Shown: positions 1 to 64,000 of the stretch, in pieces
Layout of the letters: each line of letters starts with the position of its first letter
Position numbering within the stretch: the stretch's first letter is position 1
Origin: a virus
Reading direction: 5' to 3' (one strand)
Length of the DNA: 64,000 nucleotides
IMG/VR virus record: IMGVR_UViG_3300023184_007611
Location: 37,046-101,045 of that record
Translations under genes and position numbers: made by a program
The notes under the pieces: model-generated
What the model was told of the DNA's origin: nothing
Database searches by the model: none
The model's input: only the letters and a program-made list of their open reading frames with translations

Positions 1-1
1 A

Positions 2-304
2 CCAGTAAAACCTTTGCCAAATAGAGAAAATATAGTTATTTCAAAAAGTTACAAAATAAATTCTCTTCAAAAGGCTCTGGATTATTGTTGGGATAAAAAC
101 CAAATTCCTTTTATTATTGGTGGTTCATCAATTTACCAAGAAGCAATAAATCATCCAAGTTTAGATGGTTTGTTTTTAACTTTAATTCATGGATGTCACA
201 AAGCAGATGTATTTTTTCCAGTAATACCAGAGAATTTAAAAATAATGTCTGGAGAACATTATTTTAGGTATTCTATATTTACTTTTGTTAACAAAATCAA
301 TTAA
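2..304 (+). CDS. folA: Dihydrofolate reductase, C-terminal part
   Basis: The window opens inside this gene, so only about 100 C-terminal residues are visible. The frame reads PVKPLPNRENIVIS, then an IIGGSSIYQEAI segment and a DVFFP segment. These correspond to the NADPH-binding loop after a conserved arginine, the GG-x-x-(I/V)Y motif and the late beta strand of bacterial and phage DHFR. The enzyme reduces dihydrofolate to tetrahydrofolate and supports thymidylate synthesis during phage replication. The open frame runs to the first base triplet, so the apparent TTG start at 14 is only an artefact of the edge. The N-terminal catalytic half lies outside the window. The next gene is convergent, only 9 bases away. 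Confidence 0.85.
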   Translation, partial: PVKPLPNRENIVISKSYKINSLQKALDYCWDKNQIPFIIGGSSIYQEAINHPSLDGLFLTLIHGCHKADVFFPVIPENLKIMSGEHYFRYSIFTFVNKIN

Positions 305-313
305 ATTTTTTAA

Positions 314-2044
314 TTAAGTTTTTATAGCAAAAGTCGTATAACCTTCAAAAGATGCAGTACATTGAACCCAATTAGAACCGCTTGCTATTAATTGAACAGG
401 AGAAGAACATTTATACCCAGAATAACTTCCATTTTGATTTTGCCCTAATTCACCGAAAAGATTTCTTCCCCAACTCCATAATGTTCCATCTTTTTTTATT
501 CCAATTGTATAAGTAGCACCACATGAAACTTGCAACCAATTATTTCCAATTGCCTTTACAGGTGAGTAATTAAATTCTTGATTACTTGTTTGATTGTTTC
601 CAAATTGTCCAAAGCCATTAGTGCCCCAACACCAAAGTGTTCCATTTTTTTTAATCGCTGCTGTATGAGTTTTACCTAAAGATATTTGGTCCCAGCCTGT
701 TCCAATTTGGCGAATTTTAGGATTGCCATCATCTTCGCCTTTTTGATAGTTTAAACCCCAAGTCCAAAGTGTTCCATTTTTTTTAATCGCTGCTATTTTG
801 TTGTAACCACAGAAAACCTTATCCCAATCATTTCCACCAATTTTTGTTTGAAATGGTGCTCCTAATGATTGTATTCCTGAATTAGTCCACAAGAATCCTG
901 ATAAATTAGATCCCCATACCCAAAGTGTACCATTTGTTTTAACTGCTGTTGTTATGTAATGGCCACAAGATACTTGCTTCCAGTTATTACCAAATGCTAC
1001 AGTTTGAGTTGGAGATGATCTTCCAGTCCTATAATCATTCCAACCATTTCCTAATTCCCCATATAAATTTAACCCCCAAGTCCAAAGTGTTCCATTTTTT
1101 TTAATGCCTGCTGTGTGGTAGCTTCCACAAGAAATTTGCTCCCAGTTAAAATCTTTGTCGCAAGTTTGAACTGGCTCTTTTACAAAATTATCTTTATCTG
1201 GCTTATTTATATCAACACTTTTATTATCTCCAAGTTGATTGTATAAAAATGACCCCCAACACCACAATGTTCCGTTTGTTTTAATTCCTGCTGTATGTTG
1301 AACTCCACATGATACTTCTTTCCATTTATCTGTTCCAATTATAGTTTGAATAGGAGAACTTTTATCAATTGAATTACCGTTTCCTAATTGATATGAATCG
1401 TTTCTTCCGAATCCCCATAATGTACCATAAGAAGTTGGAGTTGGTGCTTCTGGAGGCAAAGGACGACTTATTATTTGTGATTTTTCGGCAATTACATATC
1501 CTGGCTTTTTCCAAGTGCAATAATTATCTTCTGGACTATAAATATATATTTTACAAGTCCTTATAAATTCAAATTTTTTAAGTCTTCTATTGTAATAATA
1601 AAAGTTTATATCTCTTTTTATTGGAAATTTAATGTCTTTACATTTTGAAATTCCGTAATATGATGAATTTTTTAAATCTTTTGAATAAAAATAACTTTCT
1701 GGCACTGGATCTTTAGTTTCTATGGTTATTTTAATTGAATACTTAATCCAAGGAAGTCCAATTTTGCATTTAGAATTATTGCATTTTCCTAAACTTACTG
1801 TTACTCCAACATTATAGTCTGTATAGTCACTTTTAATAGGCAATCGTAATCCTTGGATTATATAATTTTTATAATCTCTATGCATAATAAATCCGTCCCA
1901 ATTACTAAGCTCATTAGTCTCTGGTTTTAATGAAAAAATATGATTTCCAAACTTTGGGTTCTCAATTAGAACATTTAAAAGTTTTCCTTTTTTTAAATTA
2001 TCTCCTCTAAGACAATCAAACCAAGGTGTATTCTTAGATGCCAT
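314..2044 (-). CDS. RCC1-repeat beta-propeller protein
   Basis: A 576-residue protein. Residues 1 to about 200 have no recognisable family. From about residue 205 to the end there are seven or so RCC1-type blades of about 50 residues with the signature GTLW-x-WG-x-N-x-x-G-x-LG and a second strand W-x-Q-(V/I)-SCG-x-x-HTA-(A/G)-IK. RCC1 repeats fold as a beta-propeller and in phages usually occur in fibre or baseplate-associated proteins, so a virion surface role is the likeliest guess; no enzymatic motif is visible. No signal peptide or membrane segment is seen. A second RCC1 protein lies at 54596-55870, sharing the blade pattern but not the N-terminal domain. An AAAGGAAAT ribosome binding site precedes the ATG. 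Confidence 0.8.
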   Translation of the reverse strand: MASKNTPWFDCLRGDNLKKGKLLNVLIENPKFGNHIFSLKPETNELSNWDGFIMHRDYKNYIIQGLRLPIKSDYTDYNVGVTVSLGKCNNSKCKIGLPWIKYSIKITIETKDPVPESYFYSKDLKNSSYYGISKCKDIKFPIKRDINFYYYNRRLKKFEFIRTCKIYIYSPEDNYCTWKKPGYVIAEKSQIISRPLPPEAPTPTSYGTLWGFGRNDSYQLGNGNSIDKSSPIQTIIGTDKWKEVSCGVQHTAGIKTNGTLWCWGSFLYNQLGDNKSVDINKPDKDNFVKEPVQTCDKDFNWEQISCGSYHTAGIKKNGTLWTWGLNLYGELGNGWNDYRTGRSSPTQTVAFGNNWKQVSCGHYITTAVKTNGTLWVWGSNLSGFLWTNSGIQSLGAPFQTKIGGNDWDKVFCGYNKIAAIKKNGTLWTWGLNYQKGEDDGNPKIRQIGTGWDQISLGKTHTAAIKKNGTLWCWGTNGFGQFGNNQTSNQEFNYSPVKAIGNNWLQVSCGATYTIGIKKDGTLWSWGRNLFGELGQNQNGSYSGYKCSSPVQLIASGSNWVQCTASFEGYTTFAIKT

Positions 2045-2183
2045 TTATTTCCTTTTATTTTTTAAAAAATTATAAATACTCTTAGATAAACAAATATTAC
2101 TTTAATTATTTATTAAACTTACAAATTTTTAAAAAATAATAATACATATGCAATACAAGCAATTAATTATTACGGAGCATAAA

Positions 2184-5057
<2,874 letters not shown>

Positions 5058-5080
5058 AATAAATGTTATATTTTAAATAA

Positions 5081-5113
5081 AAAAAGCCATCTTAATTAAA
5101 AAGATGGCTTTTT
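5081..5113. terminator. Bidirectional intrinsic terminator
   Basis: A 13-base-pair stem AAAAAGCCATCTT / AAGATGGCTTTTT with a 7-base loop lies between the converging stalk-protein gene and the Fe-S carrier gene. It has an A run on one side and a T run on the other, so it can work in both directions. Confidence 0.85.
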
Positions 5114-5138
5114 TATTTACTTTTATTTGGTTTAATAT

Positions 5139-5483
5139 TTATAAATTAAAGCTGCTTCCGCAACCACAAGTTGATTTTGCACTTGGATTAACTACTTTAA
5201 ATCCTCTTTCGTTCATATCATCAAGATAATCAATAGTCGCACCATTAATGTACATCACGCTTCTCTTATCTATAATTACACCAACTTCATTTATTTCATA
5301 AGATTCATCTAACTTATCGTTTATTTCTTCATCAATTGTGAGTTTGTATTGAAATCCAGAGCATCCACCTCCAACAACACGAACTCTTAGGTATTGTTTT
5401 TTATCATTATTATTATCATTTTTTTGTTCTTCAACAATACGCTTTATTTCACTTTTCGCTCTTTCGGTAATTAATATTGACAT
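5139..5483 (-). CDS. A-type iron-sulfur cluster carrier (IscA/ErpA/HesB family)
   Basis: The 114-residue protein has the full A-type carrier pattern: GGGCSGF with Cys41, and the C-terminal C-G-C pair at Cys106 and Cys108 within STCGCGSSF. These three cysteines bind the cluster or iron in IscA and ErpA. Length is normal for the family (about 107-120 residues). The role would be delivery of Fe-S clusters to client enzymes in the infected cell. The only obvious insertion is an Asn/Asp/Lys-rich loop at residues 21-30. A-type carriers are known from cyanophages and other large phages. Whether it should be called IscA, ErpA or SufA cannot be decided from sequence alone. The upstream neighbour on this strand is the UV-damage endonuclease gene, 28 bases away. 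Confidence 0.92.
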   Translation of the reverse strand: MSILITERAKSEIKRIVEEQKNDNNNDKKQYLRVRVVGGGCSGFQYKLTIDEEINDKLDESYEINEVGVIIDKRSVMYINGATIDYLDDMNERGFKVVNPSAKSTCGCGSSFNL

Positions 5484-5511
5484 AGTTAATCCTTTCTTTT
5501 GATTAATTAAT

Positions 5512-6417
5512 TTAGTTACTATGTTTGATTCTTTTAATTAAATCTAGTATGGCTAAGTCTTTGCCTTTTAATTCTACATCAAACATAATATTTTTACCAT
5601 GAGAATTTGGTATTTCTTTTGCCATTTCTGCATGTGCTTTAGTGCCGTCTTTTGATTCACTATAATGAAAAAGAGGTTGGCAATTCCAAGTTTTGTATGC
5701 CAGATCAAAGGCTTCTTTTTCTGATAAATTATCAGCAAGAAATTTATGATGTAAGCAATCAAAAGTAATAGGAATGTTATATCTTTGGTAAAATATTTCA
5801 ACTAATTTTTTAGTACTCCAAACACCTTTAACATTATCATTGTTTTCTAGCACCAATCTTTTTCTTACGCCATCAGATAATTTTTGAAAATTTTTCATGA
5901 ATTCCTTAGACAATTCTTCTTCATTGCCATCTTTTCTAATATGGATATTTAGAGGTGACAGGTAATTCAAAGGTAATTCAAGTCTGTTAAATATATCGGC
6001 ATGTAATTCAAGGTCATTAATTGAATTAGAAATTGTACTTGGGTTTTCAGAAGTAAGACTTATGTACTCACTTGGATGAGCAGAAATTCTTATTCCATTT
6101 GATTTAATGAAGTATTTAATTTGATTTAACAAAAAATTTATATCTTTTACATTTGGTAAATCATCAATTTTCATACATATATCAGGATGATTAAGCAAAG
6201 GAAATAAATCGCTACTAATTCTATAACCAGAAATGCCAATATTTACACATTGTTTTATTGTTTTAAAACAAACTTCTAGATTATGCAAAGAAATAAGTCC
6301 TATTTTATTAATTGCTTCATTTTTACTTATACTAGAAAAGCTTTTATAAGTAATTCTTCTGAATCTAGTGCCTTCTTTGGCTAAGATATTAGAAATACAA
6401 CAAAGTGATAAATTCAT
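5512..6417 (-). CDS. uvsE: UV-damage endonuclease, UvsE/UvdE family
   Basis: The protein follows the family from its start MNLSLCCISNIL, through RRITYKSF, GISGYRISSDLFPLL, RISAHPSEY, LENND, TFDCLHH and LFHYSESK to HGKNIMFDVELKGKDLAI. These carry the His, Asp and Glu residues that bind the metal cluster in this TIM-barrel enzyme. It nicks DNA 5' of UV photoproducts and starts an alternative excision repair path. The frame extends 15 codons upstream to 6462, but family alignment favours the internal Met at 6417, giving 301 residues. No clear Shine-Dalgarno sequence is seen at either start. The gene is complete, with no missing motif that I can see. A phage copy would protect or repair the viral genome in sunlit habitats. 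Confidence 0.92.
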   Translation of the reverse strand: MNLSLCCISNILAKEGTRFRRITYKSFSSISKNEAINKIGLISLHNLEVCFKTIKQCVNIGISGYRISSDLFPLLNHPDICMKIDDLPNVKDINFLLNQIKYFIKSNGIRISAHPSEYISLTSENPSTISNSINDLELHADIFNRLELPLNYLSPLNIHIRKDGNEEELSKEFMKNFQKLSDGVRKRLVLENNDNVKGVWSTKKLVEIFYQRYNIPITFDCLHHKFLADNLSEKEAFDLAYKTWNCQPLFHYSESKDGTKAHAEMAKEIPNSHGKNIMFDVELKGKDLAILDLIKRIKHSN

Positions 6418-6568
6418 AATAATTTCTATTTTGTTAGATATACAAAAAACAACTTTCCACAAGGTAAATATAATTAATTTTTTAAATAAGTCAATAATAA
6501 TTCATGTTAATAAATAAAATGTTAGTATGTTAATGTAATATAAAGATGCAATTTTTAACAAGGATACA

Positions 6569-7183
6569 ATGCTTTTAGATTTAATAGGATTAATTAAAAA
6601 ATACAACATGAAAATAAAAGGTGTTATTCATATTGGATCACATCATGGTCAAGAAAATAATTTATACAACTTAATTGGTATTAATAATAGAATTTTTTTT
6701 GAACCTCTAGCTTCTAATTTTTCAGTATTAGAAAAAAACATAGGATCTGAATATACATTAGTTAAAAAAGCTTTGGGCAATGAAAATAAAAAAGTCAGCA
6801 TGTATGTAGAAAAAGCAAATTCAGGACAATCAAGTTCAATATTAAAACCAATGCTTCATTTGAAGCAATATCCAAATATAGTTTTTAACGATACTGAAAT
6901 TGTTGATATGATAAGACTAGATTCTTTTGAAGAAGACTTAACAAACTATAATTTTATAGTTATTGATGTTCAAGGGTACGAATTAGAAGTTTTTAAAGGG
7001 GCAAAAAATACTCTTGAGAACATTGATTATATAATATCTGAGATAAATAGAGATGAATTATATGAAAACTGTGCTAAAATAGAACAACTAATTGAATTTT
7101 TGAGTAATTATGGATTTGAATTTATTGAACATAATTGGGTTGGGGGAACATGGGGAGACGGACTTTTTATAAAAAGTAAATAA
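6569..7183 (+). CDS. FkbM-family SAM methyltransferase
   Basis: A 204-residue protein with the FkbM layout: a glycine-rich SAM-binding start GVIHIGSHHGQE at about residue 18, an acidic strand end FFEPLASNF, and the diagnostic motif NFIVIDVQGYELEVFKGA at about residue 130, followed by EINRDELYE. FkbM enzymes O-methylate sugars, polyketides and glycans. It is the first gene of a tight co-directional run (3 bases to the next gene, then a 14-base overlap) with a fucosyltransferase and a GDP-sugar epimerase. This suggests it methylates a glycan built by its neighbours. AAGGA precedes the start. A second FkbM gene lies at 21572. Confidence 0.88.
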   Translation: MLLDLIGLIKKYNMKIKGVIHIGSHHGQENNLYNLIGINNRIFFEPLASNFSVLEKNIGSEYTLVKKALGNENKKVSMYVEKANSGQSSSILKPMLHLKQYPNIVFNDTEIVDMIRLDSFEEDLTNYNFIVIDVQGYELEVFKGAKNTLENIDYIISEINRDELYENCAKIEQLIEFLSNYGFEFIEHNWVGGTWGDGLFIKSK

Positions 7184-7186
7184 CTT

Positions 7187-7990
7187 ATGATAAGCATATT
7201 AAATTTTGGAAACATGGTAAGACTAGGAAATCAAATTTTTCAATTTGCTTTAATGTTTGCAATTAATAAAGATAAGAAATATTCTATATCTCTTCCTAAA
7301 GGGAAAAACAATAAGGGAGAAGATATTCAATTTTGGAAATGTTTTGATATTCAAAATATAAAAATACATAATTTTAAAGAAGATGATTTTGATTATTACA
7401 TTCAAGAAGATAATGGATGTTATAATTTTGATAAAGATATTTTGCAGCAAGAAGATGATTTAATTTTTGATGGTTGTTTTCAATCGTATCTTTATTTTGA
7501 TAAATATAAAAAAGAATTAATAAAATGTTTAAAATTTAAAAATAATATTATTAAAAAAGGCAATGATAAGTTATCAAAATATAAAACTCCACTTACCAGT
7601 ATTCATGTTAGAAGAACAGATTATTTAAATCATCCTTGCTGGGGAGATTTAATCAAAGAAGGATATTATGAAAAAGCGATTGAAAACATAAAAGACAATG
7701 AAGAAGTTTTAGTATTTTCAGATGATGTTAATTTTGTTAAAGATTATTTTAAAAATAAGAAAAATTTTAATATTATTGACGAAGACGAATATATTTCTTT
7801 GTACATGATGACAAAATGTGAAAAGCATATAATTGCCAATAGTAGTTTTTCATGGATGGGTGCATATTTAAGTGGAAAAGAAAATATCACTTGTCCCAAT
7901 CCTTGGTTTCCTTCTTTTTTCCCAAAGCCAAATAACATTCAAAAAGATATAACTAAACCAAATTGGAGAAAAATAAATGTCTTTAAATAA
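7187..7990 (+). CDS. GT11-family (alpha-1,2-fucosyltransferase-like) glycosyltransferase
   Basis: The 267-residue protein begins with FGNMVRLGNQIFQFA, the N-terminal G-x-LGNQ-x-FQ motif of glycosyltransferase family 11, and has the GDP-binding motif SIHVRRTDYL at about residue 137. Further family landmarks are VFSDD at about 175 and the C-terminal IIANSSFSWMGAYL. GT11 enzymes usually transfer fucose from GDP-fucose in alpha-1,2 linkage. The product here might be a virion glycan or an altered host surface polysaccharide. The gene overlaps the epimerase gene by 14 bases, so the two are translationally coupled. That link to a GDP-sugar enzyme fits a GDP-hexose donor. Sugar specificity is inferred, not visible. 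Confidence 0.9.
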   Translation: MISILNFGNMVRLGNQIFQFALMFAINKDKKYSISLPKGKNNKGEDIQFWKCFDIQNIKIHNFKEDDFDYYIQEDNGCYNFDKDILQQEDDLIFDGCFQSYLYFDKYKKELIKCLKFKNNIIKKGNDKLSKYKTPLTSIHVRRTDYLNHPCWGDLIKEGYYEKAIENIKDNEEVLVFSDDVNFVKDYFKNKKNFNIIDEDEYISLYMMTKCEKHIIANSSFSWMGAYLSGKENITCPNPWFPSFFPKPNNIQKDITKPNWRKINVFK

Positions 7991-8960
7991 AAAAGCATTA
8001 GTTTTAGGAGCAGGGGGATTCATTGGATCTCATTTGGTAAAAAATCTAAAAATAAAAGGCTATTATGTAAAAGGCGTTGACATAAAACATCCTGAATTTT
8101 CAAGTAGTTTGGCTGATGAATTTATGATTGGTGATTTAAAACAACAATGGTTTTGTGATAAGGTATTTAATGAAAGATTCAATGAAGTATATCAACTTGC
8201 AGCAGACATGGGAGGTGCTGGTTATATTTTTACTGGCGATAATGATGCTAATATTATGACTAACTCAGCATTAATTAATTTAAATGTTATAGAAAGATGT
8301 GTTAGCACACAAGTTGGAAAAGTTTTCTATTCTTCTTCTGCGTGTATTTATCCTGCTTATAATCAAGTAGATCCAGAAAATCCAAAATGCTCAGAAGATT
8401 CAGCTTATCCAGCTGAACCAGACAGTGAATATGGATGGGAAAAACTATTCAGTGAAAGGCTTTATCTTTCTTATCATAAAAATTATAACTTAAATGTAAG
8501 AATAGCAAGGCTTCATAACATTTTTGGCCCTGAAGGAAGTTGGAATAATGGAAAAGAAAAAGCCCCAGCAGCATTATGTAGAAAAATAGCAGAAGCAGAT
8601 TCTATTGTTGATGTTTGGGGCGATGGCAAACAAACTCGGTCTTTTCTTTATATTGATGAATGTTTAGAAGCTATCGAAAGATTTATTGAATCTGATTTTA
8701 CTGGTCCTGTTAACATTGGTTCAGAAGAAATGATTTCAATAAATGATTTAACTAATATGATTATTAGCATATCAGGTAAAAATTTAACTATAAATAATAT
8801 AAAAGGTCCTACTGGAGTTAGAGGAAGAAATTCAGACAATAAATTATATTTTAAAAATATTGGTTGGAAACCAGATTGCAAATTAAAAGATGGAATAGAA
8901 AAAACATTTAATTGGATTAGTAACCAGCTAAAAAAATCTATTAATCAGAAAATATCTTAG
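7977..8960 (+). CDS. GDP-mannose 3,5-epimerase-like SDR enzyme
   Basis: The 327-residue protein has the Rossmann motif GAGGFIG at residues 11-17 and the SDR catalytic pair Tyr152 and Lys156 in YGWEK. It matches GDP-mannose 3,5-epimerase more closely than generic epimerases: MGGAGYIFTGDNDANIM, SSACIYPAY (with the catalytic Cys of GME), YPAEPDSEYGWEK, RLHNIFGPEGSW, REKAPAAlike KEKAPAALCRK, GDGKQTRSFLYIDEC and GPTGVRGRNSDN. That enzyme makes GDP-L-galactose and GDP-L-gulose from GDP-D-mannose. It sits directly behind the GT11 gene and likely supplies its donor or a related GDP-sugar. The last 20 bases overlap the convergent gene at 8941. A nearby specificity such as another GDP-hexose is possible. 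Confidence 0.87.
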   Translation: MSLNKKALVLGAGGFIGSHLVKNLKIKGYYVKGVDIKHPEFSSSLADEFMIGDLKQQWFCDKVFNERFNEVYQLAADMGGAGYIFTGDNDANIMTNSALINLNVIERCVSTQVGKVFYSSSACIYPAYNQVDPENPKCSEDSAYPAEPDSEYGWEKLFSERLYLSYHKNYNLNVRIARLHNIFGPEGSWNNGKEKAPAALCRKIAEADSIVDVWGDGKQTRSFLYIDECLEAIERFIESDFTGPVNIGSEEMISINDLTNMIISISGKNLTINNIKGPTGVRGRNSDNKLYFKNIGWKPDCKLKDGIEKTFNWISNQLKKSINQKIS

Positions 8961-9369
8961 AATTTTTTTTTAAAATAAGAACAATTGCTTCAAGCATTAC
9001 ATAATAACAAACTGTGTTTACTTCTTTTTTTACTTTTCTTGTTTTTACAATTGGCATTTTTTCTATTATGTCTTTCATTTTCTTGTTATTTTTAAATTTT
9101 TCTTTTACAAACTCAAGTAAATCCTTGTCTTCAAATTTTTTAAACATAGAAAGTAGTTCTTTTGATAAAGAAACTTGTCCTTCGTACATAGCTGGATTGT
9201 TATTTTTTAAAGTAACATAGTTTTCAACACCTGTGTAATTATAAAGTAGGCCATTGTAGCATTTTACATATTTATCTGCGTCAAAATTATCCCCAAAAGC
9301 TTCATTTATAACACTTAACATTCTATCTCTAAATAGCTTGTAAAATTTATTTATTTTATCTATATTCAT
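8941..9369 (-). CDS. Hypothetical protein
   Basis: A 142-residue, mostly helical, Lys-rich protein with no family that I recognise. The start MNIDKINKFYKLF is preceded by AAGGAAC on the minus strand at a normal distance. The N-terminal half contains a segment NAFGDNFDADKYVKCYNGLLYNYTG-like region with several Tyr and Cys; the C-terminal half is a basic stretch RKVKKEV followed by a short hydrophobic helix VCYYVMLEAIVLIL. The 3' end overlaps the convergent epimerase gene by 20 bases. No signal peptide or catalytic motif is visible. The reading frame is solid, with codon use like its neighbours, so I treat it as a real gene of unknown role. Confidence 0.6.
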   Translation of the reverse strand: MNIDKINKFYKLFRDRMLSVINEAFGDNFDADKYVKCYNGLLYNYTGVENYVTLKNNNPAMYEGQVSLSKELLSMFKKFEDKDLLEFVKEKFKNNKKMKDIIEKMPIVKTRKVKKEVNTVCYYVMLEAIVLILKKNSKIFSD

Positions 9370-9471
9370 AAAGTTCCTTAATTTTATTGTTAATTTATTT
9401 AGTTTTTTTTAAACAATATAGATATTTTATTTTGTATTAAATTAAAATATTATTTTCAAAGGTGTGTTGTT

Positions 9472-10026
9472 ATGAATATCATTAAAAAAATCATCGAATC
9501 AGTTAGTGGCTTTAAAAAGAATAATATAATTAATAAAATAGAGCCTAAAAAACAAAACTATTCTCATTTAGAAAAATTTATTAATAACAGCAAGGAAGCT
9601 TTTAATTCTATGAATTTTTCTTTATCAAAATTAAATGATGCTTCTAAAATACCAAATGGATGTCCTAAAAAAAACAATGAAGCAATTGCTAATCAAATAA
9701 AAGCATTAAAAAACATCACTTTGATATTTAAAAAAATTATGATTAACATTAGCGAAACAAAAAATTTCTTAAATATTAATGAACCAATAAAAGAAATTGA
9801 AATATTAAATAATGATTTTATTATTATTGAAAAAATTAATTTGTTTTTAGGAAGTGTAAAAGACGATGAATCTTTAATAGGAAAACTACTTTATGCAAAA
9901 CAAGAAAAAGACATAAAAAGAAAAAAATATGTTTTGAGAAATCAAATAAATAGACTTAAAAATAAATTAAACAATTTAAATGAAATAATTAAAAGAATAG
10001 AAAAAATTTACATTGATAAAATTTGA
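9472..10026 (+). CDS. Hypothetical helical/coiled-coil protein
   Basis: A 184-residue Lys-, Asn- and Ile-rich protein with long predicted helices. Heptad-like spacing is clear in the last 40 residues (RNQINRLKNKLNNLNEIIKR), which suggests a coiled coil and oligomer formation. The start MNIIKKIIESVSGFK follows AAGGTG at a usable distance. There is no signal peptide, membrane segment or catalytic motif. The stop lies only two bases from the stop of the convergent gene at 10029, a protein that also has a long coiled coil. The role is unknown; a structural or chaperone-like virion part is possible but not shown. Confidence 0.6.
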   Translation: MNIIKKIIESVSGFKKNNIINKIEPKKQNYSHLEKFINNSKEAFNSMNFSLSKLNDASKIPNGCPKKNNEAIANQIKALKNITLIFKKIMINISETKNFLNINEPIKEIEILNNDFIIIEKINLFLGSVKDDESLIGKLLYAKQEKDIKRKKYVLRNQINRLKNKLNNLNEIIKRIEKIYIDKI

Positions 10027-10028
10027 TG

Positions 10029-10670
10029 TTAAGGACATGGAAATTTTTTCTTACCACAAGATGCTTCTATTGCTGCAATTCTAGCAACAAGAGCATCAAT
10101 TGCTTCTTGACATTTCTCAAGATCTTTTATATCTTTGTTTTTTATATTTTTAGCACTTTTTAAATTAGCTTCTGCGTTTGACAGTGTTCCCTCTAGAGTT
10201 AAATTGGTTTTTTTTATTGATTCTATTTCAGAAATTCTTTTCAATATTTGTTGATTAATTTTATTTTGACATCTTTCTATTGCTCCTGGTCCAGCTTGTG
10301 AAGCACTTTGAACACATAAATTTCTTTCTTCTTCAAGAGTTTTTATGCTGTTGTTTTTTTCTTTAATTGTTGCTTTATTACTTTCAATACTAGCATTTAT
10401 TCCATCTAACACTTTCTGAGCATTGTCTATAGCTTTATCATATTTATTTGCTGTAATCCTCGATTGAATATTATTTTTTGTTGTTTCTTTGCTTGCTTTT
10501 TGTGAAAGCAAATGAGGAATACTGCAGAATGTATCTTTTGTGCATTCTGGAGTAGTAGTAGGTTTCTTAGTAGTTGTAGGCTTAACAGTAGTGCTAGGTT
10601 CTGTTGTTGTGGAAGATGCAAAATTTAAGCCTATGATTTTTCTATTAATATTTTTATGTATTTTTTTCAT
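10029..10670 (-). CDS. Thr-rich linker plus coiled-coil protein
   Basis: This 213-residue protein opens with a basic segment MKKIHKNINRKIIGLNF, then a Thr/Pro linker of about 25 residues (TTTEPSTTVKPTTTKKPTTT), then a pair of cysteines, a long coiled coil of about 140 residues with Lys/Glu/Asn heptads, and Cys-containing ends. The same order (short basic head, Thr-Pro linker, Cys, long coiled coil, terminal Cys) is seen in the proteins at 24473 and 40394. I infer a family of thin fibres or spacers on the virion. The N-terminal segment is too polar for a signal peptide. The function of the family is not known to me. Confidence 0.65.
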   Translation of the reverse strand: MKKIHKNINRKIIGLNFASSTTTEPSTTVKPTTTKKPTTTPECTKDTFCSIPHLLSQKASKETTKNNIQSRITANKYDKAIDNAQKVLDGINASIESNKATIKEKNNSIKTLEEERNLCVQSASQAGPGAIERCQNKINQQILKRISEIESIKKTNLTLEGTLSNAEANLKSAKNIKNKDIKDLEKCQEAIDALVARIAAIEASCGKKKFPCP

Positions 10671-10749
10671 TTTATCCTAATTTTAAATTTTATAATTAAA
10701 TTATATATTATTGAATAAATAAATTTATCATTTTTAAAATATATAAGAT

Positions 10750-11262
10750 ATGATAAATATTGCATTTTTAATTATGATTAAGTATAATATTTATTTGCAA
10801 GAAATTAAATACAAAAAAGAAATTGAAGAAATTCACATTAATTGTCAACTAAGATTCCCAAATGATAAAGATAAATGTTCTATCGAAAGTCTTATAAGTG
10901 AATACTTAGAATCTAAAATAAATAATTATCCAGTTATGAGTCATGCTTATCATTTTGGTTATATAGGAAGATGCTGCACTAGAGAAATATTAGTATTCAA
11001 TCAAAGTTATCAATCATATTGTAAATATAAAATAGAAACTGGCAATCAATATGAAATAAATTTTTACTCAAATGCTTTAAGAGAAGCACAAGAACTTTAT
11101 AAATGCTACGATTTATTAGATGATTCTTTTTGTGATGGGTTTTCTATGATAAGAAGAAGAAGATCTCTTAATGATTTAAAAAAATTAATTGGGGAAGAAA
11201 GTTTTTATAAAGGAATACTTCCTCCATCAATTCCAATTTGGCGTTTTAAAATAGTTGAATAA
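10750..11262 (+). CDS. Hypothetical protein
   Basis: A 170-residue protein without a family that I recognise. Seven cysteines are spread through it, including a CC pair in GRCCTREILVF, and there is an Arg run SMIRRRRSLNDLKKL near the C-terminus. The first eight residues are hydrophobic and the internal Met at 10774 would give a more typical start; neither start has a good ribosome binding site. The sequence around YHFGYIGRCC may be a folded core. The gene stands between two minus-strand genes, so it needs its own promoter; the AT-rich sequence TATATAAGAT just upstream of the ATG is a candidate -10 region. Confidence 0.5.
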   Translation: MINIAFLIMIKYNIYLQEIKYKKEIEEIHINCQLRFPNDKDKCSIESLISEYLESKINNYPVMSHAYHFGYIGRCCTREILVFNQSYQSYCKYKIETGNQYEINFYSNALREAQELYKCYDLLDDSFCDGFSMIRRRRSLNDLKKLIGEESFYKGILPPSIPIWRFKIVE

Positions 11263-11270
11263 ACTAATCT

Positions 11271-11921
11271 TTAAACATTTTGTGGAGTTAGCCTATAATC
11301 AATTATTTTCATTAATAAATTAAATTCTCTCGTGCCATATAAGTAGAAATCACCACACTTGTTACTACCATGAAAACTTACTGGTAACTCTATGTAATTT
11401 ATATCTTCAAATCTCAAGTGTCTTTTTAATTTACTATTTCTAAATTCATTAGATTTTTTTGTATTAGTATAAAGATTAACGCCAAATAATTTTTCTTGCT
11501 GTTTAATCAAAATATCAATTCCATGTACAGTATCTAATTTCATGTCATATATAACATTTTGATATAGACCACTTTCCTTTAACATTAAAGAAAAATGCAA
11601 ATCTCTTACCAAAGAAGGATAAGTTCTAAATATCCTTGCTTTAAGTCCTGAGATAATATCATTTGAAAGCTTTTGTTGCTTAAGCCATTCTAAGTTTAAC
11701 TTAACATAAGCATTTGCGAAATCATTTTGATCTAAAACTTTTTGGTTAATCAAAATGTTTTCATAAAAACAATTTAAAAACATTGGAAACTGAATTTTAT
11801 GTTCTACATCATGATTCCTGCACTGCATAAAACTTAATTTATAATTTTTAATTGTCTCTTCAATATCATTTGATGTTAAGTAAATCTTATCTAATAAGTT
11901 GTCAAATTCATTGATATCCAT
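11271..11921 (-). CDS. Hypothetical protein, possible nuclease-like fold
   Basis: A 216-residue protein with a helical N-terminal half (about residues 1-120) and a C-terminal half that alternates short strands. In that part DTVHGIDILI is followed by KLFGVNLYTNTKK and, later, IELPVSFHGSNKCGDFYLYG. A charged residue after a beta strand pair followed by a second strand ending in a polar triplet recalls PD-(D/E)XK nucleases, but the usual E-x-K is not present in clean form, so this is only a suggestion. The start MDINEFDNLLD is preceded by CTAGGAGATTC on the minus strand, a strong ribosome binding site. It is divergent from the MYG1-like gene, with about 150 bases of AT-rich promoter space between. 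Confidence 0.5.
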   Translation of the reverse strand: MDINEFDNLLDKIYLTSNDIEETIKNYKLSFMQCRNHDVEHKIQFPMFLNCFYENILINQKVLDQNDFANAYVKLNLEWLKQQKLSNDIISGLKARIFRTYPSLVRDLHFSLMLKESGLYQNVIYDMKLDTVHGIDILIKQQEKLFGVNLYTNTKKSNEFRNSKLKRHLRFEDINYIELPVSFHGSNKCGDFYLYGTREFNLLMKIIDYRLTPQNV

Positions 11922-12067
11922 AGAATCTCCTAGTTAATGGAATTATTATAATATTTAATTTTGGTAATTGCAAGATAATATTATAAATCACTTTATTTTA
12001 TTGACATTAGATTGATTGTGTTTTATAAAACAATTGAATAAAAATTAAGTTTAAAAAAGGAATAACA

Positions 12068-12892
12068 ATGATTATTGTACATGATGGAAGAGCACACGAA
12101 GATGATTTCCTAGCTACTTGTGTTTTGATTTATAAAACAAATCAAAGGGCTTTAAGAACTAAATTTACTTCAGAACACTTGGAAAATTCAGAATATTGGG
12201 TTGTTGATCAAGGATTATCTTTTAATACACAATTACATAATTTTGATCATCATCACATAAAGGAAGAAATTTGTGGGTTTACTATGGTTCTAGATTATTT
12301 TTATGGGAAAACCTATAGAGAAGATTTTCCCCAGCTTAGATTTGTTGAGATATATGATAGCTATGGTTCAAAATCAGCAGCAAAATTTGCCAAAGTATCA
12401 GAAGAAAGTTTAAGTGTAATTCATAGTCCTATTCGTAATTCTATTATCTCAGTGTTCTCTAAAATAAATGGGGAAATTAATGATCCAATGTATTCAGTAA
12501 TGAAGGAAATTGGAAAATCTATTTGCGAAGAAATTGAGAATTGTAAGAAATTAATGCAAATGATTGAAAATGGCGTACAATATTATTCTTTTGAAAACAT
12601 TAAGATATTGGATGTTACTAATTGCAAATTAGATGAAGGTTTTAAAATTGAGAACTTACCTACTAGAAAATATTGCAAGGATAAAAAAATTGAAGTCGAT
12701 GTCGTTCTCACCATAGATAGCAGAAATTCAAACGGTGGATATAGAATGGTTAGTAACAATATTGATGTAATTAAATTTCTTCCTAATGAAAAATCTTATT
12801 TCTGTCATAATAGCGGGTTTTTAATAGCATTTAATAATCTTGATGATTACAAGGAAATAATCATGAATTATATTGAGAAATCGAAAAACTGA
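12068..12892 (+). CDS. MYG1/UPF0160-like metal-dependent hydrolase
   Basis: The 274-residue protein shows the MYG1 (UPF0160) signature: IIVHDGRAHEDDFLATCVL at the N-terminus, with the His and Asp-Asp metal ligands, then VVDQGLSFNTQLHNFDHHH at about residue 48-66, the DHH-like motif. In eukaryotic MYG1 this fold acts as a 3'-5' RNA exonuclease; the bacterial and phage relatives are largely untested. The central segment FVEIYDSYGS and the C-terminal VLTIDSRNSNGGYRMVS also fit the family order. AAAAGGAATAACAATG gives a clear ribosome binding site. The phage gene could be acting on RNA or on nucleotides; the substrate is not evident from sequence. Confidence 0.75.
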   Translation: MIIVHDGRAHEDDFLATCVLIYKTNQRALRTKFTSEHLENSEYWVVDQGLSFNTQLHNFDHHHIKEEICGFTMVLDYFYGKTYREDFPQLRFVEIYDSYGSKSAAKFAKVSEESLSVIHSPIRNSIISVFSKINGEINDPMYSVMKEIGKSICEEIENCKKLMQMIENGVQYYSFENIKILDVTNCKLDEGFKIENLPTRKYCKDKKIEVDVVLTIDSRNSNGGYRMVSNNIDVIKFLPNEKSYFCHNSGFLIAFNNLDDYKEIIMNYIEKSKN

Positions 12893-12953
12893 TGATTTAT
12901 GTAAATATTTTAAATGGTAGGTAATAATTATATATTTATATAATACATAATTC

Positions 12954-13319
12954 ATGTACACAGCAATAGTTTTAGACGAAGAATCTAAAAATAAACTTAA
13001 AGATAAATTTCATTCTTTTTTCAATGACGATTGGAAAATAATTTGCCATCACATGACTATCAACATGGGTAAAGCTTCTGAAGACATTAAAAACATGATA
13101 GGACAAAGGGTTAAATTAGAAGCAGTCACGCTTGCTTTTGACGATCAAGTAGTAGCTGTTGGAGTAATTACAGATGTCCCTTCAGATAATAAAGTAAAAC
13201 ATATTACTGTAGCAGTTAATTACAATAATGGTGGCAAACCATATCTTAGTAATAAATTAACAAATTGGGAGACAATACCAAATATTAAATTGTCTGGGAC
13301 AATTGAAGAAGTTGGTTAA
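12954..13319 (+). CDS. 2H phosphoesterase-like protein
   Basis: A 121-residue protein starting MYTAIVLDEESKNKL. It has two H-x-T motifs, HHMTINMG at about residue 39 and KHITVAVN at about residue 82, spaced as in 2H (LigT/cyclic phosphodiesterase-like) enzymes where the two His-x-Thr pairs flank the active site. Such enzymes cleave or ligate 2',3'-cyclic or 2'-5' phosphodiester bonds. Phage members include RNA-repair proteins and Acb1, which destroys cyclic nucleotide signals of CBASS defence. The protein is small but complete for the minimal fold. Which of these roles applies cannot be read from the sequence. It is followed 8 bases later by a secreted Gly-rich protein gene. Confidence 0.7.
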   Translation: MYTAIVLDEESKNKLKDKFHSFFNDDWKIICHHMTINMGKASEDIKNMIGQRVKLEAVTLAFDDQVVAVGVITDVPSDNKVKHITVAVNYNNGGKPYLSNKLTNWETIPNIKLSGTIEEVG

Positions 13320-13326
13320 ATAAACT

Positions 13327-14187
13327 ATGAGAAAAATAATTGTAATTTTTTTGTTTTTCATAATTGCTTCTACTTCTCAAGCTCAAAAATATAGAAGTAT
13401 TTTACCGCCAAGCCCTCCATTTCCTCCTCCGTTAAACAATACAGTTCAAGCCCAAATTGCCAATCAAAACATTAATTTTAATACTGGAAGTAGTTCTAGT
13501 GGTATTGGTGGTTTTGGCGGTGGATTCCAACAAAATATAGGCGGTATTCAAGGTACTGCTCAATACACACAAAATAATACTCCAGGCATGCAAATTTCGC
13601 AACTTTATCAAATTCCACTTTCTACAGGTGGTGGTGGATTTGGTCAAGGTGGTGGTGGATTCGGTCAAGGCGGTGGTGGATTCGGTCAAGGCGGTGGTGT
13701 CAATACAACTTTTGGTGGCGGATTTGGACAAGGTGGCGGATTTGGACAAGGTGGCGGATTTGGACAAAGCGGTGGTGGATTCGGTCAAGGTAGTGGTGTC
13801 AATACAACTTTTGGTGGCGGATTTGGACAAGGTGGCGGATTTGGACAAAGCGGTGGTGGATTCGGTCAAGGTAGTGGTGTCAATACAACTTTTGGTGGCG
13901 GATTTGGACAAGGTGGCGGATTTGGACAAAGCGGTGGAGTTCAAGCAATTGGTGTGAATAATCTTTTTTATTCTATGGCAATGCAAGGTATTATGTCTGG
14001 TGTTGGTGGTTCAGCATTTCAGAGTGGCGGTGGTGGCAATATGGGCGGTCAAAATATGCGTGGCGGTCAATTTGGTGGTGGTAACATGGGTGGTCAAAAT
14101 ATAGGTGTTTTTGGTGGTGGCAATATGGGTGGTGGTGGATTTGGTCAATTTGGAGGTGGATTTAACAATGGTGATAATGGTCTATAG
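13327..14187 (+). CDS. Secreted Gly-rich repeat protein
   Basis: The protein (286 residues) has a typical signal peptide: MRKIIVIFLFFIIASTSQAQ, with a signal peptidase I site after Ala in SQA. A Pro-rich stretch follows (LPPSPPFPPPL), then a low-complexity body of GGGFGQ and GGFGQSGG units. A larger unit containing VNTTFGGGFGQGGGFGQ occurs three times at spacings of 99 and 81 bases. The end is GGGNMGGQNM-rich. No catalytic motif is visible. It resembles secreted Gly-rich adhesive or cell-wall-associated proteins. In a phage it could be exported to the envelope during infection or be a host-derived gene. The ribosome binding site is weak. Confidence 0.65.
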   Translation: MRKIIVIFLFFIIASTSQAQKYRSILPPSPPFPPPLNNTVQAQIANQNINFNTGSSSSGIGGFGGGFQQNIGGIQGTAQYTQNNTPGMQISQLYQIPLSTGGGGFGQGGGGFGQGGGGFGQGGGVNTTFGGGFGQGGGFGQGGGFGQSGGGFGQGSGVNTTFGGGFGQGGGFGQSGGGFGQGSGVNTTFGGGFGQGGGFGQSGGVQAIGVNNLFYSMAMQGIMSGVGGSAFQSGGGGNMGGQNMRGGQFGGGNMGGQNIGVFGGGNMGGGGFGQFGGGFNNGDNGL

Positions 14188-14214
14188 ACATATATTGCCA
14201 AGAAAGATATTTCA

Positions 14215-14493
14215 ATGAAATCATTTAATTCATGGATGCATAAAAAAGAAAAAAAATACAACTTTGATGATGTACTCAGATTGGCTAAATTAGCTAATGT
14301 AGATAAAAAAGAACTAAATAAATATGAAGAAAAACAATTAATTGATGGTATTAATTCAGAAAAAGAACATGCAATCGGTAAATTTAATGTAATTGGTAAA
14401 AACGAAGAAAAAATACTTAAAATTGCTTTAGCTCACCTTGAAGAAGATAAAGAATATTATTCTAAGCTTAAAAATTGCGTAGAAAAGAAATGA
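14215..14493 (+). CDS. DUF5661-like protein with tag-like N-terminus
   Basis: This 92-residue protein starts MKSFNSWMHKKEKK, a polar variant of the short tag seen on the proteins listed under the tag finding. The rest contains LIDGINSEKEHAI and the C-terminal KIALAHLEEDKEYYSKL, which together match the phage/bacterial DUF5661 pattern (GIN-x-E-x-EHG ... IAxAHLxE-x-xYY-x-xL). Function of that family is unknown to me. Here the tag lacks the (I/L)-x-E ending, so membership in the tagged set is uncertain. It lies in a co-directional run with a small Cys-rich protein and a C39-like peptidase. Confidence 0.65.
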   Translation: MKSFNSWMHKKEKKYNFDDVLRLAKLANVDKKELNKYEEKQLIDGINSEKEHAIGKFNVIGKNEEKILKIALAHLEEDKEYYSKLKNCVEKK

Positions 14494-14505
14494 AATTTAA
14501 TAGAC

Positions 14506-14658
14506 ATGCAAGAAAACATAGACTTTTATTACGATGACAATGGATTAATGGTGCTTACTAAGGAATTTTTATTAAAAAGAGGAAAATGTTGTAAAAGTGG
14601 CTGTAAAAATTGTCCTTATGACTTACATGAAGAAAATATAAATTTAAACAAAAGTTAA
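14506..14658 (+). CDS. Small Cys-rich DUF5522-like protein
   Basis: A 50-residue ORF that fits in the short gap between two larger genes. It reads MQENIDFYYDDNGLMVLTKEF, then RGKCCKSGCKNCPYDLHEE. The motif RG-x-CC-x-x-GC-x-x-CPY is the hallmark of the small DUF5522 family, where a Cys cluster probably binds a metal. No function is established. The start is twelve bases after the stop of the DUF5661-like gene, without a strong ribosome binding site, and translation may be coupled. The conserved cysteine cluster makes it very unlikely to be a chance ORF. Confidence 0.75.
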   Translation: MQENIDFYYDDNGLMVLTKEFLLKRGKCCKSGCKNCPYDLHEENINLNKS

Positions 14659-14715
14659 TAATTTATTTGCTCAATAATGAATAAATAAAGTATAATTCTT
14701 CACATGAGGTGTAAT

Positions 14716-15219
14716 ATGGCAACAAGATGGATTGCTCAAAAAAACAAATCATCATGTGGTCCAGTTGCTATATTAAATATATTGAAATGGCTAGAAGTAG
14801 AAATTAATTATAATAAAGATTATTGCAAATATAAAAGAAAATGTAAATGTACAAAAGAAGGAACACATCAGCCATATTTTGAAAAAAGCCTAAATAGTAT
14901 TGTTGGAATTGATGTAAAAAGCAAAAATTTGCCAACTATAAAAGAAATAGAAGATGCTTTAAATTCAAATTATATAATAATAATGAAATCAACATTTATG
15001 TTTGATTTTAAGAAAATAGAAGGACATTTTTTTATAATAAGTGAAATGACAGAAGAAAGTTTATTTTGCATAAATGACATTTATGGTCAACATACATGGT
15101 ACAACAAACATATATTTGCACAGTATTATTTACAATATCACAAAGGATATTGTGAGGAATGTGGTACTTCTAAATTATGCGGAATATCGCCATATGCTTG
15201 GTTTGTTAAAAAAAAATAG
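14716..15219 (+). CDS. C39-like (papain-fold) cysteine peptidase
   Basis: The protein (167 residues from the second Met) starts MATRWIAQKNKSSCGPVAIL. Gln and Cys of that motif match the oxyanion Gln and catalytic Cys of the C39/papain fold, and GHFFIISEMT with LFCINDIYG supplies the catalytic His and the Asn/Asp. Further Cys pairs (CKYKRKCKC near residue 38 and CEECG near 150) may bind metal. C39 enzymes cut leader peptides at double-Gly sites or act as stand-alone peptidases. No transport or membrane domain is attached here. I chose 14716 because AGGTG lies just upstream; an in-frame ATG at 14704 overlaps that site. Substrate is unknown. Confidence 0.72.
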   Translation: MATRWIAQKNKSSCGPVAILNILKWLEVEINYNKDYCKYKRKCKCTKEGTHQPYFEKSLNSIVGIDVKSKNLPTIKEIEDALNSNYIIIMKSTFMFDFKKIEGHFFIISEMTEESLFCINDIYGQHTWYNKHIFAQYYLQYHKGYCEECGTSKLCGISPYAWFVKKK

Positions 15220-15238
15220 TTTAATTTAAAGCATGGTT

Positions 15239-15796
15239 TTAAACCTCTTTTTTTTTAAATAATTCATAAAGCTGTTCATAGTTCAAGGAATGGCAAAAAT
15301 AATTCTTCAAGTGATATTCTATGTTTTTATTGTTAATATGAAACTGACCTTCACCTACACCACCTTTTTGTTGTTTATCACAATATGAAATACCACATCC
15401 TATATCATTTGATTTCATATTAAATATTAATATTTGATCTTCAAAAAATAACCCATAATAAATTCTATCAAACTCTGCTGGTTTAACATGATTCATACTG
15501 CAATCAAAATTGTTGTTTGCATGATCTTTGAAAGCAATTATTTTATTGCCATCAAAAGAATTCTCAATGCATTCTATAACATTATCTTCTTTCAATAATG
15601 TTTTCCACTTTTCTCTTACAATTGAAAACTTTATTTCTATTCGATGACTAGAATTGCTATCAAATAAATCATGGTAATTGTTAATTGGAGAAGAATAGCT
15701 AAATAGTTTATTGATCATAATTTGACATAAAGTGCCAAATCTTTTATGAGGTAATTGAAATATTCCTTTTTTAAAATCTTCTAAATTCATTTTCAA
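15239..15796 (-). CDS. PD-(D/E)XK restriction-endonuclease-like protein
   Basis: A 185-residue protein with LPHKRFGTLCQIMINKLF, then HDLFDSNSSHRIEIKFS at about residues 41-58. The Asp followed by E-I-K on a strand is a good PD-(D/E)XK active-site pattern. The later segment VKPAEFDRIYYGLFF and the motif GEGQFHINNKNIEYHL resemble the C-terminal part of type II restriction enzymes and their viral relatives. It may degrade host DNA or act as a solitary nuclease; no methyltransferase partner lies nearby. The start is MKMNLEDF, with a second Met two codons later equally possible. It is convergent with the C39 gene and divergent from a tagged membrane protein gene. Confidence 0.65.
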   Translation of the reverse strand: MKMNLEDFKKGIFQLPHKRFGTLCQIMINKLFSYSSPINNYHDLFDSNSSHRIEIKFSIVREKWKTLLKEDNVIECIENSFDGNKIIAFKDHANNNFDCSMNHVKPAEFDRIYYGLFFEDQILIFNMKSNDIGCGISYCDKQQKGGVGEGQFHINNKNIEYHLKNYFCHSLNYEQLYELFKKKEV

Positions 15797-15870
15797 TTAT
15801 ATATTAAAAGTTATTTTTAAATTTTTAAAATTATGATATATATAAAATATATTAACAAAAGGAACATATT

Positions 15871-16551
15871 ATGAAAAGTTTTGAAATTTATTTAATTGAA
15901 CAAGATTTAATTCAAACCATCGGCATCTCAAGAAAACAATTGTATTGTGAAAGTTTATTAAAAGAAAATTTTCAAGTAAATGAATTTCTAAGTTTATTGC
16001 CATCTATGCTTGGTTTACTCGGATCAAGCAAACCTAAAGATGTTGAAAGTGAAGTAAAACAAAAAGATAAAAAATCATTTGTTATAGAATTTTTAAAAAG
16101 TGCTGTTAAAAAATTGGGATTGTTAGTTGTTATTGGTGCATTACTTTACTTAGGTGTAAAAACTGGAATAATAGCACAGTTATTAGGCTGGGCTGGGACT
16201 ATAATTAAAAATATAGTTATGTGGATACTTTCTTTTGCTGGGGATAAAATTAAAGCAATGCTAGAAAAAGCTTATGTAGAATTCAATGGTTTTGTAGTTG
16301 ATACTGCATCACAAATTAATGATAAAACTGGAGAAGCTGGAGAATATCTAAAAGATCTATTCAAAAAAGGCACTGGAACATTTGGAAATCCAGATGTTGG
16401 TAATGCTTGGAAGAATCCACAAGAAACAGATTTTCTAGGAAGAGGCAGAACTATTTTAACTCCAAAAGAAGATCCCAAGCCAATAGATTGGGATGGAATA
16501 AATGATTTCTTTAGAGATAAAAAATTAATTGATCCAGGTTTGTTAAAATAA
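15871..16551 (+). CDS. Tagged membrane protein, paralogue of the 21088 gene product
   Basis: The 226-residue protein begins MKSFEIYLIEQDLI, a member of the tag family with L-I-E at positions 8-10. After a polar region there is a hydrophobic segment LGLLVVIGALLYLGV at about residue 87, then IIAQLLGWAGTIIKNIVMWIL, so one or two membrane segments are likely. The C-terminal 80 residues are soluble and Gly/Pro/Asp-rich. The protein at 21088 shares the tag, the FI-x-SA-x-KK-(L/I)-G entry and the hydrophobic core. AAAGGAACATATTATG is a clear ribosome binding site. I infer a virion-packaged protein that could insert in a membrane on delivery; this is untested. Confidence 0.65.
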   Translation: MKSFEIYLIEQDLIQTIGISRKQLYCESLLKENFQVNEFLSLLPSMLGLLGSSKPKDVESEVKQKDKKSFVIEFLKSAVKKLGLLVVIGALLYLGVKTGIIAQLLGWAGTIIKNIVMWILSFAGDKIKAMLEKAYVEFNGFVVDTASQINDKTGEAGEYLKDLFKKGTGTFGNPDVGNAWKNPQETDFLGRGRTILTPKEDPKPIDWDGINDFFRDKKLIDPGLLK

Positions 16552-16688
16552 TGAATTTAAAATCATTTGTATCTTCAAAAGGATTTAAGAAAATAATATT
16601 AATATTATTTTCTATGTTTGTGCTATATTTTACATTGAAGTTTTTATTAGCAGACTTAATAAATAATTGTAATTGTCTAGAGCATTAA
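16551..16688 (+). CDS. Small single-pass membrane protein
   Basis: A 45-residue ORF whose ATG overlaps the stop of the previous gene (TAATG), a sign of translational coupling. It reads MNLKSFVSSKGFKK, then one clear membrane helix IILILFSMFVLYFTLKFLL, and a short Cys-containing tail. The first residues MNLKSFVSS echo the tag family but without the (I/L)-x-E end. It ends 3 bases before the tagged acetyltransferase-like gene. Functions such as holin-like or regulatory membrane peptides are possible; nothing in the sequence decides. Confidence 0.6.
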   Translation: MNLKSFVSSKGFKKIILILFSMFVLYFTLKFLLADLINNCNCLEH

Positions 16689-16691
16689 ATT

Positions 16692-17078
16692 ATGAAATTT
16701 AAACTTTGGTTTGAAGCTGTCAATCAAAATGTATATGATTTTATAAATTATTTTAATAGACTTGGAAATCCCAATCCTTTAAGCGATGAAGCACATTATA
16801 TAATAGACAATAGAACTTTAATAAAATACACATTAACTACATCTATAGAACCAAATACAGTTTACTTTGATTCTCTTATTGTAATACCACAGAAAACAGG
16901 TGCTGGTACTAATTTCATGAATAAGATAATACAAAAGGCAGATGAGTTAAAAGTTAATATTTCTTTACATGCAATACCATTGCCAACAAAAGATGAATTA
17001 AGTAAAGCAAATTTGTATAAATTCTACAGAAAATTTGGTTTCAAAGGAACTGAATATATGACTAGAAAACACAATTAA
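16692..17078 (+). CDS. Tagged GNAT-fold acetyltransferase-like protein
   Basis: The 128-residue protein starts MKFKLWFEAVNQ, a variant of the shared tag. The remainder is a short GNAT domain: a strand VYFDSLIVIPQKTGAGTNFM containing the Q-x-x-G-x-G acetyl-CoA pyrophosphate loop, a helix KIIQKADELKV, a strand ISLHAIPL and the closing LYKFYRKFGF, where the Y-x-x-x-GF element is typical of the acceptor side. GNAT enzymes move an acetyl group to amines. A packaged acetyltransferase could modify a host protein early in infection, as an inference. Overlaps the convergent membrane gene by 4 bases. Confidence 0.65.
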   Translation: MKFKLWFEAVNQNVYDFINYFNRLGNPNPLSDEAHYIIDNRTLIKYTLTTSIEPNTVYFDSLIVIPQKTGAGTNFMNKIIQKADELKVNISLHAIPLPTKDELSKANLYKFYRKFGFKGTEYMTRKHN

Positions 17079-17365
17079 ATTTTATCATTTTGCTCATCTG
17101 TATCTAAAAAATAAAACATTATAAATGTAAGACCGTAAACTCCTGAAATATACGAAAAAATATAAGAGTTAAAAATTAATATTTCTAATGCACTTATAAT
17201 ATTAACAAAAGGAAAAGTAACGAATAAAAACAATGATATAAAATGAAGAATTTTATCATATATTTTTAAATTTAATAATTCATGTTTGGATGTTAATATC
17301 CCAATCATGAATTTAAATGAATATATTCCAAGTAAAAAACTAGAAGCAGCAATGATGTAGTTCAT
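17075..17365 (-). CDS. Small membrane protein
   Basis: A 96-residue hydrophobic protein with three likely membrane helices (about residues 1-22, 40-58 and 68-85) and a charged tail DTDEQNDK. I use the ATG at 17365 because AAAGGA lies directly upstream; the longer frame to 17383 would begin on a TTG that overlaps that site. No family is recognised. It is divergent from the gene at 17406 and overlaps the 3' end of the tagged GNAT gene by 4 bases. Confidence 0.55.
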   Translation of the reverse strand: MNYIIAASSFLLGIYSFKFMIGILTSKHELLNLKIYDKILHFISLFLFVTFPFVNIISALEILIFNSYIFSYISGVYGLTFIMFYFLDTDEQNDKI

Positions 17366-17405
17366 AAAAATAATTCCTTTCAATTTTTACTATTCTCATA
17401 TACTA

Positions 17406-17855
17406 ATGAAAATAATTATGTTGTGCAACAACAATTTTAAAAATAAATTTAAAATGATAGATATTATTATGAGTTATTCACCTACTAATAATCAATCTTG
17501 GCTAGACCCTTCTGGAAATTTTCATCCTATTGATAGGAAAGATTCTGGAGATGGTTTTTTAACGCACGAACAATGGGCTAAAAATAAGGGATATAAATTA
17601 AAAGGATTATATAAAAAGGGATGGCTTAGAATTAAAAAATATGGTGATACATTGTGGGCGAGTAACGCTGAGAAAGTACCACCTAATTACAAACAAGAAA
17701 GAGAATTACAGAACTGGGCTAGTGAAAATCCAGTTTTTAAAAAAATTTCTTTTGATAATGGAGAAAAAGAAATAATTATTTGGTCTAGATTATCAGAATA
17801 TTACGAAGTAAATTTCAAAGAATGGTTTGATTCTAAAGAAAAAATAATTAATTAA
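17406..17855 (+). CDS. Hypothetical protein with W-L-D-P motif
   Basis: The 149-residue frame has a conserved-looking block NQSWLDPSGNFHPID, then THEQWAKNKGY and KKGWLRIKKYGDTLWA. Similar blocks occur in proteins of large phages and some bacteria, but I know no function for them. The first 21 residues are unlike the rest, and the Met at 17469 (MSYSPTNNQSW) may be the true start; no strong ribosome binding site marks either. The C-terminal part (VNFKEWFDSKEK) contains a stretch that resembles the tag motif, but at the wrong end of the protein. The gene is convergent with the large tagged gene and overlaps it by 4 bases. Confidence 0.5.
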   Translation: MKIIMLCNNNFKNKFKMIDIIMSYSPTNNQSWLDPSGNFHPIDRKDSGDGFLTHEQWAKNKGYKLKGLYKKGWLRIKKYGDTLWASNAEKVPPNYKQERELQNWASENPVFKKISFDNGEKEIIIWSRLSEYYEVNFKEWFDSKEKIIN

Positions 17856-20200
17856 ATCTTATAATCCCTTGCTTCTCTTGTAGAATCTCCTCTGTATGCT
17901 TTATCAATCTGTTCTGGAGATGCTTGTTGCTGTTGCTGTTGTTCTGGGAATATAGATTTATAACCTTCTTCTCCAACTTTATCTTTTATTAAATCTCTTG
18001 TAGTTCTTGGTATCTTTTCGTTTCCAATTGTATCTACAATAAATTTGATAGTTGAAATTGCATCATTATCTATTTTTTCAAAAGACCACTTTAATATTTT
18101 TGCAAATAAATTTATACTAGTATTTTCATGATTTTGACTTATATCAGAATGATGAGTATCTTTTTCATAACGATCAATATCTCTGGCATCGTCTAATTTT
18201 GAAGCAAAATTCTGAAAGAATCTTCTGAACATAACAATGTATTTAGAACTACCACCAAGATAGCCTCTCATCTTTTGAATTAGATCTGGTATGCTATTAA
18301 TTGGCATTTTATTTGAATAGCTGCTTAAAACATGCAATAAATTTATAATTTTAACTTTGTCATCGTGAAATTGATAAAATTTGCTCTTCATACTATCATG
18401 GTTACTTAATATATCATCTATTAAAACTTGACATTTTGAACTTGATCTTAAAAAATCAGTCAAAAATTTAACATTGTTTTTGTTTTTCTGTTTTAAAATT
18501 TCAGATATAAAATCAGAATTTTTACAAGTAATTAAATTTTTTATTTCATCCGTAAATTCTAAGCTTGGATTTTCTTCATATTTTCTAAAAAAACTATAAG
18601 AAGTTGATATGACATCTTTAAAATAACCTTTAAATAATGTTTTGAATTCTGCTTTCTTATCTTCTGGAAGATTAAGATAATCATCTAACTTTATATAATT
18701 ATATTTATCGTGATTACTATTATTTGGTGATATAAATCTAGTACCATCACCTTTAAACAAGGTTTTAATTTCTGTTTTTTTATCTTCTGGGAAATTTAAA
18801 TAATCTTCAAGTTTTATTGAATTGCTTAACATTAAATTTGAAACATCATTTTTAAACAAGGTTTTAATTTCTGTTTTTTTATCTTCTGGAAGATTTAAAT
18901 AATCTTCAATTTTCATATTGCCATGTGATATATAATCTTTAATTTTATCGCCATATTTTTCTGCCAACTCTTGTTTGTATTTTGGTGGCATGGCTAAATA
19001 TTCTTGTGCTCCTAGCTGTTTATTTGGTAGGCCATTCATTCTTGCGTTAAGATAATTTAATTTTAAATCTTTAAAATAAGGATTGTTAAGAACAAGGTTC
19101 AATTGCTTACCATGCAAAATTATACCAAGTGATACATGTATTTTTAAAAGTGGCTCAGATCTAGTTGTAACTAGAAAATTGAATTGTTCATCTGAAAGGG
19201 CGTGTCCTCTACTAAGATAATTCTTTCTTTCTTCATATGTTAAAGATTTGAACCATTCTAAGTCAAGATTGCTGTTACCTAATTTTTCATGTTCTGATTC
19301 TTCTTTTGGTGTTTTTGGTTCATTTTTAAAGACAGTGGTATCAACGCCTTTTTCTTTTAAATATTTAAAATATAAATCTGGGTCTGATGTTATTCTTTTT
19401 GGTGTAGTTTCATATGGATCTTGCATGAAACCATTTGTTTGATTTTGTCCATCAGTAATTTCAATACCGTTTCTCGTAGCATCAACTACAACGACTTTAA
19501 GATCATCCCCAAGATTTCTTGTATTATCATAAACAAAGTAGAAAGTTGAATCTTTGGTATTCCTGTAACCATGAAATTGTGAATTGCCAGGTTGAGATAT
19601 GCAAAACCTTTGGCCTCTACCAAGAATAATACACTTGTCAACTGCGTTAGCTTTATAAACCTTTATCTTTTCATCTGGTGATTTTGCAATTAATTCTTGA
19701 TCGCTTACATCCCCTGTGGTTTTTTGTAAGGTTTGGTGGAATTTCTTTTTTTCTTCATCTTCATTTTCGCTATTTTTAGAATGTACAGCAGATGCCCAAT
19801 CAATATAATTTGAATATGGATTTCCTGTATCTTTGGGTTTCCCTATAATATAGTTCCCAGTTACAACTCCATTATCATCAAATGATAAAATAGGAAGTTG
19901 GTTTGCTATTACAAATTTATAATAGTCTTTTAAATCTTGAGAGAATTCTCCTTCGCCAACTGATGGGTTTGTTTTGTACACATAAGCTGCTGTTGGATAA
20001 ATGTTTTTTTGTTGTGCTTCAGGAATGCCAGAAGCGGTAAATATCTTATTGAATTCATTTGTTGTTTTTATAATATTAGGATCAGTACTAAGAACAGGCT
20101 TGCCAGCATTATCAACTGTATTACCAAGTATTTTAAAAGCCAAAGCCTTTGGTTTTAATTCTTCTAATATTAATAGCCATTCTTGAAAATTAAAGTTCAT
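17852..20200 (-). CDS. Large tagged protein with YFVYD domain and LPEDKK repeats
   Basis: A 782-residue protein beginning MNFNFQEWLLILEELK, the shared tag with I-L-E at its end. Residues about 20-290 form a domain shared with the product of 36187: CIILGRGQRFCISQ, YRNTKDSTFYFVYDNTR, and TPKRITSDPDLYFKYLKEKG. The pattern W/C-x-L-G-x-G-x-x-(F/W)C(I/L)S followed by STFYFV(Y/F)D is one I associate with uncharacterised proteins of large phages and algal viruses. The middle has at least three repeats of (I/D)DYLNLPEDKK-x-E-x-KTLFK, and the C-terminus is helical with a Gln run. It is probably a packaged protein. The next gene upstream on this strand overlaps by 4 bases. Confidence 0.7.
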   Translation of the reverse strand: MNFNFQEWLLILEELKPKALAFKILGNTVDNAGKPVLSTDPNIIKTTNEFNKIFTASGIPEAQQKNIYPTAAYVYKTNPSVGEGEFSQDLKDYYKFVIANQLPILSFDDNGVVTGNYIIGKPKDTGNPYSNYIDWASAVHSKNSENEDEEKKKFHQTLQKTTGDVSDQELIAKSPDEKIKVYKANAVDKCIILGRGQRFCISQPGNSQFHGYRNTKDSTFYFVYDNTRNLGDDLKVVVVDATRNGIEITDGQNQTNGFMQDPYETTPKRITSDPDLYFKYLKEKGVDTTVFKNEPKTPKEESEHEKLGNSNLDLEWFKSLTYEERKNYLSRGHALSDEQFNFLVTTRSEPLLKIHVSLGIILHGKQLNLVLNNPYFKDLKLNYLNARMNGLPNKQLGAQEYLAMPPKYKQELAEKYGDKIKDYISHGNMKIEDYLNLPEDKKTEIKTLFKNDVSNLMLSNSIKLEDYLNFPEDKKTEIKTLFKGDGTRFISPNNSNHDKYNYIKLDDYLNLPEDKKAEFKTLFKGYFKDVISTSYSFFRKYEENPSLEFTDEIKNLITCKNSDFISEILKQKNKNNVKFLTDFLRSSSKCQVLIDDILSNHDSMKSKFYQFHDDKVKIINLLHVLSSYSNKMPINSIPDLIQKMRGYLGGSSKYIVMFRRFFQNFASKLDDARDIDRYEKDTHHSDISQNHENTSINLFAKILKWSFEKIDNDAISTIKFIVDTIGNEKIPRTTRDLIKDKVGEEGYKSIFPEQQQQQQASPEQIDKAYRGDSTREARDYKI

Positions 20201-20904
20201 AAATTATATAGTGTTTTATAATAAAATGTATCTTCAAAAACAGGCAAATTAATATATTCGATTGCGGTTTTATAAAATTTATTATAAATTTCCATGTATA
20301 GAATAAATCTATCTTTTAAAGATTTCAAATGCCACTTATAATATTCATTATTTAAATAAATTAATTCTACTTGGTCAAGGCAGTAATTTAAATTTTTATT
20401 GTTTGTTAATATTATTAATTTAAACCAATTGTTAGTTTTTTCTTTTATTAAATTAATCATTTCTAATACTTTTATATCAACATTAGTGAATGTAATGAAT
20501 ATAATTTTGTTTTTTAATTCCAAACATTCTTTAAAATTTTTTATTTTAGTGTTGAAGCTATCAACTATAAATTCATAATTTATAATTTTATAGTCTTGCA
20601 AAGCATAGTCATGGTTAAATTTAAAATTATACTTTTTATTAACTAAATTTTCTTCGTCAGGCAAATAATTATATTCTTTTAGATAACTATGAAATTCAAT
20701 TATTTTAATGCCATTGAAAAATAAATTTGATTTACTGTATATTTCTTCATAGTTTGATTCTTTTAAATATTCTAGTATATCATTAAAATTAAAAACCCCA
20801 AGTTGAAATAATTGCTTGTCTTTAATATTAAGAATATCATTGATTATGATGCCAGATGCACAATCATTTCCAAAATGAACTAATCTTGTTTTTTTATCAA
20901 TCAT
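20197..20904 (-). CDS. DUF1796-like putative papain-like cysteine peptidase
   Basis: The 235-residue protein starts with LVHFGNDCASGIIINDIL, comparable with the S-x-G-x-x-C-x-x-A start of the DUF1796 putative cysteine peptidase family. It continues with FQLGVFNF, a segment F-N-HDYA at about residue 95, and the strands IIFITFTNVDIK and FKLIILTNN. The Cys14 and the His in the central N-H-D could form a catalytic pair, but the assignment rests on the overall layout and is modest. These proteins often sit next to glycan genes; an FkbM methyltransferase is 670 bases away. Overlaps the large tagged gene by 4 bases, suggesting one transcript. Confidence 0.55.
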   Translation of the reverse strand: MIDKKTRLVHFGNDCASGIIINDILNIKDKQLFQLGVFNFNDILEYLKESNYEEIYSKSNLFFNGIKIIEFHSYLKEYNYLPDEENLVNKKYNFKFNHDYALQDYKIINYEFIVDSFNTKIKNFKECLELKNKIIFITFTNVDIKVLEMINLIKEKTNNWFKLIILTNNKNLNYCLDQVELIYLNNEYYKWHLKSLKDRFILYMEIYNKFYKTAIEYINLPVFEDTFYYKTLYNL

Positions 20905-20921
20905 AATAAATATATATAATT

Positions 20922-21101
20922 ATGGAAGAAATGATTGATTGTTATGAGTGTTCATTTTGTAAATTAAAATTCAATTGTAATAGTTATTGGAAAGGCCAAG
21001 GAAATCCAAATAAATGCCCTGAATGTAACTGTGAACAATTAATTTATAAATATTGTGCAATAATATATTTAAATTCTAGGACTCCTAATGAAAACATTTG
21101 A
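20922..21101 (+). CDS. Small zinc-ribbon protein
   Basis: A 59-residue ORF with two Cys knuckles: C-Y-E-C-S-F-C at residues 7-13 and C-P-E-C-N-C at 32-37, typical of a small zinc ribbon. The sequence starts MEEMIDCYECSFCKLKF. The last 14 bases overlap the start of the tagged gene at 21088 in another frame, so the two are probably translated from one message. TATATATAAT lies just upstream as a possible -10 element. A regulatory or nucleic-acid-binding role is plausible; nothing more can be said. Confidence 0.65.
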   Translation: MEEMIDCYECSFCKLKFNCNSYWKGQGNPNKCPECNCEQLIYKYCAIIYLNSRTPNENI

Positions 21102-21555
21102 AATTTACATGATTGAAGAAGATTTTTTAAGAACATATAATTTAAAAAGAAATGAACTTTTTTTAGAAATTTTTGGGTTTTTTGATATAGCACCATCACA
21201 AGGACCAGCATATTCAAGAGAATTCGCAAGCAGGAAAAATACAAACCCAAGGAAGGTATTCATTTCTGATGATGATACCTTGTTTGATAAATTTATTCAA
21301 AGTGCAATGAAAAAAATAGGAACACTTGCGGTTGCTGGTGCTTTGCTTTTTCTTAAGTTTTCATATAAATCAATTTATCACATTCTTAGATTTGCTGGAA
21401 AAATATTGATAAAAATATTAAAATATTTAGGTGCAATAAGTGCAAATGTATTAAACAATTTATATATTTCACTTAAAGATTATCTTAAAAAAAGCAACGA
21501 TTTTACAGTTGAAGAAAAACAAAAAATAGAAGAAAAATTAAATAAAAATAAATAA
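21088..21555 (+). CDS. Tagged membrane protein, paralogue of the 15871 gene product
   Basis: The 155-residue protein begins MKTFEIYMIEEDFL, the closest match in this window to the T4 capsid-targeting sequence (which starts MKTYQEFI). Residues 70-110 hold FIQSAMKKIGTLAVAGALLFLKF and a second hydrophobic helix, as in the product of 15871. The end is a charged helix ending in a Lys/Glu run. It is shorter than its paralogue and lacks the Gly/Pro-rich tail. The two copies are 5 kb apart and similar mainly in the tag and hydrophobic core. A role as a packaged, membrane-active protein is inferred. Confidence 0.65.
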   Translation: MKTFEIYMIEEDFLRTYNLKRNELFLEIFGFFDIAPSQGPAYSREFASRKNTNPRKVFISDDDTLFDKFIQSAMKKIGTLAVAGALLFLKFSYKSIYHILRFAGKILIKILKYLGAISANVLNNLYISLKDYLKKSNDFTVEEKQKIEEKLNKNK

Positions 21556-21571
21556 CTTAAAAGATATTAAT

Positions 21572-22228
21572 ATGACTCAATGTAGACCTGATGAAATTCA
21601 AGAAGATTCTTTGTATTTTGACATAGGAGCAAATGTAGGCAATTGGTCTTTGGCAAACATTGAAAGATGTGAAAAAATAATTGCTGTAGAACCATCAATA
21701 AAAAATTACGAAATATTGAGTAAAAAATGCGAAAATACAAATATTACATGTTTAAACTATGCAGTAAGCAATGAAGATAAAAAAGAAGTTGATTTTTATG
21801 AATGCAAAAGCGATTATTGTCTATCAACAATAAATAAAGATTGGCTGTGCTCTGAAAATTCTAGATTCTACGGCAAAGAATACACTAAGATAACTTGCCA
21901 AACAATAAGCTTAGACAAACTAATAGAACAATATGGAGTGCCAGACTTAATTAAAATAGATGTAGAAGGGGCAGAGCATTTGGTGATTTCATCTTTAACA
22001 CAAAAAGTAAAAACCTTGTGTTTTGAATGGGCACAAGAATTTTATTTTGTAACAAAACATAGCATTAATCATTTAACAAAAATTGGATTCACTAAATTTC
22101 ATGTTCAATTTTACGACAATTATATTTATATACCAAAAGAAGAAGAATACACAGAAGATTTAAAAATTATAGAAGAGAAACTAAACAAAGAAACAAATAA
22201 TAATTGGGGCATGGTTTGGGCTATGTAA
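21572..22228 (+). CDS. FkbM-family SAM methyltransferase
   Basis: A 218-residue methyltransferase with YFDIGANVGNWS (SAM-binding loop) at about residue 14-26, IIAVEPSIKNYE, the middle strand ITCLNYAVSNED, SLDKLI, and the FkbM landmark PDLIKIDVEGAEHLVISS at about residue 128. It is more typical of the family than the copy at 6569. FkbM enzymes methylate hydroxyls of sugars in glycans. It lies between a tagged gene and a convergent unknown gene, separate from the main sugar island, so the substrate is open. The 3' end forms part of an inverted repeat with the facing stop codon. Confidence 0.9.
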   Translation: MTQCRPDEIQEDSLYFDIGANVGNWSLANIERCEKIIAVEPSIKNYEILSKKCENTNITCLNYAVSNEDKKEVDFYECKSDYCLSTINKDWLCSENSRFYGKEYTKITCQTISLDKLIEQYGVPDLIKIDVEGAEHLVISSLTQKVKTLCFEWAQEFYFVTKHSINHLTKIGFTKFHVQFYDNYIYIPKEEEYTEDLKIIEEKLNKETNNNWGMVWAM

Positions 22229-22243
22229 ATTTAATTACATAGC
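22220..22243. terminator. Inverted repeat spanning two facing stop codons
   Basis: GCTATGTAA and TTACATAGC form a 9-base-pair stem with a 6-base loop that includes the stop codons of the convergent genes at 21572 and 22235. There is no strong T run, so termination is uncertain; it may simply end both messages. Confidence 0.45.
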
Positions 22244-23440
22244 AATTATTTCTTTTCTGAAAGTTGAAAAAGTAGGAAATTGTATCCATTCCCCTTTGAA
22301 AAACTGCTCTTTTCCTAATAAATGATACATTATGACTATTGTTGAAAAATCATTATTAAATAAGTAAGAATTATTTTCGTACTTATCATAAAATGATCTT
22401 AATATATTTTTAAAGTTTTTCCAAGAATCATCGCTGCAAATATCTTTAAATTCTATTCTATCACTTAATATCTTATTCTTTAATGAAAACTCTGGTGTGC
22501 CTTGAAACCCAGCTAATAATGAACTCTTGCATATTATCTTTTTTCCAACTACCTCAAATGGAAAATAAAAATATCTCATTAATATTTTATCATACCTCTG
22601 ATTTTTTAAAAGAGGAAATTCAAAAGACTTTAAAGCATTGCTTTTAATCTTATTATCTATTTCATATGTTAATGGCATGTAACAACATAAAAGATGTTGA
22701 TTACCACTAAATCCACAAAAATCAAAATGTGTATGCGAAAAAAATTCAGATAATGCATCCATCTTTATGTGATCTAACTCAGCATTTAGAAAACTTAAAT
22801 TAAAACTCTTTATTTCCTTTTCTGAAAATATCCTTTCTGAAATCCTATCTAAAGAATGTTTTGTTAAATAAATCTCATATTTATCTCCTTCTGCATTTAT
22901 CTCTTTTAAATGCTTAAACAAAGTTCCATTTTCCGTTTTTAAAGATTCAATCTTTAAAAACTTAATATAAACTTGGTTGTTTAAAAAGCCTAATGTAAAA
23001 AAATAATAAGGAAAAAAATTCTTAAAGTTGCTATTCTTCAGCAAGTAACTAGTAATACATGATGTTGTTAATTGCAACATAGCAAACAAGAATTTCCTAG
23101 TGTCAAATTTATAATCAGCTTTAAATTCTATTAATAATTTTTGAATAACTTGTTTCTCTAAGATTTTAATTGTTGTGTGACTACTAGGGCCGAAATTAGG
23201 ATCAAAGTTACTTAATCTTATGATTTTTAAAAATTCATAAACTACCTTCTCATGGCTAGTTTTATCCTTTTTTTCACTTAACTCAACGAGCATTTTTCTA
23301 TATGTTTTTTTAAAAACAACAGCTATGTTTAGGGGTGCTTTATCTTCTGAAAATAATTCTAAAGAACAAAATTTATTGAAAAAATCCTTCTCCAATAAAT
23401 CTTTTTTTAATTTCTGTTTCCTTTTCATCTCTTTTGACAT
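22235..23440 (-). CDS. Hypothetical protein
   Basis: The 401-residue frame starts at MSKEMKRKQKLKK, chosen because AAAGGAG lies just upstream on the minus strand; the longer frame to 23500 has no such site. The N-terminal 40 residues are very basic. In the middle, EIYLTKHSLDRISERIF resembles the H-x-x-x-R-x-x-x-R entry of small nuclease or toxin-like folds, but I would not assign a family on that. The C-terminal half is rich in Phe and Tyr. No signal or membrane segment. Codon use is like neighbouring genes. Function unknown. Confidence 0.55.
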   Translation of the reverse strand: MSKEMKRKQKLKKDLLEKDFFNKFCSLELFSEDKAPLNIAVVFKKTYRKMLVELSEKKDKTSHEKVVYEFLKIIRLSNFDPNFGPSSHTTIKILEKQVIQKLLIEFKADYKFDTRKFLFAMLQLTTSCITSYLLKNSNFKNFFPYYFFTLGFLNNQVYIKFLKIESLKTENGTLFKHLKEINAEGDKYEIYLTKHSLDRISERIFSEKEIKSFNLSFLNAELDHIKMDALSEFFSHTHFDFCGFSGNQHLLCCYMPLTYEIDNKIKSNALKSFEFPLLKNQRYDKILMRYFYFPFEVVGKKIICKSSLLAGFQGTPEFSLKNKILSDRIEFKDICSDDSWKNFKNILRSFYDKYENNSYLFNNDFSTIVIMYHLLGKEQFFKGEWIQFPTFSTFRKEIIAM

Positions 23441-23647
23441 GGCAAACTCCTTTACCAAAGTAATATTTATTATTATTATGATTGTGCATGACAAAGACAA
23501 GATTTAAATTTTTTTTTTAAGTATATAATTTAAATATTAACTTAATCCAAGGGATATATTTAAAATTAATCTTCAATTAATTTTACTTAATATTTAATTG
23601 AAACATAAAATTTAAAAATTAGATATATTTTTTATTTTTTCTAAATT

Positions 23648-24356
23648 CTAAAATTTTTCTAAATCTGCATATTGATAGTTTTCAAAACTAAAATTAAAAA
23701 GTTCTATGTCTTTTGCATGTATTTTCTCTACTAATTCTATTGTTTTGTCATCATAGTAAGTTTTGAAAAATTCATGCTTTTCTTCGTGTATATTTTTTTG
23801 ATCTTTTTCTTTTACTTTGTTTAAATCTTCTGTTCTGTTACTTATTTTTTTTATTAATTCAAAATCATTGTTTAAATTGTGTAAATTGATTATATAATCA
23901 ACTCCAATTTTATCATTTAGATTTATATAATTATAATAGCTATTATTTTTAATTAATTTTTCTAGATCACTTTCCTCATATAGATGCAAAATCCAATCTT
24001 TAAAAGTATATTTCTTTTCTATAATTCCAATCCAATACTTAATTCCTTCTGGATTTATTGGGTTTTTCATAGTTAAGATCTGTTTTCTTGTTCTATAATT
24101 AAATTCTGAAAGAATTCTCTCCCAAGGATTTCTAAATATTACAAACTTAAAATAATCCTCAAAAGGAATAGATTGATATATCTTTTTCTTATCATAAAAT
24201 TCTCTTTTTATATCTGCTAACATGCGATGGCCAGTTTTTTTACCTGTGATCAGGAATATCTGAATAACCAAAATAGGTTTTTACTGTTCCTCCACCTGTC
24301 TTTGGTATATGTACAAATAACAATGGTGTTTTATTTTTTCTTGGATTTTGTATCAT
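23648..24356 (-). pseudogene. Sulfotransferase, broken by a one-base frameshift
   Basis: Two adjacent minus-strand frames make one sulfotransferase. The upstream piece starts at 24356 (AAGGAAA ribosome binding site) and reads MIQNPRKNKTPLLFVHIPKTGGGTVKTYF, holding the 5'-phosphosulfate loop HIPKTGGGT of Sulfotransfer_2-type enzymes. It ends in TAA at about 24243. The downstream frame continues with KKTGHRMLADIKREF and the 3'-phosphate motif FVIFRNPWERILSEFNYR. The two halves join if one base is removed next to a run of seven T (plus strand, 24235-24241), but not by shortening that run, since the stop would remain. An intact enzyme would transfer sulfate from PAPS to a glycan. Sequencing error, recent inactivation or programmed shift are all possible. 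Confidence 0.8.
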
Positions 24357-24472
24357 TAAAAAATTTCCTTTTTATTAACACATAAATTTTTTGTTAACAT
24401 GTAATTTATATACAGTCAATAAATAAAAAATTTTACTACAGTAATACATAATAAAAAAGGAGATTTGCTAAC

Positions 24473-25297
24473 ATGAGGAAAATATTTAAAAATCTATCTG
24501 GTGAAGGTTCATCTACGCCACCGCCTGCGACAACATCAGAGCCAACTACAACTGCTTCACCTACGACAACATTAGAGCCAACTACAACTGCTTCACCTAC
24601 GACAACATTAGAGCCTACTACAACACCACCTACTACAACACCACCTACTACAACTGCTTCACCTACGACAAAACCTCCTACTACTACTAAAAAACCTACA
24701 ACAACTACAACAACTACTACTCCAAATTGTGTTGCTGACCTTAAAACATATAAGTCGTATTGTTCGCAAGAAACTACAGACTTAGCAAGTAAAAAAGATA
24801 AAATAGCTTCACGCAAAACTAAATTATCAGATAAAAAAACTAAAGAAGGCGAATTGAAAACAGCACAACAAAATTATAAAGAAAATGTAAGTGCCTACAA
24901 AAAAGCTTTAGCAGCCAGAAACAAAGATATTGAAAACATTGCTGCACAAAAAAAAATAATTGCAGCAAAAACTAAAATAATTAATGATCCAAACTCAACT
25001 AAAAAAGCTAAAAATGATGCAATAATAGCAAAGAAAAATGCTATTGCTGCAAATGTAAAAAACCAAGCAAGTTATGATAAACATACAGCAACATATGAAA
25101 AAGCATTTAAAGATGCAAGTTTTTATGATAAATTGAAAAATTCTTTGGAAAGTTCAATTGCAAGTCTAACAAAACAAATTAATGCTTTAGATAAACAAAT
25201 ACAAGCCCTAACTGATAGCTTATCAGCACTTAATCAATCTAAGTCAGATTTAAGAAATACTATGGTTGATAGAGGATGCAATGAGCCTTCTTGCTAA
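24473..25297 (+). CDS. Thr-rich linker plus coiled-coil protein
   Basis: A 274-residue protein with a strong ribosome binding site (AAGGAG). It opens MRKIFKNLSGEGSS, followed by about 70 residues of Pro/Thr linker with units TTTASPTTTLEP and PTTTPPTTT, then Cys-containing NCVADLKTYKSYC and a coiled coil of about 180 residues rich in Ala, Lys, Asn and Asp, ending in CNEPSC. The design matches the products of 10029 and 40394. The terminal cysteines could link chains. I infer a trimeric or dimeric fibre. An antisense frame in the linker is only a repeat shadow. Confidence 0.7.
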   Translation: MRKIFKNLSGEGSSTPPPATTSEPTTTASPTTTLEPTTTASPTTTLEPTTTPPTTTPPTTTASPTTKPPTTTKKPTTTTTTTTPNCVADLKTYKSYCSQETTDLASKKDKIASRKTKLSDKKTKEGELKTAQQNYKENVSAYKKALAARNKDIENIAAQKKIIAAKTKIINDPNSTKKAKNDAIIAKKNAIAANVKNQASYDKHTATYEKAFKDASFYDKLKNSLESSIASLTKQINALDKQIQALTDSLSALNQSKSDLRNTMVDRGCNEPSC

Positions 25298-25337
25298 TAA
25301 ATGATCATCATAAGCAATAAAATATATAAATAAATCT

Positions 25338-27056
25338 ATGGACTTTAAAAAATGGTTATTATTAATTGAAACAGATGTTAAGAACTGGGAAAATGAAATA
25401 AAATCTTCTTCTTACAGTAGATCTTTTGCATTTGAAAATTGGTTTCCTACAGAAGGCAGAGTTTATATTCCATTTGAATCAGAAGAATCAGAAGATTCAA
25501 AAATTGATAAAGATATAGAAAACTATTTTAAAGACCATGAAAAGTATGAAATATTAGATTATCCTAAAGGATTAGCTGCTGATAAAATTTCAAAAAGACC
25601 AATGAAAATTGGAAAAATATTAGAAATGGAAGCTAAAAAAGAAGAAAATAAAATAAAATCATCTTATGAAAACAAACAAATTTCAGATATTAAATATCAA
25701 GACGAATTAAAATGGCATAAAGAATACTACAAAGGCCTTTTATCTACATTCACTTCGTCTAAGTATAGAGTTGGAGTTAAATCTACATCACCATATATGA
25801 TAGTCTTCAGTAGCATTCCTGAAGATATTGCTGCAATGTCTACTAATCGTAATTGGACATCATGTATGAATCTTCAAGGTGGAGCAAACAGAGAAAGCGT
25901 ATTTTGTGAAATAAAAAATGGTGGATTTATAGCTTATCTTTGTCTTAAAGATGATAAAAATATTGAAAAACCATTAGCAAGAGTGCTTATCCGTAGATTT
26001 GATAATAAAGCAGGTAAATCAATAGCAGTATTAGAAGAAAGTGTTTATGGAAATTCTTTAGATGGATTCGAACAACAAGTTCAAAAATGGATTGATTCAA
26101 AACAAGGTAAAATAAAACCAGCTAAATATATTCGCAAAGGTGGCTGGCATTCAGATACATTTGGAACTGCTGACCCTGATGATAGTGTTCAACGACAACG
26201 CAGAGATATGACAAAAATATTTTATCCCAAAACAGCTGATGGTCTGTTTAAAATGCTAGAGAAAAAAAGAGAACCAGAAGTCACAAGAGACATATTACAA
26301 AAGTTACTTGATCCAAATTTAGTACTTGATGAAGAAAACAAAACTAAACTTATTAATTTAATAAACTCTGAATGGACTATCAATACTTTTGTATACAATC
26401 TTTACGCTGCTGATTTCAAAAGAAAATTATTTTTAAAATATCCTGAACTTTTAAATAACCAAGAATTTTCTAATTTAAGAACTTATGATCGAGAAAAATT
26501 AGCTAGAAATAATCCAAAATTTAAAGAACTTCAAAAAGATTTAGCAATTAATGCAATATTATCTTTTGACCCAAGCAATCCATCTTTAAAAATACACAAT
26601 CCTGAATATGGTAGACCAGAAGCTTACAGTCAAATTACTGATATTGTTTTAGATTTTTCTGGTACAGGCAAATTAACAGAACCTTTAATTCGTAAATTAG
26701 TTGAAATTTCAGAATACTTTTTAAAAATATATGAAGCTGAAAAAGATAAAAGTTGGGGAGGGCCATTTGGAATCATCAAACATATCCTTGGTTTTTTAAG
26801 CAATGGAGATGCAGATACACCTACTGTCATAAAATTTTACAGTCGTTTATTACCATATTTTAACGATGATTTATTTATGGATGGATTAGGAACTGCATTG
26901 GCTCGATTAGGAGAAAATGGCAGACAATTTTTGCCATTTTTACAACAAAAATTACAAGAATCTAAAGATAATAAATATATGACAGAAAAATATGAATATG
27001 TTATAGATTCTATTGAAAATGGTACTGGTAGATCAAATAAATATAAATTTTATTAA
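25338..27056 (+). CDS. Tagged protein with PcfJ-like core
   Basis: The 572-residue protein starts MDFKKWLLLIETD, tag ending L-I-E. A central stretch at about residues 170-215 reads NRNWTSCMNLQGGANRES, then GGFIAYLCLKDD and PLARVLIRRF. The W-x-x-C core followed by two strands is reminiscent of PcfJ-like proteins of plasmids and phages, whose function is unclear. The C-terminal 250 residues are helical repeats. The spacer just before the gene contains TATAAATA, which equals the T4 late promoter consensus. Since the tag resembles a capsid-targeting sequence, I infer a packaged protein. The order and size are close to the tagged protein at 34461. Confidence 0.65.
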   Translation: MDFKKWLLLIETDVKNWENEIKSSSYSRSFAFENWFPTEGRVYIPFESEESEDSKIDKDIENYFKDHEKYEILDYPKGLAADKISKRPMKIGKILEMEAKKEENKIKSSYENKQISDIKYQDELKWHKEYYKGLLSTFTSSKYRVGVKSTSPYMIVFSSIPEDIAAMSTNRNWTSCMNLQGGANRESVFCEIKNGGFIAYLCLKDDKNIEKPLARVLIRRFDNKAGKSIAVLEESVYGNSLDGFEQQVQKWIDSKQGKIKPAKYIRKGGWHSDTFGTADPDDSVQRQRRDMTKIFYPKTADGLFKMLEKKREPEVTRDILQKLLDPNLVLDEENKTKLINLINSEWTINTFVYNLYAADFKRKLFLKYPELLNNQEFSNLRTYDREKLARNNPKFKELQKDLAINAILSFDPSNPSLKIHNPEYGRPEAYSQITDIVLDFSGTGKLTEPLIRKLVEISEYFLKIYEAEKDKSWGGPFGIIKHILGFLSNGDADTPTVIKFYSRLLPYFNDDLFMDGLGTALARLGENGRQFLPFLQQKLQESKDNKYMTEKYEYVIDSIENGTGRSNKYKFY

Positions 27057-27061
27057 TTTAA

Positions 27062-27092
27062 AAAATATCTGACCCAATTGTGAAGATATTTT
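27062..27092 (+). terminator. Weak hairpin after the 25338 gene
   Basis: AAAATATCT and AGATATTTT form a 9-base-pair AT-rich stem around a 13-base loop directly after the stop codon. The stem has only one or two GC pairs and the T run is part of the stem, so its strength is doubtful. Confidence 0.35.
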
Positions 27093-27126
27093 GAATAATG
27101 CACAACAATATAACATATTCTAATTA

Positions 27127-27146
27127 ATGTGATATAAATATCACAT
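27127..27146 (+). promoter_or_regulatory. Perfect inverted repeat overlapping a start codon
   Basis: ATGTGATAT and ATATCACAT form a 9-base-pair inverted repeat with a 2-base centre. The right arm includes the first two bases of the LpxH-like start codon. It could be an operator for a dimeric repressor or, in RNA, a hairpin that hides the start. Confidence 0.5.
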
Positions 27147-27822
27147 GAAAGATGCCATCATTATATCAGATATTCATCTAGGCAGCGATAATTGCCAAGC
27201 TAAAGATTTAAACCACTTTCTCGATAATCTACCGCTTACCAAAAGACTCATACTAAATGGTGATGTTTTTGACTCTTGGGACTTCAGAAGACTAAAAAGT
27301 AGCCACTTCAAAATATTAGCAAAATTAAGACATCTATCAACTTTAATAGATGTTATCTGGATTCATGGAAATCATGATGGCCCTAGTGAAATAGTATCTC
27401 ATTTACTCGGATCTAATGTTCATGAAGAATATATTTTTGTTTCAGGCGATAAGAAAATTATCTGCACTCATGGCGATAAGTTTGATGACTTTATAGCAGA
27501 TTACCCTTTAACTGTAAGGGTAGCCGATTATCTATATCACTTTCTACAAAAACTTGATAATGATTTCTATTGGGCTAAATTAGCTAAAATGAGCAGCAAA
27601 ACTTTTTTGAAATGTATCGAAAAAGTTAAAGCCAAAGCAATTAAATATAAAGATAAAATGAAATGTGATTTGATCTGCGTTGGACATACACATTGTCCAG
27701 AAGCAAATGATGGCATCTACTTTAATTCAGGATGCTGGACCGAAAAAGCTTCTACATTCTTGCTGGTTGATAATGGTACTATTACTTTGGAGAAATATGA
27801 AGAAAATTATATTAGTATCTGA
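27145..27822 (+). CDS. LpxH-like metallophosphoesterase
   Basis: A 225-residue calcineurin-like phosphoesterase with all five motifs: SDIHLG (D-x-H) at about residue 8, LNGDVFDSWD (GD), GNHDG, THGDKF and GHTHCPE. This layout and length match the UDP-2,3-diacylglucosamine hydrolase LpxH family and its relatives that also act on other nucleotide-linked lipids. Substrate specificity cannot be told; phage copies may alter envelope lipids or cleave nucleotides. The gene has no ribosome binding site of note and starts within an inverted repeat. The next gene, a GT4 glycosyltransferase, overlaps by 26 bases, so the pair acts together. The same pairing is common in bacterial glycolipid loci. Confidence 0.85.
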   Translation: MKDAIIISDIHLGSDNCQAKDLNHFLDNLPLTKRLILNGDVFDSWDFRRLKSSHFKILAKLRHLSTLIDVIWIHGNHDGPSEIVSHLLGSNVHEEYIFVSGDKKIICTHGDKFDDFIADYPLTVRVADYLYHFLQKLDNDFYWAKLAKMSSKTFLKCIEKVKAKAIKYKDKMKCDLICVGHTHCPEANDGIYFNSGCWTEKASTFLLVDNGTITLEKYEENYISI

Positions 27823-28768
27823 TACATCTTACCCTGATGTAAATGGTGTTGCTACTACCATGTATAACTACCAATGTAATATAAAAGAATCATGTCATCT
27901 TTTGTCAAGTCATGATTTCAAGTCTTTCAACTGCCCTTTCTCTAATGATGTCAAACTTGCTTATGATGTCGAATTTGATAAAGATCTATTCACTGGTAAC
28001 TTCGCTGTGCATATTTCTACAGAAGGTACGCTAGGACTTTCTACAAGAAAATTCTGCTTGCAAAATGATATTAAATTTACCACATCTTATCTTACTATGT
28101 TCCCAGAATATATAAAATCTTATACTGGCATTCCATTATTCATCACAAGAGCTTACTTTAAATGGTTTCATAGTAAATCATCTAAAGTACTTTGCTGCAC
28201 TAATGACCTTATCAATAAACTATCTTGGCTAAATCATAATAATATGAAAGTATCTCCAAAAGGCGTAAACCTTGATTTCTTTAAATGTAAAAGTGATCTC
28301 ACCAATAACAATACCGCACTCTATGTCGGCAGAGTATCGAAAGAAAAAAACTTAGATGCATTCTGTCAATCTACTCTACCTATACAAAAAATTGTAGTAG
28401 GTGATGGGCCTCTTCTTCCTTACTATAAACAAAAATATAAAGATGTTTATTTCTTAGGCAAAAAAACTGGGGATGAACTAATCCAAGCATATCATAATGC
28501 CGATGTATTTGTATTTCCTTCTAAAACAGATACCTACGGATTAGTTATGCTTGAAGCTTTATCTTGTGGTCTGCCTGTTGCTGCTTATCCAATTAATGGT
28601 GCTTTAGATCTACAAGATGAAAAAACGGTATTCTGCAATGAAATATTAGATGTAGCTATATCAAATGCATTTTCTAATCTAGATGTTAAAGCATGTAGAG
28701 AACATGCTGAACAATATAGCTGGAGTATTGCTACTGATAAATTCTTGAATAATTTGATTTTTAATTAA
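27797..28768 (+). CDS. GT4-family glycosyltransferase
   Basis: The protein has 323 residues counted from MKKIILVSDTSYPDVNGVA, which I choose over the longer frame at 27680 because GGAG lies upstream and the family starts here. The NGVATT start is typical of GT4 mannosyl-/glucosyl-lipid transferases such as MgtA and SqdX. The C-terminal domain has YVGRVSKEKNLDAF, VVGDGPL, FLGKKTGDEL, and the nucleotide-sugar motif FVFPSKTDTYGLVMLEALSCGLPVAA with the E-x7-E pair. It probably uses a UDP- or GDP-sugar on a lipid acceptor. The upstream LpxH-like gene overlaps by 26 bases. It converges with a small membrane protein gene (4-base overlap). Confidence 0.88.
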   Translation: MKKIILVSDTSYPDVNGVATTMYNYQCNIKESCHLLSSHDFKSFNCPFSNDVKLAYDVEFDKDLFTGNFAVHISTEGTLGLSTRKFCLQNDIKFTTSYLTMFPEYIKSYTGIPLFITRAYFKWFHSKSSKVLCCTNDLINKLSWLNHNNMKVSPKGVNLDFFKCKSDLTNNNTALYVGRVSKEKNLDAFCQSTLPIQKIVVGDGPLLPYYKQKYKDVYFLGKKTGDELIQAYHNADVFVFPSKTDTYGLVMLEALSCGLPVAAYPINGALDLQDEKTVFCNEILDVAISNAFSNLDVKACREHAEQYSWSIATDKFLNNLIFN

Positions 28769-29079
28769 AAAAACAATAGCCAGCAAAACAAAAATATCTG
28801 AAATAATAAAATGCTAATTCCAATTGTAAATCCATACTTGTGATTGCTTATCAATATCTTTTTCCAAATCATCAAGCTTAAACATGTTCCAAACATCTTT
28901 AACGCTGAAAATAAAGCAACCGATCCAGAGTCTAACCTTATTAGCCAAACACCTAATAAATTCTTTTCTTCATATATCAATACATTTTGAAATCTTATTA
29001 TAAGATATAAATCTACCGCACTTATTGATAATATCATTGTGAATAAAAACCAAAAAGCAATGTTTTTTGTTGTTGTCAT
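28765..29079 (-). CDS. Small membrane protein
   Basis: A 104-residue hydrophobic protein with about three membrane helices (residues 8-28, 55-72 and 82-104). The start MTTTKNIAFWFLF follows TAGGTAAT on the minus strand. No family is recognised. The 3' end overlaps the GT4 gene by 4 bases. The helix after NHKYGFTIGI could anchor it in the inner membrane. The role might be related to the neighbouring lipid or glycan genes, but only position supports this. Confidence 0.5.
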   Translation of the reverse strand: MTTTKNIAFWFLFTMILSISAVDLYLIIRFQNVLIYEEKNLLGVWLIRLDSGSVALFSALKMFGTCLSLMIWKKILISNHKYGFTIGISILLFQIFLFCWLLFF

Positions 29080-29228
29080 ATTACCTATCTATATGAATAA
29101 ATTATTTAATTATCAAAGTTGCCAATACTTCATAAATCCTTCACATTAATTGATGTATTTTTATAAAAATTTTTTTAAAAAAAACAATATATAAAGTAAG
29201 ATTATTTTTAACTACTAAGGAGAATACT

Positions 29229-30269
29229 ATGGGAGCAACTTCAAACGAAGGCGTAGGTCAAGGTTCAGTATCAAATATTTATCCAAAAATTTTAAATGAT
29301 GTTGTAAAATCAGAAAATCTTGTTTCTTCAGGTTTTACTGGCATATTAAGCATTGTTGGTAGCGATACCAATGCTTTAACTATTATATCAGGGCCAAGTG
29401 ATGGAGGCCCAAGTGATAATGCACAAAACTTGAATTTATATGGTGGAACTGGTAATTCAACTGGCGACAACGATGGTGGTAATATTGAAATTATTGGTGG
29501 TGTTGGTAATGGCGATGGTGAAGGTGGTGATGTTTTTATCGGTGGTGGTGAAGGTGGCCCAGATTCATCTTATAGCGGAGAGGTAACCATTGAAGGTGGT
29601 TATGGTGCTGATGATGAGGTTGATGGTGGTGATGTTTATATTTATGGTGGGCCAGGAAGTTTTGACAGCGGAAACTTTGGTAATGGTGGCCAAATCTACA
29701 TGGCAGCTGGTACTGGAGCTAGTGGCGGTGGTAATGGCGGTGATTTTACTGTATATGCTGGTGAAGGAAGAGGAGATGGTGGTAATGGTGGCAGTATTTC
29801 ACTTAATGCTGGCGATTATGATGGCGATTTCTCGCAAGCTGCTGGATATGTAGAAATAGTTGCTGGTAGTGTTTCTAATGATGGTACTGTTGCTGGAAAT
29901 GTACAAATATATGCTGGTAATTCCTATTCCAGTAAAAATGTAATTGGTGGAGATATTAATCTTCAAGCAGGTCTTGGCTCAGTAAATGGTCGTGGTGGTG
30001 ATGTTAACTTGGTTGCTGGCAATAGTGCTGGAACAGATAGGGGTGGTGATATTAATTTGAGTGCTGGCAATAACTCTGGTGCTGGCAGAGAAGGTCATGT
30101 TTATCTAAATTCCATGCCAAGAATGCCAGTATATGCAAATGCTACCGCAAGAGATGCTGCTGCTGGCATTGTAACCAACGGCATGTTTTGTTACAACACA
30201 GCGACAAGCAACATAGAAGTTTATGTTGGTGGAGCATGGAAGAGTGTTAACACATCTGCAATTGTTTAA
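29229..30269 (+). CDS. Gly-rich beta-helical fibre protein
   Basis: The 346-residue protein has a strong ribosome binding site (AAGGAG). From about residue 60 to 290 it is built of short units G-G-(D/N)-(V/I)-x-(I/L)-x-(G/A)-G-x-G, about 18-20 residues each, as in glycine-rich triple beta-helix stalks. The C-terminal part, RMPVYANATARDAAAG, followed by GMFCYNTATSNIEVYVGGAWKSV, is a common end module of phage tail fibres and their look-alikes in large viruses. No enzymatic site is visible. An intrinsic terminator directly follows, so it is a single-gene unit. A receptor-binding or decoration fibre is the likely role. Confidence 0.8.
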   Translation: MGATSNEGVGQGSVSNIYPKILNDVVKSENLVSSGFTGILSIVGSDTNALTIISGPSDGGPSDNAQNLNLYGGTGNSTGDNDGGNIEIIGGVGNGDGEGGDVFIGGGEGGPDSSYSGEVTIEGGYGADDEVDGGDVYIYGGPGSFDSGNFGNGGQIYMAAGTGASGGGNGGDFTVYAGEGRGDGGNGGSISLNAGDYDGDFSQAAGYVEIVAGSVSNDGTVAGNVQIYAGNSYSSKNVIGGDINLQAGLGSVNGRGGDVNLVAGNSAGTDRGGDINLSAGNNSGAGREGHVYLNSMPRMPVYANATARDAAAGIVTNGMFCYNTATSNIEVYVGGAWKSVNTSAIV

Positions 30270-30290
30270 TTACAAATAAACTATTAAACT

Positions 30291-30327
30291 AAAAACTCTT
30301 TTTCATTAAATCGAAGAAGAGTTTTTT
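30291..30327 (+). terminator. Intrinsic terminator after the fibre gene
   Basis: AAAAACTCTTTTTC pairs with GAAGAAGAGTTTTT (one mismatch) around an 8-base loop and is followed by more T residues. It lies 21 bases after the fibre stop codon. Confidence 0.8.
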
Positions 30328-30351
30328 TATTTTCACACTTATATAAAGTAC

Positions 30352-30807
30352 ATGGAAATTAATAAAAATTACTGGATTAAAGAATTAGCTCCTCCTTATT
30401 CGCCTAATGAAGAAGATATAAAAATTTATAACTATAATTTATTAAAAGGAAGTGTATTGCTTTTAGGTTGTACACATAAGTTAATAACTTTAAGTGATTG
30501 TCAAATGGATATAGATCCTTGGTATGAAGGTTCAAATGTTATAGTACAAGAATGGACAACAAATAGAAAATCTTACACGAATATTATAGGAGATGGAGTT
30601 TTAAATTTTACCAAAGAAGCAACTGATAATTTATTATTAATGTGTGCTAATCACAGTAAAGTATTTGTAGCAAGATCATTTAATGAGAAGTTACCAGAAA
30701 TGAAGATAGCTAATTTCTTCCCAACCGAAAATGATTTTAATATAAAACCTAAACAAACAATAAAATTCGATAAATATTCTTTTTACATTTGGAATTTTAT
30801 TTCATGA
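30352..30807 (+). CDS. Small methyltransferase-like protein
   Basis: A 151-residue protein. LKGSVLLLGCTHKLITLSDCQMDIDP looks like the first half of a class I SAM methyltransferase: a strand and loop followed by an acidic strand end (DIDP). YTNIIGDGVLNF could be the next strand with its conserved Asp. The classical Gly-rich loop G-x-G-x-G is replaced by LGCTH, so SAM binding is uncertain. It ends with a 4-base ATGA overlap with the PaaK-like gene, meaning that the two are coupled. Together they may form a small modification pathway. Confidence 0.5.
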   Translation: MEINKNYWIKELAPPYSPNEEDIKIYNYNLLKGSVLLLGCTHKLITLSDCQMDIDPWYEGSNVIVQEWTTNRKSYTNIIGDGVLNFTKEATDNLLLMCANHSKVFVARSFNEKLPEMKIANFFPTENDFNIKPKQTIKFDKYSFYIWNFIS

Positions 30808-31817
30808 ACGCAGATGTTTTAAAACTAATAAATAATTTGGAAAAGTCACAATGGAGTTTCAAACCAAATTTTAATTTCATTAAAGATTTTAAAATTATGA
30901 CAAGATCAGATTTACAAAATTTAAAAATGGAAAAAGGATATTCCACTTGTAAAAGTTCTGGATCAACAGGTGAACCAGTTTCAGTTGAAAAGTCATATTA
31001 TGATTCTGTGTGGTTTGCTGCTAGTAATTTAAGAGAGATCATCTGGAGAAAATGGGATGTCTCTAAAAACATGGCAACAATTAAACCTAATATTAATATT
31101 TGCGATATGAATTCTTGGGGGCTTCAAGCAAAAAATCAAGGTAATGTATATTGCATGAATTATCAACCAGTTTCAGTAATACAGAAGTGGTTAGAAGAAA
31201 AGAACCCACATTACATTAGTTGTTTGCCTTCTATATTAAAGCAATTAGATTTATCTAAAATTAGTAATTTTATAGATAGCAAAGGAACTGGAGAAAAAGG
31301 TGGTACAAATTATTCAAGTGAAGAATGTGGAACAATAGCAATTACATGTCCAGATAATAAAAATGTATATCATGTAATGGAAAACCATATCGTTGAAGTT
31401 GATACTGATGGAGGATTAATAATATCAACTCTTTCAAACAAATATATAAGAAGATATAAACATGGAGATCATATTGAATTAGGCACTTGTCATTGTGGTA
31501 GATCATTGCAAACTATAAAAACAATACAAGGTAGAACAAGAAATATGTTTATAATGCCAAACGGTGATAAAAAATGGCCTTTGATTGGAAGTTTAGAATT
31601 TGATAAATTTGGTATTAAAAGATATAAGGCAATACAAGTATCAATAGATCAATTAGAATTACATATAATAGCTAATCCTTTAAATGATAGAGAAATTGAA
31701 TTAATTAAATTAGTTCAAGATAAATTAGACAGTTCAATTAAAGTTAACATAAAATATGTTGAAGAATTTTTAGGTTACAAACATGAAGAATTTGTATGCT
31801 TGATTAACACTTTATGA
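30804..31817 (+). CDS. PaaK-like adenylate-forming enzyme
   Basis: The 337-residue protein begins MNADVLKLINN, at the ATGA overlap with the gene before. It carries KSSGSTGEPVSVEKS at about residue 52, the P-loop-like AMP-binding motif of the adenylate-forming superfamily. Later come TNYSSEECGTIAITC (the Y-x-S-x-E element), RYKHGDHIELGTCHCGRSL (the G-D of the ribose-binding motif plus Cys pair) and GRTRNMFIMPNGDKKWP (hinge). This set matches PaaK/coenzyme F390 synthetase-like enzymes, shorter than PaaK itself (about 430 residues). It would activate a carboxylate as an acyl-AMP. The acceptor is unknown. Such enzymes are rare in phages and worth testing. Confidence 0.75.
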   Translation: MNADVLKLINNLEKSQWSFKPNFNFIKDFKIMTRSDLQNLKMEKGYSTCKSSGSTGEPVSVEKSYYDSVWFAASNLREIIWRKWDVSKNMATIKPNINICDMNSWGLQAKNQGNVYCMNYQPVSVIQKWLEEKNPHYISCLPSILKQLDLSKISNFIDSKGTGEKGGTNYSSEECGTIAITCPDNKNVYHVMENHIVEVDTDGGLIISTLSNKYIRRYKHGDHIELGTCHCGRSLQTIKTIQGRTRNMFIMPNGDKKWPLIGSLEFDKFGIKRYKAIQVSIDQLELHIIANPLNDREIELIKLVQDKLDSSIKVNIKYVEEFLGYKHEEFVCLINTL

Positions 31818-31851
31818 AATAAATATTAAACTATTGATCAATATATAAACT

Positions 31852-33267
31852 ATGAACTTTAAAAGCTGGCTATTAATAACTGAAATGGCAAAGTCCTTTT
31901 CACCTAAATATCTTGAAACAAATAGTTTACAGGCTTTATCTGAAATTGAACGAAATCCTGTTTTAAAAGCTAGATATAAAATATTGGTATCTGAATGGGA
32001 TAAAAAAAATAATACATTAACTCCTAAAGATGTAACGCTAGGAAGTGAAAAAGAGATAAATTGGAAATGCATTAAGAAAAAACACACATGGTCAGCACCA
32101 CTTAACAGTAGAACAAGAGGTACTAATTGTCCTTGTTGTTCAAACTTTATAGCTTGTAAAGATAATAATTTACAGTATTTATCTAAAAATTTACCAGAAT
32201 CTGATTTAAAAGCTAGATATAAAAGATTGGTATCTGAATGGGATAAAGAAAATAATATATTAACTGCTAAAGATGTACTGCCAGGAAGTAGGCAAGAGAT
32301 AAATTGGAAATGTAAAGAAGGACATCTATGGCCAGCACCAATTAGTAGTAGAACAACATTGGGTTCAAATTGTCCTGATTGTTCATCTACAAACAAAAGA
32401 GTTACTAAAGACTATAATTTACAAGCTTTATCTGAAAATTTACCAGAATCTGATTTAAAAACTAGATATAAATTTTTGGTATCTGAATGGGATAAAGAAA
32501 ATAATATATTAACTCCAAGTGATGTAACGCCAAAAAGTGGTAAAGAGATAAATTGGAAATGCATTAAGAAAAAACACACATGGTCAGCACCACTTAGCAA
32601 TAGAACAAAAGGTTATAATTGTCCTTGTTGTTCAAACCAAGAAGTTTGTAAAGATAATAATTTACAAGCTTTATCTAAAACTTTACCAGAATCTTATTTA
32701 AAAGCTAGATATAAAAGGTTGGTATCTGAATGGGATAAAGAAAATAATATATTGACTCCTAAAGATGTGACGCCAGGAAGTGATAAAGAGATAAATTGGA
32801 AATGTAAAGAAGGACATCTATGGGTAGCACCACTTTCTCGTAGAACAGGAGTGGAAGCAAATTGTCCTACTTGCAATCAATCTAAAGGTGAAGAAAAAAC
32901 ATATGAAATATTACAAAAGTACATAAGTCCAACACAAATTAAACGCCAATATCGGGATACAGATTGTAGAGGAGATTGCTTTTCTTTAAGATTTGATTTT
33001 ATAGTAGAAATAAATAAAAAAAAATACCTTATAGAATATAACGGTCAACAACATTACAGACCAGTATTTGGTTCTACACCAGAGCAAAGACAATCTGCTT
33101 TTGAAAAAGCTCAAAGGTATGATAAAGTTAAATTAGAATATTGCAGAAATAAAAACATTCCTTTTTTGGTAATTCCATATACGAAATATAAAAACATCGA
33201 AACAATAATAAGCAGTTTTCTTAAAACAAAAACTTTTGATAGTAAATTTGCAGAATTAGGATTGTAA
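31852..33267 (+). CDS. Tagged nuclease with four zinc-ribbon repeats
   Basis: The 471-residue protein starts MNFKSWLLITEM (tag, I-T-E). Residues about 20-345 carry four repeats of about 80 residues: LKARYK-x-LVSEWD-x-x-NN-x-LTPKDV, GS-x-KEINWKC, GH-x-W-x-AP, RT, NCP-x-C. These match the probable zinc-ribbon domain DUF4379, in which two Cys pairs bind zinc. The last 120 residues form a nuclease-like domain: a helix SKGEEKTYEIL, RFDFIVEI, YLIEYNGQQHYRP and PFLVIPYT. The Asp in the first strand and E-Y-N-G-x-x-H in the next fit a PD-(D/E)XK or Vsr-like site. Tandem DNA- or RNA-reading repeats with a cutting domain are inferred. The next gene is a tandem paralogue 7 bases away. Confidence 0.75.
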   Translation: MNFKSWLLITEMAKSFSPKYLETNSLQALSEIERNPVLKARYKILVSEWDKKNNTLTPKDVTLGSEKEINWKCIKKKHTWSAPLNSRTRGTNCPCCSNFIACKDNNLQYLSKNLPESDLKARYKRLVSEWDKENNILTAKDVLPGSRQEINWKCKEGHLWPAPISSRTTLGSNCPDCSSTNKRVTKDYNLQALSENLPESDLKTRYKFLVSEWDKENNILTPSDVTPKSGKEINWKCIKKKHTWSAPLSNRTKGYNCPCCSNQEVCKDNNLQALSKTLPESYLKARYKRLVSEWDKENNILTPKDVTPGSDKEINWKCKEGHLWVAPLSRRTGVEANCPTCNQSKGEEKTYEILQKYISPTQIKRQYRDTDCRGDCFSLRFDFIVEINKKKYLIEYNGQQHYRPVFGSTPEQRQSAFEKAQRYDKVKLEYCRNKNIPFLVIPYTKYKNIETIISSFLKTKTFDSKFAELGL

Positions 33268-33274
33268 ATAAACT

Positions 33275-34453
33275 ATGAACTTTAAACATTGGCTGCTAAT
33301 CTCTGAAATGGCAATATTTTCACCTAAATATCTTGAAACAAATAGTTTACAGTATTTATCTGAAAAGGCATCAGATCCTGTTTTAAAAGCTAGATATAAA
33401 AGATTGGTATCTGAATGGGATGGCCCTGAAAATAAAAAAGAGCTTAATCTTACTCCAAGTGATGTAACACCTGGCAGTAAAAAAAAGATAAATTGGAAAT
33501 GTCTTGAAAAAGGACATAAATGGGCAGCAACTCTCAACAGTAGAACAAATGGTGGAAATAATTGTTCTTGTTGTTCAAACCAACAAGTTTGTAAAGATAA
33601 TAATTTACAGTATTTATCTGAAAAGGCATCAGATCCTGTTTTAAAAGCTAGATATAAAAGATTGGTATCTGAATGGGATAAAGACAACACATTAACTCCT
33701 AAAGATATTACGCCAGGAAGTGATAAAAAGATAAATTGGAAATGTAAAAAAGGACATATGTGGAAAGCAGAGCTTAGTAGCAGAACAAGAGATGAGAGTA
33801 ATTGTCCTTGTTGTTCAAATTTTAAAGTTTGCGATGACAATAATTTACAGTATTTATCTGATAATGAAGAAGATCTTGGAAAAAGAGAGAGATATCAAAG
33901 GTTGGTATCTGAATGGGATAAAAACAATATATTAACTCCTAAAGATGTATTGCCAGGCACTGGTCAATTTATAAATTGGAAATGTAAAAAAGGCCATACA
34001 TGGGAAGCATCTCTTGTTAGTAGAACAGGATTGAATTTAAAAACTAATTGTCCTATTTGCAATGAATCTAAAGGTGAAGAAGAAATATTTAAAATATTAC
34101 AAAATTACATAAGTCCAGCACAAATTAAACGCCAATATAAAGATATAGATTGCAGAGGAGATTGCCTTCCTTTACCATTTGATTTAATAGTAAAAATAAA
34201 TGACAAAAAATACTTTATAGAATATAACGGTGAACAACATTACAGACCAACATTTGGTTCTACACCCGATGAAAGGCAATCCGTTTTTGAAAAAACTCAA
34301 AGGTATGATAAAGTTAAATTAGACTATTGTAGAAGTAAAAACATTCCTTTTTTGGTAATTCCATATACGCAATATAAAAACATCGACACAATAATAAGCA
34401 GTTTTCTTAAAACAAAAACTTTTGATAGTAAATTCGCAGAATTAGAATTGTAA
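33275..34453 (+). CDS. Tagged nuclease with three zinc-ribbon repeats
   Basis: A 392-residue tandem paralogue of the preceding gene. It begins MNFKHWLLISEM (tag, I-S-E), has three of the same 80-residue zinc-ribbon units (NCSCC, NCPCC and NCPIC being the second Cys pairs), and ends with the same nuclease domain: ESKGEEEIFKIL, LPFDLIVKI, YFIEYNGEQHYRP and PFLVIPYT. It differs from its neighbour by one repeat and by substitutions throughout. One fewer repeat suggests unequal recombination between repeats. I infer a sequence-reading nuclease delivered with the genome. The junctions on both sides share the sequence AAATAAACTATGAACTTTAA. Confidence 0.75.
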   Translation: MNFKHWLLISEMAIFSPKYLETNSLQYLSEKASDPVLKARYKRLVSEWDGPENKKELNLTPSDVTPGSKKKINWKCLEKGHKWAATLNSRTNGGNNCSCCSNQQVCKDNNLQYLSEKASDPVLKARYKRLVSEWDKDNTLTPKDITPGSDKKINWKCKKGHMWKAELSSRTRDESNCPCCSNFKVCDDNNLQYLSDNEEDLGKRERYQRLVSEWDKNNILTPKDVLPGTGQFINWKCKKGHTWEASLVSRTGLNLKTNCPICNESKGEEEIFKILQNYISPAQIKRQYKDIDCRGDCLPLPFDLIVKINDKKYFIEYNGEQHYRPTFGSTPDERQSVFEKTQRYDKVKLDYCRSKNIPFLVIPYTQYKNIDTIISSFLKTKTFDSKFAELEL

Positions 34454-34460
34454 ATAAACT

Positions 34461-36197
34461 ATGAACTTTAAAGAATGGTTATTATTATCTGAAAACACAA
34501 ATATTGCTCAATTATTAAAGCAATCCAATGATCCAATAATTAAACAAATTAAATCAAATGTAACAAAACTTGTAAATGCTTTCGCTCACAACATAAAAGA
34601 AAACATCAAATCCACTTTCATTAACTTTTATACTTGGAACTTTTATAATTCAAAAGAATCAAACTTTCAAACACACATTTATTCCACTAAAGATTATTTA
34701 ATGGCTAATTACCAAAAACTAAATTTAACCGATCCAAACTTCACACTTGAACAACTAACACAAGAATCAGATGAATGGCACGAAGAATTAGAAGCAAACC
34801 AAGCAATCCCAGCTAGAGAAGCTGAAACTTTTATAGATTTATCTCATTTAGGATCTCAATGGAAAGGCTGGCGATGGGTTTCCTTAGATCGTTATAAGTG
34901 CGAAATGGAAGCAAAAAGTGGTGGGCATTGTGGTAATGCTGCTGGTATAGAAGGAGATAACATACTATCTTTAAGAGATCCGCAAAATATAGCAAATCTT
35001 ACTTTTATCGAAAATAAAGGAATATTAGGCGAAATGAAAGGCATTAAAAATTCAAAACCATCTACAAAATTTCATCAACCAATAATAGAATTACTTAAAA
35101 ATGACAAAATAATAACCATCAAGGGCGGTGGGTATTTACCAAAAAATAATTTTTCATTAGATGATTTAAGTAATAAAGAAGAAATACTTAAATTAAAACC
35201 AGATTTGGATTTTGTAAACTATAATTCAAAACCAGAAAAAATAAAATATCTTACTGATGAAGACATTGAATATCTATTTGATAAAGCAAAAGACAAAGAA
35301 AAAATAGAAAATTTAGTTATTCAAAATAAACAAGATCTTTCCGATGACAATGTTCACCAGTTACTTAAAAATACAAAAAACACATACGAAATGTCAAAAA
35401 TAATAATTAAAAAGAACCCACAACTTTCTGATGCTATTGTTCTTTATTTACTTGAATTTGCACATGACAAAGACGATATGGCTAAAATTATTTTAAATAA
35501 CAAACCAACAATTTCTACTAAAGATGTTTCTACTTTACTTGATAAAGCAACTAACAAAGACGAAATAGCAAAATTAATTATTGAGAAAAATACAGAATAT
35601 GGAAGTAATAAAGTTGTTAATGATAATAAAATTTATTTCTTACTTTATCATGCAATTGATAAAGAAAGCATAGAAAAACTATTAGGAGCGTACAGCTTAA
35701 ATAAGCTTTTTGATAGTACTGTTGCTGAATTTCTTAAATCTTCTAAAGATAAAGACAAAACGGCAGAAATAATCATAAAATACAAAACAAAACTTTCTAG
35801 TAACAATGTTTATAATTTGCTTCATTTTGCAAAAAATAAAGCAAGTATAGCGAAACTATTAGGAGCATATAATATAAGCAATATTTATGAGTTTGATATT
35901 TCTAATTTGCTCCATTTTGCAATCGACAAAGACAAACTGGCGGAAATAATCATAGATTATAAAACAAATTTTGATAATGAGAGTGTTTATATTTTGCTTT
36001 ATTATGCAGTTAACAAAGAAAATATAGCAAAGCTGTTAGGAACAGATAATATAAACAAGCTCGAATTAACTTCTATTAATCGTCTGCTTGATTTTCCGCC
36101 AGATAAACAAAAAATGGCACAAGTTTTAAATCACTATCACACAAAGAAAACACCAGAAATTCAAGAGCTAATAGATAAATACCTACATGAACTTTAA
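34461..36197 (+). CDS. Tagged protein with PcfJ-like core and helical repeats
   Basis: The 578-residue protein starts MNFKEWLLLSEN (tag, L-S-E). Residues about 120-220 hold WKGWRWVSLDRYKCE, GGHCGNAAG, ILSLRDPQNIANLTFIE and GILGEMKGIKN, a block like the H-C-V-G-x core of PcfJ-like proteins. From about residue 270 to the end there are some ten helical repeats of about 35 residues with patterns such as V-x-x-LL-x-x-A-x-DK-x-x-(M/I)-A-(K/E)-(I/L)-I. The end PEIQELIDKYLHEL overlaps the next tagged gene by 11 bases. A decayed copy of this end sits at 52995. No enzyme class can be named. I infer a packaged protein. Confidence 0.65.
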   Translation: MNFKEWLLLSENTNIAQLLKQSNDPIIKQIKSNVTKLVNAFAHNIKENIKSTFINFYTWNFYNSKESNFQTHIYSTKDYLMANYQKLNLTDPNFTLEQLTQESDEWHEELEANQAIPAREAETFIDLSHLGSQWKGWRWVSLDRYKCEMEAKSGGHCGNAAGIEGDNILSLRDPQNIANLTFIENKGILGEMKGIKNSKPSTKFHQPIIELLKNDKIITIKGGGYLPKNNFSLDDLSNKEEILKLKPDLDFVNYNSKPEKIKYLTDEDIEYLFDKAKDKEKIENLVIQNKQDLSDDNVHQLLKNTKNTYEMSKIIIKKNPQLSDAIVLYLLEFAHDKDDMAKIILNNKPTISTKDVSTLLDKATNKDEIAKLIIEKNTEYGSNKVVNDNKIYFLLYHAIDKESIEKLLGAYSLNKLFDSTVAEFLKSSKDKDKTAEIIIKYKTKLSSNNVYNLLHFAKNKASIAKLLGAYNISNIYEFDISNLLHFAIDKDKLAEIIIDYKTNFDNESVYILLYYAVNKENIAKLLGTDNINKLELTSINRLLDFPPDKQKMAQVLNHYHTKKTPEIQELIDKYLHEL

Positions 36198-37899
36198 AAG
36201 CTGGCTATTAATAACTGAAGCAAAGAAATCAAGCGACATTGCCAAAGAACTTCTCGGCAACGATGATTTATTTAAAAAAATAAAATCTATCATTCCAACA
36301 AATATACCAGAAAAATTACAAGGTCAATTACTTCCTATCGCTGCATTCTACTACAACCAAGAAGAACCACAAATTGTGGTTCTAAAAGACTACTTGGAAG
36401 ATTATGCCAATCTTGTAAAAAATCAAAAAATGAACATCATTACAGTAAAAGATGACCTTACTGTTGATGGCGATTTTAAATCTTTTATCCATTGGACTGA
36501 AATAATTGATGTTTTAACCCATGAAGGCAAAGTTATCAATACACCAATACAAGGCGATCTTGAAGGCCAAGAAGTAATCGAACATTCACCAGACCTTAAG
36601 ATAAAGGTTTATCTGGCAAACTCAGCAAATCAATGTATCGTACTCGGCAAAGGTGAATCTTTCTGTATATCAAGACACGGCCCACATAATATGTTCCAAA
36701 CTTACAGAGATACTAAAGTATCAACTTTCTACTTCGTTTATGATAACACAAGAACTGATGACCTTGCAATTACTGTAGTTGATGTAACAGAACATGGTAT
36801 TGAACTTACAGATCGAAAAAACGACACAGCAAAAACTATGCAAGATCCTTATCAAACTACACCAAAAAGAATAACATCAGACCCAGATTTATACTTTAAA
36901 TATTTAAAAGAAAAAGGAATTGATACAACTGTATTCAAAAATATACCAAAATCACCAGAAGAAGAAGCCGAACAGGAAAAATTAGGTAAAACAAATTATA
37001 ATTTAAATTGGTTTAAAGCACTATCACCAATAGAAAAATCTAATTACATAGGAAGAGTACATAGACTTTCAGATCCTCAATTTGATTACATACACGATAA
37101 CAATATTGCTTCATTATTAAAACAATATGTTAAGACTGGTTTGAAACTTGAAAATTATCAGCTTAAAAAAGTTATTGCTAAAAAAGAATTAAAAGATATT
37201 TATTTACATAATAGATTGATATTAGATAGGCAAAATGAAGATCTTTCTAAAGAAGAATTTAATTTATTTACACCAAAACAACAAGAGGAGTTTTATAATG
37301 TTACTGATGAATTAAAAATTCACAAAGCTCTTCAAATTGAAGACTTTTCTCTGGTAACAGAATTGATCGAAAAAGGACAAAGCGTCCCATATTATGCTGC
37401 TGGTCACGCAATAAAGGCAGATAGACTTGACCTATTAAAATATTTTGTAAAACACGGTATGATATTACAAGACTCTAATTCGATTATGTATGCAGTAAGA
37501 TATGGCAGGCTTGATATTTTAAAATACTTGATTGAAGAAAAAAATATTAATGTAGTCCCAACTGATATCGAAGAAGCTTTTAGAAAAGATAATGTTGATA
37601 TTATAAGATACTTAATTGATGAAAAAAAACTCCGCATGCCTTATAATGCTGTTGATATTGCAGCAAGTAATGGAAGTATTAATGTTTTAAAATACTTGAT
37701 TGATGAAAAAAATAAAATTTTTACATCTAGTAATGTAAAATCTGCAAGCCTTTCTGGAGAACTTGATGTTTTAAAATACTTTTTTGATGAAAAAAGTTTT
37801 ATGCTAGAACCTAAAGATTTTCCATTTACTATCAATAATGCAAAAACACAAATAGTTAAAGATTATTTAATACAAAAACAAAAAGAACAAAATAAATAA
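36187..37899 (+). CDS. Tagged protein with YFVYD domain and ankyrin repeats
   Basis: This 570-residue protein begins MNFKSWLLITEA (tag, I-T-E). Residues 20-290 share the domain of the 17852 product: CIVLGKGESFCISR, YRDTKVSTFYFVYDNTR, TPKRITSDPDLYFKYLKEKG. The C-terminal 180 residues are ankyrin-like, with five units such as G-(R/S)-L-D-(I/V)-LKYL-(I/F)-(D/E)EK. The same front domain is thus joined to different rear ends in the two paralogues. Ankyrin repeats normally bind proteins, so a host target is conceivable. The start overlaps the previous gene by 11 bases. Confidence 0.7.
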   Translation: MNFKSWLLITEAKKSSDIAKELLGNDDLFKKIKSIIPTNIPEKLQGQLLPIAAFYYNQEEPQIVVLKDYLEDYANLVKNQKMNIITVKDDLTVDGDFKSFIHWTEIIDVLTHEGKVINTPIQGDLEGQEVIEHSPDLKIKVYLANSANQCIVLGKGESFCISRHGPHNMFQTYRDTKVSTFYFVYDNTRTDDLAITVVDVTEHGIELTDRKNDTAKTMQDPYQTTPKRITSDPDLYFKYLKEKGIDTTVFKNIPKSPEEEAEQEKLGKTNYNLNWFKALSPIEKSNYIGRVHRLSDPQFDYIHDNNIASLLKQYVKTGLKLENYQLKKVIAKKELKDIYLHNRLILDRQNEDLSKEEFNLFTPKQQEEFYNVTDELKIHKALQIEDFSLVTELIEKGQSVPYYAAGHAIKADRLDLLKYFVKHGMILQDSNSIMYAVRYGRLDILKYLIEEKNINVVPTDIEEAFRKDNVDIIRYLIDEKKLRMPYNAVDIAASNGSINVLKYLIDEKNKIFTSSNVKSASLSGELDVLKYFFDEKSFMLEPKDFPFTINNAKTQIVKDYLIQKQKEQNK

Positions 37900-37902
37900 A
37901 CT

Positions 37903-39168
37903 ATGAACTTTAAAAGCTGGCTAATACTATCTGAAAATATAATCGTAAAATGGCAAAAAGATGATGCTGTTTTGATTCCTGCTAAAGATGTCATTTCTTT
38001 TGATTTTTATTATCAATGGGATAAAGGACATTCTGAATACTTTATAGGTGCTTTTAAAGCTGAAAAAAATGGCTACTCTTCAATTGGTGCTAAGTCAACT
38101 CATGTAGGCATAATTAGAAATTCTCCCCTTCATGCTGGTTCAGGAGCAGATTATGGGTTTATTAAAAACTTAATACAAATAATTCAAAAAAATGGATTAA
38201 AACCCATTCCTTATAAAGAAGAAGGTACATTCATTGATAAACATATTTCTAATGCTGAAAAAGAAATAGGACAAAAACTTGATGTAGATCTAGTAAAAAC
38301 TGGCTTTACAACTGGCCAAGAATTACCTGATTTTGAACTAGGACAATCTGCCACTCATCAATTGACAAAAAGTGTTTCTGTTTCTAGAGCTACAGGATCA
38401 TGGGCACAATTCTTTGAAACTATTGATGCAACATCTTTAATTAATAAACTTGTAGATTTTATGGAACAAGCTGCAAAACCTTTGTTAGATAATGATCTGC
38501 TAGACTTTATTGAAATTATTAATAGAAAAAGCGGAAACCACAGAACAATTTATTCTTCTAAAGGTAAAAAAGATTCAGAAGACTGGAAGGCTAATAATAT
38601 TAAAGCTGTATCTCAATTAAAATTTTATGTTGATAAATACTTAACCAATGCTCCTTTTTTAAAAAAAGAATTACTAAAAATAATAAACATAGAAGGATCT
38701 AAAAATGCAGATAAATGGTTCGGGGCAAAAGCAGTACCTAAAGATTATGCGTTACCATTAGATAAATTGTTTGAATTAAACAACAACTCATATGCAGAAG
38801 ATAGTATTATTGATGCGTTTCTTAAAGCAATAAATAATCAAGATAAAATAGAACAATTGGAAATTCTATCAAAAAATCAAAACCTTGATTCCGTTTATTA
38901 TTTAAAGAGTTATTTTTGGGCTAACGAATTCTATGAAGATATGTTTACATCTGATAATATTTTTAATTATCTTATTAATGTTTATGAAATAGTTGTTAAA
39001 CATGGAAAAGCACTTAAGTCTGCATTACAAGAACATTTTGATTACTTCTTGAAAAATATCAAAGAATCATTAGAAGAAGCTTTATCTGATAAGCCTTTTT
39101 TAAGCAAAAATAATATTAAATATTTATCAGAAATAGCTCCTGTTATAGGACTTAAAATTTTACAATAA
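37903..39168 (+). CDS. Tagged protein of unknown fold
   Basis: A 421-residue protein starting MNFKSWLILSEN (tag, L-S-E). The first 130 residues include WQKDDAVLIPAKDVISFDFYYQW, HVGIIRNSPLHAGSG and a Gly-rich patch GADYGF, perhaps a compact alpha/beta domain. The rest is helical. I do not recognise a family and see no clear catalytic motif. It is the fifth member of an uninterrupted co-directional block of tagged genes separated by 3-10 bases, so it is very likely a co-expressed late gene. Confidence 0.6.
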   Translation: MNFKSWLILSENIIVKWQKDDAVLIPAKDVISFDFYYQWDKGHSEYFIGAFKAEKNGYSSIGAKSTHVGIIRNSPLHAGSGADYGFIKNLIQIIQKNGLKPIPYKEEGTFIDKHISNAEKEIGQKLDVDLVKTGFTTGQELPDFELGQSATHQLTKSVSVSRATGSWAQFFETIDATSLINKLVDFMEQAAKPLLDNDLLDFIEIINRKSGNHRTIYSSKGKKDSEDWKANNIKAVSQLKFYVDKYLTNAPFLKKELLKIINIEGSKNADKWFGAKAVPKDYALPLDKLFELNNNSYAEDSIIDAFLKAINNQDKIEQLEILSKNQNLDSVYYLKSYFWANEFYEDMFTSDNIFNYLINVYEIVVKHGKALKSALQEHFDYFLKNIKESLEEALSDKPFLSKNNIKYLSEIAPVIGLKILQ

Positions 39169-39175
39169 ATAAACT

Positions 39176-40201
39176 ATGAACTTTAAACAATGGCTATTAA
39201 ATGAAACCTTTAAACAGACCCCACTGTTAAAGAATCTACATGATTATTTAACAAAACAACACATAAGCGATAAACAATTCATGATTGAATTCTTGAATTG
39301 GTTTGATGAACATCAAGATGATTTAAGAGAATTAGAAGTAGATTGGAAAGATGCAAAAAAACCATATGTACTAGACCATGAAACAAACCAAGAATATGAT
39401 CCTGAAGAAGCTGATGATCATCAATATGCAACTAAGGAATTCTATACTTCAGCAATAGAAATGTATTTAAACGATACATTGAAATTAAACTTAAATAAAG
39501 ATTTTAAACATGTCCAAAAAATAAAAGAGTTTTTAGATAAACCAGAAAATTACTATTTTCTCAGTAGTTTTAAAGAATATATACTTCATAATTATATAAA
39601 CTTTGAAGATTCCATGGACCAAACTTCTGGACATAGATTTTATATTTTTAAAAAATTATTAAATCCAAATAACTGGCTTCTACATTTTACAAATAATGCA
39701 GAATCTATTAAAAGAAATGGATTTAAATTTGGCGTGACAAATTTTGATGATCTGCCTCTTACTAGAATATATGGCTACGATAGAAATAAAGCTGGATATA
39801 ATTTTGCATACCTTTCTAAAGATTATCACACCTCAGACATACCAACTACATATTTAAATACTCATGATCATAAAGAATCTCCAAATAGCGGACTTCTTAT
39901 GTTTAAAAGCTCTGGAGTTCTTGTAGATAATCTTGCAGATCACAATGAGGAAGTTATATTTGATGGAAGTAGTATAAATCCAAAAAATATTGTCGTAATT
40001 AAACCAGAGCGAAGAAAAATATTATTTGTTAACAACCCAGAAAATGGTGGTAAAACAGATGTGTCACCACAAGATAATTATGAAAAATGGATCGTTAAAT
40101 CACAAAACTCCAAATTACCAGACCCTTTCTCTGGTACTATTCAAGATGCAATTCAATGGGTAAAAAATAATTGGAATACTAGTAAAAATATTATATTATA
40201 A
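39176..40201 (+). CDS. Tagged ADP-ribosyltransferase-like protein
   Basis: The 341-residue protein begins MNFKQWLLNETF (tag, L-N-E). The C-terminal half reads NWLLHFTNNAESIKRNGFKFG, later DLPLTRIYG, AGYNFAYLSKD, SGLLMFKSSGVLV and NEEVIFDGS. An L-x-H-F-T strand, a Y-x-F-A-(Y/F) strand and E-E-V-I-F in this order match phage ADP-ribosyltransferase-like domains of the H-Y-E type, where His and Tyr hold NAD and Glu is catalytic. T4 packages three such enzymes (Alt, and relatives ModA and ModB made early), so a packaged ART is plausible. The assignment rests on motif order only. It ends the six-gene tagged block. Confidence 0.65.
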   Translation: MNFKQWLLNETFKQTPLLKNLHDYLTKQHISDKQFMIEFLNWFDEHQDDLRELEVDWKDAKKPYVLDHETNQEYDPEEADDHQYATKEFYTSAIEMYLNDTLKLNLNKDFKHVQKIKEFLDKPENYYFLSSFKEYILHNYINFEDSMDQTSGHRFYIFKKLLNPNNWLLHFTNNAESIKRNGFKFGVTNFDDLPLTRIYGYDRNKAGYNFAYLSKDYHTSDIPTTYLNTHDHKESPNSGLLMFKSSGVLVDNLADHNEEVIFDGSSINPKNIVVIKPERRKILFVNNPENGGKTDVSPQDNYEKWIVKSQNSKLPDPFSGTIQDAIQWVKNNWNTSKNIIL

Positions 40202-40261
40202 AACTTAATCTGTTGACAATATATAAATTATTAAAGTTTTTTAGATATAAAGAAAGAAACA

Positions 40262-40358
40262 ATGGATTCATTTAAAAATTTTTTAAAAAAGAGAACTTGA
40301 GGCTTCAGATTTTTTAAAAAGTATAGCAAAAAGAGTTTTTGAATTTGGATTTAAATAA
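40262..40358 (+). pseudogene. Short tagged peptide gene with a one-base frameshift
   Basis: The frame from 40262 reads MDSFKNFLKK and stops after 12 codons. If one A is dropped from the run at 40285-40290, the frame continues ELEASDFLKSIAKRVFEFGFK to 40358, giving a 31-residue peptide with a tag-like start. The A run makes a sequencing or assembly indel likely. A classic dnaX-like slippery heptamer is present, but -1 slippage leads to a quick stop, so it does not explain the break. Confidence 0.4.
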
Positions 40359-40393
40359 TATATAATTTAAACTTTAATTAATGATTATAAAAT

Positions 40394-42790
<2,397 letters not shown>

Positions 42791-42804
42791 AGGGAGAATC
42801 AAAA

Positions 42805-43680
42805 ATGGAAACTTTTAATAATTTTGTAAATAAAAAAAATATTAAAGTATATAATGAATTTTTTAATTTTAGAAAAAATTTATTAGTAAATAATGAATAT
42901 ATTGTTGACCAACAAAACAAAAAAATTATTGAAAATTCCTTATCTGATTATTTAAGCAAAGACAATCCTACAAAAGAACTATTAAAAGATTTATCAAGCA
43001 AAGGTTATTCTTATAAAAACTTTCCACTAGAAGAATTGCAGAAAATAGTACTGCTTTTCTTGCATAAAAATAGCCCAAAAGAAATTGAATATATCATGTC
43101 GCCTTTATCAAGAGATTTTTCTGAAAGAAATCCATTTGCAATTAACGATTCTTTTGCTGATTTGATGCTGAACCCTTCTTTTCAAAGAAGTTTAATTGAT
43201 AATTTAGATGATTATAAAAAATACAATGGGAAAATTAAACAAATATTTGATTTATTAATTGATTGGGTTCTTTTTAAATTAAAAGGAGAAGATTACATCA
43301 AATTTATTCTATATTTAAATGATGATGAATTAGAATATGTTTTTGAAACATTATATAAATATAATTACGGCACGAAAATAACAATTGATAATTTATTTCA
43401 ACTAATAAATACTAAAAAAAATGCTCCAGCATCGTATTTTGAAAGATTAATAAATGCATTTGTTACTAATAGAAATACAAATGATAAAGAAATTGCAATT
43501 TTGGAAAGATTTATCGAACAATACAATAAAAACAATCCCAGCGATCCCATCAATCCAGTTAATTTTGATGACTTAAGAATGAAAAATTTTACCAAAAAAA
43601 GACCATCTGCTACAGATTCATTAAAAGCCATAGGCGTTTCTTTTTTAGCAAACATGGCAAATAAATTTAAACTTAAATAA
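42805..43680 (+). CDS. Hypothetical protein with tag-like N-terminus
   Basis: The 291-residue protein begins METFNNFVNKKNIKVYNEFFNFR after a strong site (AAAGGGAG). The first residues resemble the tag family but lack the (I/L)-x-E end. Most of the rest is helical: LSDYLSKDNPTKELLKDL, FADLMLNPSFQRSLIDNLDDY, FKLKGEDYIKFILYLNDDELEYVFE. A basic stretch FTKKRPSATDSLKA is near the end. I recognise no family. It follows the giant stalk gene by 14 bases and is likely co-transcribed with it, so a virion or assembly role is plausible. Confidence 0.55.
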   Translation: METFNNFVNKKNIKVYNEFFNFRKNLLVNNEYIVDQQNKKIIENSLSDYLSKDNPTKELLKDLSSKGYSYKNFPLEELQKIVLLFLHKNSPKEIEYIMSPLSRDFSERNPFAINDSFADLMLNPSFQRSLIDNLDDYKKYNGKIKQIFDLLIDWVLFKLKGEDYIKFILYLNDDELEYVFETLYKYNYGTKITIDNLFQLINTKKNAPASYFERLINAFVTNRNTNDKEIAILERFIEQYNKNNPSDPINPVNFDDLRMKNFTKKRPSATDSLKAIGVSFLANMANKFKLK

Positions 43681-43703
43681 TTTTTTAATGTTAAAAGCGT
43701 GAT

Positions 43704-44060
43704 TTGAGAAAAAAAATTGCAAATACAAGATTTTTAAGTAATAACAGTTTGGAAAAAATAAAATTTAAAAAATTTGAATTATCAAATGAGCTAGAAGCTA
43801 AAAATAAATTAATTAATTTTATTGAAGTAAGGCTAGAAGATAACACTTATATAAGTGCTTTTGAAATATATAATAAATTTAATGATCTTCTTACAAGTGA
43901 AGCAAAAACAATAAAAAGAAAAATTAAAAATTTTGAAAAAAATGAATTAGATAAAAAATCTTTTATTAAAAAAATCCAAGTTAGATTATCTAAAAAAATT
44001 AAATTATTTAATGAAATAAATAAAGAAATTTCAAATTCATGCACAAATATATCTAATTAA
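43704..44060 (+). CDS. Hypothetical Lys-rich helical protein, start uncertain
   Basis: The frame codes 118 residues that are almost wholly charged helix (NELEAKNKLINFIEVRLEDN, KRKIKNFEKNELDKK). The only start in the frame is a TTG at 43704 without a ribosome binding site. An ATG at 43689 in another frame stops after four codons, so a small indel may separate start and body. The gene lies between two plus-strand genes and has similar codon use. I report it with low confidence as a real but possibly frame-shifted gene. Confidence 0.4.
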   Translation: MRKKIANTRFLSNNSLEKIKFKKFELSNELEAKNKLINFIEVRLEDNTYISAFEIYNKFNDLLTSEAKTIKRKIKNFEKNELDKKSFIKKIQVRLSKKIKLFNEINKEISNSCTNISN

Positions 44061-44119
44061 CTTGCATAAATATCATTATTAATATTATAATAATCGTAAC
44101 CCTAACCCTATGGATTACG

Positions 44120-46561
44120 ATGAATAAAATATCTAATCACGAATTGAAAAGTAATAATCTGGTGAAGAAACTTGCTTTATTTTATAGAAAAAATAATAAT
44201 TACCCATGTCGCAAAGACAATTTAGCTTTATATAATTTTTTACTAACTAAAAGAAGCGTCTTTAAAAGTAAATCAATTAAAAATAAAATATATCCTTCGG
44301 ATATAGAAGTTGCTAAACTACACGGACTTCCAGATGATTGGCTATCCACTAAAAATGAACAAGAATTGAAAAGTAATAATCTGGTAAAGGAACTTGCTTT
44401 GTTCTATAGAAAAAACAATGATTATCCATGTAAAAAATCTAATTCAATTTTATATTATTTTTTACAGAATAAAAGAAGAAGCTTTAAACATAAATCAAAT
44501 AAAAATAGAAATAAAAATAGAAATAAAATATATCCTTCAGATATAGAAGTTGCTAAATTACACGGACTTCCAGATGATTGGTTCTCAACTAGTAATGAAC
44601 TTGAAAGTAACCAAAAAATAATCAAAATTGCAGAACATTTTAAAAAACATGGAACTTATCCTTCTAGAAAAACATTATTAGGCAAACACTTAACTAACAA
44701 ACGATCTAGTAAAGATGGAACATATAAAATATATCCATCAGATATAGAAGTCGCTAAAGCTCATGGACTTCCTGATGATTGGATGTTACTCATCAATCGT
44801 GAATTTGAAAGTAACGAAAGAATAAAAGAACTTGCACAAGAATTTGTAAGACTTGGAAATTATCCTAATCGTAATACTAAACTTGGACAACTACTAGCAT
44901 GGAAAAGACACATATATAAAAAATACATTATTGGCAAACAAAAAAAATATAAGGCTCTTTGGTATCCTTCAGATATAGAAGTAGCTAAAATTCATGGACT
45001 TCCTGATGATTGGCTCTCCATTAGCAATGAATTTGAAAGTAATCAAAAAGTAATTGAAATAGCACAATACTTTAAAACACATGGAGCTTATCCTGATTAC
45101 AATTGTAAAATTGGAGTTTCATTGTCAAATAAAAGACTAAGTTATAAAAAACACACTAATAGTAAAAAATGTAATCTCAAATGGTATCCATCAGATATAG
45201 AAGTCGCTAAATTACACGGACTTCCAGACGATTGGATTATAAATACTGATCTTGAAAAGGAAAGTAATCGAAAAGTAATTGAAATAGCACAATACTTTAA
45301 AACACATAATGATTATCCTGATTACAATTGTAAAATTGGAGTTTCATTGTCAAATAAAAGACTAAGGTATAAAAAACACACTAATGGTAAAAAATTTAAT
45401 TCCAAATGGTATCCATCAGATATAGAAGTCGCTAAAGCTCATGGTCTACCAGATGATTGGATTATCAATAATAATTTTGAATTAGAAAGTAACCAAAAAG
45501 TAATATTATTAGCACAAGAATTCACTAAAATTGGAAACTATCCTGATATAAATTCTACAAATGGAAAATTCTTAAAATATAAAAGAAAAGCATTCAAACA
45601 CTATACCAATAAAACTAAATCAAAATATAAATGGTATCCATCAGATATAGAAGTCGCTAAAGCTCATGGTCTACCAGATGATTGGATTATCAATAATAAT
45701 TTTGAATTAGAAAGTAACCAAAAAATAACTAAAATAGCACAATACTTTAAAACACATGGAATCTATCCCAATAGTAAAATTGGGATTGGGAGATTTTTAA
45801 AAAATAAAAGAAAAGCATTCAAACACTATACCAATGGAACTAAATCAAAATTAAAATATACATGGTATCCTTCAGATATAGAAGTCGCCAAAGCTCATGG
45901 GCTTCCTAACGATTGGATGCTGATTATTGATTTTGAAAAAGAAAGTAATCAAAAAGTAATTGCACTAGCACAAGAATTTAAAAAAATCGGAAACTATCCA
46001 GACAATTATTCTTTAAATGGAAGACTGTTGATTACTAAAAGACAAGCATTCAAACACTATACCAATGGAACTAAATCAAAATTAAAATGGTATCCTTCAG
46101 ATATAGAAGTCGCTAAAGCTCATGGGCTTCCTAACGATTGGATGTTAGTTAAAAAACAAAAATCATCATTAGGAGAAAGAAAAACAAATTTTATACTCGA
46201 AAAATTTAACATTAAACCAATACAACAGTACAGACATAAACTTTGTGTCAATAAATTGTGCCTGCCTTTTGATTTCTATTTCAATAAAGATAACTTACAC
46301 TATTTCATAGAATACAACGGAGAACAACATTATAAACCAATCTACGGAAAAACACAAATTATAAAAAAAGAACATTTAAAATATGTTCAAACAAACGACC
46401 TAATTAAATTAAACTTCTGCAAAAAAAATAACTACCCACTTCTAGTAATACCTTATTGGATAAAAGATTTCGAAAACCTTATATCAGAATTCTTAAAAAC
46501 TACACAATTTGATCCAAACTTCGCTCAACCAATTATTCCAAATTTACCTGAATTAAATTAA
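44120..46561 (+). CDS. Nuclease with nine helicase-associated-like repeats
   Basis: The 813-residue protein carries nine tandem repeats of 68-80 residues. Each has a helix ESNQKVIEIAQ-x-FK, a G-x-YP turn, a G-x-x-L-x-x-KR helix, a K-rich loop, and the closing WYPSDIEVAKAHGLPDDW. This resembles the helicase-associated (HA) DNA-binding repeat. After the last repeat comes SLGERKTNFILEKF and a nuclease domain: PFDFYFNKDNLHYFIEYNGEQHYKP and PLLVIPYW, closely matching the ends of the two zinc-ribbon nucleases at 31852 and 33275. It lacks the tag. I infer a programmable-looking sequence-reading nuclease or homing-type enzyme. A repeat-wise DNA code is not shown. Confidence 0.75.
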   Translation: MNKISNHELKSNNLVKKLALFYRKNNNYPCRKDNLALYNFLLTKRSVFKSKSIKNKIYPSDIEVAKLHGLPDDWLSTKNEQELKSNNLVKELALFYRKNNDYPCKKSNSILYYFLQNKRRSFKHKSNKNRNKNRNKIYPSDIEVAKLHGLPDDWFSTSNELESNQKIIKIAEHFKKHGTYPSRKTLLGKHLTNKRSSKDGTYKIYPSDIEVAKAHGLPDDWMLLINREFESNERIKELAQEFVRLGNYPNRNTKLGQLLAWKRHIYKKYIIGKQKKYKALWYPSDIEVAKIHGLPDDWLSISNEFESNQKVIEIAQYFKTHGAYPDYNCKIGVSLSNKRLSYKKHTNSKKCNLKWYPSDIEVAKLHGLPDDWIINTDLEKESNRKVIEIAQYFKTHNDYPDYNCKIGVSLSNKRLRYKKHTNGKKFNSKWYPSDIEVAKAHGLPDDWIINNNFELESNQKVILLAQEFTKIGNYPDINSTNGKFLKYKRKAFKHYTNKTKSKYKWYPSDIEVAKAHGLPDDWIINNNFELESNQKITKIAQYFKTHGIYPNSKIGIGRFLKNKRKAFKHYTNGTKSKLKYTWYPSDIEVAKAHGLPNDWMLIIDFEKESNQKVIALAQEFKKIGNYPDNYSLNGRLLITKRQAFKHYTNGTKSKLKWYPSDIEVAKAHGLPNDWMLVKKQKSSLGERKTNFILEKFNIKPIQQYRHKLCVNKLCLPFDFYFNKDNLHYFIEYNGEQHYKPIYGKTQIIKKEHLKYVQTNDLIKLNFCKKNNYPLLVIPYWIKDFENLISEFLKTTQFDPNFAQPIIPNLPELN

Positions 46562-46577
46562 TATTAATATATAAGCT

Positions 46578-47180
46578 ATGAACTTTAAACAATATTTTGA
46601 AAATGAAGAAATAGCAAATACAATATTCCTGTCAAACCATAAACAAAAGTTTGATAATATATTTGATGTGCTTAAAACTTTTGCAATTGAAGAGAATTTG
46701 CCACACCCAACAACTTATTTAAATCATGGAACTAATGCAATTATATTCGATACTACAAATCCAAATGTAATAGCAAGAATAGTATGGCTGAATTCACCTA
46801 TGCTTGGTAGGAAAAGCTGTGATAAAGTTATGGCACAAAAACAATTTCAAAACTCTGGCGGTGTATGTAGAATATATCTCCATGAAGATAATTATGAAGA
46901 TATTGATGGAAATACACACGAAATTACCTATAAGGAAAAATTAAATACTAAATGGCAAAATTATATAAAAGAACAATATCCAAATGATGCAAATAATATT
47001 ATTAAAATACTATCAAATATGAATGCATCATATAGATATGAAGATTTAAATTATTTAAATGACTTTGATTCCCTAAAGAACCTCGTTAATGCAATAAGAC
47101 TTGGATTGCCAACATTTGACTTGCATGCTGATAATTTTGGCATAGATAAAAAAAATAACATAGTTGTTGTAGATTGTTAA
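46578..47180 (+). CDS. Tagged kinase-like protein
   Basis: The 200-residue protein starts MNFKQYFENEEIAN, a looser tag. It has NHGTNAIIFDTTNPNVIARIV, comparable with the Gly loop and the VAIK-like strand of small kinase-fold proteins, an acidic helix, then GLPTFDLHADNFGID and IVVVDC at the very end. DLHADN matches the H-x-D-x-x-x-x-N catalytic loop of aminoglycoside-kinase-like folds and the final D the metal-binding Asp. The C-lobe beyond that Asp is absent, so the fold is minimal. It may phosphorylate a host factor or be an inactive relative. It stands alone after the repeat nuclease gene. Confidence 0.6.
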   Translation: MNFKQYFENEEIANTIFLSNHKQKFDNIFDVLKTFAIEENLPHPTTYLNHGTNAIIFDTTNPNVIARIVWLNSPMLGRKSCDKVMAQKQFQNSGGVCRIYLHEDNYEDIDGNTHEITYKEKLNTKWQNYIKEQYPNDANNIIKILSNMNASYRYEDLNYLNDFDSLKNLVNAIRLGLPTFDLHADNFGIDKKNNIVVVDC

Positions 47181-47196
47181 ACAGCAATCTGTTTTA
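47171..47196. terminator. Hairpin between convergent genes
   Basis: AGATTG pairs with CAATCT, or alternatively AAACAG with CTGTTT, between the stops of the kinase-like and O-acetyltransferase genes. A short T run follows on the plus strand. The two alternative pairings make it a weak call. Confidence 0.35.
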
Positions 47197-47706
47197 TAAA
47201 TGTTTTTCCAAAAACATCTTTATGTCTGCAAGTAAATCTATATTTTGTTCTACTTTTTCTTTAGGCCAATCCCACCATCTTATTTCCATCAATTTGTCTA
47301 TTACTTCTTTCTCGAATCTATATCTGATAATCTTAGCAGGATTACCAGCGACAATCGCAAATGGTGGAACATCTTTAGTAACAACTGCTCTAGCACCAAC
47401 AATAGATCCGTGACCAATAGTAGTACCACCAAATATCATTGCTTCTGTACCAATCCAACAATCAGACCCTATTTCAATTGGCCCTTTATCTTTTCCTGCT
47501 GGATAGTTGGAGTTTGGGTAATGTGATTTAAATCTGAAGTTACTTACAGTTGGATGATGTATTGAAGCATGATCAATAGGTCCACCACAAAGAAATGTAA
47601 CTCTTCGTGCAATCCCAGAGTAATTTCCAACCGTTATTTGTCCCTTTGGAAAATACATGATGCAGTCTTGATTTATGGTAGAAAGAGTTCCGAGAGTTAT
47701 TCCCAT
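47194..47706 (-). CDS. Left-handed beta-helix O-acetyltransferase (CatB/Vat-like)
   Basis: A 170-residue hexapeptide-repeat acetyltransferase. ITVGNYSGIARRVTFLCGG holds the first hexapeptide units, GPIDHASIHHPTVSNF the catalytic His in the protruding loop, and IEIGSDCWIGTEAMIFGGTTIGHGSIVGARAVVTKDVPP the parallel beta-helix, ending GNPAKIIRYRF. This is the xenobiotic/sugar O-acetyltransferase pattern. In a phage with several glycan enzymes, a sugar hydroxyl is the likelier acceptor than an antibiotic. The gene is complete but short at the N-terminus compared with CatB (about 210 residues). The start MGITLGTLS lacks a strong ribosome binding site. Confidence 0.88.
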   Translation of the reverse strand: MGITLGTLSTINQDCIMYFPKGQITVGNYSGIARRVTFLCGGPIDHASIHHPTVSNFRFKSHYPNSNYPAGKDKGPIEIGSDCWIGTEAMIFGGTTIGHGSIVGARAVVTKDVPPFAIVAGNPAKIIRYRFEKEVIDKLMEIRWWDWPKEKVEQNIDLLADIKMFLEKHL

Positions 47707-47794
47707 GAATTTATTACAGTATTAGTGCAAAAATTAAATAAAATATTTAAAACCAACATTGACTTAATTTTTAAACTTCGTTAAATTAATTTAT

Positions 47795-47863
47795 CGCATT
47801 GGGATAAAGAATTCATCTAGACTCGAATTCCCAAAAAGTAATGTGTTGTTGCTTCCCAATGCG
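47795..47863 (+). promoter_or_regulatory. Long-range hairpin in the leader of the 47883 gene
   Basis: A perfect 10-base-pair stem, CGCATTGGGA with TCCCAATGCG, encloses 49 bases that include two GAATTC copies able to form an inner hairpin. The 3' arm ends 8 bases before the AAAGGAAA ribosome binding site. It may control translation or act as a leader attenuator. Confidence 0.5.
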
Positions 47864-47882
47864 TTTTAAAGGAAATTATAAT

Positions 47883-48548
47883 ATGTGGATTTGTAACAAT
47901 AATCAAAAAGTAATCACTGGGCCTTTGAAAACCCTACTTATTAATGCTGCACATTTTATGATCAATGATATGGTAGGATTCGATATCCCACAAGATATGA
48001 GAAATAAAAAAACAATTGAAGAAATAATTCAAACTTTGAATGAAGAAAATGAAATAGTTGCTTACTTAAACCCAATCTTTGAAAACTTATCTTCATTTGA
48101 AAAAATTTACGCAACACATTATGTCTTAACCCATCTTTTCAATAGTAAAGTTAAAGCTCCTGCTTTATCTTTATGGATGGAAGGTACAATTGATGTTTTG
48201 TTTAATTTAATCATATCTAGTATAGAGGTTGAAATTGATGATCAGGATGAAATTGATGATGAAAAATTTAAATACAGAATGAGAAAGATTGTAGTTGAAG
48301 CAGCCAAACAATATTCTAACGAAAAAGATATTTGTAAGAAAAATATAGAAAAAATAAAAAATGCCGAATTTTGGATTTTTCAAATAAATATTTTAAAATG
48401 TTTGGTGCTTTCTGTCGATGCTTTTGAGGATGATATGGAAGATGCTGAAGCTGGCACTGAACTTAAAGGAGAACACTTGCCAACAATTAAAATTGAAAAA
48501 AAAACTATTGTTAAAATGATAAACGATATATTAAAGATGAAATCATGA
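47883..48548 (+). CDS. Hypothetical protein leading the HNH cluster
   Basis: The 221-residue protein starts at MWICNNNQKVITGPLK, preceded by AAAGGAAATTATA. The middle is acidic (EIDDQDEIDDEKFKYR and DAFEDDMEDAEAGTE). Helical throughout, no family recognised. Its stop overlaps the start of the first HNH gene (ATGA), so translation is coupled to the endonuclease array. That suggests either that the array inserted behind a resident gene or that this gene is part of the module. A folded RNA leader lies upstream. Confidence 0.55.
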   Translation: MWICNNNQKVITGPLKTLLINAAHFMINDMVGFDIPQDMRNKKTIEEIIQTLNEENEIVAYLNPIFENLSSFEKIYATHYVLTHLFNSKVKAPALSLWMEGTIDVLFNLIISSIEVEIDDQDEIDDEKFKYRMRKIVVEAAKQYSNEKDICKKNIEKIKNAEFWIFQINILKCLVLSVDAFEDDMEDAEAGTELKGEHLPTIKIEKKTIVKMINDILKMKS

Positions 48549-49102
48549 AACTACCTTCTATTAACAATATTCCTCTATCTTATATCCAATATGTCGTAAA
48601 GATAGATGCTTCCTCACCTTCTGGACTTACTTGGCTATATAGAAAAGATATGCCAAATAGATGGAATACTAGATTTGCTAATAAACCTGCTGGATGTAAA
48701 TCTACCAACTCAGATGCTTATCAAAAATGGGGGATTAAAATTACTTATAAAGGAAAACAAAAAGGTTTACAAGCCAGCAGAGTTGTTTTCCTTTTGCAAA
48801 ATGAGTATCTTACAAAAGGTAAAGAAGTTGATCATATTGATGGCAATTCACTCAACAACAACCCTCTTAACCTAAGAGAAACTAACCGCTTTCAAAATAG
48901 CTATAATAGCAAACTAAGAAAAAATAATACTTCTGGTCACAAAGGTATTTGTTGGTATGCTTCAAAAAGCAAATGGGTAGTTAGAATAAGAAAAAATGGT
49001 AAAAACCATTTCCTTGGCTTATTTGCAAATAAAGAAGATGCTATCAAAACATCTATAGAAGCACGAAAAAAACTACATGGCGACTTTGGGAGAGATAAAT
49101 AA
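48545..49102 (+). CDS. HNH homing endonuclease with AP2-like end (copy 1)
   Basis: A 185-residue endonuclease. The N-terminal part IPLSYIQYVVKIDASSPSGLTW is shared by all four copies in this cluster. The HNH core is GKEVDHIDGNSLNNNPLNLRE (D-H, N, N with a NLR ending), and the C-terminal part NTSGHKGICWYASKSKWVVRI to LGLFANKEDAIKTSIEARKKLHG is an AP2-like DNA-binding domain. Such proteins are free-standing homing endonucleases in large phages. It ends in ARKKLHGDFGRDK, common to the family, and its ATG and stop overlap with neighbours by a few bases. Confidence 0.88.
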   Translation: MKLPSINNIPLSYIQYVVKIDASSPSGLTWLYRKDMPNRWNTRFANKPAGCKSTNSDAYQKWGIKITYKGKQKGLQASRVVFLLQNEYLTKGKEVDHIDGNSLNNNPLNLRETNRFQNSYNSKLRKNNTSGHKGICWYASKSKWVVRIRKNGKNHFLGLFANKEDAIKTSIEARKKLHGDFGRDK

Positions 49103-49251
49103 TGATAACTTCTGAACCCTTACTTGAAAACTTTGCACTTACTCCTCATCTAATTCTAATATTAGAACAAATTAAAAATGAAGATTATATTCTATATAAA
49201 GAAATAATGGAAACAATACAAAAAAAATTCCAAACCCTAAAAACAAAATGA
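49102..49251 (+). CDS. Small hypothetical protein between HNH genes
   Basis: A 49-residue ORF, MITSEPLLENFALTPHLILIL, with an acidic and then basic helical tail ending FQTLKTK. Its start overlaps the stop of HNH copy 1 by one base, and its end overlaps the ATG of copy 2 (ATGA). The perfect fit between the two genes and the overlap on both sides support translation. No family recognised. Confidence 0.5.
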   Translation: MITSEPLLENFALTPHLILILEQIKNEDYILYKEIMETIQKKFQTLKTK

Positions 49252-49805
49252 AAAAACTAAAATCTATAAAAGGTATTCCTCTATCCTATATCCAATCTAT
49301 CCTTAAAATAGATCCTCTTTCACCCTCTAAACTTACTTGGCTTCCAAGAGAATATGACATAAGATGGAACAATAGATATGCCAATAACCATGCTGGATGT
49401 AAACATACAATCAAAAGTGGATATCAAATATGGGATATATCAATTTCTTATAATGGCAAAAAACTTATATTAACATGCAGTAGAATTATTTTCCTTTTAA
49501 ATAAAGGTTATCTAACTAAAGGTAAATGTATTGATCATGAAGATAATAACCCATTAAATAATAATCCAGATAATCTTAGAGAAAGCACAAAAGGTCAAAA
49601 CAATCTAAACACTAAACTAAGAAAAACTAATACTTCTGGTTATAAAGGCGTTTCTTGGCATAAAACCTGTCGTAAATGGCAAGTAAGAATAAAAGTAAAT
49701 GGCAAAGAACATTACTTTGGCTACTTTGTCAATAAAGAAGATGCTATAAAAGTCGCTATAAAAGCACGAAAAAAACTCCATGGTGACTTCGGGAGAAACA
49801 AATGA
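49248..49805 (+). CDS. HNH homing endonuclease with AP2-like end (copy 2)
   Basis: 185 residues, with IPLSYIQSILKIDPLSPSKLTW, the HNH core GKCIDHEDNNPLNNNPDNLRE and an AP2-like end SGYKGVSWHKTCRKWQVRI to ARKKLHGDFGRNK. The core His and two Asn positions are kept. It differs from copy 1 by many substitutions, so the duplication is not recent. ATGA overlaps link it to both neighbours. It could be a mobile intron-less homing gene or a domesticated nuclease. Confidence 0.88.
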   Translation: MKKLKSIKGIPLSYIQSILKIDPLSPSKLTWLPREYDIRWNNRYANNHAGCKHTIKSGYQIWDISISYNGKKLILTCSRIIFLLNKGYLTKGKCIDHEDNNPLNNNPDNLRESTKGQNNLNTKLRKTNTSGYKGVSWHKTCRKWQVRIKVNGKEHYFGYFVNKEDAIKVAIKARKKLHGDFGRNK

Positions 49806-50338
49806 AACTACCTTCTATCAATACTATCCCCCTATCCTATATCCAATCTATCCTTAAAATAGACCCAACTTCACCTTCTGGTCTAACTTGGATAAAAAAA
49901 TCCAAAATAGCTGGTACTTTGAAGGCTTATAAGGAAAAGGGAGTTCTTACTGGAAAAAAATATTGGGTCATCAAAGTTCCTTATAACGGCAAAAGATATG
50001 ACCTGATAGTTCATCGCATTATATTACTACTTAAACAAAAAGAGTTAGATACAGATAAAGAAGTTGATCATGATGATGGCGATACATTAAACAACAACCC
50101 TGATAACCTTAGAGAATCTACCCATTCTCAAAATATGCACAACAGCAAAGTACCAAAAAATAATACTTCTGGTCACAAAGGAATCTTTTGGCATAAAGCA
50201 AGCGGTAAATGGGAAGTTAGAATAAGACTTAATGGAAAATTATGTAACTTTGGTCTTTATGAAAAACTAGAAGATGCAATCAAAGCATCTATAAAAGCAC
50301 GAAAGAAACTTCATGGTACTTTCGGGAGAATTAAATGA
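49802..50338 (+). CDS. HNH homing endonuclease with AP2-like end (copy 3)
   Basis: 178 residues. The HNH part is KEVDHDDGDTLNNNPDNLRE, with the His retained, and the DNA-binding part SGHKGIFWHKASGKWEVRI to ARKKLHGTFGRIK. The N-terminal half is shorter than in copies 1 and 2 (KSKIAGTLKAYKEKGVLTG). Its stop overlaps the start of a small conserved gene (ATGA). The pair HNH plus that small gene occurs again at 51015-51811, so the two together look like the unit of duplication. Confidence 0.87.
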   Translation: MKLPSINTIPLSYIQSILKIDPTSPSGLTWIKKSKIAGTLKAYKEKGVLTGKKYWVIKVPYNGKRYDLIVHRIILLLKQKELDTDKEVDHDDGDTLNNNPDNLRESTHSQNMHNSKVPKNNTSGHKGIFWHKASGKWEVRIRLNGKLCNFGLYEKLEDAIKASIKARKKLHGTFGRIK

Positions 50339-50580
50339 TCTATGAATTTAGAAATCCTATGCCTGTAGAAACCCCTCTAGGGTATGGGATGCTTGTTTAT
50401 GTCCGTGATGGCGGTATGTTTTCAAACGATGTATTCGCTATTGTCAACGATGTATTCGCTATTGTCTCTGAAGTAGATGGCAAACTTCGCCATTTCCGTA
50501 ACGATCAGTTTAGATTTTTACCAAACCCTACTTTCGATATTGAAAATGTAGGCAATATTCAAGAAAACAAAAACCCTTAA
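50335..50580 (+). CDS. Small conserved protein (copy A), with internal 21-base duplication
   Basis: An 81-residue protein, MIYEFRNPMPVETPLGYGMLVYVRDGG, then NDVFAIV twice in a row, then GKLRHFRNDQFRFLPNPT. The duplicated heptapeptide is a 21-base tandem repeat absent from the near-identical copy at 51575. The N-terminal part looks like a small beta barrel of the kind that follows ETPLGYG in phage proteins. It overlaps the preceding HNH stop by 4 bases. Function unknown. Confidence 0.65.
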   Translation: MIYEFRNPMPVETPLGYGMLVYVRDGGMFSNDVFAIVNDVFAIVSEVDGKLRHFRNDQFRFLPNPTFDIENVGNIQENKNP

Positions 50581-50591
50581 GAGAACCAAAC

Positions 50592-50969
50592 ATGCCAGCA
50601 TTACCTTCTATAAACAATTCAGTAATAATAAATATTAAACCCATTTGCAGGAAAAATGATATAATTAAACAAGCTATCCAAAAGATTCTTGAAGAAAATC
50701 CAACAAAATTCCACAAAGTTAAACCAAATGAAATAATAAAAAAAATTATTGAATTAAACCCAGATTTTAAGCTGAACCATTCTTACAGAGTAATGACTTC
50801 AATATTATTAAAAAAAGAAAAATTAAACCAAAAAAAATTACAAAGTAATAACATAAATCTAAATGATAATATTATAAAACTGGCACTTCGCTTAATTATC
50901 GCAACTGGCGGAGTAAATGAAGCAAAACTAGCTATTCAATCCGCTTACAATTTCATTCATGTAAATTAA
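50592..50969 (+). CDS. Hypothetical protein sharing its start with an HNH gene
   Basis: A 125-residue Lys- and Asn-rich helical protein. Its first residues MPALPSINN and the DNA before it (AAGAGAACCAAACATGCCAGC) are nearly the same as at HNH copy 4 (51015). After that the two diverge, so the upstream part was copied onto an unrelated body, or this body replaced an HNH gene. No nuclease motif is present. The C-terminus ends LAIQSAYNFIHVN. Role unknown. Confidence 0.5.
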   Translation: MPALPSINNSVIINIKPICRKNDIIKQAIQKILEENPTKFHKVKPNEIIKKIIELNPDFKLNHSYRVMTSILLKKEKLNQKKLQSNNINLNDNIIKLALRLIIATGGVNEAKLAIQSAYNFIHVN

Positions 50970-51014
50970 TAATATGTCTTTGTCATACAACAAAAAACCT
51001 TAAGAGAACCAAAC

Positions 51015-51578
51015 ATGCCAGCATTACCTTCTATAAACGATATCCCCCTATCCTATATCCAATCTATCCTTAAAATAGATCCCTCTACCCAAACTGGACT
51101 TACTTGGCTTCTTAGACCAAATGCTCCTAAACAATGGAATACTAGATACGCTAATAAACCAGCTGGCTATAAACATGGCTCCAAAAATACAAATAGACAA
51201 ACTTGGAGAGTAGATATTAAATATGGCGATAAAATATTCAAACTCTTTGCCCATCGTATCATCTGGCTCTTAAATCAAAAAACTATAGACCCAGATCTGG
51301 AAATTGATCATAAAAATGGAAATCCATTAGATAATAGAATAGAAAACCTCAGATTAGATACTAAATCCAAAAATATGCAAAATAGAAAATTATGCTCCAG
51401 AAATACAAGTGGCATAAAAGGCGTTTATTATGATAAATTCCATGATAAATATGTCGCACAAATAAGATGTAATAAAAAAAAGATATGTCTTGGTCACCAT
51501 GATACCAAAGAAGAAGCTCAAAAAGTTGTTGTAGAAGCTAGAAAAAAACTACATGGTGAATTTGGGAGAGATAAATGA
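51015..51578 (+). CDS. HNH homing endonuclease with AP2-like end (copy 4)
   Basis: A 187-residue endonuclease beginning MPALPSINDIPLSYIQSILKID. The HNH core is DLEIDHKNGNPLDNRIENLRL, closer to the consensus DH-x-N-G-x-x-x-DNR than the other copies. The DNA-binding end is SGIKGVYYDKFHDKYVAQIR to ARKKLHGEFGRDK. It overlaps the following small conserved gene by 4 bases. This is the most divergent of the four in the C-terminal domain. Confidence 0.88.
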   Translation: MPALPSINDIPLSYIQSILKIDPSTQTGLTWLLRPNAPKQWNTRYANKPAGYKHGSKNTNRQTWRVDIKYGDKIFKLFAHRIIWLLNQKTIDPDLEIDHKNGNPLDNRIENLRLDTKSKNMQNRKLCSRNTSGIKGVYYDKFHDKYVAQIRCNKKKICLGHHDTKEEAQKVVVEARKKLHGEFGRDK

Positions 51579-51811
51579 TCTATGAATTCAGAAATCCTAT
51601 GCCTGTAGAAACTCCTCTAGGTTATGGCATGCTCGTCTATGTCCGTGATGGCGGTGTTTTTTCAAATGATGTATTCGCTATAGTATCTGAATTAGATGGT
51701 AAACTTCGTCACTTCCGTAGCGATCAATTTAGATTTCTACCAAACCCTACTTTCGATATTGAAAATATAGGCAATATCCAAGAAAATAAAAATAAAATTA
51801 ATGAAATTTAA
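51575..51811 (+). CDS. Small conserved protein (copy B)
   Basis: A 78-residue protein nearly identical to the product of 50335: MIYEFRNPMPVETPLGYGMLV, a single NDVFAIV, and GKLRHFRSDQFRFLPNPT. It ends with a short Lys/Asn-rich tail NIQENKNKIN. Its ATG overlaps the stop of HNH copy 4. Since both copies follow an HNH gene and share the overlap, they seem to move or be kept with the nuclease. Function unknown. Confidence 0.65.
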   Translation: MIYEFRNPMPVETPLGYGMLVYVRDGGVFSNDVFAIVSELDGKLRHFRSDQFRFLPNPTFDIENIGNIQENKNKINEI

Positions 51812-51884
51812 TCGCTCTGATTAAAAAAAATAATAAATAAATGTAAATAAAATATTATACTAAATAAACATAAAGGTTAATAAT

Positions 51885-52887
51885 ATGAACTTTTTAGTTG
51901 CACAAGGAATCGGAGATTCTATCTGGGGACTCTTTAAAGCACAATCAATCGCACAATACTACAACCAACAAGAAATAAATATAAAAGTCGCAGGAGTTAA
52001 AAATGAAAATAAATGGATACAAACAGTACAAGTAAGAGCACTAGACTTTATTAAAAGATTTGACTTCGTAAATAATGCAGAATTCTATTCTATGCCAGTT
52101 ACTGACAAAAAAGGACCAGTACTTCTAAAAGGCGAAGCTAGTGATCAAAATGGAATCTTAAGATATATAAATCATGGAAAAAATATTTATAAAAACTTGA
52201 AAAATATTGATTACATACTCATCTCAAATCAAATACTAGAACAAGGAAATAGATTGGAAACTTGGTTGCCTCAATTTGATCTAAATTGGGACTTAGTCAG
52301 AAAACATTATAAGTTTACACAAGAAGAAATTGAAATTGCAAATAATCTTAAAAACGAAATAGGTGAATATTGCATCTTCTATCTAGGACCCCGAACAAGG
52401 AAATATAGTCGGAGGTAATGGATTTAATAAAGATGCATTGTGGAAACCAATTGACTGGGTAACTCTAGGAGATTATATCCATGAAAAGTTTGGCCTGAAA
52501 ATACTTGTCATAGGTGCTTCATATGATAATGATTATTACCAAAAATATATTCTTAATAAAATAAAAAATAAAAACTTTTGGATCTCTAAAATTGGAAACT
52601 ATGAAATTAATCAAACCTTTGCAATTTGTAAAAATAGTAAGTTTACAATATCCTATGCAAGCGGTATCGGAATCGTTTCTCATTACTTAGATGTTCCAAC
52701 TTGTATCTTCTGGAGGCCTAAACATAACTCAATAAGTAATAAAAATTATATCTCTTTCAATGAATCAATGTCTTATGCTTGGACTTATCCAGATTGGAAA
52801 GAAAAAGCAAGCTATTATCCAGCCTTCTATACCGTAGATAACCCAAAATCAATCTTTAATGTCATAACTAATAATAAATGGGCCTAA
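51885..52887 (+). pseudogene. GT9-like glycosyltransferase broken by a one-base frameshift
   Basis: Two plus-strand frames form one protein of about 333 residues. The first begins MNFLVAQGIGDSIWGLFKAQS (GIGD-x-(I/L)-W like the start of heptosyltransferase-type GT9 enzymes) and runs to YCIFYLGP. One extra C in the run of four at about 52390 shifts it; dropping one base gives EQGNIVGGNGFNKDALWKP, then DWVTLGDYIHEKFGLKILVIG and SYASGIGIVSHYLDVPTCIFW, the acceptor/nucleotide part of GT9. A C-run indel is a common sequencing error, but phase variation or decay cannot be excluded. If intact it would add a sugar to a surface or virion glycan. Confidence 0.75.
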
Positions 52888-53050
52888 TCCACAACCTATA
52901 TAACTTAAAAGAGGATTTATTTTAAAGTATACTGGAAAAGAAAAAAGATTTATATTAAATGAAATACATACAAATAATAAATAATACATAACAACCAGAA
53001 ATTAAACAACTAATTAATAAATACTTATAATGAACTTTAAACATTGACTA
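52888..53050 (+). pseudogene. Decayed junction between two tagged genes
   Basis: Bases 52995-53030 read PEIKQLINKYL then stop, close to the last residues of the 34461 product (PEIQELIDKYL). Directly after, 53030-53047 reads MNFKH and a TGA where the tag has Trp, then LL in the same frame. So the 3' end of one tagged gene and the start of another survive while the bodies are gone. Bases 52888-52994 hold nothing else I can name. Confidence 0.6.
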
Positions 53051-53806
53051 TTACATTCCCTTTACACCTTCTAATTTAGCACCATCAAATTTACAACCAC
53101 TTAAATCAACTTTGCTATTACCATAATCCCTAAACTCTGCACCACTCAAATCAGCACCACTAAAATCAACATTTTCATATTTTTTAATCGTAGGACCGAA
53201 AATAGCACCTCTACAATCCGAATTAATTAATTTTACATTATTAAAATGACAACTGGCAAAGCGTTGATTTTTAAGTATTGAATTACTTAAATCAACATTA
53301 TTAAAAACACTTTCATTAAACCAAACAGGACCATTTTCAGCACTGAAATCTACAGCCCTCAAATTTACATTAATAAAATCCGCCCCAAATATTCTAACAC
53401 CTTTCCAATTAACACCAGTCAAAATAGCATTAGTAAAATTTGAATAGTGCAACACTGCATTAGTCAAATTAGCACCAGTCAAATTAGCACCAGTCAAATT
53501 ATTCTCTTTCGCTTTAGTACTTCTTCCTTCATACCTGCTTAATATTCTTAGTTCTGCACCTTCTAAATTTGCACCAATTAAATTTGCATCCATTAGTTTT
53601 ACTTTTGTGAATTTTACATTGCTAAGATTAGCACCAGAAAGATTAGCCTTTCTAAAATTAGTACCTGCTAAATATGCACCAGTAAGATTAACATCTGCTA
53701 AATATGCACCAGTAAGATTCACATCATTGTATAAACGCAAACCAACCAATGTATCCGCATTTACACTGTAAATAACTGTTCCATTTTTTTTCTTTATATC
53801 TATCAT
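53051..53806 (-). CDS. Pentapeptide-repeat protein
   Basis: A 251-residue protein made from about residue 30 on of pentapeptides A(D/N)LXX: ANLSGANLSN, GANLEGAEL, GANLTGANLTNAVL and later DLSNSILKN, DFSGADLSGAEF. It forms a right-handed square beta-helix. The N-terminal KKKNGTVIYSVNADTL is a short lead. Members such as Qnr and MfpA mimic DNA and bind gyrase; most are of unknown role, and the acidic repeat here is not obviously of the gyrase-binding type. The 3' end abuts the decayed tag junction. AAAGGAAAT precedes the start on the minus strand. Confidence 0.85.
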   Translation of the reverse strand: MIDIKKKNGTVIYSVNADTLVGLRLYNDVNLTGAYLADVNLTGAYLAGTNFRKANLSGANLSNVKFTKVKLMDANLIGANLEGAELRILSRYEGRSTKAKENNLTGANLTGANLTNAVLHYSNFTNAILTGVNWKGVRIFGADFINVNLRAVDFSAENGPVWFNESVFNNVDLSNSILKNQRFASCHFNNVKLINSDCRGAIFGPTIKKYENVDFSGADLSGAEFRDYGNSKVDLSGCKFDGAKLEGVKGM

Positions 53807-53971
53807 TTTTATTTCCTTTATTTTACTTATTACATATTACCTTTTATTTATTATATATTACCTTGATTTTACTTCGTTTTTACATTATACTGGACTGAAT
53901 AAACTACCACACAGCAAACTCTAAACCACAAAAACGGCAAATTGGTGAAAAAATGGTGTTCAAAAGGTCAG

Positions 53972-54000
53972 CACTGTACTTGTTACACAGTGTTTTTTTA
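53972..54000 (+). terminator. Terminator-like hairpin
   Basis: CACTGT and ACAGTG make a 6-base-pair stem with a 9-base loop, followed by a run of seven T. It lies 20 bases before the GNA1-like start, in the leader between divergent genes, and may be an attenuator. Confidence 0.45.
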
Positions 54001-54020
54001 TACAGCGGTATAATAAATTT

Positions 54021-54434
54021 ATGAAAATAAGATTATTAAAAGAATCAGATTTAGATAAAGGTTTTAAGGATTGTCTAGAAACACTAGGAATTTTCAAGAC
54101 AACAGAGTTAATAAAAGTTTATAAGGAACGGAAGAAATATAAAATAAAAACATTTGTGGTTGTAGAAGGTGACAGAATAATAGCGACAGCTAGTTTAATT
54201 TTAGAACCTAAGTTTAGGTACGATGAAATTTGTGGTCATATTGAAGATGTATGTGTTTTACCAGAAAAGCAAGGATTTGGTATTGGTAAAAAATTAATGA
54301 AGTATTTAATCAATTATGCTAAGCATAAAAAATGTTATAAACTTATACTTAGTTCCGCCAGTAATAACATTACTTTCTACAGTAAACTTGGTTTTCACTT
54401 GCATGAAAACCATTTAAGATTAGATATTATATAA
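54021..54434 (+). CDS. GNA1-like GNAT acetyltransferase
   Basis: A 137-residue GNAT protein. IIATASLILEPKF, GHIEDVCVLPEKQGFGIGKKLMKYL (Q-x-x-G-x-G-K acetyl-CoA loop at about residue 93-101), CYKLILSSASNNITFYSKLGF and the His-rich tail LHENHL match glucosamine-6-phosphate N-acetyltransferase (GNA1) closely, including G-H-I-E-D-V and CYK. It would make GlcNAc-6-phosphate from GlcN-6-phosphate and acetyl-CoA, a step toward UDP-GlcNAc. No tag is present. The gene stands alone between a pentapeptide gene (divergent) and an RCC1 gene. Confidence 0.82.
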   Translation: MKIRLLKESDLDKGFKDCLETLGIFKTTELIKVYKERKKYKIKTFVVVEGDRIIATASLILEPKFRYDEICGHIEDVCVLPEKQGFGIGKKLMKYLINYAKHKKCYKLILSSASNNITFYSKLGFHLHENHLRLDII

Positions 54435-54595
54435 TTATTCGTTATTACACAGCATCAGAGGCCTTTATTTGATGTTTTCTTATAAGCAATAGGAAAAGAC
54501 ATTAATTATTAATAAATGTTATTAAAACGCATTTTAGGAGGTTTTTTAAAAATAAATAATATAAACATAATAAATAATATAAAAGGAATAATAAA

Positions 54596-55870
54596 ATGGC
54601 TAAAAAAAATTTATGGTACTGGGGAATCAATCATCATGTTAGAAGTACTCCTCCAGATCCTCGTAATGATTTTCTTCCGCATTTGGTAGGTGCAGGACTT
54701 AATTGGAGTTGGAAGCATATTACAGTTAATAGGGAAGGAGCACATGGTATAACTGAAAATGGTGATTTATACGGATGGGGAAATGATTGTGATTATGCTG
54801 AGGTTGCCACAAAAGTACCACCTTATTACAAAAGAGTTTGGTATTGCGTTTCTTTAACTGGTAAAGGTAGAAAAGAATGCAGGCCAGGACAACCAGGCTA
54901 TGATCCAGAATCTGGATTTATTAAAAATGGTCGTATTGTAAGACCAGAAGAAAAATGGAAAGATGTATCAAGAGGCGTTAGACATGTTGCTGGAATTACT
55001 AGAAGTGGAAGATTATATAGCTGGGGTACAAATTTCAACGGAGAACTTGGAAGAGGTAGAGAAATCGAACAACCAGGTAGATTGAAACCAAATCAAGTTG
55101 TTTCTTATAAAGGCATAAGGTTTTATCCTGTTGAAATAATGATTGGTGGAAATGATTGGATTCAGGTAAAATGTGGCTTTAAGTTTTCAATAGCATTAAA
55201 AGAAGATGGCTCAGTATGGTATTGGCCTACTAATGGTGGAAGAGGTTGCTCAGATTGTTTTAAATTCCCTAAACCACTTTGCAAAGGACAATTTTGTGGT
55301 CCTAAAAAAATAGCTACTGATTTCAAAAAAATCGCTTGTACATTTGACAGTGGCCAAGTTTATGGTCTTAAAAAAGATACTACAATTTGTAAATTTATTA
55401 GGTCATTTGGGAGTGAAGCAGAAGCTTCAGTTTTAACTCAATTAGGAGATGGATGGAAAGATGTTACATGCAATTTTAATGATGGAGGCGGTGGAATAAA
55501 AGAAGATGGAACTTTATGGACATGGGGACCAAATTATAGTGGCGAGCTTGGGATTAATAAAAGCAAAAATGAAGTTGTATATTCTTCTTCTCCAGTACAA
55601 ACAACTTTAGGTGGTAATGATTGGAAGTCAATTACTACTGGCAATAATTCTAATACAAAATATGCTATAAAAAATAATGGTAGTTTATGGTGTTGGGGAG
55701 GTAATTCCACAAACATAGGAATTGGTGGTCTTAATTTTGAAGTTCGTGAACCTATACAAAATATTAAAGATAGCGTAGGATGGAAAATGGTATCTACAGA
55801 TGTATTAGGAACATTAGCTATAAGAGATGTAAAATTTGAACCTACAACAACAGTACCACCTAATAATTAA
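54596..55870 (+). CDS. RCC1-repeat beta-propeller protein
   Basis: A 424-residue protein with about six RCC1 blades: [86 protein letters not shown] and the ending [11 protein letters not shown]. Two Cys-rich inserts ([19 protein letters not shown]) interrupt the blades. It starts [14 protein letters not shown] directly with a blade, without the N-terminal domain of the copy at 314. AAAGGAATAATAAA precedes the ATG. Probably a virion or attachment protein. It is followed by a non-coding array of 15-base repeats. Confidence 0.8.
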
Positions 55871-55876
55871 TACACG

Positions 55877-56014
55877 CATATCAGCAAGGTACATATCAGC
55901 AAGGTGCATATCAGCAAGGTACATATCAGCAAGGTGCATATCAGCAAGGTGCATATCAGCAAGGTGCATATCAGCAAGGTGCATATCAGCAAGGTACATA
56001 TCCTTGCTGATATG
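55877..56014 (+). repeat. Eight 15-base direct repeats with an inverted end copy
   Basis: The unit GCATATCAGCAAGGT (or ACATATCAGCAAGGT) is repeated eight times at exactly 15-base spacing up to 55995. An inverted copy follows at 56000-56013 (ATCCTTGCTGATAT), so the last copy forms a 12-base-pair hairpin, and any other could pair with it. One frame would code [10 protein letters not shown] repeats, but no start codon opens it. Confidence 0.85.
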
Positions 56015-56364
56015 GTTATATTAACTTATAGCAAGTAAAATACAACGAGATAACATAATAGTTGTTTGAACAACTGTTGTTTATAACGAGATAGTAAAAT
56101 GAGTAATTTAAGTAGTTTGAGTTATTTTTTTTAATTTATAAAAGTAATGGCTAAAGCTACAAACTAAAGAAGGTATTAATAAATTTAAGATTATAGTTCA
56201 GCCATTAATTATTATAAATGGTTTTAGTTTATATTATCAGTAAGATTTATTTTTATTTTCAAAGTATTTTTTGAAAAAAGGGTGGAATGGGAGAAGAGTG
56301 TTTGGTAGAACAAGGTAGAAGATGATGTGTACCTCTTCGCCCAGATTTAAAATGGAGGTAAGAT
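56015..56364. other. Non-coding stretch
   Basis: About 350 bases without a convincing gene. It has two copies of AACGAGATA (56044 and 56086), a small inverted repeat GTTGTTTGAACAAC near 56062 and AT-rich sequence. GGAGGT near 56353 is the ribosome binding site of the next gene. No tRNA or terminator seen. Confidence 0.5.
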
Positions 56365-57012
56365 ATGAATAAGTGCTTACTAGGAAGTGTAATATTTGGA
56401 TGGTTTGCTGGTATAAAGGAAGTTCGAAGTATTAGAAAGAGTAAAAATGGTGTAAGTCCTATATCGGCACAGATAAAGTTAGAGGCAGGAAATACGATAG
56501 GCAACAAGTCAAGGGTGGAGTCTACGGATGTTAAATACAGTAAACTTATTAATGTTGAAACTAGTATAGAAGATTTAAAAATAATATTAAGTGGCATAAG
56601 AAGAGTTAACAAGTATTACAAACATGAATTCATGGACAAAAATACAGTATCTGATCAAATGATCAGTATTTTAGATAATTATTACAAAAGTAATAATACC
56701 ATGGATATAAATTACGCAAAGTCGATGTCATGTTTTGGAGTAGAGATAGCTCCTAGGTTATATTTGAAAGATGTAATAAATATAGATGCCATAGATAATA
56801 ATGATATTAATAATATAAGTTCTGATTTTTTAATAATTAAATTAATAGAGGATAAATTTTTAAAGAAGTTAATGTCTGGCAGTTATATTATGAAGGGTCA
56901 TGATTACAAGATGAAGATATTAAGTGATAATACGGTATTGATAGCGATACCAATAACACAAATAAAAGAAGTTTTTAAAAATATTAATAATTTCTTAAAA
57001 AATAAAATATAA
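56365..57012 (+). CDS. Hypothetical protein
   Basis: The 215-residue protein begins MNKCLLGSVIFGWFAGIKEVRSIRK with a strong GGAGGT ribosome binding site. The N-terminal hydrophobic stretch of about 12 residues is too short for a standard membrane helix. The middle (SDQMISILDNYYKSNNTMDINYAK) and the end (NTVLIAIPITQIKEVFKNI) are mixed alpha/beta. I recognise no family. It is flanked on both sides by non-coding repeat arrays, a position common for regulators or replication-linked genes, but that is only context. Confidence 0.5.
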   Translation: MNKCLLGSVIFGWFAGIKEVRSIRKSKNGVSPISAQIKLEAGNTIGNKSRVESTDVKYSKLINVETSIEDLKIILSGIRRVNKYYKHEFMDKNTVSDQMISILDNYYKSNNTMDINYAKSMSCFGVEIAPRLYLKDVINIDAIDNNDINNISSDFLIIKLIEDKFLKKLMSGSYIMKGHDYKMKILSDNTVLIAIPITQIKEVFKNINNFLKNKI

Positions 57013-57040
57013 AAATTTCAAAAATTAATTTTTTTCAATT

Positions 57041-57170
57041 TCCTTATTGTACGGATGTACTTCATTTCCCTATTGCACGGATGTACTTAAATTTCGTATT
57101 GCACGGATGTACTTCATTTCCCTATTGCACGGATGTACTTAAGAATTCCTATTACACGGATGTACTTGAG
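57041..57170 (+). repeat. Five 26-base tandem repeats
   Basis: The core TATTGCACGGATGTACTT occurs five times with starts 26 bases apart (27 for the last). Variation is in the linker (CATTTCCC or AAATTTCG). It is not coding on either strand. It resembles iterons or a multi-site binding array. Confidence 0.85.
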
Positions 57171-57378
57171 ATTCCAACGAGAGAATTCCAGCGTCACGAG
57201 CTACAGGGACAACGGTATAAGTTTATATAGTGTCCTAATTTTCCTGAACGCCTGCACGGTTGACGAATAAGCTTATAAGTTTATATAGTATCCTGATTTT
57301 CCTGAATTCCTGCGTCACGAGCTACTTGCGTCACGAGTTCAGTTCAGGATAAGCTTATAAGTTTATTTAAATGATTTA
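57171..57378 (+). repeat. Mosaic of short dispersed repeats
   Basis: TATAAGTTTATATAGT with TCCTAATTTTCCTGAA occurs at 57216 and again, slightly changed, at 57275. GCGTCACGAG occurs at 57191, 57312 and 57328, and AAGCTTATAAGTTTAT at 57269 and 57351. No ORF fits. Parts look like duplicated promoter pieces. Confidence 0.7.
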
Positions 57379-57432
57379 ACTGGAGTTACTGGAGTTACTG
57401 GAGTTACTGGAGTTACTGGAGTTACTGGAGTT
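57379..57432 (+). repeat. Six copies of a 9-base repeat
   Basis: ACTGGAGTT is repeated six times without change. It would code Thr-Gly-Val units, but the frame has no start codon and is closed soon after. Confidence 0.85.
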
Positions 57433-57450
57433 ATAAGTTTATGTAATTAA

Positions 57451-57486
57451 ATAAAAAAGCCCCGTTAGTTTATAATCTAACGGGGT
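57451..57486 (-). terminator. Strong intrinsic terminator for the tRNA transcript
   Basis: On the minus strand CCCCGTTAG and CTAACGGGG form a 9-base-pair GC-rich stem with an 8-base loop, followed directly by CTTTTTTATTT. It ends the minus-strand unit that carries the intron-bearing tRNA. The plus-strand side has a poorer T run. Confidence 0.88.
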
Positions 57487-57501
57487 TTGGGGATTCTTTT
57501 T

Positions 57502-57609
57502 AGATAATGCTCGGTTTTTGATCCTAAAACCGATTTGATTGGCATTGTGGTGGTGGAAAGGAGCTTAAGTACCAAAGAAACTTAAATTTACCCACATCAC
57601 ACATTATCT
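57502..57609. ncRNA. Candidate structured RNA (three-way junction)
   Basis: AGATAATG (57502-57509) pairs with CATTATCT (57602-57609) and closes a 108-base domain. Inside are a hairpin TCGGTTTT / AAAACCGA with a 7-base loop and a second stem GTGGTG / CATCAC (57547 and 57595) carrying a TTAAGT / ACTTAA hairpin. No ORF covers it. It lies between the terminator and the tRNA, so the minus strand is expected, but one pair is G-U only on the plus strand. Confidence 0.45.
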
Positions 57610-57772
57610 CATGCTTTTATGATCTCTGTGCCAGAGACTTGAGCAGTTAATTAACTCAAGCGATATTAACATTACACTCTTTGGTTTCAAGCAAGATAAA
57701 GAACCATTAACTTAACTAATATCATCTTAATGATTGTTTTAAATTAGTCAATATAATTATTGTTTATTTAAA
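57610..57772 (-). other. Spacer with two small hairpins after the tRNA
   Basis: This non-coding stretch of the tRNA transcript holds TCTCTG / CAGAGA (57623-57637) with a 3-base loop and CTTGAG / CTCAAG (57638-57660) with an 11-base loop. The rest is AT-rich. They may be processing signals for the tRNA 3' end. Confidence 0.4.
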
Positions 57773-57821
57773 TGGGGATAGTGGGAGTTGAACCCACATG
57801 ATGTTGCCATCGAGGGATTTT

Positions 57822-58583
57822 CAACAAGATGAATGTTTTCACATTCTGGTTACTTGTTTGGACTATATCATCACCTTCAACATTACTTGGTTAGGTGTCG
57901 TGAGCATAAGTCTCTGAACCTTCCTCATTTTAAAGAGGCTCGGCTGCTGATTGCCCAATTTCCCATAGTTTTATAACTTTCGCACCCGTTGTTTCCAACC
58001 ATGCTGTAGTCATGGGAACTATAAGGGTATTCCAGCAATTTCCACGATTCTCATTCATAGATTTCTCTATGATGGCTCGTTGCAAATCAAGATATTTATG
58101 TAGTCTACCATGTGTTCTTCTGTCCATCACCATAAGGTTTTTTACATCGTTATTCTTATAATTATTATCAACATGATGAATTACCATATTGTAAGATAAT
58201 TTTCCAAGAATACTTTTTGCAATTTCTCTGTGTTCACATTTCGCCCCAATCATTTTATATTGATTAGAACTCAATGTTTCTTTTGCAAGCTTTTTATTTA
58301 GTTTCCAACAATCAGAACAATGTTTTTGTTCTTTTCGCCAACCTAAATATTCTTTCTTGCAAACTTCACAGATTATTTTAATCCTTCTGGTAAATGGATC
58401 ATTTTGGTAACGATTCTTAGCACATTCCCTTTTGTGCTTAAGATAACATTCCCTACACATCTTTCGACCAACATCACGATCTTGATTGCATTTAATGCAC
58501 ATCTTTGGTTTTTTGCTCATGTTTTAAATTAGTAATCCTAATTAAAAAATTGGCATACTTATCAAATTAATACATTAAAAGTC
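57822..58583 (-). mobile_element. Group I intron with HNH ORF in tRNA-Leu(UAA)
   Basis: The 762-base insert follows exon 1 ending in U and ends with G at 57822, as group I introns do. The core elements are plain on the minus strand: P/Q-like AATTGGGCAATC and AGCAGCCGAGCC (57960-57937), R element GTTCAGAGACT (57919-57909) and S element GATATAGTC (57869-57861). R and S form the P7 guanosine-binding helix. An ORF for an HNH endonuclease fills the 5' part and its last codons run into P/Q. The intron-plus-endonuclease is a mobile element that could home into uninterrupted tRNA-Leu genes. Confidence 0.9.
57930..58520 (-). CDS. Intron-encoded HNH homing endonuclease
   Basis: A 196-residue protein starting MSKKPKMCIKCNQDRDVGRKMC. 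Three Cys pairs (CIKCN, CRECY and CEVC with CSDC) form zinc knuckles in the first 90 residues. The nuclease core is MVIHHVDNNYKNNDVKNLMVM followed by RTHGRLHKYL, the H-H, N and H of an HNH site. The ORF starts 63 bases into the intron and its end overlaps the conserved P/Q core. It would cut intronless tRNA-Leu genes and start homing. Its composition and basic charge are usual for such proteins. No strong ribosome binding site is seen. Confidence 0.88.
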   Translation of the reverse strand: MSKKPKMCIKCNQDRDVGRKMCRECYLKHKRECAKNRYQNDPFTRRIKIICEVCKKEYLGWRKEQKHCSDCWKLNKKLAKETLSSNQYKMIGAKCEHREIAKSILGKLSYNMVIHHVDNNYKNNDVKNLMVMDRRTHGRLHKYLDLQRAIIEKSMNENRGNCWNTLIVPMTTAWLETTGAKVIKLWEIGQSAAEPL

Positions 58584-58623
58584 AAGTCCCTTGCGTCTGC
58601 CAGTTCCGCCATATCCCCTTTGT

Positions 58624-59007
58624 TTAGTTCCACCAAGCAGTAGTTTTACTTTCTTGGTTAAAATCTTTTTTATGAAGTGTTTTTATTACTTTATCAAATT
58701 CTTCTCCCAATTCATGGATACGAGAGATTGAGATTAAAACATGAGTTCCCCCAATTGCAGTTTCTTGAATTTCTGTAAGTCTTTCAACAACTTCTTTGAA
58801 CAAGTCTTTAGTTGCAATAGCAAGGTTTCTTAATTCTTTTTTATTGGTGACTAGATCAATTGTAAAAGAATCTTGCAATACTGCAATTGCTCCAAGACTA
58901 ACCTTTATCTTATCTCCTTTTTTAATTTTCTTCAATTCATTTAATGAATCTTGAAGGAACATAGCCAAGGCATCGAACAGTTTTCTAGTTTTATCATCTA
59001 CTTTCAT
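58624..59007 (-). CDS. Hypothetical helical protein upstream of the tRNA
   Basis: A 127-residue protein, MKVDDKTRKLFDALAMFLQDSLNELKKIKKGDKIKVSLGAI-like, nearly all helix with heptad-like Leu/Ile spacing and balanced charge. It ends with SKTTAWWN. AAAAGGAGTGGTAAT is an excellent ribosome binding site. It leads the minus-strand transcript that also holds the split tRNA, 5 bases on. A conserved promoter-like motif lies 36 bases upstream. No family recognised; a small nucleoid or scaffold protein is conceivable. Confidence 0.6.
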   Translation of the reverse strand: MKVDDKTRKLFDALAMFLQDSLNELKKIKKGDKIKVSLGAIAVLQDSFTIDLVTNKKELRNLAIATKDLFKEVVERLTEIQETAIGGTHVLISISRIHELGEEFDKVIKTLHKKDFNQESKTTAWWN

Positions 59008-59043
59008 ATTACCACTCCTTTTAAAAATAGGTTAACTAATAAT

Positions 59044-59076
59044 GTATTCGGTTCATAATATTGGAAAATTCCAACT
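59044..59076 (-). promoter_or_regulatory. Promoter-like motif copy 1
   Basis: On the minus strand AGTTGGAATT begins exactly 23 bases before AACCGAATA. The same pair with the same spacing occurs upstream of two plus-strand genes nearby (59641 and 60886). It sits 36 bases upstream of the start at 59007. Confidence 0.6.
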
Positions 59077-59158
59077 TTTAATTAAAATATTTTGCTTTTT
59101 ATAAAAAACTTTATAATAATAACTTCAGGGTGTTTATCATTTTTTCAGGAGATGTATT

Positions 59159-59626
59159 ATGAGATTATGTGTAAGTTTATTGTGTTTAAGTTTATATGGT
59201 ATTGCATATGGAAATCAGACAGGCAAGGTATATGAAGCAGATCATGCTTTAGTAGGAGTAAATGGAATATATTTCATAGAAGGCAGAGAAAATGCTAAGA
59301 AGTATTTAGACAAGATATTTAATGATATATGGTTTAAACAGAATTTTAAGATAAAGAAGCCAGTAGTAATAAGAGAAACGAATAATTATAAATTAACTTC
59401 CACAATAGGAAGTGCAGTAGCTAATGGTAGAGGAACAATATCAGTACCAGATGGTGGTTGTTACAATTTTAATGTGATACATGAGGTAGCTCATCATATA
59501 AGGCCACATGGACAGCATGAAAAGGAGTTTACTAAAATGTATTTAATATTAATTGAACATTTCACTAACCCTAATGTTGCAAAGGAGTTACGGAATAATT
59601 ACAAGAGATTTGGGGTACAATTTTAA
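59159..59626 (+). CDS. Secreted HExxH metallopeptidase-like protein
   Basis: A 155-residue protein with a signal-peptide-like start MRLCVSLLCLSLYGIAYGN and a strong AGGAG ribosome binding site. The motif CYNFNVIHEVAHHIRPHGQHEKEF at about residue 102 has HEVAH (zinc ligands His, His and catalytic Glu) followed by a third histidine in HG-x-x-H or further on, as in small bacterial HExxH hydrolases. ANGRGTISVPDGGCY resembles the strand before the active-site helix. Export would place it in the periplasm or outside. Cell-wall or surface-protein cleavage late in infection is a possible role, not shown. Confidence 0.7.
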   Translation: MRLCVSLLCLSLYGIAYGNQTGKVYEADHALVGVNGIYFIEGRENAKKYLDKIFNDIWFKQNFKIKKPVVIRETNNYKLTSTIGSAVANGRGTISVPDGGCYNFNVIHEVAHHIRPHGQHEKEFTKMYLILIEHFTNPNVAKELRNNYKRFGVQF

Positions 59627-59640
59627 AATTAATTAAAAAT

Positions 59641-59673
59641 AGTTGAAATTATTAAGTTGGCAGAACCGAATAA
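59641..59673 (+). promoter_or_regulatory. Promoter-like motif copy 2
   Basis: AGTTGAAATT, 13 other bases, then AACCGAATAA, placed 64 bases before the CobS-like start. Spacing between the two blocks is identical to the other two copies. Confidence 0.6.
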
Positions 59674-59736
59674 GGTGTAGGATCAAAGAGTTGTGTGTTA
59701 CAACTTAAAGATTATAAATTTTATAGGAGAATACAG

Positions 59737-60837
59737 ATGGAAGCTCAGAAAGTAAGTCGTGTTGATAACTTGGAAGTCATTTACCAAGAGTTCGTAGATG
59801 GTAACAAGCCAATTAAAGCTTCGACATTAAAAGAAGAATACATGACTAGGTTTGGTGATGATAAACCAGCATCATTGACAACTGTTATTTACAGTTTTAT
59901 AAATAACAAGAAAAATAGTAATATTACAAAGTTAGAAACTTCAGAAGAAACTAAAGGAGAAGAAGTGAGCAATATTTCTAGTTATTCAGTAGTTAGTGGT
60001 GATTTAGCGTTTATGAAAGTGCCAACGAGTAATACTACTTATCACATTAGCAAGAAAGATGAGGATTTCCTTAAGATTATTGATGATGATAGTAAGACTG
60101 GATTGATTGCTAATATCATGTTAATTGGTAGTCATGGTTGTGGTAAAACAGAAATGGCTAAAGAGTTTGCTGCAAGGACTGGTCGTCATTTCTTCCATAC
60201 CAATTGTGCAATGTATCGTGAACCTAGAGATTTCTACGGATACAAAGGTGCAAAATCTGGAAGCACCTATTGGAGAAAGAGTGATTTTGTTCAAGCTATA
60301 GAAAGGCCAAATACTGTAATTTTGTTAGATGAGTTCAATCGTTGTTCTCCAATGGTAGCAAACAGCTTGTTTAATCTCTTGGATGACAATCGTTGTGCAG
60401 TATTTGATGAGATTGGAGAAGTAAAGGTAGGTGCTGGCAATGTTATCTTTGGAACAATTAATCGTGGTGTTCAGTATACTGGCACAATGATTAGTGATGC
60501 AGCAGTCATGGATAGGTTTGGTAATACTGTAGAAGTACATTACTTACCAGATAACCTAGAGATTGATGTATTAGTTAAAAGAACAGGCATTGACAAAGCT
60601 AATGCTAAGATGTTGGTACAACTAGGTAATACTATTCGTTCTAAGGCTGGTGAAATGGGTAGTACGATTAGGGCTTCTGTATCAACAAGGTTATTAATTA
60701 AGACAGCGGAGAGATTTAAGACTATGGGTAAAGCATCGTTTGATTATACTATTCTTCCTCTTTACAGCAAAGAAGGTGGAGCTAATAGTGAAAGAAGTCA
60801 GATTACCCAAATGATTCAGATGGTGTTTGGAGATTAA
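59737..60837 (+). CDS. CobS/MoxR-like AAA+ ATPase
   Basis: I start at MEAQKVSRVDN (GGAG upstream), giving 366 residues. An N-terminal region of about 110 residues precedes the AAA+ domain: Walker A GSHGCGKTE at about residue 131, Walker B VILLDEFNRC at about 194, sensor 1 IFGTINRG and a sensor/arginine region DAAVMDRFG. This is the MoxR/CobS (AAA_5) type. With a VWA protein gene as its neighbour it forms a MoxR-VWA pair, like the cobaltochelatase CobS-CobT subunits to which many phage genes are named. In phages the true role is unknown; chaperone-like remodelling is likelier than cobalamin synthesis. Confidence 0.87.
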   Translation: MEAQKVSRVDNLEVIYQEFVDGNKPIKASTLKEEYMTRFGDDKPASLTTVIYSFINNKKNSNITKLETSEETKGEEVSNISSYSVVSGDLAFMKVPTSNTTYHISKKDEDFLKIIDDDSKTGLIANIMLIGSHGCGKTEMAKEFAARTGRHFFHTNCAMYREPRDFYGYKGAKSGSTYWRKSDFVQAIERPNTVILLDEFNRCSPMVANSLFNLLDDNRCAVFDEIGEVKVGAGNVIFGTINRGVQYTGTMISDAAVMDRFGNTVEVHYLPDNLEIDVLVKRTGIDKANAKMLVQLGNTIRSKAGEMGSTIRASVSTRLLIKTAERFKTMGKASFDYTILPLYSKEGGANSERSQITQMIQMVFGD

Positions 60838-60851
60838 TAAGTTTATGGTTT

Positions 60852-60881
60852 GCCACTTTTCCTTAAAAGTGGCTTTTTTTT
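60852..60881 (+). terminator. Intrinsic terminator after the ATPase gene
   Basis: GCCACTTTT and AAAAGTGGC form a 9-base-pair stem with a 4-base loop followed by eight T. It separates the ATPase and VWA genes, so each has its own control. Confidence 0.9.
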
Positions 60882-60885
60882 AAAT

Positions 60886-60918
60886 AGTTGAAATTTTGGT
60901 ATAGTTGTAACCGATAGA
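60886..60918 (+). promoter_or_regulatory. Promoter-like motif copy 3
   Basis: AGTTGAAATT, 13 other bases, then AACCGATA, right after the terminator and about 40 bases before the VWA gene. The position between terminator and gene supports a promoter. Confidence 0.65.
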
Positions 60919-60958
60919 CACATAGAGTTATTTATAACATTAAATAGGAGATTTTAAA

Positions 60959-63055
60959 ATGGGTAGTGGATACATGGATTATTGGAGAAATGATGGGAAG
61001 AAGCGTAACACATACATACATGATGATTATGCTGATAGTATTTACGATTACGATTCTGCAACTGAAAACAAGGTAACAAAGAGTTATCAAGATTATTCAT
61101 CTAGGTATAAATCTGGATATAGTGCTTCATCTTATTGGTTGCAGTTTTCTAGTAAGACTGATGATAAGCAGCAAAAATTAACAGATGGATTAGCGTTTGT
61201 TTGCAGAAGTGTAAACATTATTCGTCATCGTTATGGTAAAGGTGATGAAAAGTCTTTGGTTGTACAATGGGCAAATGACATTACTCAAATCAATACACAT
61301 GACAATAACATTGTTTATTTAAATCCTAGTCCATTAATTGAAACTAGCAGTTTCACAGAGAATCAAAGGTACGATGTTATTATTGGTCAGGCATTACTAA
61401 GTTCTGTTCAAAAGCATTTAGTAAGTCTTGATTGTAGTTTTTTCTCAAACAGTTTATTGAGCATAGATAGCAATATAAACATTGTTTGTGAAGGAGAAGA
61501 ATTAAAAGTATTCTCATTAGATAAAGATGGAAAAAAGACTGGTGTAATCAATTTCATTGATGGTAGGTTTGACAAAGAAGGTGTACAGATTTTTCAAGAG
61601 CATATAGTGTATGGTGGCAACAAAGAAAGTTTTTCTGCCATTGATATATCTGCTTTATATTTAAATGGTTGTGTACAAGTATGGAGAGCAATTGAACAAG
61701 TCATTGCTGAGACAGCTATTAGCAATGAGTATAGGGGAAGTATTGCATATCTTTATAGTCATCGCAATTATTACAATGATGCAAAGTATATCAAGTCATT
61801 GAAAGATGGATTAAAGATATATGATGAAGAAAATGCAGAATTACTTTCTATAGCATTAGCTGTTCACAATGTATTGAATGACAATGACAGGATTTCACTT
61901 ACTGATGTTCATAGTTTTTATCAACCAGTAGTTGATATGATAAGTAACATTTTGCTTACAAAGCCAGATTGTGATTCAGAAGCAAGGTTATCTTCTTCAC
62001 TTCATTTTGGAGTAGTTCTTAGTGAATACATATCCAAGAAGAAGAAAGAGATGGAAGAAAACAAAGATACAGAAGGAAGCGGTAAGGTCGGCAATAGTGA
62101 CATGAACAGGATAGTTGATCTTACTAAGAATGGTCTTACACCATCATTAGTTAATACAGTTTGCAAGAAAGACAGTCATTGCAAGCAAGTGGCACAGATT
62201 GGCGGGTTAGAAGTTGGAGATGAGAAGGCAATTAGGAGTATGGAGTTAGAAGGATTAACGAGTGGGTTTAGAGATGTTGATATTACTGAGGAATCTTGGT
62301 ATAGGAGTAAGGAGAGTAACTTTATCAAGTATACTAATTATAAGAACACTTATAGGCAGTACATTGATATGTTACGAGAGAGGTTATTTGTTCGCACTTT
62401 AGATTTATCAGCACCAGAGTTCAACATGAAAACTGGTAACATTGATGAAAGTTCTTTATGGAAGTTATGCGACAAGGAAGATGAGAGTAATGCAATATTC
62501 TATCAGAATGATACACCGCAGAAGATAGAAAAGTGCAGTATTAATATCTTGTTTGACAATTCTGGTAGTATGTCATCGAATGACAGGATAGAGGTATGCC
62601 GTCAGATTGGTGTGATAATGAATGAAGCAGTAAGGGGCATAGCCAATATAAAGTTAAACTTTTACAGTTTTACTGATAGTAAGTTTTACAAGTTTGAAAA
62701 TGCAGAAGATTTAGTAGCCATGAAAGAGCAGGGTGGAACAGATGAGGGTGGAGCAATGGCTTGTGTTTTGCGTGAGATAAACAATAAGCGTGTAGCTGAT
62801 TTATCAGAAGGTATTGATGGTTATGGCAAGACATTTTTCTTAGCTATTGGTGATGGTCAGACTGATGTAGACAAGGTAAAAAAGAGTTTAGATTTAATAA
62901 AGCGTGATGGTGTAAAGTTTTTCCATGTAGGCATTGACAATGCTTATGATGCAAAGTATGGCAAGGCTACATATGGTGAAGATAGTTTTTCAATTATACC
63001 AACTGAAAATCTTCTTTATGTTATGTGCAATTTCTTAGTTAAGGCTTTGACCTAA
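60959..63055 (+). CDS. VWA-domain protein (CobT-like partner of the AAA+ ATPase)
   Basis: A 698-residue protein. Residues 1-500 are mixed helical and polar, with a Lys/Glu-rich stretch near 355-375. The VWA domain starts with ILFDNSGSMSSNDRIEVC at about 530, with the D-x-S-x-S metal-ion site, then KLNFYSFTDSKFYKF, the TDEGGAMACVL segment (conserved Thr/Gly of the MIDAS), and FFLAIGDGQTDVDKVKKS. This is the CobT/VWA type that works with MoxR-like ATPases. Length matches phage CobT-like proteins (600-700). A terminator follows. AGGAG lies upstream of the ATG. Confidence 0.87.
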   Translation: MGSGYMDYWRNDGKKRNTYIHDDYADSIYDYDSATENKVTKSYQDYSSRYKSGYSASSYWLQFSSKTDDKQQKLTDGLAFVCRSVNIIRHRYGKGDEKSLVVQWANDITQINTHDNNIVYLNPSPLIETSSFTENQRYDVIIGQALLSSVQKHLVSLDCSFFSNSLLSIDSNINIVCEGEELKVFSLDKDGKKTGVINFIDGRFDKEGVQIFQEHIVYGGNKESFSAIDISALYLNGCVQVWRAIEQVIAETAISNEYRGSIAYLYSHRNYYNDAKYIKSLKDGLKIYDEENAELLSIALAVHNVLNDNDRISLTDVHSFYQPVVDMISNILLTKPDCDSEARLSSSLHFGVVLSEYISKKKKEMEENKDTEGSGKVGNSDMNRIVDLTKNGLTPSLVNTVCKKDSHCKQVAQIGGLEVGDEKAIRSMELEGLTSGFRDVDITEESWYRSKESNFIKYTNYKNTYRQYIDMLRERLFVRTLDLSAPEFNMKTGNIDESSLWKLCDKEDESNAIFYQNDTPQKIEKCSINILFDNSGSMSSNDRIEVCRQIGVIMNEAVRGIANIKLNFYSFTDSKFYKFENAEDLVAMKEQGGTDEGGAMACVLREINNKRVADLSEGIDGYGKTFFLAIGDGQTDVDKVKKSLDLIKRDGVKFFHVGIDNAYDAKYGKATYGEDSFSIIPTENLLYVMCNFLVKALT

Positions 63056-63066
63056 GTTTATAGTTT

Positions 63067-63098
63067 GTGTGCCTGAGATAAACTTAGGCACACTTTTT
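63067..63098 (+). terminator. Intrinsic terminator after the VWA gene
   Basis: GTGTGCCT and AGGCACAC form an 8-base-pair stem around an 11-base loop followed by TTTTT. It ends the VWA transcript. Confidence 0.9.
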
Positions 63099-63127
63099 AA
63101 ACCTTTATAAAACTTAAGGATAAGTTT

Positions 63128-63622
63128 ATGGAAGCTTTTAATGAAAAATCTGTAGCTGTAATAGCTAAAAATGCAGAATGGTCTTTTCTTTACGCAAGAG
63201 ATTTTTTAAAAGCACCTTTTCCTTTAGGTGAAAAGGCTATCAGTAGAAACTCATGTTATTCTTTTGCTTATGCTTTAAATGTTTTAAAAGCACCTTTTCC
63301 ATTAGGGGAAGTTGCGATTGCTAGAAGTGCAGAATGGTCTTGCAAATATGCACAATATGTTTTAAAAGCACCTTTTAGATTAGGTGAAGCTGTGATAGCT
63401 ACAAGTGCAGCTTATTCTTATCGTTATGCAAATAATGTTTTAAACGCACCTTTTCCATTAGGTGAAAAGGCGATAGCTACAAAAGCAAGCTATTCTTATT
63501 TTTATGCTACAGAAGTTTTAGAAGCACCTTTTAAATTAGGTGAAAAGTTGATAGCTAAAAGTCCAGCTTATTATAAGATTTACAAAAGGTTATTTCCAAG
63601 ACCAACATTTTTTACATATTAA
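63128..63622 (+). CDS. 26-residue helical-repeat protein
   Basis: A 164-residue protein built from five to six 26-residue units of the form (E/V)-x-AIA-x-x-A-x-(Y/W)S-x-x-YA-x-x-VLKAPFPLG. Each unit probably makes two helices with a turn at P-F-x-LGE, stacked as a solenoid. Similar repeats occur in proteins of T4-like phages, without known function. The start follows AAGGATAAGTTT. Another gene with the same repeat begins 10 bases after its stop. The high DNA identity between units suggests recent repeat expansion. A protein-binding role is likely by analogy with other solenoids. Confidence 0.75.
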   Translation: MEAFNEKSVAVIAKNAEWSFLYARDFLKAPFPLGEKAISRNSCYSFAYALNVLKAPFPLGEVAIARSAEWSCKYAQYVLKAPFRLGEAVIATSAAYSYRYANNVLNAPFPLGEKAIATKASYSYFYATEVLEAPFKLGEKLIAKSPAYYKIYKRLFPRPTFFTY

Positions 63623-63632
63623 GGATAAGTTT

Positions 63633-64000
63633 ATGAACGCACAAGAAGCTTATGATAATGCTTATATTGTACTTAAAAAACCTTGGCCAGAAGGTGAAGC
63701 TACGATAGCTACAGATGCGAGTTATTCTTTTTATTATGCTTACAATGTTTTAAAAGCACCTTTTCCGCTAGGTGAAGCTGCGATAGCTACAAGTGCGTAT
63801 TATTCTCTTTATTATGCAAGAAATATACTTAAAGCACCTTTTCCGTTAGGTGAAGCTGAGTTAGCTACAGATTCAGCTTATTCTTTTGGTTATGCAATTG
63901 ATGTTTTAAAAAGCCGTTTTCCAAAGGGTGAAGCTGCGATAGCTACAAATGCTCAATATTCTTATGAATATGCAAGAGATATACTTAAAGCACCTTTTCG
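63633..64000 (+). CDS. 26-residue helical-repeat protein, cut by the window edge
   Basis: The gene begins MNAQEAYDNAYIVLKKPWPEGE with the same leader AAGGATAAGTTT as the gene before. At least four repeat units are visible (ATDASYSFYYAYNVLKAPFP and relatives), and the frame is still open at base 64000. It is a tandem paralogue of the preceding gene. Number of units and end are unknown. Confidence 0.75.
   Translation, partial: MNAQEAYDNAYIVLKKPWPEGEATIATDASYSFYYAYNVLKAPFPLGEAAIATSAYYSLYYARNILKAPFPLGEAELATDSAYSFGYAIDVLKSRFPKGEAAIATNAQYSYEYARDILKAPF

What the first reader, a model, noticed from the sequence alone, without database searches (positions are those of the whole stretch)
14215..47180. 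Shared N-terminal tag on about sixteen proteins, likely a capsid-targeting and cleavage signal for a packaged effector set
Seen: proteins at 15871, 17852, 21088, 25338, 31852, 33275, 34461, 36187, 37903 and 39176 begin with M-(N/K/D)-F-K-x-W-L-L-x-x-E or M-K-(S/T)-F-E-I-Y-x-I-E, and weaker versions occur at 14215, 16551, 16692, 40262, 42805 and 46578. Nine of the ten strong tags end in (I/L)-x-E (ITE, ISE, LSE, LIE, LNE, ILE); the 21088 tag ends MIE. Their bodies are unrelated: nuclease, ART-like, kinase-like, GNAT, ankyrin and membrane proteins. Known: T4 internal proteins carry an N-terminal capsid-targeting sequence starting MKTYQEFI, cut by protease gp21 after (I/L)-x-E. Inferred: these are proteins packed in the head and injected with DNA, a large version of the T4 internal-protein system.
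Basis: partly seen in the sequence, partly recalled or inferred. Interest (0 to 1): 0.95.

Follow-up and report, generated by a model that had tools for sequence, protein, structure and literature searches.

The report
Capsid-packaging tag on many phage proteins
A very large virus of bacteria puts the same short address label on the front of a dozen or more otherwise unrelated proteins, and the evidence says the label loads them into the virus head so that they can be injected with the DNA, a scaled-up version of a trick known from phage T4.

Summary
The shared N-terminal tag is real. In the 101-kb virus record holding this window, 13 of 126 predicted proteins carry it (0.26 expected, maximum 3 in 2,000 shuffles). 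The tag recurs on 4-20 proteins in each large related contig (2-3 in a 12.5-kb one), and on 35 in LR756511, a 595-kb uncultured phage. Its key positions (aromatic, aromatic, I/L, E) match those that experiments on T4 IPIII assign to capsid targeting and gp21 processing; a pattern with exact IPIII spacing hits T4, P-SSM2, LR756511 and 11 of 13 contigs searched. Tag-bearing relatives encode the T4 head cluster portal-gp21-gp22-gp23, with an S77 prohead protease whose candidate catalytic residues are conserved, and an I-x-E site in the capsid-protein N-terminus. About half the tagged genes have a T4-late-promoter-like element 2-9 nt before the ATG, against 6% of other genes. Bodies are enzyme- and effector-like. 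The window's own contig is a fragment without head genes, and no virion was examined, so packaging, cleavage and injection are inferred. Best reading: a greatly expanded T4 internal-protein system in huge, possibly planctomycete-infecting phages; a new variant of a known kind.

The parts
15871..15900 (+). tag MKSFEIYLIE (exact T4 IPIII spacing: F4, Y7, L8, E10) on the 226-aa membrane-helix protein 15871-16551
   Evidence: paralogue at 21088 and homologue in G008
20162..20200 (-). tag MNFNFQEWLLILE on the 782-aa protein 17852-20200 (same family as 36187)
21088..21117 (+). tag MKTFEIYMIE on the 155-aa protein 21088-21555 (exact T4 spacing)
25338..25370 (+). tag MDFKKWLLLIE on the 572-aa protein 25338-27056
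   Evidence: same tag on the G017 orthologue
25325..25332 (+). TATAAATA, identical to the T4 late-promoter consensus as I know it, 5 nt before the ATG of 25338
31852..31884 (+). tag MNFKSWLLITE on the 471-aa HNH/DUF4379 nuclease-like protein
31842..31848 (+). TATATAA late-promoter-like element 3 nt before the ATG of 31852
33275..33307 (+). tag MNFKHWLLISE on the 392-aa paralogue of 31852
33265..33271 (+). TAAATAA element 3 nt before the ATG of 33275
34461..34493 (+). tag MNFKEWLLLSE on the 578-aa repeat protein
   Evidence: 50% identical N-terminal half in tagged G010_65298
34451..34457 (+). TAAATAA element 3 nt before the ATG of 34461
36187..36219 (+). tag MNFKSWLLITE on the 570-aa ankyrin protein; N2, F3, W6 and E11 invariant in 7 homologues at 35-69% identity
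36175..36181 (+). ATAAATA element 5 nt before the ATG of 36187
37903..37935 (+). tag MNFKSWLILSE on a 421-aa protein of unknown fold
37893..37899 (+). TAAATAA element 3 nt before the ATG of 37903
39176..39205 (+). tag MNFKQWLLNE on a 341-aa protein; homologous body in gp21-bearing G006 starts with a different tag, MKSFMNWLRE
39166..39172 (+). TAAATAA element 3 nt before the ATG of 39176
46578..46607 (+). weaker tag MNFKQYFENE on a 200-aa kinase-like protein (phrog_18305, E = 1e-4)
14215..14250 (+). weaker tag MKSFNSWMHKKE on a 92-aa protein with homologues in G006, G014 and LR756511
16692..16715 (+). weaker tag MKFKLWFE on a 128-aa protein (GNAT-like by eye only)
42805..42837 (+). doubtful tag METFNNFVNKK (no Glu) on a 291-aa protein

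Best explanation
The tag is a capsid-targeting sequence of the T4 internal-protein type. Late in infection each tagged gene is transcribed, in many cases from its own T4-type late promoter lying directly before the start codon. The nascent protein's N-terminal M-(x)-F-x-x-(W/Y/F)-(L/I)-x-x-E segment binds the gp22-like scaffolding core of the prohead, and the protein is enclosed as the shell forms. The gp21-like S77 protease then cuts after the (I/L)-x-E and frees the body, which is later ejected into the next host cell with the DNA. The bodies (nuclease, ankyrin, kinase-like, and in relatives ADP-ribosyltransferase, cysteine-peptidase, tRNA-repair and zeta-toxin-like proteins) would be a swappable set of first-minute anti-defence and take-over proteins. 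Shown: the tag, its enrichment, its protein-level conservation, its link to the promoter-like element, and a gp21 head cluster in tag-bearing relatives. Inferred: binding to the core, cleavage, injection and the role of the bodies.
For: Enrichment: 13/126 N-termini versus 0.26 expected; 150/2,021 N-termini versus 9/7,067 internal Met in 12 contigs. Position match: T4 IPII/IPIII read MKTYQEFIAEA and IPI MKTFKEF in the T4 record; experiments put targeting at residues 4 and 7 and processing at 8 and 10; the exact-spacing pattern hits 11 of 13 tag-bearing contigs, T4, P-SSM2 and LR756511, with no backward-control hit in any of these and none forward in phiKZ. Cleavage-like Glu: selecting only on F-x-x-W-L, a Glu follows within 5 residues in 89% versus 25% in control windows, (I/L)-x-E in 58% versus 5%. 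Protease: PF03420 in 10 of 32 tag-bearing contigs and in LR756511, with conserved His, Ser and Asp that fit an S77 active site, between portal and gp22-gp23 as in T4; capsid N-termini carry LLENQRL(I/M)NE, an I/M-x-E site. Link to the window: tagged families 36187/17852 and 39176 recur tagged in gp21-bearing G006; sibling G008 is largely collinear with LR756511. Late timing: promoter-like element 2-9 nt before ATG in 64/137 tagged versus 103/1,613 untagged genes. Selection on protein: Asn, Phe, Lys and Leu codons vary synonymously; F3, W6 and E11 invariant among distant homologues.
Against: No protease, portal, capsid or terminase gene in the window's own 101-kb record, a fragment. About 40% of tags lack a strict (I/L)-x-E. 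Tag-bearing records G002 (381 kb) and G005 (189 kb) gave no S77 hit. No virion data. No tagged window protein matches a T4 internal protein or Alt. LR756511 is much higher in GC (42%) than the window and shares few genes with it directly (13 of 126).
Confidence: 0.83

Rival explanations
1. The tag is a targeting signal for something other than the prohead, for example an amphipathic membrane-binding helix or a signal for a phage-made intracellular compartment, and its likeness to the T4 sequence is convergence on short aromatic and hydrophobic residues.
For: The segment is short, hydrophobic and aromatic, and is predicted helical in the 36187 model; two tagged proteins, 15871 and 21088, have hydrophobic stretches by eye.
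Against: It does not explain the fixed Glu after (I/L)-x (89% versus 25%), the match to the four experimentally defined IPIII positions, or the co-occurrence with a T4 head cluster.
Confidence: 0.09
2. The tag marks virion packaging but not injection: the proteins are core or structural parts that stay in the head or are degraded.
For: In T4 some gp21 substrates (gp22, gp67, gp68) are core proteins destroyed during maturation. Small tagged or tag-like proteins lie beside the portal and protease genes in G004, G006 and G016.
Against: Most tagged bodies are large, unrelated and enzyme- or effector-like and lie far from the head genes; T4 proteins with such tags (IPI-III) are injected.
Confidence: 0.2
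3. The shared N-terminus is a by-product of DNA: a repeated late promoter with a downstream segment needed for near-leaderless translation, or recent duplication and recombination, with no function for the peptide.
For: A promoter-like element ends 2-9 nt before the ATG in 47% of tagged genes, few of which show a Shine-Dalgarno site in the window's clade; local tandem duplication is evident (31852/33275; G022 47450/49175/51044).
Against: Synonymous variation inside the tag; two DNA-dissimilar tag classes (MNFK and MKSF/MKTF); G007 tags (MGKFKEYLLNE) mostly have Shine-Dalgarno sites and lack the element; untagged genes share the promoter; F, W and E are invariant in 35-42% identical homologues.
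Confidence: 0.04
4. Chance or annotation artefact.
For: Two of the sixteen listed starts (16551, 40262) are not real tags.
Against: More than 50-fold enrichment at N-termini over internal Met.
Confidence: 0.005

Closest known systems
Phage T4 internal proteins IPI, IPII, IPIII with capsid-targeting sequence and gp21 protease (PMC9026906; Repoila et al. 1994; Silas et al. 2025, PMC12373910)
   Same: Short N-terminal tag with the same key positions, unrelated bodies, (I/L)-x-E at the tag end, S77 gp21-type protease and gp20-gp21-gp22-gp23 order in tag-bearing relatives.
   Different: Tag class MNFKxWLLxxE is one residue shorter at the front and has Trp; 13 to 35 tagged proteins per virus instead of about three in T4 (at least 10 known across T-even phages); bodies up to about 1,000 aa in relatives; promoter-like element abuts the start codon; no sequence match to T4 IP bodies.
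T4 Alt (virion ADP-ribosyltransferase)
   Same: Virion enzyme cut by gp21; an ART-PolyVal domain is found on one tagged protein of the related set.
   Different: No Pfam or PHROG match of a window protein to Alt; the ART call for 39176 is by eye and its fold prediction failed.
phiKZ / SPN3US inner-body and ejection proteins (PMC5694885)
   Same: Many proteins packed in the head and trimmed by an S77-family protease after Glu.
   Different: Those propeptides are mostly long (often over 100 residues), the site is (S/A)-x-E in phiKZ, and the tag patterns used here gave no hit in phiKZ.
Polyvalent proteins of P1 and relatives (PMC5512222)
   Same: Injected sets with ART, GNAT, peptidase and nuclease domains.
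   Different: There the domains are fused in long multidomain chains; here each activity has its own gene with a common tag.

Membership tests
T4 internal-protein / capsid-targeting-sequence system | 10-20 residue N-terminal signal with aromatic residues at 4 and 7, I/L at 8, Glu at 10 | tested here: met
   15871 and 21088 match IPIII spacing closely (21088 has Met at 8); the MNFK class has the same spacing shifted by one
T4 internal-protein / capsid-targeting-sequence system | Signal shared by otherwise unrelated proteins | tested here: met
T4 internal-protein / capsid-targeting-sequence system | gp21-type S77 prohead protease in the same genome | tested here: inconclusive
   absent from the 101-kb fragment; present in 10/32 tag-bearing contigs and LR756511
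T4 internal-protein / capsid-targeting-sequence system | (I/L)-x-E cleavage motif at the end of the signal | tested here: met
   58% versus 5% control; nine of ten strong window tags
T4 internal-protein / capsid-targeting-sequence system | Late expression | tested here: inconclusive
   late-promoter-like element in 64/137 tagged versus 103/1,613 untagged genes; no transcript data
T4 internal-protein / capsid-targeting-sequence system | Protein found in the virion, cut, and injected | not testable with these tools
   needs virion proteomics
T4 internal-protein / capsid-targeting-sequence system | Body homologous to IPI, IPII, IPIII or Alt (not required for the system) | tested here: not met
   no such PHROG or Pfam match for the ten window proteins scanned
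phiKZ-type ejection proteins | Long propeptides with (S/A)-x-E sites | tested here: not met
   tags are 10-13 residues with mostly (I/L)-x-E; no tag-pattern hit in phiKZ

The most novel reading that the evidence does not exclude
Huge T4-type phages, some probably infecting Planctomycetota, carry a plug-in cassette, a late promoter fused to a capsid-targeting tag, that turns any acquired gene into an injected protein; the tag alone lets one read out the predicted set of injected proteins (at least 13 in this 101-kb fragment, about 35 in a 595-kb genome), most of them unknown anti-defence or take-over proteins.
Probability: 0.6. Interest if true: 0.85.

Novelty: new variant of a known kind. Interest (0 to 1): 0.72.

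Why it matters
Which proteins large phages inject is largely unknown and usually needs proteomics of a cultured virus. Here a short sequence rule, tied to a late-promoter element, predicts the set directly from metagenomic DNA, for viruses of hosts that may never have been cultured with a phage. It points to dozens of new candidate anti-defence proteins and predicts a T4 protein, gp61.1 (MKTFKEFIKE), as a possible overlooked internal protein. T4 capsid-targeting tags already serve to load foreign proteins into heads, so new tag classes are also of practical use.

Tried and rejected
Megablast of 14000-38000 and tblastn of 36187 against cultured phages: no match. Structure of 39176: AlphaFold2 failed with 3 sequences (pLDDT 39), so the ART reading was not tested. 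Structure of 36187: good model (pLDDT 81), but PDB hits are only generic ankyrin repeats, so the N-terminal domain stays unidentified. PADLOC matches on tagged proteins are few and taken as incidental. A set of supposed negative loci turned out to include tag-bearing contigs (L015, L029, L068, L056); the other 14 gave no tags. The RaK2 'conserved N-terminal motif' concerns tail spikes, not this tag. The original T-even internal-protein paper (PMC395341) is not held. A generic membrane-targeting helix, a promoter by-product and chance were weighed and ranked lower, as set out under rivals.
Full report
What is there. The window is part of a 101,045-base IMG/VR virus record. Translating all frames confirms the ten strong tags and three or four of the weaker ones; 16551 and 40262 are not convincing, and three more tag-like starts lie outside the window. 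With a fixed rule (M, up to 3 residues, F, two residues, W/Y/F, hydrophobic, 1-4 residues, E) 13 of 126 predicted proteins match; shuffling residues 2-25 gives 0.26 on average and at most 3 in 2,000 trials. Across the record and 11 related contigs, 150 of 2,021 N-termini match but only 9 of 7,067 internal methionines.

How wide it is. A degenerate DNA pattern for MNFKxW(L/F)(L/F) found 75 stretches in viral contigs, most of them true gene starts on unrelated proteins. Eleven of these contigs were read whole: the ten of 70 kb or more each carry 4-20 tagged genes, against 0.1-0.5 expected, and a 12.5-kb contig carries 2-3. The closest public relative of their capsid protein is LR756511, an uncultured 595-kb phage with 77% capsid identity and 35 tagged proteins against 1.2 expected. 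T4 and the jumbo phages tested lack the MNFK class, apart from one chance-level match in XacN1 where the backward control also matched once; LR756511 has other tag classes.

What the tag resembles. In the T4 record the internal proteins begin MKTYQEFIAEA (IPII, IPIII) and MKTFKEFTS (IPI). Experiments summarised in PMC9026906 place capsid targeting at residues 4 and 7 and processing at 8 and 10. Tags such as MKTFYEWLNE, MKSFNEWLKE and, in the window, MKSFEIYLIE have aromatic, aromatic, hydrophobic and Glu at exactly these positions. A DNA pattern demanding that spacing hits 11 of 13 tag-bearing contigs, T4 (gene 61.1), P-SSM2 (two genes) and LR756511; the same pattern read backwards hits only once, in phiKZ, among 23 records. 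The MNFK class is the same with one residue fewer at the front. Choosing proteins only by F-x-x-W-L, so that Glu is not built in, a Glu follows within five residues in 89% (25% in control windows) and (I/L)-x-E in 58% (5%).

Protease and head genes. The S77 family of gp21 (PF03420) is present in 10 of 32 tag-bearing contigs, with T4 as positive control, and in LR756511. In seven contigs read it sits in the T4 order portal, protease, scaffold, capsid. Conserved His, Ser and Asp positions fit an S77 active site (assignment by analogy), and the capsid proteins' N-termini carry LLENQRL(I/M)NE near where T4 gp23 is trimmed. The window's record has none of these genes, nor terminase. It is tied to the clade in two ways. 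Tagged families of the window recur, tagged, in the protease-bearing contig G006 (36187/17852: 34-42% identity with N2, F3, W6 and E11 invariant; 39176: 31%). And contig G008, which shares 46 genes with the record at a median of 78% identity, is largely collinear with LR756511 over about 58 kb.

Promoter link. Leaving out G007, 64 of 137 tagged genes have TA(A/T)ATA(A/T), like the T4 late promoter TATAAATA, ending 2-9 nt before the start codon; 103 of 1,613 untagged genes do, and by eye some of those carry weaker tags. If spacing is as I recall for T4, transcripts would begin at or near the ATG. The tag is not a by-product of this: G007 tags mostly have Shine-Dalgarno sites and lack the element, tag codons vary synonymously, and many genes share the element without the tag.

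Bodies. HMM scans of 121 tagged proteins find ankyrin repeats, HNH/DUF4379 nuclease, an ART-PolyVal domain, a C39/C70-like peptidase, tRNA nucleotidyltransferase, polynucleotide kinase, NUDIX, GNAT, AAA_33 and zeta-toxin-like domains; most have no match. Some families occur tagged in one phage and untagged in another, for example the tRNA nucleotidyltransferase family, as expected for an add-on module. In T4 the internal proteins share only the leader and block different type IV restriction enzymes (PMC12373910).

Judgement. Packaging by a capsid-targeting tag is the best reading; cleavage by the gp21 homologue is next; injection and anti-host roles follow by analogy with T4. Literature searches in the held library found the T4 system, the phiKZ-type system and polyvalent proteins, but no description of this expanded, promoter-coupled tag set in huge phages. 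That is an absence in an open-access library only.

Noticed in passing
record position 29720-30676 (left of the window; L002:11720-12676): A DUF1559 (SBP_bac_10) protein with type IV pilin N-methylation motif, 74% identical to Planctomycetota MAG sequences: hints at a planctomycete host or gene capture. Whether the MAG contigs are themselves viral was not checked.
   Followed up: partly
upstream of most tagged genes, e.g. 25325-25332, 33265-33271, 39166-39172: A T4-late-promoter-like element 3-6 nt before the ATG with no Shine-Dalgarno site in many cases, suggesting near-leaderless late messages.
   Followed up: partly
39281-39310 (residues 36-45 of the 39176 protein): An internal MIEFLNWFDE aligns with the N-terminal tag MKSFMNWLRE of the G006 homologue, as if a second tag had been added in front of an older one.
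   Followed up: no
T4 record AF158101, gene 61.1 (complement 18966-19130): T4 gp61.1 begins MKTFKEFIKE, an exact-spacing tag; possible overlooked T4 internal protein.
   Followed up: no
P-SSM2 AY939844, 100269 and 158143: Cyanophage P-SSM2 has exact-spacing tags on a hypothetical protein and a protein annotated as cytitidyltransferase.
   Followed up: no
2148-5057, 10029-10670, 24473-25297, 40394-42790: Proteins with long Thr-rich TTTTTTKP/TTTTEAP repeats, one behind a beta-propeller; likely surface or adhesin proteins.
   Followed up: no
48545-51578: Four tandem HNH/AP2-like homing-endonuclease-type paralogues by eye.
   Followed up: no
G007 (L119:13270 to L120:7772): A different tag class MGKFKEYLLNE on a run of about ten neighbouring genes, mostly with Shine-Dalgarno sites and no late-promoter element.
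   Followed up: no
59695-63055: MoxR-type AAA ATPase followed by a VWA-like protein; homologues in G006 and G010.
   Followed up: no

Follow-up and report, generated by a model that had tools for sequence, protein, structure and literature searches.

A remnant of a tagged-gene junction in a virus genome, probably a scar of recombination among exchangeable cassettes

How does the junction of two genes come to stand at a place where neither gene is present? This question is raised by a 61-bp island at positions 52994-53054 of the window, i.e. the whole analyzed stretch of 64,000 nucleotides, which comprises bases 37046-101045 of a 101,045-base virus record. The initial annotation reported here the sequence PEIKQLINKYL-stop followed by MNFKH-TGA-LL, interpreted as the relic of a junction of tagged genes, and both parts are present as described, at 52995-53027 and 53030-53053. 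The locus is composed as follows:

51885-52887 (+): glycosyltransferase-like gene, the left neighbour, with one frameshift near 52400; its homolog is intact in the closest relative, G001
52888-52992 (no strand): AT-rich spacer from the glycosyltransferase-like gene to the relic, without tagged-gene homology by profile and comparison
52995-53030 (+): orphan 3' end PEIKQLINKYL-TAA of a 34461-family gene whose body is missing; homology starts at 52994 and is within the variation of intact paralogs
53017-53023 (+): ATAAATA, T4-late-promoter-like, six bases 5' of the orphan ATG and inside the NKYL codons
53030-53053 (+): orphan tag MNFKH-stop-LL, by sequence, with TGA as the Trp codon and no ORF after it
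53051-53806 (-): convergent pentapeptide-repeat gene of 251 aa (ORF, domain), with a stop codon (53051-53053) that coincides with the last codon of the orphan tag

The TAA stop of the orphan gene end (53028-53030) shares its last base with the ATG at 53030, and the codons of the tag are ATG AAC TTT AAA CAT TGA CTA TTA. Relative to CATTGGCT of the 33275 tag, it was right to describe the TGA as a Trp codon changed to a stop. Of the interval first assigned to the relic, 52995-53047, the start holds but the end does not, as the true right edge lies at about 53053/53054.

Tagged genes encode proteins that open with MNFK-x-W-L-L-x-x-E, a motif found at the start of many unrelated proteins in viral contigs. 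The relic is located 13 kb past the main run of these genes, with one tagged start, 46578, in between. The run includes the following features:

31852-33267 (+): tagged gene MNFKSWLLITE with DUF4379 repeats (ORF, domain)
33275-34453 (+): tagged gene MNFKHWLLISE with DUF4379 repeats (ORF, domain)
34461-36197 (+): tagged gene MNFKEWLLLSE, a repeat protein (ORF), with its own G001 alignment block (34454-36198, 97.5%)
36152-36210 (+): best intact match to the relic in the window (alignment, BLAST), consisting of the 34461 end and the 36187 start with an 11-nt overlap
36187-37899 (+): tagged gene MNFKSWLLITE with ankyrin repeats (ORF, domain) and its own G001 alignment block (36175-37941, 95.9%)
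37903-39168 (+): tagged gene MNFKSWLILSE with its own G001 alignment block (37893-39177, 99.7%)
39176-40201 (+): tagged gene MNFKQWLLNE; by comparison, the G001 sequence departs at its ATG, into a convergent gene

The island matches the junction between the end of gene 34461, whose product terminates in PEIQELIDKYLHEL, and the start of gene 36187 with 80% identity (BLAST within the record, E 2.9e-9). Both gene parts are in the correct order and orientation, and their spacing is near-correct. The alignment score was 59, compared to a mean of 16.4 (sd 2.8, maximum 29) for 4000 random segments. The half 5' of the ATG alone scored 39, which was reached by 0/20,000 segments (maximum 26). ATGAACTTTAAA occurs in eight exact copies in the record, at seven gene starts and at the relic site. 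A profile was built from eight junctions of this kind, found in the window and in related phages; it matched only 52994-53054 at this locus and nothing further out, in agreement with the earlier statement that the gene bodies are missing. Homology upstream of 52994 was found neither with the profile nor by comparison with family members, and no trace of either gene body was detected in the 105 bases upstream or anywhere downstream. Homology breaks off sharply at both edges, the right one being the stop codon of the convergent pentapeptide-repeat gene. The 11-codon end is 5 to 9 bases off other family members, which are themselves 2 to 10 off each other, and the orphan tag is two bases off the closest intact tags, one of these bases being responsible for the stop. 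Nothing of either body is left, although the fragment itself shows hardly any decay.

The tag was characterized in a set of 61 distinct tagged ORFs, all of them 60 aa or longer and diverse in their bodies. As a motif only, [LIFM]xE occurs at residues 7-13 in 52/61 tagged proteins versus 15/171 control ORFs, with a P1 Glu at position 10 or 11 in 48/65. A late-promoter-like element is located between -25 and -1 at 33/61 tagged starts versus 14/162 other ORFs. All 13 MNFK tags of G001 and of G000, the genome with genes 34461, 36187 and 37903, encode Asn by AAC, a codon with a share of 22% in these genomes; the 13 tags are not independent, as they include some duplicates or homologs.

Internal proteins II and III of T4 begin with MKTYQEFIAEA. 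The first 10 residues of IPIII are enough for packaging, with targeting depending mainly on residues 4 and 7 and processing on residues 8 and 10 (PMC9026906). Ip1-3 have only the leader in common; they are injected and inhibit restriction enzymes of type IV (PMC12373910). The ip genes are accessory, vary between relatives and encode a leader of ~10 residues with Leu/Ile-x-Glu near its end (PMC9026906, PMC3012670, PMC12373910). Like these proteins, the 61 tagged ORFs have a short N-terminal leader in common while being otherwise unrelated, and an [LI]xE-type protease site, identified by motif only, lies at about residue 10. In contrast to the T4 leader MKTYQEFIAE, the leader here is MNFKxWLLxxE; the layout is common, but the residues are not. 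A further difference from the T4 ip genes is that the tagged genes form a row of at least six, with a leader that is conserved at the DNA level and contains crossovers. Of 19 tag-bearing records, six larger ones have a gp21-type protease (PF03420) and seven a gp23-type capsid protein; neither was found in the window's own 101-kb record, which is probably a fragment. Based on these motifs, we infer that the tag may be a capsid-targeting leader of the T4 internal-protein type, cut by a gp21-like protease, and that the tagged proteins are probably packed into the phage head. The window genes 15871 (MKSFEIYLIE) and 21088 (MKTFEIYMIE) have starts that look intermediate between the T4 leader and the MNFK tag. 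At 13319-13327, the AAATAAACT-ATG context also precedes the untagged gene 13327, which has a signal-peptide-like start; this indicates that the promoter element is not confined to tagged genes.

Scars equivalent to the relic, as well as insertions or deletions of cassettes with breaks in the tag, are present in relatives. G001 (86,926 bases) harbors the same tagged block plus extra genes. A 633-aa tagged gene is inserted between its homologs of 34461 and 36187, which abut in the window. This insert is flanked by 24-bp direct repeats ATAAATACCTACATGAACTTTAAA, and its left border consists of an intact gene end and a tag cut after seven codons (MNFKQWLTNY-stop). A second extra cassette, of 329 aa, is positioned before the 37903 homolog. 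The 37903 tag of the window, AAAAGCTGGCTAATACTATCTG, matches the left G001 tag through TGGCTA and the right G001 tag beyond, and such a hybrid of two G001 tags indicates that the crossover took place within the tag. Downstream of its 421-aa gene, G001 tracks the window through AATAAACTAT, keeps AATAAATAAACTAT and then continues into the 3' end of a convergent gene. This site has the same anatomy as the 53 kb relic and is its closest parallel. In a third lineage, represented by the three contigs L032, L048 and L069, a 198-aa foreign gene separates a family gene with the truncated tag MNFKQIIKIL-stop from an orphan 3' end of the family, after which comes an intact tagged gene. When 43 distinct tag-start sites of related loci were surveyed, four orphan tags with tag-like continuation or context emerged, along with two more short matches that look like chance. 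At L085:7030 (-), the tag MNFKQWLENKNHSRKI-stop has ATAAATA upstream and is parted by the in-frame stop from a 481-aa gene whose start lies 60 bases downstream; it is a detached tag. At L091:4687 and L032:4867, unrelated upstream genes share the near-identical end GCTGCAAARTAAACT before the next tag, which suggests that gene ends, too, may be common across cassettes.

The positions of breaks were mapped by aligning G000 to G001 and scoring block ends against ORF starts. Genes 34461, 36187 and 37903 were each covered by one separate block. At a distance of up to 30 bp, block ends were present at 7/10 tagged starts versus 13/94 other ORF starts (Fisher p 3e-4); at up to 60 bp, the counts were 8/10 versus 22/94. 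These numbers have to be read with the tendency of alignment blocks to extend to a repeated tag in mind. In general terms, the mobility of tagged cassettes is well supported. The initial annotation had gone further and regarded the relic as direct evidence that cassettes were lost or moved at this very locus. A real junction relic is present and relatives gain and lose cassettes at such junctions, but this does not amount to proof for the 53 kb locus itself.

Taken as a whole, the island is best explained as an orphaned cassette junction, a scar of recombination among exchangeable tagged cassettes, and this explanation is considered probable. The last 11 codons and the stop of a 34461-family gene would here be joined to a tagged gene's first eight codons. 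Tagged genes would represent exchangeable cassettes with nearly identical DNA in common, namely the late-promoter-like element, start codon and tag, and recombination within this common stretch would add, remove or replace whole genes. Some events may be homologous on one side and abrupt on the other, so that an unrelated gene is then found beside orphan gene ends and truncated tags; at 53 kb this neighbour would be the convergent pentapeptide-repeat gene, starting exactly where the tag breaks off. The exchange presumably relies on the phage's own homologous recombination, and the 53 kb copy may result from one or two recent events. Several points weigh against this explanation. The state of the 53 kb locus before or after such an event was found in none of the related genomes: queries with the glycosyltransferase, pentapeptide, MoxR ATPase and acetyltransferase genes, as well as a search of phages with the DNA of 51880-54500, yielded no relative with this neighbourhood. 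The junction is without a linked recombinase or nuclease. Moreover, phage breakpoints generally prefer gene borders, and the observed clustering may be somewhat inflated.

A rather unlikely alternative is that 53 kb was once the site of two complete tagged genes, which deletion and decay removed in place, so that the junction alone survived. The order, orientation and spacing of the gene parts agree with such a history, but the missing traces of the bodies and the position beyond the main tagged run do not. A barely decayed remnant with sharp edges and absent bodies would be more easily explained by a recombination event of which the junction alone was left than by gradual loss; at the least, a small piece of a junction remaining after recombination suits the edges and slight decay as well as the loss of two genes in place does.

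It is improbable that the island is a retained functional element, i.e. a late promoter or an RNA signal for the pentapeptide gene or a neighbour. Its ATAAATA is intact and it overlaps the stop codon of the convergent gene. However, this promoter would face a 5-codon ORF and, beyond it, the 3' end of the convergent gene, no terminator-like stem-loop was found in 52800-54100, and promoter-like sites occur at background level. In addition, the 11 upstream codons have coding homology, which is needless for a promoter.

An assembly artefact, in which reads from another phage or from the real junction at ~36.2 kb would have been built into the 53 kb site, is very improbable, although the record is a metagenome assembly and the neighbouring gene has a frameshift. 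The identity of only 80% to the nearest junction argues against a misplaced copy, the exact shared stretches of 12-24 bp are short for assembly errors, and equivalent scars recur in contigs of different samples. Chance resemblance in AT-rich DNA, raised in the initial annotation as a counter-explanation, is practically negligible despite an island GC content of only 18%, as the scores are far outside the background and the half 5' of the ATG is significant alone.

Interpreted as a scar of recombination among tagged cassettes, the island can be compared to known modes of gene exchange. T-even phages are already known to vary in their injected-protein genes, and PeSLs, mobile cassettes of T4-type phages with an early promoter and a stem-loop, are a known case of shuffling at shared regulatory DNA (Arbiol 2010 and Comeau 2014, as cited in PMC4503421). 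As outlined in that account, PeSLs are short, conserved intergenic regulatory DNA that provides homology for modular gene shuffling (PMC4503421). The direct repeats, hybrid tag and breakpoint enrichment observed here likewise point to gene exchange by recombination at shared elements. Unlike PeSLs as described there, the common stretch here consists of a late-promoter-like element and the coding start of the next gene, and the search for a stem-loop near the relic was negative. The variant found here is that breaks occur within late-promoter and leader DNA, leaving readable scars. Like integron gene cassettes, rows of unrelated genes are swapped at common border sequences, but this is a resemblance only: the borders are heterogeneous and one-sided, as in ordinary recombination, and a non-systematic look revealed neither a tyrosine integrase nor attC-type structures. 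It is possible, though doubtful, that in this phage group the DNA of late promoter and leader serves as a dedicated border of cassettes, a recombination module at the nucleotide level. A growing set of probably injected proteins would there be exchanged in frame together with their packaging tag, while orphan junctions would be scattered through the genome as readable scars. If so, the packaging leader would double as a gene-exchange site, and a newly captured gene would come equipped with a promoter, a start and a packaging signal. Scars in uncultured phages would make it possible to trace how probably injected phage proteins turn over, and a simple sequence flag would be available for many candidate injected proteins.

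The intact G001 homolog of the glycosyltransferase-like gene (L082:8724-9695) stands in a different setting from that of the window, and the frameshift near 52400 is either a real mutation or a sequencing error. For the pentapeptide protein, only distant pentapeptide proteins were found in isolated phages. The 34461 family was not found in bacterial genomes, and among isolated phages only Salicola phage SCTP-2 gave a partial match. Just before the relic, four related genes lie close together at 48545-51578, and the three tested match HNH_3 with AP2-like domains; homing-type nucleases in this position could favour local rearrangement. A serine recombinase (PF00239) is encoded within the tagged block of three contigs (L032:2354-3289, -), and its last 61-70 residues recur as the tail of a different protein beside the G001 tagged block (L081:1042-1656, +). 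This recombinase was considered as the mover of cassettes and dropped, as none of its kind was found in the window record. DUF1559 prepilin-like proteins (PF07596 and N_methyl) are encoded at L094:10720-11676, which belongs to the same record outside the window, and at L082:12002-12949. Planctomycetes have greatly expanded this family, so a planctomycete may be the host.

Follow-up and report, generated by a model that had tools for sequence, protein, structure and literature searches.

We identified a phage tRNA-Leu(UAA) gene that is split by a group I intron, and the intron itself carries an HNH endonuclease gene. From sequence comparison, we consider it a mobile intron of phage origin, with a probability of roughly 0.86. 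A group I intron with an HNH gene is a known kind of element; here it lies in a class of genes in which phage introns had been said not to occur. The window analyzed here is a 64,000-nucleotide stretch of DNA, corresponding to positions 37046 to 101045 of a 101,045-bp IMG/VR virus record (29% G+C).

A tRNA-Leu(UAA) gene interrupted by a group I ribozyme

When ARAGORN was run without introns, no tRNA was found in the 64-kb window. With introns allowed, exactly one was detected, a tRNA-Leu(taa) on the complement of 57773-58618, which had 84 bases once the 762-nt intron was removed and a junction of gactt/aaaat (Table 1). The acceptor, anticodon, and T stems of the exons were fully paired in this parse, and a variable arm was present. 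The complete tRNA-Leu(UAA) and the insertion between U34 and A35, both proposed in a preliminary description of this DNA, were thus borne out, and comparison with cyanobacterial introns confirmed that the position is the one used in cyanobacteria and plastids.

A cmscan search with all Rfam models gave a single match in the 64 kb, to RF00028 (Intron_gpI, 58095-57846, minus strand), with 59.6 bits and an E value of 1.4e-12, above the gathering score of 50. The Q, R (GGTTCAGAGACT), and S (GATATAGTCC) elements and the final G of the intron were all located where they had been described. The guide-sequence GAG and the exon CUU, which would pair to form P1, were present in all 12 introns of the window's type (type A, see below), and all ended in G.

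Table 1. Features of the window (window coordinates unless another record or locus is named) and of related loci
Feature	Location	Strand	Basis or remark
tRNA-Leu(UAA) 5' exon GGGGATATGGCGGAACTGGCAGACGCAAGGGACTT, ends ...GGGACUU (U34)	58584..58618	-	ARAGORN with introns
tRNA-Leu(UAA) 3' exon AAAATCCCTCGATGGCAACATCATGTGGGTTCAACTCCCACTATCCCCA, begins AAAAUCCC (A35)	57773..57821	-	ARAGORN with introns
Group I intron, 762 nt, ends in G	57822..58583	-	cmscan, ARAGORN with introns
HNH endonuclease ORF, 196 aa	57930..58520	-	
Cysteine pairs, residues 8-71	58308..58499	-	Cys invariant in alignment
HNH domain, residues 97-139	58104..58232	-	HH...N...H conserved in nine relatives
Internal guide sequence AACGAGCC	58074..58081	-	GAG would pair with exon CUU (P1)
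P2 hairpin	58052..58074	-	double changes in 7/7 pairs
P3, 5' strand	58042..58049	-	
P4-P5-P6 domain	57919..58041	-	includes P5abc-like extension 57960-58018
R element GGTTCAGAGACT (P7, 5' strand)	57909..57920	-	cmscan
P3, 3' strand	57898..57904	-	
P8	57872..57897	-	
S element GATATAGTCC (P7, 3' strand)	57860..57869	-	cmscan
P9 region	57824..57857	-	
127-aa ORF, function not known	58624..59007	-	ends 5 bases before tRNA
Terminator-like hairpin and T run	57460..57485	-	downstream of tRNA
Short repeated units	57040-57180; second repeat array 55814-56024		
RCC1-/ankyrin-repeat proteins	314-2044, 54596-55870, 36187-37899; L375 172-3051; L376 9302-10681		
Large treble-clef/HNH-type homing endonuclease proteins	31852-34453 and 44120-46561		phrog_559, DUF4379
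tRNA-Leu(UAA) intron of Atu_ph07 (L392)	MF403008.1 112929-113244		cultured Agrobacterium phage, 490 kb; type C relative
tRNA-Leu(UAA) group I intron (L393)	LR756501		uncultured 735-kb phage
tRNA-Leu(UAA) group I intron (L394)	LR756511		uncultured 595-kb phage
Phage tRNA introns with anticodons CAU, GUU, UCU, UGU	L284, L287, L290, L305, L311, L321, L326 and others		

The 12 type A cores, beginning at the guide sequence, were aligned through to the 3' end and folded with RNAalifold. The consensus contained P2, P3, P4, P5, a P5abc-like branch with a GAAA loop and an A-rich bulge, P6, P6a, P8, and two P9 helices, with 97.7% of cells paired. Changes on both sides were seen in 40 of the 62 core pairs, compared with 18.8 +/- 2.5 in shuffles and 7-16 in control structures slid by 1-3 columns. 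Covariation supported P3, P4, P5, and P8; P6 proper showed none, and P7 showed none because its strands are nearly invariant. The P1 of the window intron was short, with about 4 pairs. As for an extension of P1 across the HNH insert, the window copy was no better than shuffles, and a clear excess was found only in L002 and L015.

In IA introns, helices P7.1/P7.2 lie between P7 and P3. In type A introns, this distance was only approximately 4-5 nt, and no P7.1/P7.2 helices were present. Two subgroup assignments were considered and rejected, IC1/IC2 on account of the P5abc-like domain and IA2 on account of the sequence: the intron shows only part of the defining features of each, and P7.1/P7.2 are among those that it lacks for IA2.

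An HNH gene that enters the ribozyme core

The ORF in the insert, previously described as an HNH gene, matched PF13392 (HNH_3) with an E value of 3.2e-7, above the curated cut-off, as well as PHROG HNH families. In the alignment, H115, H116, N124, N128, H137, and H141 were invariant, and the cysteine pairs in the N-terminal half are probable zinc ribbons. Between the 5' splice site and the GAG guide sequence lie about 500 nt, and the HNH gene thus fills the P1 loop. Its reading frame continues past P1 through P2-P6, with the N-terminal part in the P1 loop and the C-terminal ~50 residues encoded by P1'-P2-P3-P4-P5-Q-P6. In L007, L009, L013, and L015, the ORF was open across nearly the whole core to P9. 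Neither this arrangement nor the abundance of phage tRNA introns had been part of the preliminary description.

Outside the core, comparison of L001 with L002 gave a dN of 0.32 and a dS of 1.67, indicating that the ORF is under purifying selection there. Inside the core, pS was 0.11, versus 0.67 outside, and other intron pairs showed the same contrast to a smaller degree. This drop in synonymous change is direct evidence that one sequence acts both as ribozyme and as coding sequence. ORFs reaching into the intron core, with expression then under tight control, have been described in a review (PMC3984707).

A protein search of cultured phages with the HNH protein gave no match, a PDB sequence search gave no HNH relative, and a search of plasmids with the intron core was likewise negative. 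The AlphaFold model of the protein had a pLDDT of 84, and a structural search with it returned no significant match, so no structural relative is named.

Relatives of the window intron and its probable mobility

Searching viral contigs with the HNH protein revealed four loci (L002-L005). In L002, on a 458,813-bp contig, L003, and L004, the related ORF lay within a group I intron (RF00028, 70-74.5 bits). L005 matched only in the C-terminal, core-coded part, since its intron has no HNH gene. Further type A contigs were gathered by the pattern of R, S, and 3' exon, giving 12 distinct introns, 11 of them from viral contigs other than the window. All were inserted at the U34/A35 bond in tRNA-Leu(UAA)-like genes, the exons of which had strongly diverged. 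At several loci, ARAGORN gave the labels tRNA-Phe, Ser, SeC, or Stop, which were discarded: the splice site was ambiguous by 1-3 bases and was resolved to Leu(UAA), ACUU/AAAAU.

The HNH gene was intact in nine of the 12 introns, contained several stops in L012, and was absent from L005 and L010. Other viral contigs (L389-L391) contained intronless tRNA-Leu genes whose anticodon arm was the same. The pattern fits the expectation for a homing intron, with invasion followed by decay and loss. Taken together, the purifying selection on the HNH gene, the scattered and decaying copies, and the intronless tRNAs with the same arm make it likely that the intron is mobile.

The following course of events is proposed. 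The pre-tRNA would be transcribed, and the intron core would take up guanosine in P7. The RNA would then be cut after U34, with P1 formed by the exon CUU and the guide-sequence GAG, and U34 would be joined to A35. The product would read UUA, the commonest Leu codon in this AT-rich genome. The HNH protein would be translated from unspliced RNA and would nick or cut intronless tRNA-Leu(UAA) genes of co-infecting phages at the conserved anticodon arm, and repair would copy the intron into the cut gene. As the C-terminal part of the protein is encoded by the ribozyme core, translation and folding should compete, and HNH expression is thus expected to be tied to the unfolded precursor.

A wider class of tRNA introns in phages and bacteria

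Intron types A, B, and C were sorted by the sequence of the R element only. At least 53 distinct tRNA-Leu(UAA) introns were found in at least 59 viral loci, namely at least 12 of type A, 32 of type B, and 9 of type C; these counts, which draw on a looser viral scan that also picked up protein-gene introns, are lower bounds. In bacterial MAG loci, 48 tRNA-Leu(UAA) introns were found, of which 46 were type B, 2 were type C, and none was type A. These 48 (among L131-L230) came from MAGs of Clostridia, Bacteroidales, Gastranaerophilales, Beggiatoa, and other bacteria, and some were long enough for HNH genes or were shown to have them. Non-cyanobacterial tRNA-Leu introns look common. Type B can carry another HNH gene, ending just before R (read in L024 and L175). 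Since this gene differs from that of type A, the U34/A35 site has apparently been taken by separate intron-endonuclease pairs.

Phage tRNA introns were also present with the anticodons CAU, GUU, UCU, and UGU, sharing the P9 motif. Several further observations concern the tRNAs themselves. In seven intron-split phage tRNAs with a UAA anticodon (L009, L029, L036, L039, L056, L084, and L091), the variable arm was short, which is not the case in normal tRNA-Leu. In Bacteroidota MAGs, tRNA-Arg(UCU) genes carried an intron at the equivalent U34/C35 bond (L133, L157, and L214), and that of L133 encodes a PD-(D/E)XK endonuclease (PF11645, E 5e-34). In a 165-kb viral contig, L061 8328-8633 matched both the beta and the permuted tmRNA models.

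No cultured phage was matched by a type B intron query. The type C query matched Atu_ph07, and two huge uncultured phages also had tRNA-Leu(UAA) introns (Table 1). All three were missed by ARAGORN without introns and at the Rfam gathering threshold, and they are not annotated as tRNAs in their records. Neither the Atu_ph07 paper (PMC6102473) nor the huge-phage paper (PMC7162821), both of which relied on tRNAscan-SE, makes mention of an intron. It has been stated that tRNAscan-SE is not designed for detecting group I introns (PMC8450103). The default scans tried here miss such intron-split tRNAs, and phage tRNA counts therefore miss genes, those for tRNA-Leu(UAA) included.

Affinity with phage protein-gene introns

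When the window core was compared with cultured phages by blastn, it matched introns in capsid, RNA polymerase, DNA polymerase, RtcB, and tail genes, many of which adjoin HNH genes. A sequence-based alignment of 64 introns was then used for trees, with ten protein-gene introns, 79 columns in P3-P6, and cyanobacterial tRNA-Leu(UAA), tRNA-fMet, and tRNA-Arg(CCU) introns collected via a cyanobacterial genome. Three long-branch rows were removed for the final trees and AU tests. Type A was grouped with the phage protein-gene introns with a support of 100/99 on the core, and P3-P6 gave the same grouping. These protein-gene introns (IA2 type, in DNA polymerase, RNA polymerase, capsid, and RtcB genes) are nearest in core sequence and share the P3-P6 domain and a nearby HNH-type endonuclease. 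Unlike them, the window intron lies in a tRNA, has no inserts of the P7.1/P7.2 kind, and holds its HNH gene in the P1 loop, and most of its type A relatives have a tRNA-type P9.

It is possible, though we hold it only tentatively, that the ribozyme is a mosaic, in which a phage protein-gene intron supplied P3-P6 and the HNH gene, and a tRNA intron already present at U34/A35 supplied P1-P2 and P9. This would add to the main explanation rather than exclude it. Along the molecule, Q-P6 of type A was nearest to phage protein-gene introns (identity 0.66 versus 0.36-0.53), while P9 was nearest to tRNA introns of types B and C and cyanobacterial tRNA-fMet (0.52-0.58 versus 0.18), and the phage protein-gene introns inspected had different P9 regions. 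When the P9 motif alone was scanned in viral contigs, only 5 of the 144 matches among the loci collected were outside tRNA genes, and the others lay in tRNA anticodon loops (129 were flagged automatically, and 10 more were judged on reading to be tRNA 3' halves, truncated or variant), in a locus set partly chosen for tRNA exons, with ~100 loci not so chosen. On the other hand, separate partitions showed no significant conflict, the P1-P2 and P7-P9 partition still grouped type A with protein-gene introns (98/92, with the P9 of the latter mostly missing from the alignment), and the window's own P9 is diverged. The segment identities and the P9 distribution thus suggest domain exchange, of which the partition trees are no proof.

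The source record and the state of the intron

The description of the record as phage-type was upheld by Shine-Dalgarno motifs, which preceded 21 of the 45 ORFs, compared with 7% of random ATGs. PHROG families of the RCC1, HNH, Mom, and CobS type were matched, and no capsid or terminase gene was recognized among the scanned ORFs of the 101-kb record fragment. That the intron resides in a cellular genome or a eukaryotic virus is improbable. The RCC1, ankyrin, and DUF4379 proteins and the small number of PHROG matches would be in line with such a host, but the Shine-Dalgarno motifs and the PHROG families that were matched speak for a phage, as do the occurrence of the same intron type in the 458-kb viral contig and its absence from the 48 tRNA-Leu introns of bacterial MAGs.

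UUA accounted for 49% of the Leu codons, and Arg(UCU) was the sole other tRNA found in the record, both of which fit an AT-rich genome. The 127-aa ORF and the tRNA-Leu lie 5 bases apart and are probably on one transcript. Several RCC1-repeat proteins and one ankyrin-repeat protein occur together in this phage-like record, which is unusual for a phage. Free-standing homing genes abound in the window, as seen from the large phrog_559/DUF4379 proteins. Short repeated units, such as ttgcacggatgtactt, lie near the tRNA, and a second repeat array is situated further upstream.

A dead remnant, in which splicing is lost and the tRNA is no longer produced, is a quite improbable reading of the intron. 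P1 looks weak, and the P9 of L001 and L002 deviates from the family. However, the core helices are all intact, pairing is kept in the window's P9, the exons form a complete tRNA, and the HNH ORF is intact and under purifying selection.

Probable convergence with the cyanobacterial intron

The cyanobacterial/plastid tRNA-Leu(UAA) intron shares the tRNA, the U34/A35 site, the guide-sequence GAG, and the final G with the window intron. The two differ in lineage, and the window intron has the P5abc-like domain and the HNH ORF; its length is 762 nt, compared with 212-312 nt for the cyanobacterial tRNA-Leu introns sampled. The preliminary description had offered two origins, one shared with cyanobacteria and one by independent insertion, and the cyanobacterial clade had accordingly been set as a hypothesis before the tree was built. 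Descent from, or exchange with, the cyanobacterial/plastid IC3 intron is very unlikely: the identical site, the common GAG, the similar P2, and the lack of long inserts between P7 and P3 in both would favor it, but AU tests rejected a clade of type A with cyanobacterial tRNA-Leu introns (p = 0.0116 on P3-P6 and 0.0048 on the core; 0.12, not significant, on P1-P2 and P7-P9) and likewise the placement of every tRNA-Leu intron in one clade (p = 0.0001), the best tree places type A with phage protein-gene introns, and the P5abc-like domain of the 12 type A introns is missing from the cyanobacterial set. Independent insertion is the part of the proposal that stands. From the trees and AU tests, type A and the cyanobacterial intron were most likely inserted at this bond in separate events, that is, the shared site most likely reflects convergence, with a separate, phage origin of type A.

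The cyanobacterial tRNA-fMet intron with I-Ssp6803I has a P9 similar to that of the window's type but lies in another tRNA. This tRNA intron is mobile, its endonuclease targets an anticodon region, and I-Ssp6803I is a PD-(D/E)XK enzyme, not HNH. Outside cyanobacteria, the same tRNA is interrupted in Beggiatoa/Thiomargarita, for which putative tRNA-Leu(TAA) introns have been reported (PMC4853749); these are bacterial, and the copy from Beggiatoa in our set (L190) belongs to type C and is short and without an ORF, unlike the window's type A.

Implications

A 2014 review stated that every phage intron seen until then lay in a protein gene, although phage tRNA genes are numerous (PMC3984707), and our search of the open-licence literature turned up no report since then of introns in phage tRNAs. 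The present data contradict that statement: introns in phage tRNA genes are common among viral contigs from metagenomes. If the ribozyme is a mosaic, a protein-gene intron would have gained its tRNA home by domain exchange and not by reverse splicing. The textbook cyanobacterial/plastid site appears to have been occupied independently by phage-associated lineages whose HNH genes differ and lie in different loops. The U34/A35 site may therefore serve for testing why introns are drawn to anticodon loops, and whether phages carry tRNA introns between bacteria.

Follow-up and report, generated by a model that had tools for sequence, protein, structure and literature searches.

Three short elements near the right-hand end of a phage DNA very probably (about 93%, on the sequence evidence set out below) belong to a real promoter class, whose copies combine a -35 element close to TTGAAA, a 17-bp spacer, a -10 block close to CCGATA and, six nucleotides further on, a TAG at the predicted start of transcription. 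A related phage, G001, carries 16 more. Both the sigma70-family geometry of the class and its position at putative operon starts, within a single non-structural arm of the genome, can be read directly from the DNA.

Three copies in the window

The window, i.e., the whole stretch of 64,000 nucleotides that was analysed, forms the right-hand part of a virus record of 101,045 bp, whose other 37 kb was also read; the gene calls are simple in-house ones. The features of concern, with scores from a PWM, are:

59046-59076, minus strand: P1, with AG-TTGGAA as -35 (59074-59069), a 17-bp spacer and CCGAAT as -10 (59051-59046); exact match to TTGRAA-N17-CCGA; 26.6 bits
about 59037, minus strand: predicted start of P1, in TTAG at 59039-59036
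58624-59007, minus strand: gene behind P1, a 127-aa protein with no Pfam or PHROG match
59641-59671, plus strand: P2, with AG-TTGAAA as -35 (59643-59648), a 17-bp spacer and CCGAAT as -10 (59666-59671); 34.5 bits
59678-59680, plus strand: putative initiator TAG of P2, a third fixed element; predicted +1 is the A at 59679
59737-60837, plus strand: gene behind P2, a MoxR/CbbQ-type AAA+ ATPase (AAA_5, E 4e-19; CbbQ_C; phrog_249)
60852-60881, plus strand: intrinsic terminator directly 5' of P3, a 9-bp stem and a T-run
60886-60916, plus strand: P3, with AG-TTGAAA as -35 (60888-60893), a 17-bp spacer and CCGATA as -10 (60911-60916); 46.1 bits
60923-60925, plus strand: putative initiator TAG of P3, a third fixed element; predicted +1 is the A at 60924
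60959-63055, plus strand: gene behind P3, the 698-aa partner of the AAA+ ATPase, by blastp to h88 and h91 of G001

A sequence-only reading had described two blocks whose starts are 23 bases apart, and both the positions and that spacing hold in all three copies, though the spelling it gave for the second block, AACCGAWA, does not: AACCGA is followed by AT in two copies and by TA in one, AACCGAWA being exact only at 60886 and AACCGAWW fitting all three. The gene at 59007-58624 begins 40 bp downstream of P1, where the flanking genes are divergent. P2 is 67 bp upstream of the ATG at 59737 and 16 bp behind the stop codon of gene 59159-59626, and P3 is 44 bp upstream of the ATG at 60959, the T-run of the terminator ending 5 bp before it.

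How often would such a pattern be expected? There are exactly three matches to TTGRAA-N17-CCGA in the 101-kb record, all of them intergenic and 40-67 bp upstream of called gene starts, versus a mean of 0.03 in shuffled intergenic DNA, and when spacers of 8 to 26 were tested the three at 17 compared with three scattered over the 18 others. As P1-P3 are all within 5 kb of the contig's right-hand end, the genome arm to which they belong has probably been cut off, and this record and that of G001 are probably both incomplete fragments.

Sixteen further copies in a related phage

A scan of the strict motif pattern over 2.9 million viral contigs matched 11, among them G001 (IMGVR_UViG_3300023184_000046; 120,029 bp, 29.8% GC), in which the motif recurs many times and several proteins of the window have relatives, including the AAA+ ATPase, its partner and the repeat protein at 63128-63622. 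Its 14 exact copies, 13 of them wholly intergenic, are to be set against 0.04 in shuffles, and two near copies found by matrix bring the number to 16, so that the genome-wide search proposed earlier for further copies near gene starts had a positive outcome. At a spacer of 17 there are 14 matches, versus three scattered over all 18 other spacers tested. Judged by midpoint, all 16 copies fall between genes; they share the minus strand and are confined to 78.7-119 kb, in the non-structural arm, and the baseplate arm has none. An unbiased count of dyads upstream of G001 genes ranked GTTG-N20-CCGA first, with 13 occurrences versus 0.07 expected. The PWM scan of G001 gave 16 sites of at least 29.5 bits and nothing from 8 to 29.5, the best of three shuffles reaching 15.6; since the PWM was built on these same sites, it is the gap, rather than the height of the scores, that counts as evidence.

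Could chance, or a mobile repeat, have produced this distribution? Some G001 copies have been duplicated together with their flanks, which is in keeping with a repeat, but about 15 are independent by flank identity and, amid unrelated sequence, keep the full consensus of identically spaced elements, TAG included. With the dyad, PWM and shuffle statistics, and the occurrence in a second phage, also contradicting it, this is the least credible of the explanations considered.

Anatomy of the promoter class

Alignment of 17 sites from both phages yields A-rich DNA, AG-TTGAAA, a 17-bp spacer beginning (wTTTG), CCGATA, N6 and TAG. In all sites the -10 block is CCGA followed by TA, AT or TC. The AG is invariant, neither it nor the TAG having been in the search pattern, and over the 17 sites the information in the TAG column exceeds that of more than 99.9% of random columns. 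The 17 bp between the two hexamer-like elements is within the 16-18 bp characteristic of the sigma70 family and, if CCGATA is the -10, the TAG sits where transcription should start: a fixed RTAG element follows the -10 at a distance of about 7-8 nt, and the leaders are compatible with a start there. A TATAAT-type -10, that of housekeeping sigma70, is lacking from the sites, and in the motif-bearing regions sigma70-type sites occur no more often than chance predicts.

Is the motif itself the core promoter, or does it serve a promoter beside it? At four G001 sites (117868, 108176, 107700 and 93186) the predicted RNA starts AGGAGG or AGGAG and has its ATG within 18 nt, and at a fifth, 106583, it is AGACAGATG. 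These predicted RNAs, with their initial Shine-Dalgarno sequences, leave no space for a downstream promoter, just as the terminator T-run adjoining P3 leaves none for an upstream one, which argues that the motif itself is the core promoter. For this reason among others it is quite improbable that a MotA-like phage activator binds the motif and recruits host sigma70 to an adjacent promoter. Dimeric activators can bind two-block sites with fixed spacing, and T4 MotA is a precedent for such a phage protein (PMC1524935), but the elements are arranged as in an initiator-bearing core promoter, no TATAAT-like box recurs at a constant position, several sites have only about 9 nt between CCGA and the Shine-Dalgarno sequence, and P3 adjoins the terminator upstream.

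Still less probable is that the element works in RNA, by processing or translational control, and not as a DNA promoter. It does sit before genes, mostly at leader distance; however, its invariant blocks keep a fixed distance around an unconserved 17-nt spacer, P3 comes directly behind a terminator, and in several copies the motif nearly fills the gap from stop codon to next Shine-Dalgarno sequence. What had been proposed at the outset, a promoter whose -10 is not that of sigma70, is by contrast strongly supported by the -35/17/-10 geometry, the start-site element and the placement at operon starts, and further by the 16 copies in G001 and by the fact that in several copies a second promoter would not fit on one of the two sides.

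Genes behind the promoters

G001 has two homologues of the ATPase behind P2, at 34-38% identity, each being the first called gene behind a motif copy of its own, at distances of 81 and 116 bp. The C-terminal part of the product of the gene behind P3 is similar to h88 (E 6e-13) and h91 (3e-10), which are paired with these MoxR homologues, and of the G001 arm set two members show CobT-VWA matches. No near-relatives of the window AAA+ and partner proteins were found in viral_contigs.

Several other features of the two phages deserve mention in their own right. A tRNA-Leu(UAA) gene in the window (58618-57773, minus strand) has, between U34 and A35, a group I intron of 762 nt (Rfam RF00028) at about 58583-57822, within which is an HNH ORF (57930-58520); the insertion site is that of the classical cyanobacterial and plastid tRNA-Leu(UAA) intron, here in a phage. 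Proteins with a 26-residue repeat (YSY-YA--VL-APFPLGE-AIA), found at 33 viral loci, are encoded at window 63128-64000 and in G001 (L143:8706-9870) and are related between both phages. The 813-aa protein of window 44120-46561 (plus strand) resembles DUF4379 treble-clef and HNH-annotated proteins of phages of Gram-positive bacteria. Of five RCC1-repeat (beta-propeller) proteins in the 101-kb record (window 314-2044 and 54596-55870, the others in L007 and L008), four are similar to a single G001 protein at 44-63% identity, as is, at 32%, the fifth (54596-55870). Lastly, TAATATATA occurs 2-50 nt upstream of many genes in the 101-kb record and in loci L137-L143, mostly in structural arms, the ATG being sometimes within about 10 nt (near-leaderless). 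Its enrichment over shuffles is weak, and it is possibly a second, late promoter class.

Distribution and host

At 33 loci with the FPLGE-repeat protein and 80 with the AAA+ ATPase, from other phages, the motif is absent except in G001, and within the material examined the class is restricted to the two records. Matches in cellular genomes look random. A clue to the host, or else a surface or pilus mimic, is a DUF1559/SBP_bac_10 prepilin-like protein encoded outside the window, at 29720-30676 of the record (L008:10720-11676), which has full-length relatives, 33-44% identical to it, in 25 of the 392 genomes sampled from the phylum to which a Planctomycetota MAG belongs. The DUF1559 family is a hallmark of Planctomycetota, and that points to a host which may be a planctomycete.

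Which factor reads the class?

The view favoured here, with a probability somewhat better than even, is that a phage-encoded sigma, together with the host core RNA polymerase, would read these promoters. In the holoenzyme with such an alternative sigma, region 4 would contact TTGAAA, melting would take place at CCGATA and RNA would start at the A of TAG. Less certainly, the sigma may be encoded in a portion of the genome that the contigs do not include and may act with the host core to switch on early or middle genes, e.g., the MoxR-ATPase/VWA cassette. The sigma-family profiles TIGR02937 and PF08281 have no match in the 101-kb record or G001, which counts against a phage sigma, although both are probably fragments; PF04542 and PF04545 have none in the 101-kb record. 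Searches by phmmer with ORFs from the sigma-match loci gave no convincing match, and a scan for the gp55 motif was also negative. RNA-polymerase beta' (PF00623) has no match in these two probably incomplete records, nor in the huge phages LR756511.1 (595 kb) and LR756508.1 (484 kb).

Each of those huge phages, whose similarity to the present two is distant, has several sigma70-family matches. The baseplate wedge of the former is 43.6% identical to that of G001, and the latter is the top-ranked phage match of the window's AAA+ protein. Jumbo phages without an RNA polymerase have been described as pairing phage sigma factors with the host core (PMC7824862), and this, with the presence of sigma-like proteins and absence of a polymerase match in the two huge phages, favours a phage sigma on the missing genome part. 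In both the motif is at background level, which weakens the case for their own sigma-like proteins as the relevant readers. By eye, unannotated ORFs of 236 aa (LR756508.1, locus L262) and 186 aa (LR756511.1, L263) are gp55-like.

On balance unlikely, though by far the most serious alternative, is a host alternative sigma, sigma28/FliA-like or ECF-like, with the arm wired to a host regulon such as that for motility. CCGATA is the core of the FliA box GCCGATAA, the consensus being from E. coli FliA sites (PMC4203485), early phage genes require a factor already present at infection, and neither record shows a phage sigma. Against a matrix built from those E. coli sites, the -10 half scores a mean of 6.4 bits, real FliA sites scoring 13.4 and the background 99.9th percentile being 6.0, for sites that had been preselected for CCGA; the base before CCGATA is A or T, not the G of GCCGATAA. 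At FliA spacing, however, the -35 averages -4.5 bits, near the background of -5.9, and reaches a fit only when 1-2 bp are added, and AG-TTG, invariant here, is no FliA feature. These are therefore not FliA promoters by definition, though a related factor could read them. Nor do presumed host genomes help: the 392 of that phylum hold two exact matches, not above the reversed control, one of them inside long open frames on both strands and the other in none, and a related pattern in cellular genomes is 5% intergenic versus 7% expected.

The original suggestion of a phage-coded reader thus stands in part. It is plausible in that related huge phages have sigma-like proteins and the presumed host phylum lacks the motif above background; it is weakened by the failure to detect a sigma or RNA-polymerase gene in the two incomplete records and by the resemblance of the -10 to the bacterial sigma28 (FliA) box. 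More broadly, and tentatively, a clade of lytic phages may have a whole genome arm under a sigma of chimeric specificity, either a phage sigma of new specificity or the host flagellar sigma. Were the latter true, early phage genes would be tied to it and infection would be possible only in motile cells.

Significance

For these uncultured phages, whose genomes are probably large and for which no isolate turned up here, there is now a sharp, testable promoter consensus. Transcription start sites and operon boundaries of the non-structural arm can be predicted from it, and it marks co-regulated genes, MoxR/VWA cassettes included. The class suggests a sigma factor, undiscovered or else repurposed, with a -10 preference different from the housekeeping one, and it illustrates that promoter classes are detectable from two metagenomic fragments by sequence alone.

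Comparison with known promoter systems

With sigma70 promoters the class shares five of the six positions of TTGACA and the exact 17-bp spacing, whereas CCGATA shares only one of six with TATAAT. The sigma32 -35 core is identical to TTGAAA, and its -10 box, CCCCAT, is no match to CCGATA. Sigma28 (FliA/SigD) promoters have the -10 core CCGATA and a sigma70-family layout, but their -35 is TAAA(GTTT) and not AG-TTGAAA, the nearest TAAA-like match here needing a spacer longer by 1-2 bp, and the TAG is conserved here. The spelling is thus chimeric, sigma70/32-like in -35 and spacing and sigma28 (FliA)-like in the -10, with no TATAAT.

Among phages, promoters of the AR9/phiKZ jumbo type, of which the AR9 late promoter is AACA-6N-TA/G (PMC5312081), also have a -10-like block, 6 nt and a TA initiator, but are read by phage multisubunit RNA polymerases, while the present class has a -35 and its two probably incomplete records lack a PF00623 match. 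T4 late promoters likewise have a -10 peculiar to the phage and recognized by a phage sigma (gp55) with the host core, but consist of TATAAATA alone without a -35, which is not the make-up of the present class; the two huge phages encode gp55-like proteins, as judged by eye, and none was seen in the two records. T4-type early promoters are similarly a highly uniform class that recurs throughout the early region, with a -35/-10 arrangement preceded by A-rich DNA, though they retain a sigma70-like -10 (PMC1524935). A literature search found no earlier report of the consensus described here; it is new, and the mechanism is of a known kind.
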